From the NCBI RefSeq assembly GCF_000208865.1, contig NC_018387.1, positions 806,001 through 870,000 of the forward strand: 64,000 nucleotides of DNA. The letters run 5' to 3'. Origin of the DNA: Neospora caninum Liverpool. Taxonomy: Eukaryota; Apicomplexa; Conoidasida; Eucoccidiorida; Sarcocystidae. Of the stretch, positions 1-64,000 are shown in pieces (position 1 is the stretch's first letter; every line of letters starts with the position of its first letter). Position numbers and translations under genes: made by a program. The notes beneath the pieces were generated by a model. It ran no database searches. It was not told the DNA's origin and saw nothing but the letters and a program-made list of their open reading frames with translations.

Positions 1-1201
1 CAACGGGGCAGACGTACAGCCTTTTCTTGGGCCAGGTCACCTTGGAAACTGTGGCGGTTTCGTCGCTTCTTTTGTCAGTTCTGGAATGGCCTGCATGCGC
101 ATGGCCTGGGCGCATGCAAAACTCACGTCTCTGCAACGGAGGGGACTACAGACGACCAACGAAACAGAGAGAGTAGGAACTTTTTCTTCGCGTTTGCGTG
201 CTGGTAGGCGATCGACTGCAGGTTGTCTTGGTCTCGGACGGGACATTGGAATCTTTCTACCTGGGATTGCCTGTCGCTGCCCGTTCCCTGCGTACACTTG
301 GCCTCGCACGTTGTTATCGATTCTTCTCCTCCACGCCACAAGTTCTCGCTCTCTCTTCCACTTCCCTCTCTTTTTCGTCAGCCGACGTCGGTTCCTTTCC
401 TCCTGCTCTGCTCCCTCGAAGTGCTTTTTTGCACTCTGTTGTCTGGCGCCATGTGCTGACCACTTGACTTCAAACCGTGTACGCCGGGGCTCCGAATCAC
501 TTGCACTCTGCCTTCCACGTGACTGTTGGGGACTGTCCAGGAGGGCGGCTCTTACGGCCTCTCGCGCGTCACGCATATATCTCTGACAGTCCGTTGCGCG
601 TGGCTGTTCCGCCCCGAGAGGAGAGTCGTTCTCAGGATTTCCGCACCGAGAGGAGAGTCGTTCTCAGGATTTCCGCACCGAGAGGAGAGTCGTTATCAGG
701 GTTTCCGCCCCGAGAGGAGAGTCGCTCTCAGGATTTCCGCCCCGAGAGGAGAGTCGCTCGCAGGATTTCCGCACCGCCAGAGCCTGTTCCAGCGTGAAGG
801 ATCCTTTCCGGAACATAGAGCCCTGTCGCTTGCTGCCACGCCTTCTTCGTCCACGCTCAAACACTCAGAAGGCCCCTTTTCCCGAAAAAAAAGATTCTTC
901 AGGCCTCGACACTTCTTCCCGCGCAAGTTCCAATGGTTTTGATCGGGTGTCCATTGCCTCCTTTCGCGCGTCCACCGTTTTTCTCTGTATCGAGCTGTTC
1001 GCAGCCGCAGAAGGCATACATAGCGACCTGGAAACTCCAGAAGAGCCCGCGCCTATCCTTCTCAGAGACTCGAAACAACCTTGCGCTCCTCTCGTGCCTA
1101 CCCGATTCGCCGTCTTGGAGAAAAGTATCGATCACAACCGCCTGGCCCTTGCTTGGGGTGCCCACAAAACACGCGTCGGGTTCTGAGAGTGCCTGAGCAA
1201 G
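1..1201. other. 5' flank of the HBS1-like gene, no gene seen
   Basis: I see no convincing coding exon here. The short open frames on both strands overlap each other and lack protein-like composition. The stretch presumably holds the promoter and 5' UTR of the plus-strand GTPase gene starting at 1202. The one clear structure is a five-copy 32-bp tandem repeat at about 612-770, listed separately. Pyrimidine-rich tracts occur around 320-430. Confidence 0.6.
612..775. repeat. 32-bp tandem repeat, five copies
   Basis: The unit containing GAGAGGAGAGTCG recurs with the G of CGAGAGG at 616, 648, 680, 712 and 744, an exact 32-base period. Copies differ by a few substitutions (GTCGTT versus GTCGCT, CACCG versus CCCCG). 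The last copy decays near 770. It lies about 430 bp upstream of the GTPase start codon. A regulatory role is possible but is not shown by the sequence. Confidence 0.9.
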
Positions 1202-4200
1202 ATGAGCGGGCGACGGCGTGTGAAGAATGTCGCCTACGATGAAGACGAATGGGGGTATAACGACGACGAATATTGGGATGAAGATGACTATGACGAACCG
1301 GAAGCGCTGCCGCGTTGTACTCCAACACAGGCGAAGAAATCTACACCTGCTGGAGCGTCTACCCGAGTCCCTGCAACGAAAGCGTCCTCGACTCCACCTC
1401 TCGGCGCGAAGGACACGCCTTCTCGGTCTGGTGAGAAATCCACGCGTGGTGGCCGTGGCGCCGGAACGCAACAGTCCGCGAGCACCGACTCGAAGTCGGG
1501 CGCCTCTGGAACAGGGACAGGCGCTGCTTCCCAGGAAGCATGCGCACCAAACCCAGGCCTGCTCGGTGCCTCTGCGGGAACATCTCCGGCCAAGCCTCCG
1601 CTAGTGCATTCGTCCGGGACTAACGCTTTGTCTTCCGCGTCCCCGTCCTCTCTACGTACACCGGGAACCCCCGAGCCGCTCTCTTTGGTAGTCATTGGCC
1701 ACGTCGACGCGGGCAAGTCGACGCTCATCGGCCAAATGCTCCTTTCAACAGGGACAGTGGAAGAGAAAGTCGTGCAGAAAATGAAGAAGATGAGCGGGGA
1801 AGCCGGCAAGGGCTCGTTCTTCCTCGCGTGGTTGTGCGACGAAGGAGAGGATGAGAGAGAGCGAGGGGTTACCATTGATGTCAGTGTGCGCGTCCTCGTC
1901 ACCCCAAACACTGGGCGGCGCCTCGCTCTTGTAGATGCTCCGGGCCACAGAGAATTCGTTTGCAACATGCTTGGAGGTACGGAAATTCTCTTCAGACTTC
2001 TTCGCCTTAAGCCATTGCGGGGTTTCAATGGTGTAACGTGTTGAACAGTCGAGCGACGTGCGCTCGGGGAGGGGAGAATGGAGATAAATTCCTCGTTTCA
2101 CGAGAATATGCGTGGGCGTTTTCGGCCACAAAGGCAAACGGCTACCAGTTTGTCGCGAATCACTCTTCAGATGGTTCTGCGTGTGCCACAGGTGCCCGTC
2201 ACGTAGAATCAGTCAACTGCCTACACCGACTTAGCTGCGGGGGGGTGAGGACGGGTCAGTGGGTGTTTCTTTTTCCCAGGCAGACATTAGATGATGGCTT
2301 GGCACATTGGGAACTCGTGTTTTTAATTTGAAAACGGATGCTTGACCCCGGACAGCAATCCCCCGCACCGTGTGGTGTCAAGGACGCGCCACGAACTCCC
2401 ATTATGCACGATTCCGACTCAAAAGGTTCGCACGGCTACTGGGCTCCTCCCTCAGGCAGAAGTATGTACAGTGATTATGTGGTGTACATGCACTCCGGGC
2501 GGGCAATCGCTCGACCTTCCTCCACTGCGCCTTGCAGCTCGGAAGGCGGCAGCGAGGCGCGACCTGACCAAAACGAACTAGGAAAGACTGCAGGATTCGA
2601 TCCTTGGGTAACCGACGTGAAGATTTGTTTTAGCTGACGGCTGCCACAGAAGCTGTCCTTCCTGGAGACACCAACGTCCCGCGTTTTGTCTGTGCATGCT
2701 CAGTGGGCGGTCCACTCGGGAGAGTTCTCGATCTCGATCTGTTGCGATTCTCTATGCAGGCGCAGCTCTCGCCGATGTCGCTCTCCTCGTGGTAGACGCG
2801 GCGCGCTTTGACGTCGGTTTCAGCGGGCAGACGAAGGAGCACCTTCTCATTGGACGGTGTCTGGGGATCCAGCACTTTGTCGTGGCGCTCAACAAAATGG
2901 ACGAGCTGGGGTGGAGTGAGGAGATCTACCGCACGACTGTTGAGCGCCTCCGCGACTACATGGTTGGTCCGGAGATGAACTGCGCACCAGACCAGATTTC
3001 GTTTGTTCCGATATCCGCGTTTCGGGGAGTCAACGTTGTGAACGCAAAGGCGCTCGAGGCAGTCGAGAAGGCGCGCGCAGAGGGCAAAAAGAGGAAACCA
3101 GATCTGAGAGGCCTCGCAGATGCTGAGGAGCGAGAGCAACATGCGCAGGCTCTAGCCAAGTGGTGGAAAGGACCGGCCGTTCTGGAGGCAATCGAAAATG
3201 TAGAGGTACGCTGTGAGCAGTCACATGTGAACGCACCAACTTCCACAAAAGAGACTACAGAAGCCACACTACTCCCTGAGTGTCAGGAGAGGAGGCGCGC
3301 GTTTTGTTGCACAGGGCAGCGAATTTTGCGCTAGACGTCGGTCAACCACTCGGGTTGGTGCGGCAGAGGAACCAGTCTTTTCCAATGGTATTCAGAGATG
3401 CTGCAAACCATTCCGTCAGGTCCCTATGCATGTGCAGATATAGGCGCTGGCGTGCGTCTGTGTGGACGTGCCCGATGTTCCTCACTCTAGGTTGTTATCA
3501 ACATACATATCTCTACACATACCTGAGTAAAAATACGGATATGCCGGTAGAGCCCTTGAGAGACAGCATCTCTCGGGCTACGCCATCGGTGCGAGCTCGG
3601 GTGCTTCTCTCTTTCTTGGCGCGGTAGATAAGATCCCATTGGTGGAACCGTGAAGGCTGGACAGCCGCAGCCATTTCGATGGGCGTCCGGCAGCGACATA
3701 CGGCGTTCAACACTGGGGTCAGTCTGTGGAGTTGTTCTTCCACGGAGCGAACGTTGTACGCGCGCCGGCCATCATCTGAGAGGATGACTGCATATGAATG
3801 CTTTAGAGCGTCCGCTCTGCGTTCCTGTGTAGTAAACCTTGAACAGTCTCAGACCTCCACCGACAGCTTTGCTTGCGCTGCAGATGCGGACGCGCGACGA
3901 TCGGCAGAGGCTTCTGTCGGAGCCACTCGCAGCCTGCGTGGCGGACGCGTGGTCGCCGTCGGCCTCCTCCACCGACCTGCATCTCTCCTTCAAAATCGTT
4001 CGAGGTGTCTTGCGCGTGGGAGACACGGTGGTGGGACTCCCTGGAGACTCGCGCATGGTCTGTCGCTCCCTGGTGTCCTTCGGCGAGGCGCTTGAGAGCT
4101 GTGAGGCCGGAGACTTCGTGGAACGGGGTGTATTCGCTCCTGCGTGCCATCAAGGCAGCCAGGGAGCGGTCGACGTGGGCGTCGGAAGTGTCTTGTGTGC

Positions 4201-4585
4201 TCGAGCACATCCGCTGCCCGTCGCAACAGTCTGTCTGTGCCGAGTGATGGTGTTCGGAACGGACCTCCCGCTGGTGCAGGGGAGGCAGTTTGTCGCTCAC
4301 ATTCACACATTTACGTGCGCATGCAGCATTCGGAAAGTCGCCGGGGTGATAAACAAAAGAACTGGCGAGTTACAAGGAGCAACGCGCGAGAAACGATCCG
4401 CGTGCGCTGCTCTGGGGCGCGGGATGGTGGGTCTCGTTGAAATTGTGACAGCGAGCAGCGTGTGCGTGCAGGTGAAGACAGAGAAACAGGACGGCAAGGA
4501 CGTCCCCACATCGGTCCTTTCTCGCATTATCCTCAGGGACAGGGGAAGAACGGTCGCTGCGGGGGTCATCCTGTCAGCTGCCTAG
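1202..4585 (+). CDS. HBS1: HBS1-like translational GTPase (eEF1A/eRF3 family), three exons
   Basis: My model is join(1202..1976, 2760..3205, 3884..4585), about 640 residues. The phases close: exon 1 ends with one base, exon 2 restores frame, exon 3 starts in phase 0. The N-terminus has RVKNVAYDEDEWGYNDDEY, close to the acidic N-terminal segment known in HBS1, then a low-complexity Ser/Pro/Ala linker. The GTPase domain shows GHVDAGKST (G1), ERGVTID (G2), DAPGHREF (G3) and NKMD (G4), with SAF near the G5 position. Exon 3 carries the eEF1A-type second and third beta-barrels, ending ILRDRGRTVAAGVILSAA. In the known family HBS1 pairs with Dom34/Pelota to rescue stalled ribosomes in the cytoplasm. 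eRF3 is the alternative, but the N-terminal motif favours HBS1. The introns are 783 and 678 nt, with donors GTACGG and GTACGC and acceptors TATGCAG and GCTGCAG. Confidence 0.9.
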
Positions 4586-7006
4586 TCTGTCGTGCTGGAA
4601 GTGGGTGCCCAGGTTCCAACGGTTTCACTGGCATCTCGCAGCGACGTGATGACCGGTTATCTAGCCGGCACGTGCACCCGAGGAAGCGTGGCCTGTGTTG
4701 CTTGTGACCTGTTGAAAAATGACTGTACTACGGTGGCTCTTGTGGCAGCAGTGTTTCTGGGCTGCGGCAAACTCCGATTAAAGGTATTTATTTGCCATCC
4801 CGGGAGCACCGGCGACAATCCGGTGCTTGATAACTGAGGCGGGTGTTGGAAACATCCAGCTGCTGGATGAGCAGCCAGCCGAACACAGCGCCCTTCCTCT
4901 TGGCGGAGACGTCTGAGGCCTCCGCTGCACTGCAGCGCGCCGGATCAGCAGTGGTTGTACGGCGCACAGTGGAACAGTGGCGCCAGCCAGTCTACCGTGG
5001 TGCCATCAGTTCATGGATGTAGAACAGAATCCCGTGAAGGCTTCACCATGCACACCCTTTTGCCCCTTGTTAGTTATAGGCGAGCTCGAAGCGCGGCGCA
5101 CGGGAGGCGCAAAAGAGCAGGATATTCAAATGTTTCCCTGCGGCGTCGAACTCGGGTTGTTGCTTGCTCACACAATCGGTCACGGGAGCGGTCAGGCTGA
5201 TCCGCAAGAGGAGCCTGGGAGCTCCCGGGCGGTTTTTGCAGAATTGCGGTTGAGGTGCACTGCCGTTCAAAGAGTGACTCGGAAAGGTAACGTCTCGAGA
5301 CGTGCTTGTGGAACGAAGTTGAGATGTTTTCTGGAAGGCTCCAGCGTGCGCTCAGTGCTAGCGATAGTCACTTGATGCTACCTACAGCGGACCAGGTCTC
5401 CGTGCCCGCGGTACAACGGTTCCTACGAATCGTTTCCTACATCGACATCAGCGATGCATGCAAACGAACACCGTAGGGACGTCAATGGAATTCCGCTCAA
5501 AATGGGGCGAATACGTCGTGCACGTTCTACCGGTTTCGCGTGGCGACTAGTAAACGTTCTTCTAGCATAAGTTTCCTTCGACCTTCACTCTCTCAGAAAA
5601 TGCTACGACAGTTCAAGTGTTACCCCGGGCGACGGGCCGTTTCCAGGGTGACCCAGACCACTGCGATGTGTATGAGCTGGCCCGCAGTCGCCTGAAGAAA
5701 CCAGCCCCTTGTGGGGGGTGATCCAGAGGCGCCAAAATGTCGGCTCGTGAGATGTTACGGATGGTGGGCGGAATTTGCGTTCGGATACAAATATGCAGCC
5801 AATTTCTGATACAATAGGACAAGCGTCAGCGAAAGACAACTGAGCAATGAACTACACAAACGGAGTGCTATGCTACACCTACACGGAACATCTTACAAAT
5901 GGCGCATGAAATGACATAAATCAAACATGGGGGATAGACGCGGTGCTTCGTTTGTAGTCGGTCTGGACAAACAACCGAGCGGTCCTGCTTCGAGGGATTT
6001 CAAGAGCCATTCCAATTCACTGGCAGGAAAAGCGGATACCACTCAACATTCAGTAGCGTTTCGTGGTTTCGACATACTCGTACAGCGCTTGACGGCACCA
6101 CACTCGAAATCGCCCGGGACCTTCGTCCAGAGATGTTTTGGTGCTTGTTGGTAGTGCCATCCTTGTGGATTCGCGATGGCCAGCAAGGGCTCGACGAAGC
6201 CAGTCCAGGGACGATTAATTTCCAGTCTGAACAAAAAAAGTCACAAGCTGACATCTTCGTGCAGCTCCAGCTATTCCTAGTCTGCGCGCATGTTTCCTCC
6301 TCCAATTACTCCTGCTGCACGATGTGGTATTTGGAGCCGCAGCGGTAACTCATTGACATCATATCATCTGCAGCTACATCCAGAAATCGAAGGGAAGTCG
6401 CCAACCAAACGCGGGTCTTCCCAAGGTGTGCACCCCGAGAAACACGGAGCCTCCTTACGGCCTGGGTACAAACGCGGAGAAATATGGAACCCCTTTCAGT
6501 TGATCATCCATCACGTGAAGCGAAACCAACGAATGGGCTGCGTGCTGTCATACTAGCCAGCTGGCCACCGTGGCTGTCACCGCTGCTGACAGGCAACACG
6601 CATCTCTGCCTAAGACAGGTACATGTGCTTGGGGTCGACGAGCCTCCACCACCTAGGACATACATTCTGGTGCGAAAAGGTGACGCGTTTTGACAAAAGA
6701 AGGTAACAGTCTACTGGGTCCCGACAGCATGGGTACACGTGTTGCCCGCCATTACCTTGTCATCTTTTGGTTGTTCGGACATTCAAAAGTACATATTCTA
6801 GTCTTACCAGGTTTCAGTGTAGTCTCCCAAACCCTGTGTATTCATGCATAGCGGTCTTCCGCGGCCAAAAGGAATCCCACTTTATAAAGTGTAATAGCGA
6901 GCCTCGGTTCACTCGTTGTCTGATTGGGATTGCATGCCTTGTGACTTATATTACGACTCTTATTAATGGAAGCACGGTACAAGCTCTACACAAAGGATTC
7001 CTTCAC
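4586..7006. other. 3' flanks between the GTPase gene and the minus-strand giant gene
   Basis: I see no supportable gene. The GTPase stops at 4585, and the last candidate exon of the minus-strand gene ends at about 7007-7042. The short open frames here have no recognisable motifs and overlap on both strands. The stretch probably contains the two convergent 3' UTRs. Confidence 0.55.
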
Positions 7007-7223
7007 TTAAACTGAGGAGTCAAGTAGGTACAAACCGTAGTTCAACGCTGTAATATTTAGGTCAGTTAAGTAGTGTTCATTGATCTTCTGTGCCAACCTA
7101 TCTACAATCGGCGTCGGCTTCTTGATTATGGCGCCTACGTACTGCGAACACAGAGAAAAAATCAGCGGCTTCACCCCTGGAGAAAACCGGCGGAAAACGG
7201 GAGGGAAACAACCAATAGTCACG
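7007..7223 (-). other. Candidate 3' terminal exons of the giant gene
   Basis: 7143-7223 has a strong acceptor (GTGGTCTCTCTGCAG), 27 open codons beginning RDYWLFPSRF, and donor GTACGTAGG on a codon boundary. Downstream, one option is an acceptor ending AATATTACAG after a branch-point-like TACTTAACTGAC, giving Arg and TGA at 7042-7047. The other is acceptor GGCACAG giving 7007-7087, KINEHYLTDLNITALNYG and onward to TAA. A related pair of acceptors sits at about 27.6 kb. The choice cannot be made without transcripts. Confidence 0.45.
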
Positions 7224-10200
7224 CTGCAGAGAGACCACAGCCAGCCCAGACACAAAGCTGTGAGGTGCGAGATCAAAGGCAGTCGCGAGCAATAGGAACG
7301 GGTCTAACGCAGAGGCGCGCAAGGAATGCTTGGTCGCTTCCGTACTTGCTGTGACAAAAGGGCATTCCGAAGGCGTAAGCTGCCATCATTAACTATTAGG
7401 TAAGGGGTAGGTATTCTTCACCTGCGAATCCACCCTGAAACCATCACATTTCCGCTCACAGCAGCCCCCCCCCCCCCCAAAATAGCTAGCTGAAGACCTC
7501 TGCACGTACAAGCTGGAATGTGAGAAGGCACCACACACACATCGACTGCCATAATGACCCAGCTGGAGAGCCTGAAGAGCTACACAGCGCCGTATTTCAA
7601 CCCTGTCTCGCGATCTGCGACGCACTGCTCTCCTCTAAGATGGTCTAACTTGGGGGGCGAGTCATCATCTCGTACCGACTTTTCGCCAAGAGCATGGAAA
7701 TTGCTTGCGTGTCATGTAATTTCAACCCTCAAATTTCTTTGGAAACGGCGCTAGGTGCCTGCAGCGTGCACTCTGCAGCGTGAGATATGCGTAAGGGACA
7801 TCCGGTCTTCTCTGCGGTGGCTATGGGCCTGAGCGAGACAGCCGTGGATTCAAAGTCTCCCCAAGAATATCCAAAGCTGTGAGCGCATCTCGAAAATGTA
7901 TCCGTTGCAAGACGTTTGCCAGCCCCAGTTGCAGAATCCTTACCGACTGAGAACACCAGTTCCAGACACCCGTCACGGAACTAACATTTCCGAAGCAGCA
8001 GTGAACGACGGTGGATCCTTTCTCTATGCCGTGCTCCGCACCGTGTCAGTTTCAGGCACCAACTGCACACGGTCTGCCGCGAGGCCGTCGCCAGCCTTGA
8101 CTCCCAGATCAACAACACCTCTGAACGGACCGAGACTTACCATCTGCAATACAGACACACGCAAAGCCGTCCCTGAAAATGTAAAGAGAAGCACTTCGCG
8201 TTTGACAACCGCAGCACTTCCACTGCTCGTGCCGTCGCCACATGCGCAAGAAGCGAGCACCGCAGAGTATCTCGCAGTCGTCTGGGTGAAGCCACGCCAT
8301 TTCTCAGCGCCTACAAGCTGGAAGGGCATTTGAACAGACACACACGCTTTGCATCTTGGCGTAAACTGTTTGCCGAGCAATCTTGGATGGCGAAACAGAG
8401 TGAGACGACCGCAGCATCTCCGACCTGCTCGTCTGAGTCGGAACGAGCCACTGCAGCGGAGACTGGAATTCCAACGTTCACCCCAGACGTACTTCCTGTG
8501 GCCACGCACCACACCAGATTGAGGGACGTTTTCGGCCTCACGGAGAAGCGAATGATAAGACGCACTCCGAAACAACTGCTGCACCATGAGGAGACTCCCA
8601 CTGTATTCAGATGAGACTCACGAGCTGCGCCGAAATCGAGGCACACAGATTGTTCACATGGGACGACTATTTGATCCGTCTGGACTTTCTGAAAGGTCTC
8701 CATCGATGGGAAGTTCGTGAGAGTCTTCGGACTGATACAATGCGAATGACAGGGGCAGCAGGAGAGCTTAGAGAAGCGCGAGAGCTTACGAGCTGTGGAA
8801 GGGACGATGGACGCAAACAAACACACCGACAGAGCTCCAGGCCTTCTTCATGACTACGACATGTCGCCCCTCGCACGCGGCGGCGTTGCAAAGCCAAGCG
8901 CTACTTTCGAGAGAAATAGAAGGTTTGTGGCGGGTGCCGGTGGCAACAAAGAACAGAGAAGAATTACATCAGCCACCTGCCGACTGTTGTGACCACTCGA
9001 AATCACAAGTTTGCGTATTCTCCCTGACGCTTCTGCGGGGCTTCCGTAGAGTCGCAGCTTAAAAGGCCGCAGCGTACTTCCTGAGTTTTGTACCACAAAC
9101 AGGCGGGTGCGGGAGGGGTCAGCTGCTGCGAGAGCGATTTCTGAGGATGCATCAGCTGTAGGCAGATAATGTCGATGCTCACTTCCTGATGAAGCAGAAC
9201 AGCAGGATTGGGTACAAGCACAGAAGCCGTGAAACTGAAAAGCCACTCACGCGATCAACCAGAGAACACACTCTACGTCGCCGCTTCAAATATCAAGGAG
9301 TAACTACCTGCACAAAGCGATTTGGCCTTACCATCTAGAAGCGGTACAGGAAGATTCGACCAAGCATATATGAAGCCTTTCGACTGGGGTGAAAAACCCC
9401 AAGCAATACATAGCCAGCGATTCACCCCTGCGTCTGACGCAAAGCAATCCTAAAGCTGGTTCTCCATGCACCTACGCATCTACAACAATGACAGATCCTG
9501 GCACGCCGAGTCTATGAACCCTTTTTGACGGTGCGCAATGCAGAATCGCAAACCGGTGACTTACTTCCTGGTCCCAATGAGAGGAATGCCACCGGCCGAA
9601 GCCCAGGATTGCTATCGGGTTATCTGCTGAGATCCCTCGCGTCTTGGATCGTGAGGCCTCTCAGCCGCAATTCTGGAAACTACGGACAACGCTGGCAGCC
9701 ACTTAAAGTGCAAACCCTAGCCGTAACTGCGGCCTTGAGCCGACAGGACAACGGTTACCCGATGGCGAACCCGTCCCAATTGTGTCTACGTTTCTCAGCG
9801 ACACGCGGCTAGAGGGCTTACCGCCTGGTAAGTTGCGATACAAAATGAAGCTGCGACAGCTGTTGAGGCTTCATTTCATTTGCGCCTCCGTTGCAGCGAC
9901 GCTGTTGAACCGTTGAAAGCACCACCACCTCCACTTTCAATGTTCCTAACCCGTGCGAACTACAACTGCCCAAGTTTGTGGGTGAAAACGGTTCAGCATC
10001 GGTAACCTAGCATGGCATCGTACAGGCTTGGAGGAGTGGTTGAAATAGTAGAGTTACATCATGCAAATGAAGAGATTCCCCTGCCTGGGAAACGATGCAG
10101 AGCTAATAAAAAGTATTTCACAGTCGTCTGACACGGCAATTCCAATTGTCGTATGCTGCCCCTTTCCATGTTCCTTTTCCTAGTTTCTTGCGCTCCTGCA

Positions 10201-13200
10201 GAACGGCGCGAACTTCTTCAGAGCGAGGATAGTGCCGCTCCTCACTCCCGCCGTGAGCCCGCGGGCTCCATAACAACATAAGTGAGGCAAACAGTAGTGT
10301 GTTTATTAGCGCCGACTGCAGCCGCTATGGAATGAGAAACCTGGCACTAGTCTGGCAAGCGTGCCGTCAACAGCTTGTTCCACTATCCCCAACGCGTCGA
10401 GAAACATCGGACCTCTTCCTAGGCCACAGCGCTAATTTCGCACGAGAAACTCTGCGCTTGGTTGCCGCGGCCGTGTGCTTACACGATCGTTGCGTTAGCG
10501 TCTTGGTGTGGAGTGCAAAAACGCGACGTGTACTTGAGCAGAACTACACGAATTTGTTAGAGAGGCAACGTCCGATATTCTGTGCCTTACAGGCGGCATC
10601 TGGCGAGATTCGGGATATTCAGAGCCAGCACAAGCTCTCATGAAACTTAGATGTCTGGAAGCAGTACGCGCCACTGAAAGTGCTGCCAGAAACTGCGACA
10701 GCATGCTTGCGCTACGTTGACCAATATAGCCATCAGGAATCAGCTTGACAGTCCCGTTGACACTGCGCTGATAGCATAACCGGACCATCAAGCAGAGATA
10801 GGTTTCCATCGTACCGGCTGCAGAGAAGAAGCAGTCAAATTCACTGGGGCTCGCACTGTAGTAGCCTTTGGCGCTATGCAGACGTTTGTTACAGGCCGCT
10901 CACTACTCTCGCTTGGACTCAGTCCCACCTCGCCTGCCAGGGAGCCGCCTGCAGCTCGGCATCCCAAAATGCTTTGAGAGGGTGCGAGCGGTTCACCTGC
11001 ACCGCACCTGGCGCTCATGTTAACTACCGTGAGTGCGACTGCGGGGGACTTACCACCTGCACGACGGGGAGAGCAGGGTGCGGCATATCCATAGTCCTGA
11101 CAGCACTTGCGTTCTAGATGCGCAATTCAGTATTGCCCTGTCGTGCTGCAGTGGCGGGAATGCCGCCTTCAGTGGAGCGAGGAACTGATGATTCTTCAGC
11201 AGCTTCCAAAGCATTTCTTGCACGCGTGCAGACGAAACATACCTTCTGGGGCGGTTCATGCATTGGACAGCAATAGTCCAACTGAAATCACACGAGCGGA
11301 CAGCACAGGTGTCTCACTGCGCGCTGCGAGTCTCGTGCCTCTTGGCGAGACGACCACTGCACTGTCTATACAATGCACTGCTACTATGGGGCAGCTGGCA
11401 TCGTGCCACACTGGTCGTTATGGGCCCGCAGATCTCCATATGTGTACATTCTTCACGAGGTTCCAGCAGGCGGGTCCGAGCGCATGCACCCTTTTGTCTG
11501 TTCGTGCGGCCCCCGCTAAGACAGTCAGTTGGTGCCACCGGAGTGACTCGACAGAGCTAGCCCGAGGCGAAAGCATGCCAGTCACTGGCGTCCTCACGGT
11601 CTGTAGCGTGGTTTCGGTTCCACAGAAAACGGTACGACGACGCCTACCGAACCCCGTCTTAGCCAGATACCGCCTCGCCCACAGAGCTGAACTGCGCGTG
11701 GAAACGCACACTGCAACGCTTCTCGTAGCCAGGTTGCTGCCCCAGGCCTTGGACCATTCCACGACAGGCCACTAGAGGAGCACAAAGAAATGAGCCTACT
11801 GCCTGGCGCATGTTTTGATCCATGGCAGATAACCGGATTACAGCCCCTCTCGCGGTCGAGTGCAGCGTATCCAACACAGCTACACACCGCACAGAGATGA
11901 GGAAGCAAGAGCTAAGTACCTTAATGTGGGCACGGCTCGACTGGCAACGGTCAAACGTGTGAAGCGACGGGGACAAAGGGTAACTTACGCCCTGTTGTGC
12001 ATCCCAGAACGCGCACCAAAATCGTTACACCATGAGACAACGATAACGTTTAAAAGCTCAGGCACCATCCCTCAGTGAAGGCAGGAGCATCATCCTGATT
12101 CCGGCTGCAGAAGCTTGCGGTTTTACACTCGCCCATCGGATCACCTACGTTCTGGAAAGGAGCCAACGTGCGAATCGAGAAGCGGCTGAGGAGCGTGTCT
12201 GCAGTCGCTTGGGTGCCCACATCACATTTCGAACACCTGACATGACCGAGATAGAGTGTGCACCTGCTGCCACAGGATATATGGCTCGTGAAAGAAAGAA
12301 AGCAGCAATGCAGCGTGACAATCTTGGCCCAAACTTAACGGACACTGCTCAGTTCCTCAAATAGGAAGAATTGCGTTGTGCAACCGGTCCTCTCGAAGGC
12401 GACACAAAATAGACGCCATCGGTATTGTCGTTAGCAAATCGTATATGAAGCACCACGCAATGTTTTGAGTTGGCGAAAGCTAGCTTCTATTTTTTTTCAT
12501 TCTCCCATAGGGCGTTTCCCAGAGGCTCCGCAGAACAAATGCGACGGCAGCCGAAATGGAAGGACACAATCACCTGCTGCCCACGATAGGAAGCTTCCCC
12601 TCGGAACCAGTGACCAGTTTTCGAGCCCTTTGTTGGTCTGAACGCTGTATCAGGTGTCATCTACGAGACCAGATCATGCCACTGTGACTGTCGCCATATC
12701 CAGCAAACCGCAGTCACAGATCCTACATCCTGGCAGCGAAAGGAGCGACACGCTCGACGACATTCTGAATGCATGCGTTGTTGACCACTCGAAACGTTTT
12801 CAATTGCCGTTGCACGAAGCGAAAGCTTTTGAAGTGTTTCTTATCTCCCGCAGCTCCCACGTGTGTGCTCGTTGCTTTTCAGGTTCGAAGCCGCCCGGCC
12901 AAGCAATCAGGAGACGCCCATCAGAAACCAAATCGCTTCTCAGTTTCGTTACACTGCGTAGGTCCGACTGCGGACCGGGAATGACGACTGCGCCAGAACC
13001 TACCTTCTGGAGGGAGAGGGCCCCCCCAAAAAAACCAAAGGGGTCAAATGCGAAGCGTTGGAGTGTCACTGCAGGGCTTGTGCACCCATGGTAAAGGGTT
13101 GAAGCTTAACAGAAGTTGTTCTAGACTGCCGTGAGGGCATCCGAAACGCTCTCGCAGAAGCCCGTATAGCAAGCCTAATCCCGCGGGCTCAAACCTCGGC

Positions 13201-16200
13201 ACACTGTATCGCTCCTCAAAACAGTTCGCGGGACCTCCACCGATTGCAAGTGGATGTTGGGTGAAGAGTGCATGCGTACCTCCTGCGATTCAAGGATGTG
13301 TTCGTCACAACAGGAACAAGCAGAAACAGCATAATTCATCTGCTATTGCAATGTCTCCCGTTGAAATAGAGGCAGCCGCAACCTTTACGACTACAAGAAG
13401 CTACCATCGTCTTCTCAGGCGGATGTAGAATAAAATTGCAAGCTCAAAGGAAGAGTGGGAGAGACACATTGGCGAGCTGGCTTGAAGGCGGGAAACCGGT
13501 GGGCTTCCCCGGCAAAGCTCCTCGTACCGCCCCGCTACTACATTGGCGCTGCGTTCGAACTCCGGAAGATACAACGGTTTCCAGCTCCAGTAACTCACAT
13601 ACTGTGAAGAGGATGCAAAGAGCGAAAGACCCGCGTGACAAGCTGGCCAGCGCAAAATACTGGCAAGGAAGACGACAATTCATCAACCGCTCACAGCCCG
13701 GCTGCTCACTCCGGAAACACGAGCCGTCCCGCCTGTTGGGTTTGCATGCAAACTTGTGAGCAAACACTGATGCAGTTCCAGTTCGTACTTCCTAAACACA
13801 TTTCGTAGCAGTAGGTCCGCACACACAGCAGCGTTGTTGAGACAACAAGCAGAGAGGTAATGGGTCGTTTGGCACGAAAGACTTTCACGGTTTGTGCCCG
13901 CAGGCACGCAATGCCCCAAAAGACTCTCCTGATATTTCTACGATCTGAGGGCCAATACCTCTCATGTGCCGAACCAAGGTAGACTGTCCTGAACCGAACG
14001 TTGACAAAACATGCCACTAAAAAAACTGGCAGACACGGTGAGCCGAGGTGCGTGTCGAACGACCGGCTCTCGGTTCGCCTCTCAAACGGAGGCTCCCAAC
14101 ATGCTACGAGAAGACGGAGAATAACTGCTTGGTGGACAGCAGCCATGTGACGTGAAAGCATCCTGAAATCGCGATCACTCACGCAGCCGGTCGGTACTGA
14201 GGAATGCAAACGAGTTACTGAACCTCCTCAGCAAAAACGTGCCTCTACGTGCCACAATGAACAAGGCCGCAATGAAGAGTCTCGGCAGCTAGCGGCCGGT
14301 GTGTCGGAGGCGCGCCGCTGGCAGAAAGTCACACACGCTGCTGAATCTATGTCTGTATATTCCTACTGGGGAAAGCAACAAGCCTCCAACGAAAACCCTG
14401 AGGCTATGGTAAGCAATAGAGCGGGCGCAGACGGATGCTTACTCGCTGACGACACAGACGCGCAGATGTCAACGAGGCGCGTGTTGCATGTTGATGCGGA
14501 TTCACACCTCGAGAAGCACCAAAGTCGTGTCTGCGGCAAACGCTCAGTGGATGTTTCCTGCTGCACAACGTACCAGCTGGATTTCCGTGTGCCAGGCGGA
14601 GCGATAAATGTTCGCGGTTTGCTCTTTATCCTTGCTTGCAAATCCACAGAACTGTTGTTCCCCGTGCGGCCCCGTCACTGGCGACTTCTGTCTTGCACCA
14701 CCCACAGGAGAGTGGCTCTCGAATGAATCGGTTGGACATTCCGAATCAACAGACACCTGCCAGGGCTCCTCTCGCCGACGTGCAAGGAAACTCACAACCT
14801 GCGCAGCGTGACGCAAGAAATATGCGCGGCCACGCCTGCTATCAGCTCTGTGAGAAAGCGTACGCACGGCACTGCGTTTAGACTTTGTTTTGTATGGTAA
14901 TCGAACCAATTTTCCGTTTTAGTCGCCGAAAGCAAATGCTCACTCCAACGAATAATGACGCCAGCACTGCACCTAACGACACGGATTTATCGTCTTCCAC
15001 TTTTCAGCACATGGCCACGAAAGGCCGCCCACTGCGCCCTTGGTCACGGATGCTTGTATCAAATTCTGGACACCTGCATGTGCCTTTCACCGTCCTTAAG
15101 CATCCGTTAGGCAGGACAGACCGACCTGAGCGGCTGTCGTAGAGGCATTTGATGAGGTGGGTTCCGCTGCTAGCCGTAGCGCGACCTCGCTCATTTCTCA
15201 TACGGAGGCGGAAGGCCATAGAGCTTACCACCTGTCGTCAGAAGGACGCGTTAGGTACCTCACTCTCATGAACGCAATAACAGCAACCCGGTGGTTTGGC
15301 TCCGCAATGTGTGATGAGGACTCTCCGGGCAACCAAATGTTCCCAGTCGTGGCGCAGAGTGCAGCATTGTAAGGACCGCAACCTGGGACAAACGGCCGCG
15401 AAGATCCGTTTGTTTTTGTCCTTGTAGCTTAGGTGTTGCGTGAACGCTAAGGGAAAACATTCTCCTGTGTTTGAATTGCCCGTTACAGACCCATACACAA
15501 ATCACCGTGAGGTAAGGGGAGTCCCCGGCGGCCCTCCCCCAACTCAAGTTGCCTTTCTCTCGGCTCTGGCACCACGGCTTGTGTCCTGCGAAGTTCCTCC
15601 TTTCAGAAACGGCAAGTGTCTTCGAAGAAAGCAGCTCGACCAATGCCGAGACCGCCTCAGCGTCTTCTGGTACAAGAGCGGAAGTAGAGTGTCGTAGAAG
15701 CGAGAGTTCGGGGCACTTACCTCCTGAAGGTTCCAACGGCCGTTCGCGCAGTAGTTGAGCCGTTAGCGGCAACGTAAAGGGAAGCCACTTCCGTGCGGTG
15801 CCCGTTCATGGCCAAAGTGATTTGTACCGTGCATCCACCGTGAGTGCCGCTTAAGCGAGTCCACAAATTTCGCCGTGTCAAAATCACATCAAACAACTGA
15901 AAATCCTATGGATCCTTCTCCTGTGATACCGTGGCTGTCTGACGGCGCCGTCAGCGCGAGCTTCCACAAAAACCCTTACGTCTCCAGCAGCCTGCACACA
16001 GAAGCCCGACAACAAAGTTCAGTGCCGCGTGAAGCGCCATCCGACAGCTGAAGCGCATGATACGGTGCAGAAACAGTCAGAGACGCTGAAGGGTTCGCTA
16101 GATCCTCAGAAATGGAAGTTTTCCTCTACATTGTGCGGCAAAAGACAACGGCCGTGCATACTCCGACGAAACGCGAGCAACAATGTTGCAGATGGCAGTC

Positions 16201-19200
16201 ATAGAATGAGACACTGTGGTGCTGGATTATCAGGCGCATTCCTGTCACGGTGTGCTGCATGTGGTGCAACCAGCGTCACTGGTCCTGCAAAAAAACTGTG
16301 TGGCAGCTACAGCCGATCCAAAACGTGAGAACCGCCGTTGGTACTTTGGAGCTGTGGCCCGGGTTTTTTTAGGGAGAATCAAATGCTTGTGTCTGCCTAC
16401 CTCCTGAAGAACGATTCCACATGGAACGGAACTGTGTTTCGAATGGAGCATGTGGCTCGTGGACACACCGCTGTTCCACGACCTCCAGCGATGCCTGAAG
16501 GTTGCCCATAGCAAAACTGAAGCTACGCCCATCTTTTCCGCCAGGCATTGTGGTACACAGACGTACAGTCTACACGTAGATGCCCGGCAACACAGGCGCA
16601 GTAATAAATCACGTCGGAAAGCTGCTTAAATCCGAGGGCACTGCGAAAAAGAGGTCGCCGATTCTGCAGGGCGCGCGGTGTGGCCAGTGTGTCACGTACT
16701 CCCTAATAACGCAAGGAAATCGCATCCGCATGCGCCCGTTGATGCTGTCGAGGCCTCGTTGATTGACAGAGAGAGGCCGGTACAGCGAAAGGGAGACAGT
16801 ATGGCGCAGGGCGTCAAGTTCCACACAATGCGGAGCATTCTACGGTACGGCAAAAACCGTCGACGAAGGCCACGCAACGTGTGTTTTCGTTTGCTGTGTA
16901 ACTGGGAAATATCCACTAAGAAATTGATGATAGATCCTTCATCGGAGTGACGGGTGTACCCCTGAATCATCTGTGAGAAGGTCCACTTCAGCTCAACACG
17001 TGGCGCGACTTCCTAAACTATGAGTCTCAGACGCTTGACGCTCTAATGCCGTCTCGTTGCCCAACTCACCGCCTTCGAAGCAAGCGACAGATCTCAGGCG
17101 TTGCATGTGCATACCGAGAGGAGGCAGACCGTGCGTGAGGATGTTCGTCATCCTGTCGAACTTGGCCGGGATAGATAGTCTAACCGAAAACGGGCATGCT
17201 ACGCACTCGTGAGTACAGGCGTGGCACCCAAATGTGTCTACTAAATTCTCGCCTTACAACCTGGACGTAAGGAAGGCACACGGACGGAGCACAGGGAGAA
17301 GACTCTTAGGGTTGTTCCTTGTTACAGCGGAAAGTGTACGAACTGTGAGGTAGATGGATAATGCTTACCATCTGAGTTAACCACACATCACCGACTAGGT
17401 ACTTTTGTAAACCGAATTCCCACAACAGCGCTACTAAAGGACACGTGTGCCTCTTCGAATGCTTGACTGCAGTTACAGCGCAAACCATTCACGTACGGCC
17501 TGGATAATAATAGACATACCGCCTTTGACAAGCAGCGTTGCACCTGCGGCCGCAAAAATTTGCTCGCATCTCCCTGCTGCAATTCCACCAGTTCTGGCAC
17601 ACAGCTAGAATCATCGAAGGCGTACCAACTGAAGTGCGAGAGGCGTATCGCATGATATTCGCTGCTGTGAACGCCTTAGCAGTGTCCACAACAGGCGACC
17701 TGAACATCCACAAAAGGGGCGCGAGTGTTCTGCTGAGGAATCTTCGCACACTCTTCGATAGGACGACTCACGTTCTGAACACAACGAGGTGTTTCATCCA
17801 GACAGTACCGAAGCATTTGCAGTTTCAGTAAATCAGCGGAACGTCGAAGGTGCATGATGAGCCTCTCATGGAAATCGCGGCGAACCAACCACTGTACGTG
17901 CGGAGCGAAGTGCAAACAATGGCCAGCAACCAGGAGAGCGAGTCCTGGTTCAACTCCAGACTCCGGCACACGCAAGCACCTCTGGGCTGCCAACTCAGGC
18001 ACCCGACCCTGCAACGTCCGTCGCGAGCGCAGGATTGGAGATGGTGTCGCCAACATCCTTACGTCCTGCGTCACACGTCACGGGAGATAGCAGGTTCACC
18101 ATGCACCGTGCGACATGCTAGGCACTGATACTGACGCATCGAACAGACCAGCACGGTTTTCTTGGGTAACGTACAGCCTGAGGGCAGAGACGAAACGGCA
18201 ACAGCGGCCCCGCGTGGCAAACTCCGCAGAGAGAGGAGCTTTCCGTCACGATGATATCAGCCGCCAACACCGAGACTGCAAGACCCCAATCGCCACCCCT
18301 CCCCTTTTCAGATTCCGAGACCCGTCCAGCAACTCCTGCAGGCCCAGAGTATCCCTATGTGCTCGAAGCTTTGTTTTGCCTTACCACCTGGGAAGCAAAC
18401 GAAGAAGAATCGCACAAAACGGGAACGAAATGAGCGAAGCATGTGCCGAAGATTGCTCTCGCATGCTCATAACATGGTCGCCTATCCTGGTCCTTGGTTA
18501 AGCCAGAAGGGAGCGCAAGCATCTAAGTGTGACTGGCAATTGAATAGGTTTTTTCAGCTACAGTAGGATATTGCATCTTTCTTACTCGCTGTCGCAATTT
18601 GAATGAACACATCATACGCACAGATGACATCAGACGACAGAGGAGAAAACTCGTTCACGCGTTTCCATGTGAGACGCGACTGCAGCTTACTCGCTGAGCA
18701 TGACAGTGACACATTCTCGGAGGGTCTAGAGCGTCAAAACTTCACGGCCTGATCGATATCTCGAAATGATAGCTGACAGGGGGGATCCAGTAGCGGTAGA
18801 CTTGAACATGTATACTTACAATCTGGTCCAACGCAACACCACCAGAAGTGAAAAACCGCCATGTGGTGGCAACCGCCTCCACTGGCCTTCATTTGTCAAG
18901 CCACAGCACCGGCTAAGTTATCGCTGTACACGCTTCTTGACATGAGGTATGTTCTGTGGAAAGAGAGCATTGCCATGTAGGTATGAGTAAGCGACAGAGA
19001 TGGCAGAGGTTGATCTTACCATCTACGGAAGAAGAAGAAGCAATATGCGAGCGTCTAGGCTCGAGCCCCGTTGTTGTCGCCGGGGAGACAAATATGGTCA
19101 CCAGCAGCAGCAGCAATGACTTCAGCACCCAGATAAAAACCATTCGTGGCTACACCTCATGCGACCCTCGCCTCGCCACAAACGGATTCTTGTGGTGAGT

Positions 19201-22200
19201 CGTAAGCTACCGAGCGAGTCTATTTTTGTCTTGAGGAGCTAGCTGCGCAGTAATCACGTAGACCGACTAAGTATGACGCTTCGTTCACAAAGGCATCAGA
19301 AGGGGCATGAGAAATGGCAAGCAAAAGCGGTTCCCCGCACAAAATAACGCGTGCCCCACGCGGTACCAGAGATATTACAACCTACACCAAGGTCAGGGGG
19401 AAACTCACTTTCTGAGGAAACATCACAGCAGATCAGAAAGACGGTATCTGTTTCTCTGGAGCTCCGCGTAACTTCTGTCGCGTAAAAAACGGCTAGACTG
19501 TCAAATACGTCGTACGACAAAGCCGCTGGTATATCATTCCTGTAGCAACATAGCTTCCTGTTCTTGATGCTTGGCAAGGCGTTCCCTCGTTTCGTTCCGA
19601 AAGCTAAACCAGTTCTACGTGCGGATTCGACAACTGAATCAGCGTCGAGTCTGGGTGATAAAGCCCTCTCCACTTTCGTAACCCTGCAGATGCCATTATT
19701 TCATGTCTTAGTCCTACCGTAATATGTGCTGCCGCAAGTTGCTGCATCTATGTCTTCCGGACCCCGGGAAACTTCGCCTCACAACGGCGATCACGACCAC
19801 TCACAGTCATCTGAAGTACAGGAAGCACGTCACAAATCAGTGCAACAGCCGGTCAGTGTTGTCTCGATGCCTTGCTTGCTACCCAGGCGCGTGCCGCTAG
19901 GGGTAACCCTTCACCGCTTTTTTGCATCGACACACACTGCCGACTAGATCCGATGGCGAGCTGCCGCCATCGACCAAGTCGAAATTAGGCACTTACATTC
20001 TGTGGGAGCACCACATAATATGTAACACCGTCCGCCGTTTCATGTGGGAAGCCAGAGCCAAGCCCACGAAAGGAACCGGCAGATTAAACGACAGAAGCAT
20101 CAATGTTCTGGCGAAGAAAGCCTCTGTGGTCAGCGGCCAGTGTCGATCCCGAACGTGTACATGCAGAGGCAAATGCGGAGCATCCAGTATTCTGCAGGGC
20201 ACTCTCTTACTTTCTGAGAAACATCGGAGACGCCGGTGCCCACAAATAACACAGCAACTTACTTGATCCTTTACGACGTGCCTGCCTCTCGGGCCACCAA
20301 TCTCCCCGTCGCTACCATGAGCAGGTCGTATGCCAGCCCAAGCACATCGAAACATATCCCCCGTATTCGTGCTGCGTGAGTCGACGCGCACACACGAAAA
20401 CTTAGTCGTGCCTTACCAGCTACAGATACAGACAGCCAGGGCACACCATCGATTCATAAATGGGGCCCCTGGGTTTGGAGGCAACCAGTTGTCCCCCATG
20501 GACCGCGCAATCGGCTATCGGCAAGCTGGAGAAGAATCTACCACTTACACCCTGAACATGCGGTAAGACGGAGGCGCATTGCCCATCCTGCTCATTGTCC
20601 GCTACGCGGGTGCCATCCAGGACACCTGATCACATGGATGGTTCGTGGATCTGGAAGACGACATCCACGATCTAAAGCAGCAGTAAAACGCGTAGAATAT
20701 ACTCCTCAGAAAAGCTTATGACTGATCCTGCCTCGAGAACACCACTCCCAGTAAGACGGTACTGACTGTGCTAGCAGCTGAGCAAGAGTTTTCTCTCCCT
20801 GTTAATACTAATAGTAGCAGCACTCCAGATGCTACGCACAGATATGTAGCCGATTGCTGGGATCCTTCTTCGCAAATCGCTGTGTATGTGTCCCTTTTCT
20901 CCATTTCTTACAGCCTGAAAAAAAATGCACCGGAGTTAACAAAATATCCCAGAAATATCAAACGGAGAAGCTCTGCAGGCATTCCGATAGACAACACAAT
21001 TCATGAACAGTTCAGCTGCCTGTTGCTTCAACTGCGATGCATGCTACAGTTATTTCCCCACGCCGACGGATCGCGGTCGACACTTGCAAGGGAGCCGCTT
21101 TTCTGTGACAGTCAAAGTGGATGCTTGACTATGCGGGAATGTAGAATCGAAACTGCACACACTCCTCTGTCCTCAGCTCCAGGGTGTATTAGCAATGCCG
21201 CTAGTGCTCAACTGGTAACAAAGTCCATCTGTTACCCGGAAAAGCTCTTCACGGGTCAGCTTGTAGGTATGTAGCTCCGCTACAGCTTTAGGCGATAAAA
21301 CAAAAGCCCGGAATCTGTTTGTCGCTATATATCACACTAACGCGTAGGATTACTCACGACCTGGAAAGACGCCACAGGCAATCAAAGCCACCTTGGACCC
21401 TTTTGTACAGTATGCTCATCAGCAGCGGAGCGAGAAACGCCTTACACCTTAAATCCCACCAGCCCTCACGGCGTGTGCTGGCACCGACATGAGGAATCAG
21501 GATGACGCAGACATCCTCTTGCGGCCGCGACGCTTACGCTCTGAATTGCCAGAACATCGATAGCCAACTCGTTGAAATGCATTCCCTAGGTGGGCCAGGG
21601 CGAAGGGTAAGCGACACTGCAACAGGATGATAGCGGGGCTACCGAGCAACAAGTGAAATTTCCTCACAGGCTGTGAAGGAGTTACACCAAGATTGAAAAT
21701 CGTTGCGGTGACTGGATCAGGGTTTCGCGATGAGCGCTCGATACGGTCGCAACTACCACTCTCGCTTGCAGTTAAAGACATATGCTTATCGCTGTGCCTG
21801 ACTGTTCACATGGCACATAGTAATTAGCGTCATCCTTCCATGTTCTCTCCTCGAATAATCTCCAAGACATGTTTGCAGTTGCATGCTGTTCCTTGCGGTC
21901 AGTGGTGTGAGAGGTCGATGCATCTCTGTGTGTATTCGCTACAGTGTGGTATGACAACGAACCATTCCACTGCGCTCAACGCTCAGCGAACTACTCGTAC
22001 GCGACTCTAGCATAGGTGGCTCTAACGTGTGTATCCATATAGTTGTCCCAGCTCTGAATAGCGCTGAGAATGCAGCCGTGGTGCTCACAGCCTTGGACTG
22101 AGGGGAAACATTTGATAGCACCCCACACCCGTTTGCCGCCTCATACTTGACGCACGATACAAGATGGTGGCGTAACTATAGATTAGAACTGTGGTCGGAC

Positions 22201-25200
22201 CAGGTTGAAAATGGTAACACATGCGCTGCCCATTCGTTGTCACTGGCCACCGGGCACAAACACGGAGCTAGCCGCTCTATGTGTGTCAAGTTGGGAAGGC
22301 AAATAGCGCGACCACCCGGACATGTTTATCCAGCTTGTTCGACTGCAGTGCTGGCAGGATCCAAATCCGATGGGTGTAGGTGCTTTGCGACAATCGATTT
22401 CATCCGAAAACTTGCCTCTCAAGGCATCATCAAGACCGTGCCTCAAATGAGTCGCCTCCGCTCGCAACGTGCTAGTGATATGATATCGATAGAGGCGGTT
22501 GAGATCAGCGAGCTTCTTTAGCACCGGTGCGCCGACAAGGACTTACCAGCTGAAAAGAATTGGGGTCGAGAAGTTGCGACGGTTTGAAGCCAAAATGACA
22601 AATGGCATGTCTGGCAAAGTGTCAGGCGGGACTCAACCTCACTGCGTCAAATCATTTCTGCTCATCCCGTCTATGCCCCATCCGGTGTCGTTCGCAGCAG
22701 CTGCAACCGAACAAACAAGCAGAAGCGTTGCGGAGTGCTTACTCCCTAGCACAGGTTTGGAAGAAAACGCTTTGAGCGGTTACAAGCATTCTCCTGGAAT
22801 AGGATCTCTACGGCAGACGGGCGAGTCCCGCAGTTGGAGACCGCGCCAACTGAAGATGCAATGGCTCCAAAACTGGCTTTCCATGGAGCGGCTGCCTCCT
22901 TTCTGGCTATATGTACTATATCTTTTTGCGAATGAGAGCTATTGGCGCCTCTCAGAAACTGTAAATTCGACAACGCTGACGACTAACGGAGAACCCTCAT
23001 CGCGTTTGCTTCCGAGAACTGTCACATAACCGAGTTTCCGTGGGGTACGACCTATGCAGAACTTCGGTTGAGTCAACCAGGATGGCCCACTCGCGCAGAC
23101 AGTGCTCCCCGTACCAGCCAAAGTCGCTTCCAGATAATTGTGACGACGGTCTCCTGGTTTTAGTGCAAAGAAGATGAAGCAACATGCGCTGCCTCAGTGT
23201 ATGTCAGCCTGAGAGGCTCACCATCTATTGCGATTGGAAGCCGAGACAGCCAATACAACCACAGATGATTCGTGGTGACAATATGGAGTTACGGGGCGTT
23301 CGGAGGCACTCCCACAGCTTCGCACAGTCACTGTGTTGCAACTTACCAGCTGGAATGACAGTACGATTGAGTCCGGTAAGGGCGTGAACAGCTGGTCCTA
23401 GAGGGACAGCTGAGTCTCTCTTCGTTCCGCTTCCGGCAAATTGTATGTGCAGTTGATGGCAAGCTTACTCGCTGAAATGTTCGGCACAGAGGGGCCATCC
23501 CATTTGTTGACAAAAACCTGGCACTCTCACTACACTGGGGAGCAGCTGACGAATAAGACTCAGCATTCGGCTTACTGCCTGGAAATTTCAGTTACCGGAC
23601 ATCATTCGAATGAGCCATTGAGGGTGATAAAATGTTGGCGAAAATCCACACCTACGGTAATCTAGTCACCGCCTGTTAACCATGGATCCGTCGCTCTCGG
23701 ACAAGCCGCGAAAAACGTACAATCTGATCACCAGGCATTCGGTGCTTGCACGCCCGGGTCAGTCTGCGAACTGAAAAAGCGGTTGTCTTTGCATCTGACT
23801 AGCATCTTTTGGTCAGGTAGTTTCGAAACACGGTAGCAAGGGCAGGTTTCCAGAATATCCACATGCCGTAACATTAAGTCCCATGGACTTAACAGACGGC
23901 TGTGGGGCGAAGTGTTTGCATCAAATTCGGCTTTTGAATCCACCTGAAGTGTAGTTTGCACCACCTGTCAGCTTTCACCTCTAACAGGTAAGAACGCAGT
24001 GAAGGAGGGAACCAAATGCGGCACACTTACCGACTAGGGGAACAGAAAATGTGGACATGGTATCTGGTTTTTGAAAAACAGCTGCCGCAGGATATTGAGC
24101 AACGGCCAGTGCTCTGCATCCTGGGCGTGAGCAACGTTTCGGTCCTGTCCTGGAGCGGCTGGCTATAATCTGTGGCACATTCATGCCTAATATTTCTGTG
24201 TGGGGACCGTGGCATCAGCGAGCGCAGAAAAACGACTTGGCAGTCCATGAACGTAACTCTCGCTTCGTCCATACTTTCTGTGCGGGATAAGAGGGTTGCA
24301 ATCGGGCACGATGCTGCCTTGCTGCATTCTATCGAGTAAAGCCTTTGTCGCTCCTTCGAGTAGTTAGATGGAGAACCATGGCGGCTGACTTCCGGAAGTA
24401 ATAGCACTACGCGAGTTCACGAACGCTGTGCTCAATGGTGAGGCGAAGCCAGGCCAGACGAGGTCAGGAGGGTTTGGGCTGTTCGCGGTTCAAAAACGGT
24501 ATCTGCTTCTGTCCAGGCCGCAACTCACGTAGCCATGCATTACTACTGCTTTCTCTGAGATGTGTCCACGCGATGAGTAGTACGATTGGGACTCACCAGC
24601 TGGATTTTGAGCACATCACGAGAGGTGGGGTTCAAATCCTGTACGTCTACGTAGTCGTAGTCGAGGAGCGCGCAGTCGTCCCCCACTTCCTGCACCCCCC
24701 CCCCCCCCCCACGTCTCAGCGCGGCGCAGCGTCGCGAAGAAGGCTCACTCTCTGAGGGCAACAAGCAAGCGATAATGCGGTTCCAGTAATCCTGCCGCCT
24801 CTCTCCGGTAATCTCCGGTATTCCATAGCTCTACAGTAGGACGCCTGCCAAAGTACCCTCCACGTACAATCTGACAAGGAAACACATCCGTTCCAGCGTT
24901 TGCCGCTAGAATGAATATTCACGAGAAGTATTTCTTCGCTCGGCATCTACGAGGTGCCTCACAACGGCTTCTCGCCTGCAAGATGTGCACAGCAAACGCA
25001 CGTAATTCTCCTTACCGACTGAATAGAAAGTACAGAGACGCTGTTCCGAGCACAATGAGAATTGTCTGAGAAGATGCCACTCCTGCTGTTATTCAGGGTA
25101 GTTCTAAGCAGAGGCACCGAGCCACCAACTCGATCTCGGAAACTATAGTCGTCGCAAGTGGAATCAGATGTGTGCAACTACTGATCAAGTCTGCGAGTGC

Positions 25201-28200
25201 ACGAGGTTGTTTTCTTGGTATGAATGATCGTACCAGCTGAACGTTGGTGCCAGTGTGCAGCGAGGCCCGAGTGCCGACATCAGTACACTCCAGGCCGCGC
25301 TTATGAGCGCTGCAAGCCGTGGTGTTTCTGAATCTGTGTTGAGGGTGCCGTTTCTTCAACTGTAGAGACATACCATCTGATGACAGCGAAAGCTCAATAG
25401 TGGACGTCCGCAGTCCAGCACGGCCGCTGCAGCTACGCCTCTCGCAGAGCTGTCCGACACCCCTGTTCGCTGATGGGGAGACTCCGATCTAGCTCTCCCC
25501 TTGTACACCTGCCAGTGGAATGAAGTCAACGCAGTGCCAACGCTGCACAGTGAACTCACTCCCTGCAGAAGAAGCATTAAACATATCGCTTTGTGCTGTT
25601 GGAACACTGTGGATGCACTCCCTGTTGACTTTGAAGAATGCTACGAGATCCGTGGCTAGTCCTTACTGCCTGATGCACACACATCCACCAATACAGCTCA
25701 ACAAGGATGATCACCATGTGCCGTATGTGAGCGACATGCGAAATCTTTGGCTCGCTGTCTGCAGCTGAAAGAACGGACAGCTGGAACCCATGAATGTGCT
25801 TCCTCACCGACTGTTGCGCATTGGACACGTGAAGAATACAACAGCCGCCACATGACTGTCTGCCTCCCTTGGACAACGGCATAGATTCTATAGCAGCGTC
25901 ATCCGCACAATACGCGCGTAATTGAGTTAGGCCTACAACCTATTCGTGCAGTACACAAGAATTCACACAGCAAGTCTGAAACGCCCGAACATAGCCTCCA
26001 AGGAGAGCAGTGCTCCACCAGGATGACAAGCGTTTGCTAGAAGAACGAGAAGAACGGAATTGCAGCGACAAACTCATTTGGGAATCAGACGTACTCGCTG
26101 TGTTTGGAAGGAGTTTGTTGCCGGTTGACGCAATGTTGTTGGTGCGGCGGTCACGTCACTGACTTATTTCTGCGAGTTGAATGTGAGCACAATGTAGCTG
26201 TGATCACAATCACAGGCAATGATTCATAAGGCTGTAGAATAGGGTTCTAAACCCATGTCTGGAACTTACATACTGGAACAGACATTAAGTGGTGAAACGC
26301 TGTAGCGCTGCTCTGATTTGCGGGCATCACTGGTCGGCTGCCTGAGGCTCCAATGGGGAAACAACCCTGTAAGTCGCCCACGTCTCTTCGCCACTTGGCA
26401 GCAAACACATATATGTATATATGTATATATTTATATATATTATATCCAGTGCGACCCCGTACATCTGCAACCACACGTTTGGCCAGATGTTTGGCCCTGC
26501 CAGTGTCGCGTTTGGGGTAAACAGCTGACGCACGCGTTTGTGGGCTTACGTCCTGGAATTCAAATAGCAAATCGCAAAACAAATGACAATCGCAACATAG
26601 CAAATGCCTGTCTCCCACGTTTTCGACAGGCGATGTGTGTTTGTAAATGCCTCACATACAGACGAGCTGAAACTGCAATGGTATCTTACCTTCTACTCGC
26701 AGAAACGAAACAGCACCAGGCGGTTCATTTTCAGCCGTGCACTACTACATTCCATTAGCTAATCCACAACGCCACCGCCTTGTAGTGTCGAACCCAACGC
26801 GACTGCAGCATGCGTGCTTGCCGGACATCAAATCGACACCCCTGGGACGTACAAGCTGTCAAAAAACGCACACGGGTGTCCATCAACGTGCTATATACTT
26901 TCTTCCTCCACACTCAATGAGCGTCTCTCCACCACGACATAGTTTACAAAAGCTGTCTAGTTTCGAGATGCCTCCCTAGTGGCTGCTACGTTCGACGCAT
27001 TGGAACGATCTTGACCACTCCGCCTGGCGTGTTTGCCGCCGAACGAGGCCGGCCGCAGAGAATGAGAAAGGCGGGGTCGTTGCCCAACAAATCACACGAA
27101 ACAATTCGATCCAGTTATTTGGCTATGCTTCGAAACTGTTCGGGAGGCAGGATTGGGGAGCAGCGCAAAAACTCGACTGGGCGAAGCGTCGTGTCCATAG
27201 GCACCTGCAAGTTCCGAGGCTCACTTGCGTCTCCTATAGATGTAGAGATGAAACCTGCAAGTTCCGTAGCATGCAGATTAATAACCACCTTGCTTCTAGG
27301 GCACCCCGTGCACGCAGAGGCTTCCCTGCGAGACAGGTGCGTTTCTAAGTTAGTCATCGCTTCTGGTTTGAAGCCTCATACAGCTGGGGATCAAGGCAAA
27401 CCGTCTACTGCTTGTGTCAGAGGTCTCGGCTGCGCCATAGGAGGTCTCCTCGTTACGCATGAACATGCAACTTACCGACTGAGAGGGCGAAACCCACGAT
27501 AGGATGACGGTCTTGAACCGTTGTCACCCGCAGCTAAAGCCAAATTGGCGTCTCATCCCCCCGTAGTTTAACCCTGTATGAATAAACTCAGTACATTAGT
27601 GTTCGGTTTGATCTTCTGTACCAAACGATCTAAAATCGTGATGTATTTATTGTTACTACCTTACGGTTACTCCCCATCGGTTACGTTCTAGGTGCAACAT
27701 GTGGATTACTTTTATCACTCGTACTAACAGCGAGAGAAAACTACTACTCAGATGCTCGTGCTCAGTACCCTCGTACTGGGAGTGATACGCTCTGAGACGG
27801 GATATTTATAAGCTTTTGCTGGGGAGTATATACTACGAGTAACCGTTGCTATCCTACAGGCGACGGGATGTGAGTTCCGAATTAGTAAAAAGCACGTCTC
27901 AGGTTGTCTCCGTAGCCACTAGTTAAGTGCGACTGCTGATCCCCACCAGAGCATGTTTGCTTGCATAATATTTGCAGACCCGCGTCAAAGATTCCTTAAC
28001 TAAATGAAGGCACGCCCTCTCGAGGTTCTGTCGATCGTCGGCTCGCCGTCAAGACTCTCCGACCGGAGTCTGCCATCAAAAATCGCAATTGTTGCGCACA
28101 TGCTAGGCACGTGCCCTCCCGACCTTGCTGGAGAGGTTCAAAGCCTCCATATACGAAGATGCAACAGGCAGTTTGTGTCGGTGCTCCAACGTACCAGCTG

Positions 28201-31200
28201 CAGAGAAGGACGAATCACATGGCAGCAGCAATCGATGAGAGGAAAGAAGCTTCCAATAGTACAGCTGCAGCAGCCACATCCGGTATCAGTGAGGGAGTCA
28301 GTAGCTAAACGTGCACTTACAGTGTCCACCTGCAAGCAAGGAAAGACCACCGCAGACAGCCGTATTACATAGAGACTACCCACGACGGGGCACAGGCTGC
28401 TCAGCCCCACCAGGAACCGCAGATAGCCAAGTGGAACACGCTGGTCAGCAAAAAACAGTGAACTAGGCACTGTGTATATATTACGTACTTCCTGGAAAAA
28501 CACGGCCCGTCGTTAGGATTTCATGAGGTGAGAACGGAGAGAAGCACTTGGACTTGCCTCCGTGCTTCGACCGCAGCATTGGAGTCTGTCAGAAGAGCCA
28601 CTTACGCCCTGTGGAAATCGAGAGCATATGATCGAGTCAGCATGCAGGACTTCAGCTCCACCTCAAGTGCTTGTAGAGGCCACCAGACAACCTCATGAGT
28701 ATATATGCCAAGAATTGCTTTGTGTGATGATACCTGCGAGCGTTTGGACTCTTACGTCCTGCCAGAAGCAGAAATGACGAAGCCATCCACAAGCTTTCTT
28801 TAGTTCACCCTTCTCACGCCCCTTGAGCGATCACGAGACGAGGCGGAAAAAACGCGTGCCTCTCGTGGGACATCCAGTGTTGCTCTCAGCACCCCGTCCA
28901 TAATGCGTGTGCTGCTTCAGTAGTGGACTGTGGAGCCCACCAAGGACTCGTATAGTCCTGCAAAAAGGCAGTTCATCGGCTTGGTTTGTTACGGTATGCA
29001 TCCAATAGTACTATGTAACCCCGCACAAAGTAAGCGGCTCGCTTCGCCTCCATGAGTGTCAGTCTTTAGAGAGGGGACACTGTCTGCGAAGTATACGTGA
29101 AATGCGGAAGAACCTATGGAGTCATGCTCAAGGGCTCGGTAGTCGCTCGGTTGCAAGAAAACGTACGACCTGTTAAGAATGGACCGCCTAGCATTTTCGA
29201 ACAGCCAGTAAGTTCTGGTGCACCAACGATCTTTCACTTCGCTACGAAGTCAGAACGCGTTATGCAATGCAGCACGAAAACTACCAGGGCGCTTACCGCC
29301 TGCAGAAAACCGGTAGTTGTGGAAGCAAAACACAGACTAAGTGGGAGGCTTCACGTCAGCTGTTCTCAAATCCTGGAAGCCTGCTGCAGCCCCATCTGTT
29401 TTATTGCTTACTGCCTGGTATCCAAGAGGTACCAAGCGGTAGCATGGTGAGAGTAGGCTCACATTTCTCCGTTGCGGGCACGTATAGTGGCATCCGGTCG
29501 CCTGTTCACTGGATGGAAACGCAGCAATCAACAATCTGGTCGTCGCATACCGCCTGGTTGAGCATTGCGAAGTGCCGCAAGGAACATAGGAAGGCCGCTA
29601 CTCCCACCTCCAACAGAACGCGCTGAGTCAGCTACTGGGGCGCCACGATCCAGAAGGGCATCTTAACTTGATGAGAAGACTGCACGCATCTGCGCCGTGG
29701 AAGAGTAGCAAACTCTGGACGTAGCGTACAACTACACGGAGGTGCACTTACCAGCTGCAGGCACGCACGGAAATATGGAATGCTACTATCACCGCCCTCC
29801 CTTGCATAACTTCGAAAAAATGTGGCTACCGGGTAAACACCTGGAGGCCTTACAAGCTGAGCACAGCAAAAACAGTATAGAATCCATGGCAGCCACGAAT
29901 CAACTCAGTGGTCTGAGCATCACTTCGCACAGCACTCCACCACACTTCTCACAGAACAGACCTCTTGGCACTCCAGACGGCACAGGAAAATTCCAGGCTG
30001 TCCAGTGTAGGCAACCGGTGCCGCTGGTGCCTCATTCGTTGCCTAATGCTGGAACGGCTAGTCATCGAAACACCGTATCGAGGCAGGCTGTCACAAAATA
30101 TTGACGACATGCTGCTCCACGAATACGCCTCGTGTGGTCCCTACTTGCTGCGGAATTACAACATCGCTACCAGTCAAAATGAGTAGGAAGGCCGGGCTCC
30201 CCGCACTATAATGCATTCTCTGACATGTGTGTCGTTTGGCTTCTCGAGTTCTGCACCACTGAGCATTTTGTCTGCATATTCGTCAGCTATCACTCCACTG
30301 TCCAACCAGTCAGCAGAGGAAATCCTCAGAAGCCCCCAGTGATTCTCACCAGCTGAAAAGAGCACGGTCGACAGATGTGAAATCGATTTCTGCTGCACAA
30401 CCCTGTGCTTGCTGTGGTACGCAGTGTCCGCGTAAGCGATATCGCTGACCTGCATGGTCATTCACGCAGATGCAGAACCAATTTTTGCACCTCGTCGTAG
30501 ACTCTGTAAGTTCTCAAAAGAACAGCAACCCGAACAAGGCAGTAACAGTAGTTCCTTTGGAACGGCGCTTACGGCCTATAGCGGCAGACAGAAACAACGA
30601 GACAAAACGTTATTTTCTGCCGGCCCCCACAGCCGTCAAAATTCTGGCTCGTAGCTTCCTTTACTCGAATGACTGGCTCTGACGTCTGGCTCTCACTCCG
30701 TTTGTCCCAGTCACTCAATAATTTTCGGCAAGGAAGACCATAGAATGGCGCCCTACCTTAACGAGCCTACCTCTGGAAACCGTTCTGCTTGGCAGACGAA
30801 TGAGACACTCTCTGGGTGCATGGTCGTAGCACGATTCCCTCGTGTCGCCGGCTCCAGCTCAGTTCGCTACGTTTGTGGCATTCGACGACAGCATCTGTTG
30901 TCCACACTTGAAATACGAGGGCGAGGCGCTGCGACAGCCACCATTACAGTTCCAGAGGAACCAGCTTACTCCCTGATATCCCACAAGACACGCCGGATTA
31001 GCTGAGCAAAATTTTGCGGGAACGGCTGCACGAGATGTAACATCCAAACAGCACGTTGTATGGATGCAGAACGGCTCTCTCGAGCAAAGAGGAAACGCGC
31101 TTTGTAGAGCGCTTAAGTTGAGATAGAGGGAATCGAAAGCAGCCTCCCCATACATCGTTCACCCGTCCACCGCTCGGATGAACAGCGCTAAACCCGCCCT

Positions 31201-34200
31201 GGCAGCCACATTCCAGGCCGGCCCTGCACCCAGACAACGATTCGCTACGCCGAAGAACAGAAGTCATTAGCAGGAAGACCGATTGCATTCATTTCTCTGA
31301 AATCTATAGGACAGAGTCTTCCATCTGCAGTAAGCAACTGATAGTGGTCATGGGATTTACCAGCTGGGGAAAAGGGATACACCAACGCGCAAAAAACACT
31401 CTGCCAATCCATCTGAGAGTTCCGGTATCTCAATGGGAAACAACATCAGCATACGCATGGATGGCCGAAGTGAGAAGCAACAACAGACATGCGCTTACAA
31501 GCTTTGGTTGTGTCAGAAGTGCAAAAAAGAGATTATGAATTATGCTTCGAAAGCCACTGAGGAAAGACCCCAGCGAGAGGCTAGCGGCTTGCCTTGCGCG
31601 CAACACATTGCTTCGAAGATCCTATCCTCGTTATCGAACAGTGAAAGCACCTTCGGTGTTTTGGAGTTAAGCACAGCTTACCTCCTGAGGCGGCATTGCA
31701 GGAAGAAGCAGGAAGAAGGGAAACGAGCATGCACAAGAATGGCAAGGTAGATGATGTGGGTATGCGGTTAGCCGGCGGATAATTTGCGGTAGAGGTTCCT
31801 CTGGCAGGCCAACGCTGATTGCCTCTCACTTCAAAAGCCCTCCTCGGTTTCTGTGACTCTGCGTCGATAGAGGACTGCGGCTACTCGCGGAGCTTACAGC
31901 CTGCGCAATTAGCAGGGAAGAGTAAACACAATCTCCTGAACCAGTTCGTAACATGTACAAGCTTCCACTTGGGACGACAGCTGCGACGGAGCAAAGGGCT
32001 TCAAATGAAACTGACATATAGGAAATGCTTGCTCTCTGTTTGCATGAACTATCCTTCGGGCAGAAACCGAGCTGTCCTACAGGCACCAGGCCGTGCTGAC
32101 GCTGTTGCCCTCCGTCGTTCCTGGCTTACTCTCTGTGTACACCGTTTGCGTCGGCACACAACCAGATGAAATGCGAAGGAGTTGACATTACGACGTTCAA
32201 AGCATCCTTTTGAGCAAAATGAGTTCAGGTCTAGGATAGGGGCGTTCCACGACACCTGTTCGCATGTAGGGAAAGCGATATTATACACTTTTCGCCCGTT
32301 GCGGTCGTCAGTTAAACGGTTTGTCTCTGGCTGAAGGCTACCTTCAGAAGTCATGAATATGGTGCGTTACTCACCAGCTGTACCGAGCAGATTACCAGGT
32401 TGCAAAGCAAAACGCGAGTTAGCCAGCGGTTTTGAGATAACACAGCGTGGGCATTTGCCAATCTAACTGTGATGCAAGAGGTGGCGGACACTCTTGCAGA
32501 GTGGGTAGTTCGAAGCAGCAGCGCTTGTTCATGTTGCTCACGTGCTTCTGTAGACACAGCAGTTTCCACGAAAAGTCGTCACATGCTGAAAGAAAGGCTG
32601 GATCGAATGTACAGATTGATCTCGGAGGATCCTTGACCCGATGAGGCAAGCCTAGCAGCAACGACGCCCATACGTGGTGTACGCTAAGCGAGGCTACATT
32701 CTGACACATCGTGGGTTCTGTCCCGGCCGCGTGCCGAAGCAGATGGGCAATCTGCTAGAAACAGGGGTTTCCTAGTTCTTACCACCTGAGTATTCCGCGA
32801 CCATCGGAGGAACGACATGCGTGGCATTCACGTCAGATCCACCTGCCAACCCGTCACCTAGCAGACTTGCCGTCAGGCGTCACTCAAACCACGGATCCAG
32901 ACACTGTCCCCGCCAGGGAAAACGATAGCCCGGCAGAGTACACATTATTCCAGAATCGGTTAGTTTTCGCACACGTGAGCACATTCTGACTACCTCTCTA
33001 CGGCTGGGCACGAATGCAAGTATACATCTCTCGGGCGTTGTTAAGCAACCGCACAGGTGCTGTCAGGCTTGGTAGCGTGTTACGCTCAGCCTTTGACAGG
33101 TGCTATGCGTTTTTTGGCGAATGTGCTGTCGCGCATGTCTGTGCCCCACGAGATACTGCAGAGAGACGATCGTGCTAGCGCGGCATATGGTTCCGTGTCT
33201 CCAGAAACCGGGAAAGTGCTCATTGCCACAGTGAAACTCATTACACCAATCAGCAGCAACCACTATCCTACCACACAACATGCTCGGAAGGACAGTGGCT
33301 GACGACGGTTGAAGTTATCGGCCAGCGCGAAGACGGCAACACATTGCAAAACCCTGGCGTCCTTGATGTCCGTCTAAAACTCCCGTACGTGTTTCAGGAC
33401 TCCCTATATGTCGGGTTAGTTATTCAAGGGAAGCAAGCAACAACTCTGGGGCTATATGTCTGTTGGCCAAAAGGACTCCGTATGGAAACGCGATTTCCAA
33501 ATCATAAAAGCTGAGTAACTTCGTGCATATGTCTTCTGCAAGTCCCTGTTTAAACTCGCATGTATTGATGACATTCATGCTAATCGAATTGCGTGAGCGT
33601 CTCACATTCTGAGGCCGACAGTTGTTTAACACCAGCAACCGTGACAAAAAAAGGTGAGGGGATGCCACCAATGGTTCAGAAAAAGTCTATGTTTTGGAAC
33701 CTCTGCGACCGAAAAACGTACCGTCTGTGGGCATTTGTGAAAAAACACGATGTGGAAACATGGTTGCCATTTCCTCTGTGCGTCTAGCATGGGAGCAAGC
33801 GTCCAACTGACAACCGCAATTCGTGCTGTCGCCAAATCTGACCCTTACCATCTGGCGTCACAAACGCGAACGCAACGAGCCACGTCAAAACAATTCCGTT
33901 TGCAACGTCCCGTCAGTCGCCCTTGTTTCCTACGCTAGGACCGGTTGTCGCTCCAAGGCTTACTCGCTGATGACAGGCATTGAGAACCAGTGAAAAGAAC
34001 CTCACGGCAAGATACAACGAGATTAGATCAAGTGCGTGCCAGCAAATCCTACGACTCGAATCATTCACAGGGTAGACAAAAACTCGCCTCAAACTACTTG
34101 CGTTATCTGTTCATCCCGAAGTACTTACAGTCTAATTTGCCAATAACGATGACGGTATACCTCAGTTTGATAGGTCTCCCCGACGCAGAGCACACTGCTC

Positions 34201-37200
34201 AAAGCAGCAATGGGTGGAGCCTCTGAACGGGTTTTCAACTATGGTGAAAGTATACAGAAGCATCAATCGCCCCACATGTGGCCTACAATGCTGTGCCTTC
34301 CTGACAGAACCTTGGAAACTCACCATCTGAATGAAGGTTCCACATTCAGAAAAGTGCCACGCTCACACTGCTGCAATTCCTTCCTGTGATGGCATCCGGT
34401 CCACCTGAGGCATCAAGCTCTATGCACCCCTCTCCTATGGCACGTACGACCTTTCGACAGATGGACAATCAGGCTGGTGGGCAAGCACATGACAAAACTG
34501 ACCCTCCTGACCGTCACGTTAACGAAAATTGAAGTACAGGACAGTGAAAGCCTCGAGGCCGCAGGGATACCGAGAGCTACGGTGGGCATGTTGATGCGCC
34601 ATTAATGGGAAACACCGGCAGACCCTAGGCTGCTTACTTTCTGATAGGATATCGCACATTCGCAGAAACCCACAAATAACCATAAAGAGATGTCGAGGCA
34701 AGGATTTGAGCATTGCCGAGAGCACCATCGACTGCAGAAAACCCTATTGTATAATCGAGGGAGGGTCGAGACGTACAGCCTGTTGTGGCAGGTGTCCGGT
34801 CAGCCGCTCACAAAGTTGCCCCTCTTCTGTCAGTCCCCGATCGCCCTGGGTAGATCTGTTGAGGGCCGCGACAGCAAGGATCCCCTCCCAAACTTACCAG
34901 CTTCACAAAGAAGAGAGCCACACGGCAGTAAGAACATTAGTTATGCATCTTCTGGAAAAATGACGCAAGCTGCGGGCAAACCTGTCACTGTTCGTTTGGT
35001 GTTTTCTCGAGTGGGGATTCAGCACTCAATCGACAGACAACCCTGTTTGCCCCTACGGACGGGGTGCACTTTTTCTGGATTACTTCCTGCAGATAGAAAC
35101 ACAGATGAGGGTGGCGGAATCGTTCCCATCAGCAACTCTACACAGGAGATTGCTTCGCAATCTGTGGCTACCCAATGACTTTGCTGTGGTGTGTACATCC
35201 CATGGGGCCGCAATAAAGAAAGAGCATCGCTGTTGGATTGCACTATGCCCAATGTTCGCCTTGCCCGATTCCCCAACGTACACCCTGATACATTTACGAC
35301 GGTTTGGGCAATTAGCCACCACAGTATACGATTTGACGCCAGTAGAGAACAGAGCTACTGAAGCGGTGGTGCTCCACTACGTGGTAATTCAAATTCGCCC
35401 TAGCACAACTCGCGTACAAACTGGGGGGTAAAGCAACGAACCGCAGGAACTCGAGAGCGTGCGAAATGAGCACGTTCAGACTGAGCATCCCTGGTAAACA
35501 GCTGACGAGGCATTGTGACTGCTGGTTACAAAGACGTGTGGATGCTGGGCCGCGTTAGTATCGATCAAGCGTGACAGTCCTGTGGAGATTCAGGGAGCGC
35601 CCCCGGAGGTCAAACCGGTATACAACGGCACCGGGGTCGTAAATCGTAAGCTCTCCGAGATGGGGACCGGTTCTTCAGTATAGCCAAACCAACTGTGTGC
35701 GGCAACGTGACCTTGGACCCAAGTGTTAGTCGTCAGGCTCAGGAATGGGTTCCTTACCTTCTGCAGTGCGTGGAAACCTCATTAGGCTCGCTGACTTACA
35801 TGACACTTCCATCGCAGAGCTGCTTCCGACCACGTGGCACGCCATACGAGCAAAAGATCGCTGAAGCGAGTTATGTGCGCCGCGGCCTGTTCCTATCCGC
35901 CTGCCTGCCTCCTGTGCAAGGCGCTCTGGCTACACGAGAAACTCGTCGCAACCATGAATTCTGTAGCTGCGCAGCTTCTTACTTTCTGTTGTGCAACAAG
36001 GAGAACCAGCAAGGCCCCGAGGATGCACACCAGCGCATTTCGGTCACGCACAGTGGCCGAACACCAGTAGCTGGCTGTACGGGCTAAACCCGTTTAAAGC
36101 GTCTTGTGCAAGTTGCTCCATAATGTTGGCAGAACGAGGTATATTTTGGTGGCGGCGCTCACTCTCTGTGAAGTGCATCACACTTTAGCCTTGACCACAG
36201 GTGTTTCGTTCGGCTGTAGTCAGGGGCCGTTCTGACGCTCTTGCTTTCCCAGGCTGTCGTATACTTCAAGAGACACTCGAACTGCGGGTTCAGCCTTCTT
36301 CCATCTCTTCTGCCCCAGCGTAGCGTGAGCGCATGTCTGGTACGGGGACTTACCTCCTGCCCACAGAATCGGCCCCAGATCTTGCCACGCTTATGCGTTG
36401 CAAATGCTTGTCGCAACAAAGCCAGCGCTTCAACGGTAGAGGTTGCCGGTGTAAGGGAGTTCTTTGCGGTTGTCTCGTAAATCTGCATCCGCCCTCAATG
36501 AAAGCGCTACCGTTGGCCTCATCGCCTGGTCGCTCACGTCCTGAAGTGTTCGTTGTGTGTCGATGTTCCGAAGGGCGGATGTAGGCGCTACGCACACCAC
36601 GGGCACAAACTGATGGCAAACCGTCAATGCAAATCAATTTTTCTTTCTCGTGAAGATCCACAAGCTAACGGTAGTGGGATCACTGGAAGCACTCAATAGC
36701 AGCACAGCGACATACGACCTTTAAATATCAGACAGAAGACAAAAAAGAGGCGTTTGGTTACCAAAAGAAAAAAGAGTAAGCAGCTTTCCTCTGTGTGTCC
36801 GTTGCGTGGCTGGCGAAAAGTTATCTCTCAAATCTTACAGCCTGCAGCAATACGAACCGCGTTGCGACGAGCGTAAAGCAAAGTATTGTCTGTCTGTGTC
36901 CGAAAGATGCTCTGTCGGGGGTGGGTTGATAAAGTACGAGCCTTGGCCAGAGGCGAATTTCCCCGGGGGTCAACTCATCTAAAGCTCGAGTCTGGACCTG
37001 CGGGATGCATACAGCTCGGCGGTTGATGTACGGCACAAACGAGAAGGTAATCCTTTGTCAGTCACCTGCGTTGCGCGCTTGGTAACAAGCACAACAGCCA
37101 CATCGCTGAAACCGAGGCACCCCAACGATTTCTGGTGTGCCTTGGCATCCCTATTCGTCGGCTACACGAGTCCTGAGGCATGAAGGTAACGTCTGGGTCT

Positions 37201-40200
37201 AGCGTACTCTCTGCTTCAACTGAAGGAGAAACGAATTCCATCACTCCCTCTATCAGTGCTACACATACGCACTCCAGTGTTTTCCAAATGCTAGTTCTAA
37301 GCTTCAAACAGGCATGCAGAGCGCATGCAACCCTAGACATCGGGGCTTCTCAACCTGAAAGCTCACGGTCTCTTGATGACGCTGCATACAGCCACAGTGG
37401 TATAACACGTGATCTCCATTGAGGGTTTGGAGCGCTTTGACCCGTTGACACCCACGTCGGGAAGCGACATCAGTCAGCATTTTGGAGAAACGTGTGTGAA
37501 CATAGGATCGATATTCGCGTAGACAAGAGAACTATTTCGCTGAACTATTAATGGCCATGATTAGCCACGATATTCTCGGAAAGTCATTGTTTGACTACTC
37601 GCGGTCGCGCCAAGGATGCTTTTTCTTACATCCTGAACCATGTTCAACGCCGACGTGTGTCGTGGGCACTTGCACGCCGCCTTGCAGGAAAGATCGTCTA
37701 GGCAGCTGGATTACGTGACATGACAACATCCGGACAAACAAAGTGACAGACCGGCCTCAACACAGCAGCTAGAGCGCGGGTGGAAGTCTCAAGAGTGTTC
37801 TCGGTGACAGCCACGGGTTCAGGGTCATCGGCGAAACACCTCCGAATCTCGCTGTGTCTTACTTTCTGGAAAACAGTGGACGCCGGCGAGTTTCCTTTCC
37901 GCCCGTTTCACAGAGCATCTTTTCATGGAACTGATTCTATGTGCGTGTGGCTTCCACGACCGGTTGTACGACAGTTCAAGTGAAGGTACTTTTTCTATCC
38001 GTGACGCAAAAACTTACAGCAGCCATCATCTCTTCCGGCACCATCTGAAAGCCCGGCACGGCGCGTATGTGCCGCTGTCATACGTGACACTGTTGGTAAC
38101 TTACGGCCTGCGCATAGGAAGCAAGCACAATACCGGCGTCGCTCGCTGCGCTTCCTTTAGCCAGACGACGTTCGTCAGTGTAAGAAATAACGAATGCGCA
38201 ACGGCTACCTGCGTGAGTATACAGTGCTCACTCTGGTATTTCACGAGAATCAAGATGTTTTCTCTCTTGAGTGCACGCTGGAACACACAGGTTAAGCAAG
38301 AAGTACGCTTAAGATGTGCCCTCTGGTGGAAGCAAGCGTGTCCGAACGGTCAAAAGCATGAAGCGTACCTCCTGTTCAAGAAGCAACCATGGAACAGCGT
38401 ATCACAATCGGTGGCATGACATATTTGTCGTGATCTCTCCAATCCACCATCCGACTACAGAGCGGCTGGTACTATCATCAAGACATCGGTCAGCATGCAT
38501 GTGTGTGTCCAAGAGCTGATATAGGATAATGAGAAGCAAGGGGGGGCAGCGAAGCTGGAATGCACTTGCAGAGACCCGACTAGCTGACGGCACACTGCAT
38601 GCTGGATTCGCCAAGCAGCTCACCCACTGAGAAGCAACAAGAGAGACAGTTGGCAGGTACCGGTCCGCCAGTGCTACGTCGGAGATTCTGCATCTTCATA
38701 ATGACATCCGAGAACGCCATTCGAAGCATCCACGGAAGCCACGGTCTACTCGAAGAGCCCCTCTTCCCCAGTGTACTTGAGGCCCGACGATTGTCCCATA
38801 AGTGCTGGCGTCGCGACTTGCGGAGCGAGCTATCCTGTGACTGCTTTCCTGTGACTGCTAGCTCCCGTGATTCTATGAAATGGAAAGCTGGCAGTGAATC
38901 TCGCGTACAGCGGTACCCAGGCTCATAACGGTATCAACTGATTTGTCCCTCCTGGGACAGGTGCCGTCCTAGGCGAGTGCTGTGTTTGACGTGAAACCAC
39001 AACGGTTGCACAGCGAACGCTGCAGAGTCGACCATGGGCGTGACACGCCTTCTTTCGTTTCCCTGGAAGGACAGTTGATGACCTTACGGCCTGCGATGGT
39101 CAAAATGGAATGCACTCGACGTGAAAATTCTTGTGGCTTCCTAGATTCCTTGCCATCAGATGGAAAGCAAGCCAAAGCTATGGCCGGAGGGGAGAAAAGG
39201 GGCGCACAGCAAAAATAAAAGCAACATCATATCAGCAACGGCCCCTCGCGAGGTTGACGCAAAAGAGCGACCAGCGAGAAAGGTGAGCAGCGCCAAAGAG
39301 AAGGTGCGATGCGTGAACCGCTGACCACACTTACCGTCTGTGCCCGCCAGCATAACGGTCCGAAGCTCCGCCACTCACTTGGTGCACGCGGTTTTCATCG
39401 AGCCTATGTTATCAGCCACAGAACACATTCAGATGACTGAGCCGCAAACAGGTGGCTGCCGGAAGGAAACAGCGAAGCGGAAATTGAGGTGCGTTTGTTT
39501 CGGGGCAGCTGCGAAAGTTCGCATCATTCGCATGATTTGCTGACAGTATTCTGAGGCAGCGAAACAGAAAATTAGGAAGACGAGACGGGCAGCTCGCCAT
39601 CAAGGATGCGCCAGGGGAGTAGGGTTGGGGACCAGAAACATCGAAATACTGTCGTCCGCAGCAAACACACCTTTCCAAACCCAGGGAAGGACGTGTCGTT
39701 TTCGGTGTCGTGATGGGGTGTCCCTTAGAGGCAACGTACCACCTGCAGCGGCCGTTGGTTTAGTCTCGATCGGCAGCATGATGCAGGCTCATGCCATTCT
39801 CCCAAATACAGGTGACATTCAATTAGCTAGTCAGCGCGCGAACACGTGCCGAACCGTTCAGAAAGCAAGCCCTAGAGAGCCGCTGCCACCACAGTCACAG
39901 CATGTTGCGCACAGTAACACTCTGATCGCTACTGAACAGCATATGTCAAAGTCGGTCCACCTTCTCGTTCACGTCCGCTAAGAATCCGTGAGCCATCTGC
40001 ACGACCAGGCCATGCACTGCGAATATTCTGCCTTTCTTTGGATCCAGCGGCTCAGCGGAGAGCTGAAACCTTGCACCGACTGCTCCCCTTTCATAGCCCG
40101 GGGTTACTCACAAGCTGCCATAGCACGATTCGTAATCGCCGGCGGGTGTGTATACCTTGCTAACCCCAAACAACCTCGACGCTGGCATGAGCTTCAGATG

Positions 40201-43200
40201 AGCTGCAGCTATGGTCATCGAGTGATATCAGCTAGTAGTGCATTGGTCCAAGCCTTACTTGCTGAGGAAGTCACCATCACATAGGCGTGCGGTACTAGAC
40301 CGTTTTAACCAGAACCGGAAACTCTCCGCACCTTCTACAACCTGTCGGCAAAAGGGACGAAATGCTCCCTTCTCAGACACGGCACAAGATATTCTGGTTT
40401 CCGACACGTTTGCAGGCCATAAAAAACGCCAACCTTAATGAAAACTACTCAACACATAAGAAGGCTTATGTACAGCTTGCTAGCTCACGCATCAGGTTGC
40501 AGTGATTGGCAACTGAGATAGCTATGTTGCGAAGCCTAGCTACTGAAGCGGCCCAGGTAATTGCAGCTACGTCCTATGTACATGACACAAATTGATCCTT
40601 ACCTTCTGAAAATAGATTGAGAGTCAGTCATTCCACGGCAAGGTACTCGCATGGAAGTGTGCACGAACATAGTGATTGCTGTGGATCCCACCGCTGAAGG
40701 CGAGAGTCGTCATTCGCGCTGAGATTCGTTCCTGCCCTGTGGCTGCATCATAATGTCAGAACTACTGTCCGCAGCACTCCCTCAGCACAGGCCAAGCCCT
40801 CTTTGAGCCTTGCGGCATGACACAGCAGCCTTACCCCCTGACGCAAGATCATCGAAGCACAGCACCATGCTGCTCAGGATGTCTATGACACGGGGTGGTT
40901 TCACTCACCAAAACACCCCTTCCTTTCAGTGTGGCGCGTCCTGCTACCTATCCCCGGGCGCCAAGCCGTGTTCCACTGTTGCTTTGCCGTCGTGGGCGTA
41001 GAATCTTTTGATAAGTCGTCGCTCTTGCAACCAGTTAGCCCGAGGCTTACAATCTGGCACCAGCACAGTTACGCCGCGTAAATTAATATTATTATAATGA
41101 AGTAAATATGTTTCTGGATCTAAAGGTGCTTTGAAACTTGTAAACTCTATATAAAAAGTTGGACACGTCTGGTAACATGAGAAATACTGGCACTGTTCGC
41201 GTCTGGAAGCGCCTTTGATTACCCAGCTACGGCGGCCGCGGCGTGCACACTCACCACCTGAGTCAACCACGCGAAGGAGATCCTTATTAGATGATGCGCC
41301 TGGCTCCTTGCGGCGATTCAAAAGATGTGCGAAACACTCGAAAATCATCATTTCCCACTGCGGTCGCACTTGCTGCCCCACGCTCATTTTTCACACTGCG
41401 GCCACCTACACTTGTGCCCCGCCCTCGCAAAATCACAGATTTGAAGCCCGTTTCCCAGTGTTCCACACTTACTGCCTGAACAAGTACGAGCACGCGGCAT
41501 GGCCCCAGATGGCAGATGTGATTCACGCTTCCGTTTTGGCCGAAACTCTGCCGTTTACCGGACTACCTCAGCGATTGCAAAACAGGATAACGACCCATGT
41601 AGCTTGCCGCTCTCCACTCAGAACTAGACTCGAAGCAGCTAGCAGCTAGGAAGCAACACGAATCAATTCAAACTGGCCTGCACCCTAGGCAGCCGAAAAC
41701 TTCAGAGGGAGTCCAGACTCACTCCCTGCGCGAGACAACGAAGAAGAGCTGGGCCCACAGCTGTGCATATGCTCTCGCAGGACGTGTGGGTGTCTGTATG
41801 AGCCATGTATTGTTTCACTAGCAAAGCAATCAGTTCCCTTGGTGCACCTCAAAAGACGCAGCAGCGCTCAATTCCTAAAGAGGCTAATTGTGAAATGAGG
41901 TCTTGCGCAGGAACGTGTTTACTTAGAACGCTGTCGTTGTTAGCTACGCCCGTACGACAGGATATGGCCAACCAACTGAATGGCAGATCCACGCTATGCT
42001 TACAACCTGTTAAGTTAACGAAGATCAAAATCAACTGTATTGCTCGAAGCAGTTTGCTTCGTATCGGGGAGATGGTTGCACAGCCGTTTCGAAGTGTATA
42101 CTGCTCGACATGGAACTCCATCATCGGATGGCAGTCTTACGATCTGACGTTAGGGAAGCAGGTGCACAAGCAACTTCCCAAATGTCCACATACGGTGGAA
42201 CGAGATACCACGGAACTGTTGATCCACACAAAGCGTTGCTTCTCCACCGTCATGCTCTAGCCTCTCAAGTGAAAGCTGGAAGTCGGACAACGGGCTCAGG
42301 ATCGGCTGGGGCTGTCTCACGGGAAACGAACTAAGTCTGCACAAAGTGTGCAGCGTTAGCCAAGGAGGGAGAAAATTTAGCGTCAACGCAGCGAAGAGAG
42401 GAGCTACCTGCCGTCTCGGGCAGCTACGCTATTGTTGAACTGGAAATCGATGCCGGCGACACGCCTTATTCCCCGTGTTCCGTGGAGCGCGGGGAAAGTG
42501 CCGATCACACAGCGCTCCTCCGGGCGATTGAAGCCACCAGCCGGTGAGACAGCGATCTGGGAGCACTGGTGATCCAAGACTCACGGGTCATCGCTGCTAC
42601 AAAGCATTCTTAACTTCGGTTCCTACTTCTATGGACTACCAAGGACCGAGTCCAGACACCAAAAACACTTACCACCTAAAGGGAACCATGTCACCCGAAA
42701 ATCCGAAAGGCAGAAACGACTGGATGGACTTCTGCTTTCGCCGGTGTCTCCAAGATTTTCCACTTTCTGCTGCAACCAGTGCCAGGAGCTTGTTTCCCTA
42801 CATTGCAGCTGCACAGGTTCTGAATCAAGAAAAGATCACGATGCTGTAACAAGGTCGTAAGAACGACAGGGAGACTCCGGCAGCATGTGTGTACCTTGCG
42901 AGACCGCAATTTCAGTCAGCTAGCAGGCTTCAGTACCACTATTTTGACCCGACTGCTTACACGAGCTCGGCGAAAAGATAAGCACTGGTGTACTGCGTGT
43001 AAGGCATCCATGCTGAGCCAGAAAACCCACACCCGCCGGGAAAAGGGCCCGTCCACACGCAGCCGCGAAGATGGATGTTCATCTTTCGAAAGCGGCCTTC
43101 ATACGCGCCTGCACTGCATAATGGCCGTTGCATCTTCATCACCCATACTTCCACGTGCTCTCTCTTTCACGGCTTCTTTCGTTCCGGCTAAAGACACGCT

Positions 43201-46200
43201 TCTGTCGGCTTCCCATGTTACCTCGCTGGGCTTGCAGAGAGTGAGAGCATGACTTACCAGCTGCGAGAGACACAACAAACACAATCCAGTGACAAACGTA
43301 CATGTCATTAATCGCATTGCACTGATGGCCGCCAGATCGTCCTCCCGGCTTGGCGCCGGAAGAAGCTTCAAGAAGTGAGAGACATGCAAACTCACTGTGG
43401 ATTCCGCCCTGTCGACTGCAAGTCTCAACCACGCGCACTGAGAAAATCGCACTGCTGAGGAACTGTACGCCCCTGCCCATGCGTCTCGCGCTTCAGCTGT
43501 GGGGGAGAAGAATGCAGCCTCCCGAGGAAGAGAGAAAAGGTATTCATTACGTACACGTTGGGCCTGTAGAACAAGTTTCCATAGTCGTCAGCATCGGGAG
43601 TGGTATGACACAGTCTGAACACATCCCAGCGAAAAGAGACCCCGACAATCCCAAGAAGCGGGAAGGCGTACCAAAGGTGACGTTAACCGGAGGCGGGCTC
43701 TGGGAGAGCCAGTTGAACGCCCTTCCCCCACGCAGTGCCGGAACCGTCTGTGATGACGCTTTCAAGGTTCGTTTCCAAGCAACTACCGTTCGCCCCCTTT
43801 TCTTAGCACGCCATGTCCCTGCTCGCTCCTTACCAGCTGAGTAAACCGTCGGAACAAGGAGAGTTCATGAATCCCGCTGTGCCTCCACGTTCCTTCCCGT
43901 GGCCATCTGACTAGAAATCGAGATTAGATGCATTCTTCGTAGCCCTGAAGTCTACACACCATGGGATTTCACGTATCCTCTGGGAAAGGCCCACCCTTTG
44001 GACTAGCCACAAGCATTCTGCCTAGTCATGCCTTACCGTCTGAGATAATTTTTCGATTGGGAGCAGCATCAAGTCACTTCTGGAGGGTATTCCGAAAGCC
44101 GTCAATGGCATTCGACGTGAGTTCTGCGTGCAGCACGCGGCGCGTTGAGACCAGCTAGCCTTCCGTCCAATAGCTTTAGGGACCCGTCTCATTGAAAACT
44201 CAACGCCACAAGTCTCGTCCAACGGGGCTTGTTCAAACCCGCGACGGCAGCCGAAATCAATTTGTTCGAGACAAGAAATCTTCCCGACACCTGAGAGCGT
44301 TGTGCAGGTTCCGATCATCGTACCAGCTGAATCGGTGAGTGTGCACAACGGTGGACGGAGAGAGCGTCTTGTGGAGAGTGCTATTTGTTCTCTATATCCA
44401 ATTTCGCTGTGGTGTTTACAGTGCCGAGACCAGCTTGTTTTTTCGAGTCGTTTACAACAAGTGGACGCGCGCCAGACGGAAGATACAGTGGTTTCCCACC
44501 GGAGTCCGTTCCCTGGGTATCCAATTCAGTGCTCTGCATTGGGCATTGAAACTTACCAACAGTGTTCAACCCTGTACTGCTTAGCTCTTCCGAAGGTATG
44601 AGTAGCCTCTCCAGCGCAGTGTGATGCCGTGCCTTCTCTCAACGCCTAATAATGAAGACAGAAGACTCACTTGTCCCATAAGGTTGAACTGTGGACGTCA
44701 ACAGACACACAAGCAGAAGCAACCGAAAACGCTTGGGAATGAACGGCATCAATGGTGGGAGGCGGACGGCGGTTTTGTGACCAAATCTCTGCTGTTTTGC
44801 AGTAGCTGATGGGCTCGACGAACTGGAATAATCTACGAAAAGGTAACGTTTAGACTCACAAACTGTTGTCGCAGGAACATCGCTCCGTCGTCAGGTGAAA
44901 GCACAGATCTTTAGAAGGCCCGCCACACACGGATGGTGGCCCCTCACAAAACTCCAAGGGGAGAACTGCATGCCAAATCCGCGTGACTACAGCGTGTCTA
45001 AGACGGCAAAGTGAAGGGATCAACGACGCTAGTTGTGCTCACCACCTGGTTTCAGTCAGGAGAGGGAAATCGGTGTGTGCCCTTGATGTCTGACTGTCCA
45101 AAAGAGGTGTTCCCTCGCTGGCGCGGACTAGCACATCGCTGTGGCGTCCAGCGGCTTCGGTCACCGCAGTGAATTCTGCTGTGCTAGGAGAGGCCACTCA
45201 CCGGCGGGTACACCTGAAACAGAGTGGCACAATCGGAATCCGGTATACAATATCGATCTGCTAATCTGCGTTAGCTTGGCAGCAGCCGGAACGTCAAGAC
45301 CCAACCACCGGCAAAGCCAAAAAGATGGACGCACGCCAGTTTCGCCGCTCAACTTTCGGCATTTCTGTGAGCGTTCAAACGCGGCTGCTGCAAGAATCAG
45401 CTCCTGTCAGGCCTCTCTGTCGGTCGGCGCCGTTGGTTGCTTCTCTATCCTGCACGTCCAAGCGGGCTCTGAGTTAGAGGGTCGTCCGCAGCCTCATGCT
45501 AAGCGTGGACCAGTCAGTCTGACGGCCACACCCCGCAGGATCGGGACTTCTTGAGATGGCAAGCTGCAATTCTCTCCCCCACGTAGAGACAGCACCACCA
45601 TGAGGGTACGCCTTCCACAAACAGGTTTGAATACGGGGCGCCGGCTTGGACTAGGCTCGGAGATGTCTCGGGTCCCGCTGAATTTCGTAGTGGAGAACAA
45701 ACGCGCTACGAGACAGAGCGGGACCAAGCATCGGACACGGAGCCAGACACCGTGGAGACCACGGCTTTCGCTAAACTTACCACCTGACCATTCCGGTGGA
45801 ATTAGACTCTCGTTGCTACCGTAAGGCACTCTGGATATCAAGCCGAAAGGCGCGGTGCGTCTACAGGGCTTGCTCTGGCGAGTCCCCATTGTATAATGTA
45901 GCCTAACTCACGGGCTGAACAGCAGCGAAACGCAGTCACGAGCACGCTTTTCATTTGACGTACTCCGCGGGCGAAAGCGAGTTACAGAATTCACAACCAA
46001 CTCGGCACCACTCGGTCTGCGAAAGGAGAGAAACCGCCAGTGTCTCTACAGCTTCATCTGCATCATCTTTGTCTCTGGTAGTCGACATGCAGCGCGTACG
46101 AAAAGCCGTTTGTGCGCACACTCCGCAGCGTCGTCCACGGCTTGGGTTGCTGGGAAAGATTGCCTCTGCTCTGCCACCTTCTCCAAATTCTCTTTAACCA

Positions 46201-49200
46201 TCAAGGAAGCCAGCACGAGTCGGGAGGACCTACCAACTAAATACAACCACAGAAACAATCTGCAAGGCGAAAGGGATCAGTTCCCGACAATACACACAGC
46301 CGATGAAACAGCATGTTGGGTACCTAACGTGACAGAAATCGCTCTTGCATCCCGTGAATCGGAACAAGGAAATGAGAGTCCCGCAGCAGAAACCGAACCG
46401 CATGCGAAGAGGGGACTACCCGGTTGCAGCTGGGTATCCACGGCAAAACTTACCAACTGAAGTTTTCGCCCAGGAAGGAACGTTCCATTTCGTAGCTCAT
46501 GCATGCATTACAAACGAATTCATTCCACATACTTCGGCCTAGTAAAGCGTGGCATGCACAGAAGGTGCGTGCGGCTCTACTTGAATTCTATGAACTGTAG
46601 TCTGGGTGGTGTCATTGTCTTCCAGTTCCACTACTCACCAGCTACGAAGCGGGGAAAGCAGCATCAAAGCGGAGTACAAACATGAGTGTGTACGGATGTC
46701 GAAGCATTGTTCGCCACTCGAGAAGCTCTCTCACCTTCAGCTGGACTGCAGGAAGTGAGATTCCTTACCAACTGGTGAGCGGACAAAATGGAATGCTCGC
46801 TGATATCACGACTGCCTATAGGGACGCACTGAAAATGGCTCGTCTGGGCGCCGCATTCTAACTTCACGCAAGATCTTCCGCAAATTCGGCTGTGTGCAGC
46901 AGGCTGAAGCTCACAGCGACGATGCCAAGTTTCAGCGCTTGGGCCTTACGAATTGCCAAGGGGAGACAAAACAGCACAAACCCCATTGTAAGCAGAAACC
47001 CACGACCACTAGCGAATGTACGCGGCCGTCAAGCGCGAACCGACCCGGTGGCGGGCCGTGGCTAGTGGAAGTGCTGGACTGACTGATGTATGTATCAGAG
47101 CCATCCACTGCAGCCCCTTAGCACTCACCAACTGGATAATATGCCACAGGGGAGAGTGAAGCGACGAAAGCGAAGCTGCATGTTTGCTGCTCACTGAAGG
47201 GCAGAAAAAGACTTTGTCACTTTCTTCGGTACACCTAAAGCAGGTTCCATTGCTGGGCCCCTCTGACAAGGCAGCTTCAATGAAATTGCTCGTTACTGCT
47301 GTACAACTCAAATTGCACAACAGTAGAGCCAATCTACAGGCTGTAGCGAGGGCAATGACTCCATTCTGGCTCCTTGCGTGGAAGACGCACTTGCTGCATG
47401 AAGCGGCGCGAAGATGGGGCGAGCTACAGATGGATGTTTACGTAACTCTCTCACATCAACGAGTCCAGTCAGGCTGTATACTGCAATTGGAGCGATGTCA
47501 CAACTCCGAGGCGCTCGTTACTCCTGACGAAAGTGGGCAAGGCGAGACGTGGCGGCAGCCGCTGAGCTTCGATGTGAGTTCGCGGAAAGCGGCGTGTCTT
47601 CTGCTGGGCACTGACATGGTCGGGCCCTCACGTCCTTGTGTGCTTCCTGCAGACACGACCAGCCGTATAACGGATGCAATGGAGGCACTCCGCTTCCCAC
47701 AAGCAGCTGGCTGCCACAGTGCGCTGACCCAGCCTTAATTACCGTGGTTCGCTGGCGCGATGCTGCTGCGCGGCAAGCACAGGTGTCCTGTGAACACTGC
47801 TGCGGTCTCAAATTGTCGTCGTGCGGCTCAAGGAAAAACAGAGGGGTGCAGAAACTCACAAACTGTGCATGGGAGGACGCGTTTAACTTCTCACATGTGA
47901 TCAATGACTGGCCACCCAGTCGCACGGCGCAGCTGGCAGGGGCTTGTGGCATCATCACTGTAGTGAAGACAACTGCAACGTGGTCGAACTGAGCTACAAT
48001 CCTTTCGTACGGAACCCTGTTTACTTACCGCTTGCCGAAGCGTCTGGAAATGTGCGATTCAAAAACCACGAGCAGATGTGCGGACAGTGAAGCATCCACC
48101 TCAAGAGTTCTGATGTGTGTCACCAATGAATGCAGAAGCCGAAAGAGCGTCGAGAAATGCCAGCTTTTCTCAGGTAGTGTTTCAGTGCAAAGCCGCGCTG
48201 CTTCATGAAGACTACGGCACTTTCTTCAGGCTACTCGGCACTCCCCAATGTCTGTCCAGAGAGGGTGATGCATCCTACGAGAACCTACCATGACCTTCTC
48301 CGGAACAACAGGCGGCACCACCTTACGGATTTTTGGACGGGAGACACAAAATCAGGAGCTAGTACTTGCAAAACCAAAAATGCAAAGGCGGTGCCTAGGC
48401 ACATCGCTAGTCGCCAGTGCACCACAACCATGTAAGATGACTCGAAAGATCGTGGCGTACTGAAGAGCAGAAAGAATCGATAGTGCTGTATGGCCAGCCG
48501 TCGAAGTACCGCTACAGTCCTCGATGGTTTAATAGAGAAAACTGAGATCAAAATGGATGGAAGCCTGTTGTGCCTCAGACGGCTGAATACTTTAGGATGC
48601 TAGAGCGAAGACCACGATAACTCCTTCACGACAGCTGCGCTGTGAATGGCTGCTCCTCCACCTCCACACAGGCTTCCGTCTCCACCAACGCATCGAGCTG
48701 GTCTAGTGTGATGGTGTGTAAGTCACGAACGTGGAACAGCAGCTGTGTTTCCAGAGCACGGCGGACGCTTAAACTGACAAACGTATCAAAGTGGCTATCA
48801 TTTTGACGTTCGCTCGCTTTCGGTCCCCCCCGCCCCCCGCCCCGTAACGCAGCTGTCCCTATAGGCAACTGTTTCCGTTTCTGTAGTGCTCAACTAGGGC
48901 ACTGGCGCTCCGTCTTTCCAGGTATGCTCACAGGCGTAGGTTCCTCCTGCGAGACAGAGCATGCAAGTGGAGATGCACAAAGGTGTTCGTTCGACGAATA
49001 CTGGCACGAGTCTGAGCCGTGGCCGTAACCGGTGTTTTCAGCTTCTGCCGCGGAAGCCACCTCGTCCATCTGCAGCACGATCGTTCTGGAAACTTGGTCT
49101 ACTTCCTCGCAGACGTTGAGGTTACTGTGCTGAGCCCCCGGTCAAGATGAGTCGCTCGTGCATAGCCCGCCCTCACCTCCTCCGGTTCCTGCATGAAACA

Positions 49201-52200
49201 ACCCGGGGCAGCTCGCTGGAGAGCTGCAAAACAAAGAATCTGTGAGGAGGGAACCAAGGAAAGCAAGGGTAACGCTCACAATGTTTCCTTTTTAAATGGC
49301 CCCCCCTGTAAAGTTTAGTGCAATCAACTAGCCGCCCACGAGTCCTTCAAGCATGCGGGCGCAGAGGCTTTGCTGTCGAACAGGCGTCTGTTTCCGAAAC
49401 CCCAACGTAACCGTACCTCCTCGGCTTCTCGCTGGAGAAGACATCAACGGAATACAAATGCCCCTGCATAGTGAGACGGCTCCCGTCGCGCCAGGTCCTT
49501 TCGCTGTTAACGAACAGCCTTCCAACATCGCTGGTCTCCCCCTAGCTACTCCAGAATCCAGAGGCGGACGGCTGGCGCCCCCCATACGGGCGTCAGGACA
49601 TCGCCGAGACGGACAGTGCCATTGAGAACGCGCATGGGGTACTTGCTATGCAACTTCCGCAGAAAACCACTCTGTCCACCTTCAAGCGCTGTGGTGTCGA
49701 GCCAAGCTGGAGACGGCCGGCTATATGATGAACGCCTCCGAAATGGCTTTCCAGCACCGGAGAACGCTTACTGGCTCAGGTTGCTGTTCAGCGAATGTGC
49801 CGACACAAGAGGAGCGTACTTAATATCTCTCATAGCGAACCAACCAGCCCCAGGAAACTTGTGCATCCCAGGACTGCTCGGAAGATTGGGTGAGGTAAAA
49901 AAACTGCCGAGTGGCACAAAGGTCTTGTTCGGTTGTCTGCTTCAGACTTTTCTGCCTTAAATGTGGCACAGTGTAGCCGTGCTACACACAGGGAAAAACG
50001 ACTTGGCGCGCGCGAGCATGGGTTCCCCGATAAGAAGCAACCAAGGCCATTCGGTGCAGAGGAAGCAGCAAAGTCGCAAAGGTTCAACTTTGCCATTGAC
50101 GACGTCACCGCACTCGAGACCAGATTAAAGAAACCAGGCACCATACTGTTTCGTCAGTGCAGAAGTGTGAAACTGTGCGCCCAGCGAAAACTCTAAGATC
50201 CGGAACTGCTTCTCCTCTCTTTTAGTGGCAGGAATGAGCGCACGTCAGAGCCATTCGTTAGGTCTTGAGTAGTTACACAACTCTACGAAATCTCTCCGGA
50301 TTCTGCTCTGCAGTGCTCTGCAACATCCGCCACCGGTTGTGACCGCCTGCTGCGGCTCTCTCTCTGCTTTTCGGATGCCAGACGACAACAGTGGGGAACT
50401 GGACGTCGCCCCTGCCCCGTAGCCGACGTCTTCCTTTCTTCTGACGCCGGACTGCATCATCGTAATCATTGGGCAGACCGCACAGGTGTTCCTCCGGAAA
50501 TTTCGTCGCTACGAGTGTCTCTTAGAAAGAACAACTCATATGTGCATGTCTACCGCTACTCGACACCGAGAGGCCGCTAGCAGACAGCTGAAATACACTG
50601 CCACTATGACGGCTACAATCCAAAGGACTTGAACGGCATTCTCTTTTGTACAGAGATCACCGGAAGCGTCACCAGCAGCATAATCCCAAGGGCGTGGCGT
50701 CGCAGGATGTCCAAAGAAAACACGCTTTCCTGGCATGTACGAGTGGTACCCCACGTGACGCCATTCGCTGCTGTGGGCTGAGTCGTCTGATTGGCTTACC
50801 ACCTCAACGGCGGCCTGTTGGGCAGCACCACATGCAAGCAACCGATGAACTGGAGGGTTCAAGACGTCGACTCTTCAATTAGCTGTCATCACCCTCGTTG
50901 CAGCTGTTCTGTTACGCAGCCCAGTCGCCAGATTCCGGGACGCATCCGCATTACGGGTAATAACCACCCAACAGAACTTTTTGTTTCACTGCGGCCAAAG
51001 CCCACAGCGGCAAAACTTCCCGTCACAGTACGCGTAACGGCACAGAACTGTGGTCACTACGATTCAACTTACTCGCGTCAGTCTGGTAGTGACACACGTC
51101 GCCAACACGGGCACAACTGCATTCCAGTCTTTCCCTTTTCACAGTAGCATACGCGAACCGTTATTTGCATATCTAACGAATCTGGAGTTGCCTTTGGCAG
51201 AGGTTTGATAGGGTCCAGCGGTGAAGAGCAAACGCGTGAGTCGGTCCTCGAAGCTAACACTCACTCTTTCTCTGTGAGCAAGGGTAAGCCACAACGCACA
51301 CCGAGCATTCCTGGTAGACGAGATTGGAAAGTTCATTTCCCACACACCGAAGGCGGAGCACCTCTCCCCGTCACAACCCGGTTATTCGAGATGGATCTCG
51401 CGCGTCATGTTTTTTTTCTTCTGCGTGGAAGTTATACGGCGCCCTGAAGACGGCACAAACCTTCTGTTGTAGCCTCTCAGTTTTGCGGACTCAATGACCT
51501 GTCTTGACTACATGAAAACTCCAGCTTGCGCACTCCAACATGTTGGAGCCTCTTCAATACAGCGACCGGTGGCGGTCGATTGAGCAGCGCCGACGCGCCG
51601 GCTCTTCCTGTGGCAGTACATTCGCCGGGGTTCATTTACCACAGGCAAAAGCATGGCGCAGCTAGTCCCGTGGCGCTTTGTCCAGCCGACTGGTCCGGAG
51701 GGCACTTTGAGGCTGCCAAATCTTTGCGTATGCGCATCGCGTGTGTGGGCGGTCTGCGCATGCGAGAGAGAAACCTATGCCGTCTTCTCTAGTCTGGTGT
51801 TCCGGCTGCTGTGCAAGTTACGGTTGCCAGAAGGGTAGCTCGTGGAAAGGAGATAACAGGAGCCGTTCGTAGAGAAACAAAAAACCTTTGCTCGCAGCAA
51901 AAACCCATGTTGTGGACATGTAGAGCCACCTTGTCCCGAAGGCTTACTTTGGGTGTGGTAATAGGCGGTAGCTATGCCCAAGTTCAGAAGGGCCACGAGG
52001 GTGATGAACGGGATGATGTAGGAGGCGAGGTTCTTCCTCTTGTGTCTGCGTACAGACACGAACGCAATAATACAGAAGGGTTGCTGGTCGGAGGAAGTTT
52101 AGGAGCCGAAAAGCCTACTCTGTCCCCACCAGGCAACAGAGCAATGGCCCTCAGCCGCCACTCTCGTAGTCCAGGCAACCACTGCGAATGCCCCGAGTAC

Positions 52201-53056
52201 GGGTCAGCGGATTCCCCTTTGTGAGCCTAGATTCCATCCTCATGGTCGCCCAGCGCCGAAACGCAGAGGTGTCCGACCCAGTCACCGTCTTGTTGTCGCC
52301 GAAAGCCATCGGATGACGGCCCCTCCGTTGACTATTGCGCTGTGCTGCACAGTCAGACGGTTTCCTGGTTTTTCGTGAAACGGTTTGCCAGCGAGAGGAG
52401 TTTTCACAAGCAGACTCAGGAGAGTCCGCTGGTCCGTTTCGGCGAACCCCCTTGATGCAGTCTGCGCTTGCAGTTCGAAGATGCCGTCACCATAACGGAA
52501 ATCTCTCATTTCCGCTCTTGAAGCAGAAGATGCACAGCCCCTCTCTTTTAAGACACGGACCGTCAGTTGCCATGGAGCTTCTTGATGGCGCTCCTGAGGG
52601 ACGTTTTCAGAAGGCAACCGTGAGTCTGTGTGCTTCTTTTTAGAGTCTTTTTGAAGCTCACCTCCTGTCCAGGCTACGTCGGTAGTGAGGGCCGGCACCC
52701 AGGGACGAGTAGTACGTCGATCGCCCTCTCGATTGTCTTGAGGTTGTGCGGCTGCGTGCGGAATGCTCTTTATCTGCGGCGGCTCCAAATCTGGTGGCGC
52801 CATACACTCCAGCAATCAAGTCCTGTTCCTCTTCCTCTCGTCTCACGGGCTCTTTTTCCTCGAAGGTTTCCTCCTCGCCGTGTCGGAAAAGCACATCTTG
52901 TGCAGTCGGTTCTTCAACCCCGCCCGCTTGAACAGCAAAGTCGGGCAAAGGAGTGAAGAGAGAAGGAACCGCTAAAAAGGTGCTGACAAAGCACAGCAGC
53001 AAGTGTCGAGTGTTGACGCGGCGTTGACGCCCAGAGAGAGAAGTGGGATGCGCCAT
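7007..53056 (-). CDS. Giant multi-microexon gene encoding a predicted secreted or polytopic membrane protein of unknown function
   Basis: I do not recognise the family. The proposed start is the ATG at 53054-53056, with an Arg-rich N-terminus followed by a hydrophobic run (HLLLCFVSTFLAVPSLF) that looks like a signal peptide or anchor. Ordinary exons at 53056-48327 add three hydrophobic helices and an acidic region. From 48043 downward the coding sequence is split into about 158 single-codon exons plus about 17 exons of 2-9 codons. All are in phase 0 and stop-free, with splice signals on both sides. The reading is helix-rich, for example VIVGAVIGKVQLVTAWEA and ELLGALQLLAAAVDGE. Candidate terminal exons are 7042-7047 (R, TGA) or 7007-7087 (26 residues, TAA). 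Total is about 800 residues. One gene across the whole span is inferred from matching phases. Alternatives are recursive-splicing points in one huge intron, or two genes split near 27.6 kb. Confidence 0.7.
7346..10817 (-). other. Microexon block 10
   Basis: 10815-17 P (acceptor CTTCTTCTCTGCAG); 10591-99 MPP; 10024-26 P (AAG); 9822-24 A; 9565-67 E; 9332-34 M (TAG); 9183-85 E; 9078-80 E; 8976-84 VAD (donor GTAATT); 8790-92 L; 8493-95 E; 8315-17 L; 8141-43 M; 7944-46 S; 7676-78 S (AAG); 7510-12 L; 7346-48 Q. Tentative: 10122-27 TT. The reading is Pro-rich and then acidic, as is common near a C-terminal tail. Donor GTACG is used more often here than elsewhere in the array. Confidence 0.73.
7465..7478. 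repeat. Poly-C run (14)
   Basis: Fourteen consecutive C on the plus strand inside an intron of the giant gene model. Such runs are prone to sequencing error, so the exact length is uncertain. Confidence 0.8.
11054..14798 (-). other. Microexon block 9
   Basis: 14796-98 V; 14574-76 L; 14443-45 R; 13942-44 I (donor GTAGAA); 13599-601 Y; 13280-82 E; 13004-06 K; 12727-29 D; 12149-51 N; 11989-91 G; 11800-02 A; 11598-600 T; 11243-45 K (donor GTATGT); 11054-56 V. Tentative: 14679-87, 13389-400 LLVV (TAG, donor GTAAAG), 12574-76 Q (donor GTGATT), 11318-23 RA. The reading VLRIYEKDNGAT resembles a beta strand followed by a turn, a change from the helical blocks before it. Confidence 0.75.
15229..19022 (-). 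other. Microexon block 8
   Basis: 19020-22 M (TAG); 18820-22 I; 18746-48 A (weak donor GTGAAG); 18691-93 R; 18586-88 R; 18385-87 V; 18175-77 A; 18063-65 D; 17772-74 N; 17626-28 L; 17497-99 A; 17369-71 M; 17258-60 V; 17070-72 A (AAG); 16700-02 G (TAG); 16567-69 T (TAG); 16401-03 E; 15980-91 AAGD (donor GTAAGGG); 15721-23 E; 15229-31 V. Tentative: 18930-32 R, 16527-32 MG. The densest spacing in the array is here: 18586, 18691, 18746 and 18820 imply introns of about 50-105 nt. Confidence 0.77.
19409..23723 (-). other. Microexon block 7
   Basis: 23721-23 I; 23576-78 A; 23469-71 R; 23347-49 L; 23222-24 M (TAG); 22743-45 G (TAG); 22547-49 L; 22089-97 SKA (acceptor TTTCCCCTCAG); 21668-70 P; 21358-60 V; 20912-14 A (acceptor with eight T); 20549-51 G; 20417-19 L (TAG); 20211-13 K; 19997-99 N; 19805-10 MT; 19409-11 K. 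Tentative: 23656-61 IT (TAG, donor GTAGGT) or the overlapping choice 23670-72 A; 23049-51 V; 22001-06 SR; 20263-68 DQ (AAG). 22643-22657 has good splice signals but reads AAA TGA in phase 0. Confidence 0.75.
24695..24710. repeat. Poly-C run (16)
   Basis: Sixteen consecutive C on the plus strand, within the intron between microexons 24749-51 and 24597-99. The length may be imprecise in the assembly. Confidence 0.8.
26409..26446. repeat. AT-rich microsatellite
   Basis: An imperfect TATATG/TATATA dinucleotide-type tract of about 38 bases lies in an intron of the giant gene between 26550 and 26272. No other function is visible. Confidence 0.8.
27540..28010. other. AT-richer island with a partial duplicate at 7.0-7.1 kb
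   Basis: This stretch is visibly richer in A/T than its surroundings and holds only one weak microexon candidate (27685-87). Its segment 27598-27637 matches 7073-7112 over about 40 bases with few differences (shared core TGATCTTCTGT). In minus orientation both copies end in an acceptor followed within two codons by a stop: TTCATACAG GGT TAA here, ATTACAG CGT TGA at 7 kb. It could be a duplicated 3'-terminal exon module or an inserted organellar (NUMT-like) fragment. Confidence 0.45.
28195..31900 (-). other. Microexon block 5
   Basis: 31898-900 A; 31682-84 E; 31499-501 L (AAG); 31361-63 L (donor GTAAAT); 30970-72 G; 30573-75 A (TAG); 30350-52 L; 30145-47 Q (donor GTAGGG); 29854-56 L; 29752-54 L; 29551-53 A (donor GTATGC); 29412-14 A; 29297-99 A; 29167-69 V; 28756-58 D; 28606-08 G; 28489-91 E; 28321-29 VDT; 28195-97 L. 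This block gives the most protein-like run, ELLGALQLLAAAVDGE, with Leu/Ala spacing of a helix. Acceptors such as TCGTCCTTCTCTGCAG at 28198 and CTCTTTTCAG at 30353 are textbook. Confidence 0.8.
32130..35985 (-). other. Microexon block 4
   Basis: 35983-85 K; 35758-60 K; 35418-20 F; 35282-84 G; 35084-86 E; 34898-900 L (AAG); 34777-79 A; 34638-40 K; 34448-50 V (AAG); 34324-26 M; 34129-31 T (TAG); 33964-66 R; 33849-51 M; 33722-24 T; 33606-08 N; 32783-85 V; 32542-47 KH; 32375-77 L; 32130-32 R. Tentative: 35800-05 (CH, 39 nt from the next exon), 33389-403 (GVLKH), 32698-700 (N, donor GTAGCC). The reading FGELAKVMTRMTN is a plausible amphipathic helix. The 33.6-32.8 kb interval is the largest gap without a strong microexon. 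Confidence 0.75.
36163..39744 (-). other. Microexon block 3
   Basis: 39742-44 V; 39335-37 T; 39088-90 A; 38624-26 W; 38369-71 E; 38105-07 A; 38018-44 MVPEEMMAA (27 nt, donor GTAAGTTTTT); 37863-65 K; 37630-32 D; 37367-81 RHQET; 37208-10 R; 36839-41 A; 36716-18 V (AAG, donor GTATGT); 36538-40 D; 36354-56 E; 36163-65 R. The 27-nt exon is the longest inside the array and is open only in the frame that the single-codon exons use. The reading changes here from hydrophobic to charged, suggesting the end of the membrane part. Confidence 0.75.
40112..43836 (-). other. Microexon block 2
   Basis: 43834-36 L; 43555-63 AQR (donor GTACGTAA); 43258-60 L; 42672-74 V (TAG); 42141-43 I; 42004-06 V; 41723-25 G; 41473-75 A; 41255-57 V; 41051-53 I; 40835-37 G; 40603-05 K; 40339-41 V; 40259-61 Q; 40112-14 L. 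The stretch VIVGAVIGKVQL is assembled here entirely from single-codon exons and looks like a membrane or amphipathic helix. Tentative: 42961-84 (24 nt, open, donor GTAAGC, poor pyrimidine tract), 42627-35 (SIE, only 36 nt from its neighbour) and 40474-79 (QA). 42585-42593 fits the signals but reads CGA TGA CCC. Confidence 0.75.
41060..41165. other. Short AT-rich island between microexons
   Basis: About 100 bases rich in A and T (for example TTAATATTATTATAATGAAG) stand out from GC-balanced flanks. The minus strand is open through it (HYNNINLRGVTVLVP in translation), but no splice sites delimit it. A small organellar insertion is one explanation, unproven by eye. Confidence 0.35.
44037..48043 (-). 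other. Microexon block 1
   Basis: Minus-strand order, residue encoded: 48029-48043 TLRQA; 47860-62 F; 47632-34 D (AAG acceptor); 47129-31 L; 46769-71 L; 46639-41 L (TAG); 46533-38 AE (TAG, donor GTATGT); 46454-56 L; 46234-36 L (TAG); 45912-14 P; 45781-83 V; 45202-13 VYPP; 45043-45 V; 44860-62 F; 44671-88 FNLMGQ; 44324-26 L; 44037-39 T. Unless noted the acceptor is CAG; donors are GTAAG, GTGAG, GTACG or GTAGG. The reading is strongly hydrophobic with two prolines, as in a membrane helix. 46735-46740 (CTGAAG, LK) has good sites but lies 28 nt from 46769-71, so at most one of the pair can be used in one transcript. 44557-44571 fits the pattern but carries an in-frame TGA. Confidence 0.75.
48327..49069 (-). 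other. Giant gene, last three ordinary exons, including the third hydrophobic helix
   Basis: Exon 48932-49069 (138 nt, phase 0 to 0) encodes MDEVASAAEAENTGYG and onward to EEPTP, with donor GTGAGC. Exon 48630-48868 (or to 48880) encodes a helix-rich segment with HFDTFVSLSVRRALETQLLF and ends TC|GTGAAG. Exon 48327-48459 follows a strong acceptor (TTTCTGCTCTTCAG). Its first T completes the split Ser codon. It encodes VVVHWRLAMCLGTAFAFLVL, a hydrophobic helix, and ends TCC|GTAAGG on a codon boundary. That boundary sets phase 0 for the microexon array. The intron 48931-48869 would be short (51-63 nt), and that junction is the least certain. Confidence 0.7.
49177..49782 (-). other. Giant gene, three in-frame microexons (QPEP, REAEE, EPEE)
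   Basis: 49771-49782 reads Gln-Pro-Glu-Pro (CAG acceptor, GTAAGC donor). 49417-49431 reads Arg-Glu-Ala-Glu-Glu (TTCTCCAG acceptor, GTACGG donor). 49177-49188 reads Glu-Pro-Glu-Glu (TTTCATGCAG acceptor, GTGAGG donor). All are multiples of three, stop-free and acidic, forming one Glu/Pro-rich stretch once joined. 49643-49645 (CAA, donor GTACCC) is a weak extra candidate. Confidence 0.65.
50287..50451 (-). other. Giant gene, exon encoding a Ser/Gly-rich basic segment
   Basis: The acceptor ATGATGCAG is followed by SGVRRKEDVGYGAGATSSSP and a further stretch to RRDF. The donor is GATTTC|GTAGAG. The 165-nt exon starts and ends in phase 0. No motif was recognised, and the weak donor makes the 3' boundary uncertain. 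Confidence 0.5.
50560..50724 (-). other. Giant gene, exon with second transmembrane helix
   Basis: It encodes a soluble stretch and then NAVQVLWIVAVIVAVYFSCL, a clear hydrophobic helix, followed by LAAS and basic residues. The acceptor is ambiguous: AAG at 50725 gives a 165-nt exon in phase 0, while GAG at 50641 gives a shorter one. The donor is also ambiguous: GTAGCG at 50559 or GTAGAC at 50553, both phase 0. Confidence 0.55.
50800..51271 (-). other. Giant gene, three small exons of 7, 10 and 15 nt
   Basis: 51265-51271 is AGAAAGA between CACAG and GTGAGTG. 51073-51082 is ACTGACGCGA between CCAG and GTAAGTT. 50800-50814 reads Ala-Ala-Val-Glu-Val between CAACAG and GTAAGCC. With one base carried in from exon 3, the 7-nt and 10-nt exons together give Lys-Lys-Glu-Leu-Thr-Arg and return the frame to phase 0, so the 15-nt exon is in frame. 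Two non-multiples of three restoring the frame support the model. All three have good donors. Confidence 0.65.
51948..52045 (-). other. Giant gene, exon 3: first transmembrane helix
   Basis: This 98-nt exon has a strong acceptor (pyrimidine-rich, ending TACGCAG) and a strong donor (A|GTAAGCC). It encodes HKRKNLASYIIPFITL followed by VALLNLGIATAYYH, a basic flank and a hydrophobic helix of about 20 residues. It starts with one base and ends with one base left over, linking exon 2 to the 7-nt exon at 51265. Confidence 0.7.
52286..52516 (-). other. Giant gene, exon 2
   Basis: The acceptor follows a strong pyrimidine tract and ends TTCAAG. The single leading A completes the Arg codon begun by exon 1. 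The exon encodes AEMRDFRYGDGIFELQ and onward, about 76 codons, and ends ACG|GTGACT with two bases left over. Those two bases are exactly what exon 3 needs. The donor GTGACT is weak; the phase match is the main support. Confidence 0.6.
52662..53056 (-). other. Giant gene, exon 1: start codon and signal-peptide-like N-terminus
   Basis: This 395-nt exon begins MAHPTSLSGRQRR. A hydrophobic stretch follows at about residues 18-35, then a Glu-rich segment (EEKEPVRREEEEQD) and a Ser/Arg-rich end. It ends GAG|GTGAGC with two bases of a codon left over. The ATG at 53056 is the first in-frame ATG of the open stretch; upstream in-frame codons include only non-ATG candidates. Such an N-terminus is typical of secretory-pathway proteins in these parasites, but no specific organelle can be read from it. 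Confidence 0.7.
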
Positions 53057-56000
53057 GCCGGTGAATGGGCGTATATCAGAGAAGATGCAGCTGCAGATAC
53101 TGTACCACAGAAGGAAGTTCCGAGAACGGAAAACGCGGGAAAATGGGAAAAATACCCCCCGACCGAGGCAACGGGCTAGGACAAGAATTGAAGGACAGAA
53201 TTGCGTTGGAATAGCGAAGGGCAATGGAGCGTTGCATGTAACGGCCTCTCAATGGCCCGCGCAGGTCGTGCTGGTGAGAGAAGACAAGTGTAGCGTCGAG
53301 CCGAATTGAATCAACAGTCAGTAAATAAAGGAACGCGCAAATGACTCCAAGGAGCAACTGCATTCAACCGTGGATAAGGTCGGCCCCCAACTCTTGGAAA
53401 ACGCCGCTCAACGGAACTGCGATGTACTGGACCGCGTGCGCCCATTTCCTCAGACCCGTGAGTGGAATGGGCTACCGACTGCGCAAAGCTGCCGCTGGAG
53501 GGTTGAAGAGCGATACACAGCGAGTGCTCTGGCAAGCATCGAATGTCTGTGGCAATTGCAAACAAAACCCCCTGCAAGCGAAATTCCTCGAGGAGGTGGG
53601 GTCGTCTTCAGGGGAATGGAGCATGGAAACTTTGCGAAAGTTCCTCAGGTAGGTATTTTCAAAACGACTAAGGAACCTTGCTGCCGACTGAACCCCGATA
53701 TGAGGCGGTTTGTAGGGAAGGGGTATTGACCCATGTGTGGACCCATGGCCTTGCTGGGGTCGTTGTCACGCTGGGCGAGTCAGCAAGCTCTACCTGTCGC
53801 CTAAAAAATTGGGTGCTGAGTGCTAAAAAATATACGTCAACGCCGTTATTTACACAGAAGCATGTAAAAGAGACGTCAGTGCCACATGCTTGGCCCTCGG
53901 GAAAAAGTACATGTTTCTTCCGGAAGGGGTGACGCCGTCGGCGTGAGAAGCGCGGCTATACTCCCTTTTGCAGAAAGGGGGCGTCGTTTTTGCCAGTGCC
54001 AGGGCCAGAACCAGACCCGGCCTCGGGATCGGTTTTTTCCCCACGTTTTTCTTTAAAGAAAGTACCGCTGTTTCCCGGACTAACACAGAGACCTGGGCTG
54101 GCCTGGGAACGTGTTTTTTCGAGAAATTTCAGTGGTTTATTGAGTGAGAAAGACTGGCTGGCCGAGCAGAAGCCGACGTGCTGGGGGCGCAGCAAATGGC
54201 CGCTCGGGGGGCTACAGTGCCAGAGTGCGAACGGAGAAAACTCAAAACATAAATGTACGTATTGGAAAAGTGAATAAGGTATATGTTTACTGTCACCTTC
54301 AGTCCGGACAGATTCGTAGCTTGCGTGGTGTCACCCGCGTGCGGCTCTGCGTTGAAAATGGATTGCCCAGTCAGACTGTAGCCCGAAAAGCCCGTTCACG
54401 CCGGGGGTTCGCAATGCCTTGATCAGAGAAATTATTCCTCCTGACTCCTGTTATTTTGTACAACGTCAAGCTCGGCCGCGCCACATTGTACGCCGTATGT
54501 CACTCCAATCACGGGTGCTAGACGAGAAGCGGGGAGCGTGACTACTTCCGGACCGCCAGATCGGTCAGTGACGCAAGGCAGCGCTTAGTGGAAGGCATGT
54601 TCGTAGTAGACCACATGTAAACGACTCCGTGCACAGTCTCCCGCGAACCGCAGGAAACTTCTCTCGTTTCGCCCGTTGTGGCCACTGCATGTGTACATCG
54701 AACAACGAGCCTTACCTTCTGAGGCGGCACCCGGTCAGTTTACTAGTTTACTAATTACTAAACGTCTGCATCTCATCACTGGAATCGTGGTCAATATCTT
54801 ATGTAATGTCTCTGTTTATTCGGTTGGAGTTAGACAGTTCTGGATCGCGGATCGTTTGAGTTTAGTGGGCAGGCACAGGTTTTCAAGAGACGAGCGTGCC
54901 AACTATCAAATGTTAGCGATAACCCATGGTGGGAGCCGTCCTGCTCCCAATGTGTCTTCTGAATGTTTCTGGAAGGGGCGTCTGCGCCGAAGTGACACTG
55001 TGAGTCACTGTCGCATTCGTCAGCGGCACAACCGATGCACAGGCGGCGGCATCCACTGTGCATAACCAAAACACACCTCAGAAGCCGAACGGATTGAGTC
55101 ACTCTGCCCGCCATGAACGGATAGTTGCTTCTAAACAGCCACCGTCTGCCGCGATGGGACGTCAAAAGCTGCAATCGCTACCACCTACACAGTGGCTAAT
55201 GAACCTGTTATCCTGAATTGGCCTTCTCGCACTGGAAGCGCCACTGCTAGCTGTTCTGTGACTACTGATGCAACCCGACTCAGAAAAACCGGTCGGCGAG
55301 TATTTTAGTTCGTAATGGAGCACAAGGTACTTCATCTGGTTTTTTTCGAAACGTGCCCACACAGCGGTAGCCGCATGGCGAGCAAGTACTGATTACTTTA
55401 AAAAACCAAATGAAATATGGCTACGTTCCCCTTTTCGGTGGCGATCAGTTTACAAACTGTAAAAAGGATCCAGTAGTTCGTCATGCCTTCATTTGCGCCC
55501 ACGTGCCGATCTGGGAGTTCGCTGCTGGTGTTACACTCTGCGACCAAAGCAAGCAGCTAAAATTTTGAAGGCTGCAAACAGTCAAGACCAAAGAACGACT
55601 GGCAGTCCTTTTGTGGGTGCTGGGGAGAGAATGAGATGCCACCCCAGGAGGGGCATCCACGGTGGAAGATCCACACGACCCCCAACGAGATGCCGAGGAT
55701 GCCATGTGGAGCAGTATCCGCGACAGCTTGCCTGCGATCGTGCCACGATACCATCATATGGAAACACACTGAGGACTCACGTGCTCTCTATACAAATCGA
55801 TTTGGGATTTATTAGTCTGGTCCTTGACGACTTGCTGCAGTTGCTGGCACAGATTTGGATGATACAGCGCGAGCTGCAGTGTACATGCCCGTGTTGTCAT
55901 GAAGTGCGGATGCGACGGAAATCTCGGGCACCTCTATTTCATTCCCTCGATGAGGTGTTTTAACCCGTGGCACAGTATTACCAAGCATATCCAGCAGTGA

Positions 56001-57649
56001 ACTGCTTTGTGCACTGCCCCACAGCGATCCACCTCATCCTTACACCGCATTGGCGAACTACCGGTGTCTTCAGCTACTCCCCCCATTTTCTCGGATACTG
56101 AGGAGGTATCGCCGAGAAAATGTGCGAGCTGTACAAGATAGAGGTATGGTGCTTTTGAGTATAAGAAAACAGCCCCAAAAGACGGCAGGGATCAAATAGA
56201 CGAAAACGGCTGTCTCATGACACTGTGCGTCGTAGCCCGGCCACAGTGTTGCACCCGCTGCCAGGTGAGTAATACAGAGTGCGAGTGTACCCGCTGAAAA
56301 TATGACTTTTTGTTGTTGTATACAGAGGGGTCAAATAGGATGGGACCGGACCGCGATCACGCGTGAGCTTTACGGCTGTTCAGCCGAACTGCTATGCAAC
56401 ACACTGTCTCACACGCCCGCTCTCAAAATGGCGTTTGTGAATTAGAAGGGGCGACATGTTTCCGCACAGCCTTTCTGGCCTGTTTGCCTCAAGATGAACC
56501 TGAATCAAAAAAACCAATAAAAAGCACAATAGGGGCCGCTACTCAGTTTTTGTAGAAGACCCGTTCTCACCGTTGGCAGAGCAATCTGTTGGCGTGCAGC
56601 TGCCAGGGAAAACTTTGCAGGCACCGAGTTTTTTTGACACGGACGGGAGGCTGTGCAATTGCCTATCGGACGGCGAATGTCCTCAGACTGCAGCATTTGC
56701 CAGTGTGCATACATGCTACATAAAATCACAGACATGCCAGCGGATAAACGCCGGGTAAACACATGCATACAGGCGATTCGAGTTCCTGCATGCACTTGTG
56801 CGTTGTGTATGTGTGTGCGTCACACAAAAGCTCCCAACTACGTTCGGTCGCATTTTCCATTCAGGACTCTGGTGTCCTATCTCGCGGTTCGTCGGCAGTG
56901 TTATCAGTTCCTGCTTCGTCACGGCACTCGTCTGTCCGCTCTGGTTGCTGGGCGGTATTTTTTTCAACATTTTGCGTACACTTTTCGAACATCTCGTTGG
57001 CTTGGCAGTGGCGGTACTGGTCCGGCAAGCTGAAGATTCCATGGTTCTCAACAGGCGCGATTCACGTGGTGACATTGCTTCCCATTTTTAGGGTCGCAGC
57101 ATTCAGCTCTCGCCCGGCGACTGAAAGGCTTTAGATATCTCTTGCGGTGTGCAACCTTCCTGAACAGACGACGGCCGCAGTGTATGCCTCGTGTTGTTCC
57201 TGGAGTTCCCTTGCCTCGACATCTCACAGGCTCCGGGCGACTTTCGTCTGTGACACAAGTGTGATTATCAATAAACCAAAGGTGCCTTGCAGGCCGCCTT
57301 AAAGGGTTCATTTCGAGGTTTACATGAATGGTCGCCCCTTAAACTGCATTCCGTGTTCGGTCGGCGCAGGACCGTGTAGAGCTATAGCGATTTCAGCGTC
57401 CACCCCTCGAACTTCTCCTTTTCTTGTTAGTGCCTAAGGCATATTCTGCACGAGAGGTCGATCCAGCGGACTCGAGAAGTTTCTACTTGCTTACTACATT
57501 GACTAGAAACTAACCAGCTCTTCTTGTTGCCACTCGTACCTCGGCTGTCGTCGAATCTCGGGTACAAAGAGTCAACAGAGGGATCTTGTGGATGGCTTTA
57601 GTGAGGGCCCCCGGAGGTGTCCAGCACTATCTTCTTTAGGACTTCCAGG
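53057..57649. other. Intergenic region between two divergently oriented genes
   Basis: No exon can be supported with confidence. It should hold the 5' ends of the minus-strand giant gene and the plus-strand RAB5IF-like gene. Open frames at 53370-53450 (plus), 55493-55963 (plus) and 56798-57091 (plus, hydrophobic) lack recognisable motifs or splice partners. One strict microexon-like element, CAG-AAG-GTAAGG on the minus strand, lies at 54716-54718 and could be a 5' UTR microexon or chance. Confidence 0.5.
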
Positions 57650-59694
57650 ATGTCGTCCGACACGGCGGCTCGAGCCTCGAAGGCAAAAGAAACTTCACAG
57701 TCGTCTGCGTTATCCGAGCCATCGTTGTTCTCCAAGGCACTGCGTCCGACAGCTCACCCTGAGTGGCACAAGGTAAAGAGAAACAGGCGTGGACAGACAT
57801 ATACATCTTTATCCGGGAATCCCGTGTATGCTTATATGCCGTTATCTGTCCATCTGCCTACAACAACAATGTTTTTGTAGGCATATGTGTATGGGAATGT
57901 GCGAGAGTCGGTCACACGTCACGCGTTTATTCAACCGCACGCAGCCCATTAGATGATTTTCGCTGACGTTGACTTGTCACGCAACTTCCTCTTCGGAGGC
58001 AGGCAGCCGTAAAATGTGGAGAGAACGAAGCGAGTAGCCGGCGCTGTACGGAGTCCACCTAAAGAGGCCGCTGGTTCTTCCGTTATCGCCAAGGCGACTG
58101 TTTCTTCCCTCGATGGTAGACACGGTTTATCTCTGCTGAGACTTTTTACTGCAGCCTAGTGCGAAGGGTACTTCCATGGCGTACGACCTTTGTATCGGCT
58201 AATGGCGAAACAGTATTGAAGAGACAGGGGTAGAAAAATGACTTGTTGCATCTCGAACTGGTAATCTAGTGCTCAAGGAGATTTGCTACTCGCCCATGCC
58301 CCCGAATAGGAGAGCAAATAGCAAAGGGGTACAGACAAAAAGTGCCTGTAGTATATCGAGAGCTCGAGTCAAATTGCTTCAGGAGTTGTGTAGACGGAAG
58401 GGATCTTCCCTCCCGTTGGTGGCATCGCTGACTCCCCCGTAGAAGCTCCGCAGACTACCCGGTGTTACGCATCTGCCAGGAATGGAGACTCTTTCAATCC
58501 GGTTCCTTTTCCTGCCTTCTCTCTTCAGGACGAGGCTCTGGATGTCTTCTGGTGGCTGAAGCAGGTCGCGGCCGTGGTTGTCGGCGTGGCTCTGGGCAGC
58601 GTGGGTGTGACTGGCTGGGTGGGGTTTGCGGCGTTTGCAGTCGTGCAGTATCTAGTCGCCAACGTTTGGGCTCAGCACGCTCGACTCGTGGGAGTCTGTG
58701 TGGAGCCTTTCGAAGTCTTCACAGAGAACGCCTTCGTCGCTGCCGGAACGTTCGTCGTGAGTTCGGGGGAAAGGAGAGCAGAAGGAAAGGACAAGTCAAG
58801 AGGGCAAACGATCAAGGAAAAAAACGCGAGGGCAAATCTAGAGAGTGTTGCCTGTGCGCCAGGAAACAGTACCGGCGAGGCCTGCTTGGATGGTGGGTGG
58901 ACTACACAGAACGTGCTCTTTGCGTGGGAGTTCTCAGCTCAAGAACGCGAAAGGACTATGTTAAAGCCAGCTGGCTGCTCCGTCATTCTCGAGTTGCCTG
59001 TGGCGGTATCAATGAGATGACTACCGATTTTGACTCGAATACACATGCTACATAGCGAAAAGAAATGGTGGCTTCCACCAAACGTGCTCTCTTCTTGAAC
59101 TTTACGATTTTCTAAAAGCTAGGGATCTGCCCTAAGGAGCTCTGATGTAACCTCTTTCCAAAGGAACTGCATCATATGGTGGTGCTCCTATGCGGCAAGA
59201 CATGCCGGTCTTGACTCATTCTCGTTCAGTAAAAATGTGGCGTGCAGCCGGCAGGACTCGCTGAAGTGGGCAAACACGCCAGCGGGAGTCTGGGAGAGAT
59301 GAACTCAAAAAATTCAGAAAGGTGCCGAGGTGGCTTTGTCCTTGTTCAGAGGCCGAAATGAAGTGCTGGATACTTTCGGCAGCGTCTCGAGTCCAAGATG
59401 TTGTGTGTCTTCAATTGTAGCGCGACAGAGGGGTGGGGTGGGATGCGTCCATGCGCTCACTCAGCCGACGCGCGCAGTGAAAAACAAAACGATTCGGTTA
59501 TTTGTCTGTACATGTCTCTCAGAGCAGCCTCCTAATTGTCTCACTAGGCGCTATCTGTCTGTGTGGTTTCTGAGGACAAAAGAGAGCAGCCATTGCATTT
59601 ATCACTTTCACTCTGTGCCTGCTGTGTGTGTGGTCATCTGCAGGTGCTGTGGACCCTCATCTACTCAGTGAAGGTCTCTCTTGGACTCCTCTGA
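57650..59694 (+). CDS. RAB5IF/Rab5-interacting-protein-like small membrane protein, three exons
   Basis: The model is join(57650..57772, 58529..58756, 59644..59694), 133 residues, with all introns in phase 0. Exon 1 begins MSSDTAARASKAKETSQSSA and ends HPEWHK|GTAAAG. Exon 2 follows a strong acceptor (TTCTCTCTTCAG) and reads DEALDVFWWLKQ, then two hydrophobic helices (VVVGVALGSVGVTGWVGFAA and onward), ending FV|GTGAGT. Exon 3 follows CATCTGCAG and ends VLWTLIYSVKVSLGLL. The order 'FSKALR...DEALDVFWWLKQ...helix-Gly-helix...VLWTLIYS' matches the known RAB5IF (Rab5ip, EMC6-like) architecture of small ER/endosomal membrane proteins involved in membrane-protein biogenesis and trafficking. The ATG at 57650 is the first ATG in frame. 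Family assignment is from memory of the pattern; the exact paralogue is uncertain. Confidence 0.82.
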
Positions 59695-60883
59695 GATCCT
59701 CAGTGATCGGACGGCCTACTTGGCCGTGCGGCACGCGTTCCTCCTGTCGGAGCATGCGACTTGCTGCACAGAGCCACGCCCGACCGGTTGAGTTCCCCTG
59801 ATTGCGAACTGATTGCGCCGTCCCATGTGAGAACATTTTTGTGGCAGCAACCTGACACTGCGTCCCTCTACCGTGCTGTTACCGTCGTCTCTCCAGCATC
59901 AAACACAGCTATATCACTGGGGAAGATTCTTGCTTTTTCCCTTCCCTTTTGGATCCAGTCGCGCGGGACTCGGTCCCCTATTATCACTCACAGTTTTCCA
60001 TCGCCAGTTTCGCCAGGTCAAAAAGAACGGGCGTCCCCGGACACGTACAAACTGTCTAGCTACCCGTGCAGCGAAGCTCGTCCAGAGAAAACCATAGTCC
60101 TGCTGTAACGGGCAAAATAGAAAGATATTGGGAAAGCAGGCGAACGTCAATTGTGTAGAGCATCCACAAGTGCGAACCAGCACTAAAATCCTGAAACGAA
60201 TCAGGGGATCACATGGAGACAACTCAGAAATGTGGCAACCATTAGCTAAGAGAGAGAGGCTATTTCGCTACCCAGAGAGTACCACTGTCGCCCATGCCAG
60301 TCAACTTGACCGGACACCGCGTGCGCCCCTCGGCGCATTCTGTGAACTGTCGTGAACAAGTGTATGTTTTTGAAAGAAATAGAAAATAGGGATGTTGCGT
60401 CGTTGATCCACGATGACAGGCACGCGTATGTTCCAATTGCGTTAACTTATTGTCAACTCAACCACAACTACAGTTCCCCTGAATGCTTGGGGCAAAAAAA
60501 GATTACTCAGAATATGCAGCTCCACATTTCACCAGTAGGAGCGCGTATACTACGAACGGCCATGAGGAAACGCAGATATTGCGACTGAAACAGCAGTTTT
60601 CCTAAAATTATCTTGATCACCCTTACAACTGCATCGACAGGCGAAAAGCAGAAAACAAAGAATGCTGTTTCCCTTCCAAAACGGTCAACTTTTCTGGATG
60701 TGCTTGCACTATCCTTTGGACCTGGTCACTTCTGAAGAGGTAACGGGGGGAGGGAGGCAGCAAATACAAACGTAACAAAACGACTGAAAATGTTTCGTAA
60801 ATGAACAAATTCGAATGCAGAAGTCCATCGCCTTCCGAAGTGCGGTCTCATACTTAAATCATTTCTAGGACACGTTTGGCACC
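59695..60883. other. Convergent 3' intergenic region
   Basis: It lies between the stop of the RAB5IF-like gene and the stop of the minus-strand 1029-codon gene. It probably holds both 3' UTRs. Open frames such as 59761-60108 (plus) have no motif and overlap others; I see nothing else. Confidence 0.6.
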
Positions 60884-63800
60884 TCAAAACAGGTGTTGTT
60901 CAATCGGTCTCCGGCCCTGCTGTGTGTCTGACTCGTCTGATTCGCTTCCACTGCTGTCTTGCAGTGCCATCCTATCGGAAGACGGCAGCGCCTCATTTTG
61001 CTGGTCATCTGAGGTCGGGCGAGACGTCCGCGGAAGTTTGTCTTGGAAGTAGTCGCTCGAATGCCTGTACAGCTGACCATGCAGCCGTGTAATGTATGCC
61101 CATGCATACGCAACAGGACAGAAGAGCTTGTCCTTGTCCTCGGTCATCATGCCGGTTTTCTCATCATATTTGTATTGGGCACGGATCCAGAACTGGGGCG
61201 TTCCAGTCCAGTCTACGAATATCAATGACTCCAGGAGCATGTCTCTCACACTGCTGATCAAGGCGGCCGGTTGTTCACCGTCACCACCGGTTCCTTCTTC
61301 GTGCATATCCCGAAACTCGGTGGTGGCAGCCGCAGACTCAAGAGAGTTGACTCTAGACAACTCTTCCGTTGCAGACTTTCGAATGGCTTCGAACAACAAG
61401 GGGCCTGCTTCTTTATGAATGTCTTTACCGACAAATTCGTACTGATCCTGGATGACTTTGGGCAGCTTCTTTCCTGTGTCTCCACCGGGGTAAATGAATT
61501 GGGTGTGGAGAAAAATGAGGTATTTGCACCCTTTTTTCTCGTGTCGATTGCATTTAAGATGTTTCCGGACAAACTCATGGCACTCGCCGATTCTTTTGCC
61601 CGTATTGCACTTATCAGGATTCAGATATTTCAGCTCGTGAAAAAGGGGGTGTCGCTCAAAAGCACAACCTTCGCCGCGGGGATCCTTGACTGAGAGGGGA
61701 AACGGTTTCCCGCAGTTCTGCCACGAGGGTGAATTGCAGTCGAATGTAAGGTTGTAGAGCGTATCGTACGTGCGTTCCACAAGAGTGTAGAACGTAGTTG
61801 CCTCAAACCCGGGATTTACCAAGATGTCATGTGGCTGCTTGCACACGCCGGACAGGACGCCGGTAGGATCTGCCGCACTGGAACCGGCGCACGTTTCCAC
61901 ATGTTCTCGGCTTTTGATTGTATTTAACGAGAGTAAGAAACCTTGGTTCTCATAGAAAGAGATGCGCTTCTCGAGCACCATTGTAATTTTCATCTTCTCG
62001 TGCGTCGACAAATCCGTTACACTGTCCAGGATCCACCCAGTTTTGAAGCCCAACAAGGAACAGAGTCCAGTCATAATCTTCAAAAGATCCGATCCACGGA
62101 CAGCTGTCTCTTTAAGTTGCCTCTCAGTCCCGAGAAAGCTGACTCCACACCTCCAAGGTGCGTGATCCTCGAACTCAATACCGATCAAGCGGTTCACCGG
62201 TTTGTCACCTTGACGTAGTTGCCCAGTGTACTCGCTGTCTGGGACCGGGACATACTCAGGCTCACACAGATAGTTTGAAAACCAGCCTACAAGATTGCTA
62301 CTGATCCGAAACCGCCCGCGCTTGGTACACAGAAATCGTAGATCAAATGTTCCTCCGTCCCGTGCGGGCACTCCTGTGACAGTGATGTCTCCACGTTCTT
62401 CAAAAAACGGCGACACCAGCCAGAGACGTCGGACGGCATCATCATTCTCCGATTGAGCGGGGTTAATATTTGAAACAGCTTTGAGATCTTCGAAGGCGTA
62501 GACACGTTGCAGCGGCCGCACACTCTTTCCGCTCGGCAGGAAGATCTGTCCGGATTCAATCACGGATTCTCTTCCAGTATCATCATCGTCGGACTGCCTC
62601 AGGTCGTGTGTACTTGTCTCTCCCCGCAGCTCGGTTACGTCCTCCTGGAGAAGGACAGCTGGATTAACGATTCTACTCGTGGAGACCATGTTTGCATACT
62701 CCAGACGACGGGGGCTCTGACGAATGAAGACTCTGCCCATCTCGCCAAGATACGCGAGGTCTTCCAACACGCAGCCGAGTTTTAATGTCTGCCAGTACTT
62801 CGAAGAGGGAAAGATGTCCAGAAACCACAATGGGAAGCGCAGAGCTTCGGAGATGAGAGTTTCTGAAGAAGGGACCAGAGGGGCATCCGTGCGAGCTGTG
62901 TGCTGTTTCACTTTGAGCATTCCCTCTTCATACCAAGCCGTTTGAGAGGGCGTTTCAAAGAGACGAGCAGCTTGTGGCCCAATAAGGGAGTGAAGCGTTC
63001 GCCAGGTTTCAGGCTCCATCAACATACTCAGCATATGCATTGCATTCGGCGAAACTGTCGGCGTCAACTGCTCGATTTGTTTCCGCATAGAACGCATGGC
63101 AACGTAGGCTTCCTCAACGTACGGCCCCGTACGAATTGCGTCGAGACAGCCGAGAAAGTTCTTGCCGGGAAGGCAGGCACTTCCCGCTGCCTTTGTCAGA
63201 GCGTCTGTATATTGATCAGGTCGTCCTACGTGAAGCGTGCAGTCCCGGACCTCGGTAGGACCGTCCGAAATGACAGCATTGCGTATTGCCTCCTTGAGGC
63301 GCCCGAGAGCGTTTTCGTACACACAAGAGCTAACAGCCACTCCGCGCCAAGAGAGTGTGTCCAGTTCCTCATTTGGAAGAAAGTCCGCTTCACTGTGATC
63401 TTTTACATTTTTTGATGGCGTCGATTTTACAGGTTTTATCCCTACAAACGAAAGCGAATGGTAGGGCTTCACATAGCGGGCAGGGATCGATTCAAATCCC
63501 TTCGAAGGGAGGCCTTCTGGGTACAGATCCGGCAACAAATCTAGGGCTGCGTTCCCTTCATGAACAATGAGCTGGGAATCGTATCCGAAGGCTGCGCACA
63601 GCCCTATGGCTGCATCGAGGAAAGACGGGAATTCGGACCGCCCTGAATCATGAACAATCCGACACAGAGGTGGTGAGCTCGCTGAGGTCTGACTGGGGCG
63701 AACCTTGTCAGTGCTTGGAACCAACTGGAAGATGAATCCGACACGAAGGGAGCCGGGCAAAGCTTGTGGCTGAGGCTCGCACCGTATCGCTGAATCGTCG

Positions 63801-63973
63801 CTACCTTCCACACGGTCGAGAGTGCAAACCAGCTCCAGATGTTGAATGCCTCCGAGCGTCATGGTTGAGATGGCATCAATGGCGAAAGAAGGAAGTGGAG
63901 ACTGGCCCCCTGGACTGTATTCGACCTTTGCTTCGGAGGGTTTATCCGAATCTCTTGACAAGGTCTGTTGCAT
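60884..63973 (-). CDS. Conserved-looking protein of unknown function, 1029 codons, single exon in the window
   Basis: A single uninterrupted minus-strand frame begins MQQTLSRDSDKPSEAKVEYS. The frame stays open upstream to the window edge, so the true start could lie outside or in an upstream exon. No family was recognised. No signal peptide or clear membrane helix is visible at the start. Two segments look alike: GLCAAFGYDSQLIV near residue 125 and GLCSLLGFKTGWIL further on, each after a hydrophobic strand, hinting at an internal duplication. A Cys-rich part contains spaced Cys (NCGKPF, KCNTGKRIGEC, KCNRHEKKGCK). The tail is Ser/Asp-rich (SSGSESDESDTQQ). Lack of introns contrasts sharply with the neighbouring giant gene. 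Likely a lineage-specific intracellular protein; function unknown. Confidence 0.85.
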   Translation of the reverse strand: MQQTLSRDSDKPSEAKVEYSPGGQSPLPSFAIDAISTMTLGGIQHLELVCTLDRVEGSDDSAIRCEPQPQALPGSLRVGFIFQLVPSTDKVRPSQTSASSPPLCRIVHDSGRSEFPSFLDAAIGLCAAFGYDSQLIVHEGNAALDLLPDLYPEGLPSKGFESIPARYVKPYHSLSFVGIKPVKSTPSKNVKDHSEADFLPNEELDTLSWRGVAVSSCVYENALGRLKEAIRNAVISDGPTEVRDCTLHVGRPDQYTDALTKAAGSACLPGKNFLGCLDAIRTGPYVEEAYVAMRSMRKQIEQLTPTVSPNAMHMLSMLMEPETWRTLHSLIGPQAARLFETPSQTAWYEEGMLKVKQHTARTDAPLVPSSETLISEALRFPLWFLDIFPSSKYWQTLKLGCVLEDLAYLGEMGRVFIRQSPRRLEYANMVSTSRIVNPAVLLQEDVTELRGETSTHDLRQSDDDDTGRESVIESGQIFLPSGKSVRPLQRVYAFEDLKAVSNINPAQSENDDAVRRLWLVSPFFEERGDITVTGVPARDGGTFDLRFLCTKRGRFRISSNLVGWFSNYLCEPEYVPVPDSEYTGQLRQGDKPVNRLIGIEFEDHAPWRCGVSFLGTERQLKETAVRGSDLLKIMTGLCSLLGFKTGWILDSVTDLSTHEKMKITMVLEKRISFYENQGFLLSLNTIKSREHVETCAGSSAADPTGVLSGVCKQPHDILVNPGFEATTFYTLVERTYDTLYNLTFDCNSPSWQNCGKPFPLSVKDPRGEGCAFERHPLFHELKYLNPDKCNTGKRIGECHEFVRKHLKCNRHEKKGCKYLIFLHTQFIYPGGDTGKKLPKVIQDQYEFVGKDIHKEAGPLLFEAIRKSATEELSRVNSLESAAATTEFRDMHEEGTGGDGEQPAALISSVRDMLLESLIFVDWTGTPQFWIRAQYKYDEKTGMMTEDKDKLFCPVAYAWAYITRLHGQLYRHSSDYFQDKLPRTSRPTSDDQQNEALPSSDRMALQDSSGSESDESDTQQGRRPIEQHLF

Positions 63974-64000
63974 AATGGTGTCAAACGTTTGACGACCTAG

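Follow-up and report, generated by a model that had tools for sequence, protein, structure and literature searches.

The described gene kinds that, by analogy, appear closest to the locus analysed here are the micro-exon genes (MEGs) of schistosomes and the bicycle and megacycle genes of aphids. According to the accessible part of PMC10526429, MEGs of Schistosoma mansoni have exons of 3–81 bp separated by long introns, carry an N-terminal signal peptide and encode secreted proteins. Bicycle and megacycle genes, in the excerpts of PMC9168663, contain many small internal exons of the same phase, which is phase 2 in bicycle, and megacycle encodes ~2,000 aa with more than 100 microexons. Even smaller exons have been described in Arabidopsis APC11 (1 nt; PMC4674806) and Drosophila hth (3 bp; PMC7392893), and the available passages of these papers indicate that spliceosomal inclusion of exons of 1–3 nt is possible. 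In Drosophila recursive splicing, as presented in the abridged text of PMC8605326, ratchet points consist of a juxtaposed acceptor and donor within a long transcribed stretch.

Here, we analyse a stretch of 64,000 nucleotides of the Neospora caninum genome (the window), whose minus strand carries ~150 units composed of a splice acceptor, exactly three bases and a splice donor. These units are likely to be single-codon, phase-0 exons of one gene. Its predicted extent is from the start codon at 53,056 to ~6,200, and the predicted protein has an N-terminus like that of a signal peptide as well as hydrophobic segments resembling membrane helices. As in MEGs, many tiny frame-preserving exons, here predicted ones, would hold most of the coding sequence. 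However, MEG exons vary in length according to the cited excerpt, whereas the ~150 consecutive candidates in Neospora, an apicomplexan, are all 3 nt long and predict membrane-like segments. The comparison with MEGs concerns architecture. As far as the respective excerpts describe them, megacycle exons hold many codons and bicycle exons are in phase 2, whereas the Neospora candidates hold one codon each and are stop-free as phase-0 codons; APC11 and hth contain single exons of this kind, Neospora arrays of them. An earlier note on this DNA had described 3-nt exons as known only from rare isolated cases. This was too narrow, since the accessible part of PMC10526429 places them in schistosome MEGs as well. 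Its further statement, that a gene built mostly from 3-nt exons is undescribed, agrees with the open-access literature, in which we found none (most subscription papers fall outside this scope).

The array and two of its units are located as follows.

6459 to 47862, minus strand: array of phase-0 exon candidates of 3 nt, stop-free at its 157 sites scoring at least 5.
30350 to 30352, minus strand: example 3-nt exon CTG, tract CTCTTTTCAG, donor GTGAG.
22547 to 22549, minus strand: example 3-nt exon CTG, tract TTCTTTTCAG, donor GTAAG.

The earlier note had placed about 158 such units between 7346 and 48043, far above chance. An unscored count of YAG-Nk-GTRAG on the minus strand of this region (k = 0–44) yields 106 matches at k = 3 and between 0 and 9 at every other k. 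At k = 3, there are 4 matches on the region's plus strand, and beyond the region the minus strand has 3. The dozens of plus-strand motifs that had been reported are likewise present: TTACNNNCTG occurs 76 times in the window, counting both strands, compared with a mean of 6.07 and a maximum of 12 in 100 dinucleotide shuffles. The claimed orientation is found in 73 of the 76, and 69 of these lie within 7346–48043. Genome-wide, 3,283 copies exist in 57.5 Mb (both strands; ~3.7 per 64 kb), fewer than the 4,424 of the reversed-pattern control, which means that the excess in the window is local.

A weight matrix trained on the 106 k = 3 sites, and thus partly circular inside the region, finds 153 sites at a score of at least 5 and 132 at a score of at least 8 within 7346–48043. 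The chance expectation is 7.6 and 3.0, respectively, derived from both strands of 200 kb of N. caninum genome DNA that includes 40 kb flanking the window. Ordinary genome DNA, which the earlier note had named as the place where its reading might founder, therefore lacks a comparable motif density. In the wider range from 48043 to 6200, the matrix recovers 157 sites at ≥5 and 135 at ≥8, one of the latter with a GC donor, so that the proposed number of units holds approximately in either range; ~8 of the 157 presumably arose by chance and a few weak true units were presumably missed. The array as such stands where it had been placed, and the four sites named as examples are present (10817, 22549, 28197 and 30352). 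Its limits need revision: units at 7141, 6666 and 6461 extend it past the low end, and the unit that begins at 48043 is a 15-nt candidate rather than a 3-nt one. Taken together, the shuffles, the other spacings, the opposite strand and the 200 kb of same-genome DNA rule out chance or base composition as the source of the units. Within the array, other exon sizes in multiples of three are no commoner than non-multiples (38 over 22 sizes vs 79 over 44).

The surroundings of the units resemble those of spliced exons. Upstream tracts at 107 k = 3 sites have a pyrimidine fraction of 0.626 and a T fraction of 0.364, compared with 0.502 and 0.246 at the remaining 1,276 YAGs of the region. This excess, which bears out the pyrimidine tracts reported earlier, was matched by 0 of 20,000 samples, and the choice of sites ignored the tracts. 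Information amounts to 0.075 bits at positions −20 to −1 and 0.035 at −40 to −21, and is ~0.02 elsewhere. GTGAG and GTACG donors and TAG acceptors are also present in array units. The 107 strict sites are never closer than 102 bp, leaving 0 gaps below 100 bp, whereas 20,000 random placements gave a mean of 23.7 such gaps and never fewer than 9; the smallest gaps among sites scoring at least 8 in three further arrays of the genome, described below, are 119, 128 and 149. A lower limit on unit distance, corresponding to an intron of ~99 nt, is expected of introns but not required of binding sites, and so favours reading the units as exons. Predicted introns between the 134 GT-donor sites at ≥8 measure 99–990 nt (median 236), and 120 of the 133 would add an in-frame stop if retained. 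In sequence, the locus thus has what is expected of microexons, acceptor and donor consensus on one strand together with a minimum intron length.

The triplets themselves look like codons. None of the 153 at a score of at least 5 is a stop, and neither is any of the 222 at ≥8 in all four arrays, for which 7.6 stops are expected from strand trinucleotides (P = 4e-4) and 5.7 from position-independent letters (P = 3e-3); lowering the threshold to ≥4 admits one stop among 163 sites. This result favours coding significantly, though not overwhelmingly. The 222 sites comprise 48 different triplets, and A makes up 0.23 of the second triplet base, where a pure donor consensus would be A-rich. Read in order, consecutive triplets form one conspicuous segment.

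41051 to 47131, minus strand: consecutive triplets forming a hydrophobic, membrane-helix-like stretch.

Only 20 of 50,000 shuffles of the triplet order reached its hydrophobic peak. Helical periodicity beyond this stretch does not exceed that of shuffles, 941 and 1,839 of 5,000 reaching the observed values.

Outside the array, the following parts of the gene are predicted, of which the two furthest upstream have the look of ordinary exons.

52662 to 53056, minus strand: predicted coding exon 1, with ATG at 53056, a start resembling a signal peptide, an acidic central part, phase-2 end and donor GTGAGC.
51948 to 52045, minus strand: predicted second exon, continuing the frame of exon 1, hydrophobic and membrane-helix-like, donor GTAAGC.
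50800 to 50814, minus strand: 15-nt exon candidate of 5 codons, alternatively the end of a 50-nt exon.
48932 to 48946, minus strand: 15-nt exon candidate.
48029 to 48043, minus strand: 15-nt exon candidate, donor score 10.7, at the upper limit of the reported array.
47632 to 47646, minus strand: 15-nt exon candidate.
6215 to 6226, minus strand: tentative terminal coding exon of three codons and a stop, acceptor TTTTTTTGTTCAG, one of six acceptor candidates.

Three of these assignments are provisional, namely exon 1, the terminal exon and the way in which the frame passes from exon 2 into the array. The N-terminus of exon 1 is hydrophobic as judged by eye, and the linkage of this exon to the array is provisional as well. 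There are weak hints of small exons of 12 and 15 nt upstream of the array: among exon sizes of 0–69 nt between 47.4 and 51.9 kb, 15 nt is the commonest, with a count of 4 at the cut-offs used. The alternative 50-nt exon (50849–50800) would shift the phase from 1 to 0.

The earlier note had treated the array as a lone case, but three more exist in the same genome, on contigs 9, 10 and 14, each with units on the same strand and free of stops. Counted in stretches of 25, 25 and 10 kb, respectively, they contain 20, 27 and 17 matches at k = 3, compared with at most 3, 4 and 3 at other spacings. The genome thus holds at least four arrays, including that of the window. For the gene on contig 10, an annotated N. 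caninum protein (labelled P0001) corresponds to the last exon; its 108 residues start from an internal Met and include none of the array. The gene in the window and that on contig 9 are laid out alike in their N-terminal exons, with no sequence similarity between these exons; a donor for the second exon of the contig 9 gene was looked for and not found.

Six further k = 3 patterns gave, genome-wide, 113, 179, 30, 10, 53 and 47 matches, against 110, 116, 9, 14, 28 and 18 in their reversed controls. Two k = 3 patterns do not clearly outnumber their reversals (3,283 vs 4,424 and 113 vs 110), so this genome does not use single-codon exons as a rule. Positions were inspected for 100 of the 113 and 100 of the 179 matches, and for all matches of the four narrower patterns. 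Clusters on contig 9 appear among the matches listed for the 113- and 179-match patterns and in those with 53 and 47 matches, and clusters on contig 14 in the patterns with 30, 10, 53 and 47. Contig 10 stands out only in the 113-match pattern, with at least 5 matches, and has 1 in the 53-match pattern. On contigs 4 and 7, pairs of matches 1–2 kb apart occur among those listed for the 179-match pattern. A k = 6 pattern has 80 genome-wide matches (101 reversed) and a k = 4 pattern 10 (19 reversed); neither matches in the window, and one k = 6 match lies inside the contig 10 array.

No relative of the joined triplet string was found in Pfam, NCBIfam or PDB, and exon 1 (53056–52662) matches no Pfam family. 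Two large protein searches, against a database that includes N. caninum, found no homologue or orthologue of the string among the 7,998 and 7,997 top word-sharing candidates of 0.55–1.75 times the query length that were scored; a Toxoplasma orthologue that is long or very short could escape this length range and word prefilter. The sole relative from all protein searches was P0001, the last exon of the gene on contig 10 itself. Structured RNA was rejected as a source of the units, Rfam giving no family at gathering score within the window. A dispersed or tandem repeat was likewise rejected: at seed 12 and a minimum of 20, the longest repeat is 36 nt, many of the repeat families found are the splice motif itself, and the flanks are nearly devoid of shared information. 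A 31-bp sequence at 7080–7110 recurs at 27608–27638. Tandem duplication of gene halves was considered on this account and set aside, the middle copy being interrupted and resembling a separate repeated fragment.

The 31-bp repeat, with one copy near the low end and the other in mid-array, might also suggest that the array is divided between two or more adjacent genes. This variant of the preferred reading, whose likelihood overlaps with it, would leave the single-codon exons unaffected and appears rather unlikely: strand, spacing and phase of the units continue unchanged across 27.6 kb, near which no stop-bearing terminal exon could be recognised by eye. A more fundamental alternative is that the units are recursive splice sites in one very long intron, their triplets being by-products or removed rather than protein code. 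The region is ~41 kb long, and the acceptors and donors almost adjoin, as in ratchet points. However, zero-length units are not enriched (YAG-GTRAG is found 0 times in the region, and 2 times with the loosest donor), the spacing is fixed at one codon, and the absence of stops in 222 triplets, the membrane-like stretch arising from triplet order and a second base that is not A-rich, against the expectation from the donor consensus, make it improbable that the triplets are not coding.

The plus-strand TTAC-N3-CTG might instead be a recurring site of DNA or RNA binding with no relation to splicing, in keeping with a motif that is short, gapped and strongly enriched locally. We regard this as highly improbable, because the motif consists precisely of an acceptor and a donor, lies in one orientation in 73 of 76 cases, uses the alternative donors and acceptors as well, keeps a 102-bp minimum distance and has its pyrimidine excess on the acceptor side, with information dropping to background beyond. 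The multitude of units on one strand could, finally, reflect the decay of an array in which an element carrying one CAG-N3-GTAAG was repeated, the units being copies of one ancestor rather than selected exons. This is hardly credible given that no repeat exceeds 36 nt, many families are the motif itself, the flanks past the splice signals share almost no information and the triplets are as diverse as 48 codons in 222 sites over four arrays.

If the units are single-codon exons, how might they be spliced? An exon of 3 nt would not leave room for the acceptor machinery and U1 simultaneously, and the introns are therefore probably removed successively. In this model, the acceptor would be joined to the growing upstream exon, whereupon the donor three bases further on would become active. 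The process would be akin to recursive splicing at ratchet points, with which it would share stepwise removal; ratchet points leave 0 nt as far as the cited text describes them, whereas the Neospora units would leave 3, one codon per step. With every unit being one phase-0 codon, its use would insert a single residue and its skipping would remove one, the frame being unaffected. Such frame neutrality, deduced from the predicted exons, would ease growth of the array by new 3-nt exons and could yield many protein variants. It is conceivable, though somewhat doubtful, that at least four Neospora genes, with together more than 200 single-codon exons, form a class whose exons have been reduced to codons and whose splicing proceeds stepwise, residue by residue, optional inclusion of these frame-neutral exons giving each gene a very large set of variants.

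If true, the window would contain an extreme split gene, with one codon per exon ~150 times consecutively, in a single-celled parasite. This would bear on the lower size limit for exon definition by the spliceosome, on whether exons need to be recognised as units and on the growth of intron-rich genes. Standard annotation may overlook such genes, as only a 108-residue last-exon fragment was found for that on contig 10. N. caninum is a parasite of cattle that grows in laboratory culture. With four loci in one culturable parasite, the question is directly accessible to long-read RNA.

On the minus strand between window positions 7346 and 48043, acceptor and donor motifs lie exactly three bases apart far more often than at any other spacing. 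With k the number of bases between acceptor and donor, the pattern YAG-Nk-GTRAG occurs 106 times at k = 3 and 0-9 times at every other k from 0 to 44, which bears out the earlier note in its claim of an array of exact 3-base units on this strand. At k = 3, the plus strand of the region holds 4 matches and the minus strand of the window outside it 3. The plus-strand form of the note's pattern, TTACNNNCTG, is over-represented as claimed, with 76 copies on both strands of the window versus 6.07 expected in shuffles. Across the genome (57.5 Mb, 14 contigs) it is found 3,283 times, or about 3.7 times per 64 kb; two genome-wide k = 3 patterns, TTACNNNCTG included, are not more frequent than their reversed controls, the excess being local. 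A weight matrix trained on the 106 strict sites of the region (YAG-N3-GTRAG) yields 132 sites there at a score of at least 8, versus 3.0 predicted from background (a 200-kb sample of this genome that includes 40 kb flanking the window). At a score of at least 5 there are 153 versus 7.6, so that ordinary DNA does not reach the density of the region; an equal density there is what the earlier note had named as counting against the array. Since the matrix is circular for its training sites, it is the unscored counts that carry the claim.

Genome-wide pattern scans, for some patterns covering clusters among the matches listed, located the window array and three more:

Contig 3, window: array cluster, from pattern scans
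Contig 9, 2849.7-2866.1 kb: array cluster, from pattern scans
Contig 10, 1599.8-1618.0 kb: array cluster, from one pattern scan, among the matches listed
Contig 14, at least 1770.9-1793.3 kb: array cluster, from pattern scans

Same-strand k = 3 sites number 20 on contig 9 (25 kb fetched), 27 on contig 10 (25 kb) and 17 on contig 14 (10 kb), and no other spacing gives more than 3, 4 and 3 sites there. Sites scoring at least 5 number 36, 39 and 22, respectively, all without a stop. On contig 10, the array is followed by a last exon that contains a hydrophobic segment. The one N. caninum Liverpool protein found for this gene in public data, P0001 (108 residues, 'conserved hypothetical protein' / 'Transmembrane protein'; locus L032, contig 10 positions 1599083-1598712, minus strand), covers only this last exon, starting at an internal Met, so that the array upstream is wholly absent from it. 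A diagnostic primer for Neospora has three matches at the beginning of contig 3. On contig 9, the first exon of the gene is signal-peptide-like and ends in phase 2, resembling the layout of the window gene, and the first exons of the two, when compared, have no sequence similarity. Its second possible exon reads as a hydrophobic segment; a donor for it was looked for and not found.

Smaller clusters were seen among the matches listed. Three identical CAG-ATG-GTAAG units lie exactly 250 bp apart on contig 11 (816605-817120, minus), apparently a tandem repeat with an embedded 3-nt exon-like unit; the arrays, by contrast, are non-repetitive. Pairs of acceptor-triplet-donor matches 1-2 kb apart on contig 7 (2806190-2807633, minus) and contig 4 (1036863-1038750, plus) are possible further small arrays.

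Three tests of splice-site character, none using the criteria by which the sites were selected, all agree. In the 14 bases upstream, the pyrimidine fraction is 0.626 (T 0.364) for the 107 sites with k = 3, taking the region down to 6200, and 0.502 (T 0.246) for its remaining 1,276 YAGs; none of 20,000 random samples reached this enrichment. Neighbours among these 107 strict sites never lie closer than 102 bp, with no gap under 100, and random placement gives 23.7 gaps under 100 bp on average and never fewer than 9 in 20,000 trials. For sites scoring at least 8 in the sequence fetched from the other three arrays, the closest neighbours are 119, 128 and 149 bp apart. Such a minimum spacing is what a minimum intron length gives. 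Information beyond acceptor and donor is near background within about 40 bases, and a repeat search detected no shared stretch above 36 nt.

None of the 153 triplets at a score of at least 5 in the region is a stop; one stop appears among the 163 sites at 4 or above, scoring between 4 and 5. Across the four arrays, 0 of 222 triplets at a score of at least 8 are stops; the expectation is 7.6 on strand trinucleotides (P = 4e-4) and 5.7 on the base positions of the triplets themselves (P = 3e-3). Joined 5' to 3', the triplets read as a long hydrophobic stretch followed by a part that is mixed and charged, rich in leucine and alanine. The peak of hydrophobicity, averaging 3.08 across 19 residues, was reached in 20 of 50,000 residue shuffles of the 153-residue string and in 21 of 50,000 of a stricter 140-residue string. 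Helical periodicity of the remaining string is not above shuffles (941 and 1,839 of 5,000), which we count against the coding reading. Intron retention is no easy alternative, because 120 of 133 introns would bring an in-frame stop. None of the 222 triplets ends in TA, and CAG occurs once; perhaps such triplets are avoided as they would create competing splice sites.

Most likely, the window array belongs to a single gene spanning about 46 kb, with a part of roughly 150 residues mostly split into one-codon exons, all in phase 0. The layout of the units and their statistics are shown by the sequence itself; we infer that the units are spliced and the triplets translated, within limits that may be drawn from the following features:

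53056-52662, minus: candidate exon 1; starts with ATG, signal-peptide-like by look, then an acidic part; phase 2 end at a GTGAGC donor
52045-51948, minus: candidate exon 2; frame carried on from exon 1, hydrophobic segment, GTAAGC donor
Between 51.9 and 47.4 kb, within 47632-50814, minus: four 15-nt exon candidates, compatible with phase 0, just 5' of the 3-nt array
6461, minus: last strong triplet of the array, by site score
6226-6215, minus: possible last exon, three codons plus a stop; one of six candidates
1187-2044, plus: first long ORF of a neighbour gene, elongation-factor-type GTPase domain
58394-59020, plus: neighbour ORF, EMC6-family fragment

Fifteen nucleotides is the commonest candidate exon size between 51.9 and 47.4 kb (4 cases versus at most 2 for any other size), which may point to 15 nt as another favoured length for tiny exons. 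The position of an exon returning phase 1 to phase 0, between exon 2 and the array, is provisional. Measured in 4-kb steps, plus-strand A/T skew stays positive throughout 4-56 kb and is slightly so again at 60-64 kb, which would fit a single minus-strand transcription unit. A 31-bp sequence occurs twice on the minus strand, at 7080-7110 and 27608-27638; the copies agree at 87%, and their likeness runs on irregularly beyond. At a guess, they are perhaps a scattered repeat or an organelle-derived fragment.

Tiny exons are known from other systems. In schistosome MEGs, exons measure 3-81 bp and signal peptides are present (PMC10526429). Aphid bicycle genes have about 17 exons on average, and an aphid megacycle gene spreads about 2,000 residues over more than 100 microexons (PMC9168663); Arabidopsis APC11 includes an exon of 1 nt (PMC4674806). 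Unlike the window array, none of these is described as a run of single codons in the available portions of these sources. Our search of the open-access literature turned up no account of 3-nt exon arrays in Neospora or Toxoplasma, in agreement with the earlier note, which took a gene mostly of 3-nt exons to be undescribed. A gene-finder comparison that draws on Toxoplasma genes tabulates, for one or another of its gene sets, a minimum exon length of 3 and a maximum of 47 exons in a gene (PMC3511556). In the portion available, a report on hand-checking more than 7,000 N. caninum gene models makes no mention of 3-nt exon arrays (PMC4395442).

As an acceptor and a donor three bases apart could hardly be bound simultaneously, the introns would probably be removed sequentially, with every joining step bringing the following donor into play. 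Such stepwise removal would resemble recursive splicing, except that one codon would be left per step. If an older gene had gained introns between all its codons, at the AG-rich sites where they usually insert, nearly every codon would end in A followed by G; with A as second triplet base in only 0.23 of the 106 strict sites, this origin seems less likely. Growth of the array by frame-neutral new 3-nt exons within long introns would be the easier route. Taken together, the predicted start and hydrophobic segments suggest that the window gene may encode a secretory-pathway or membrane protein.
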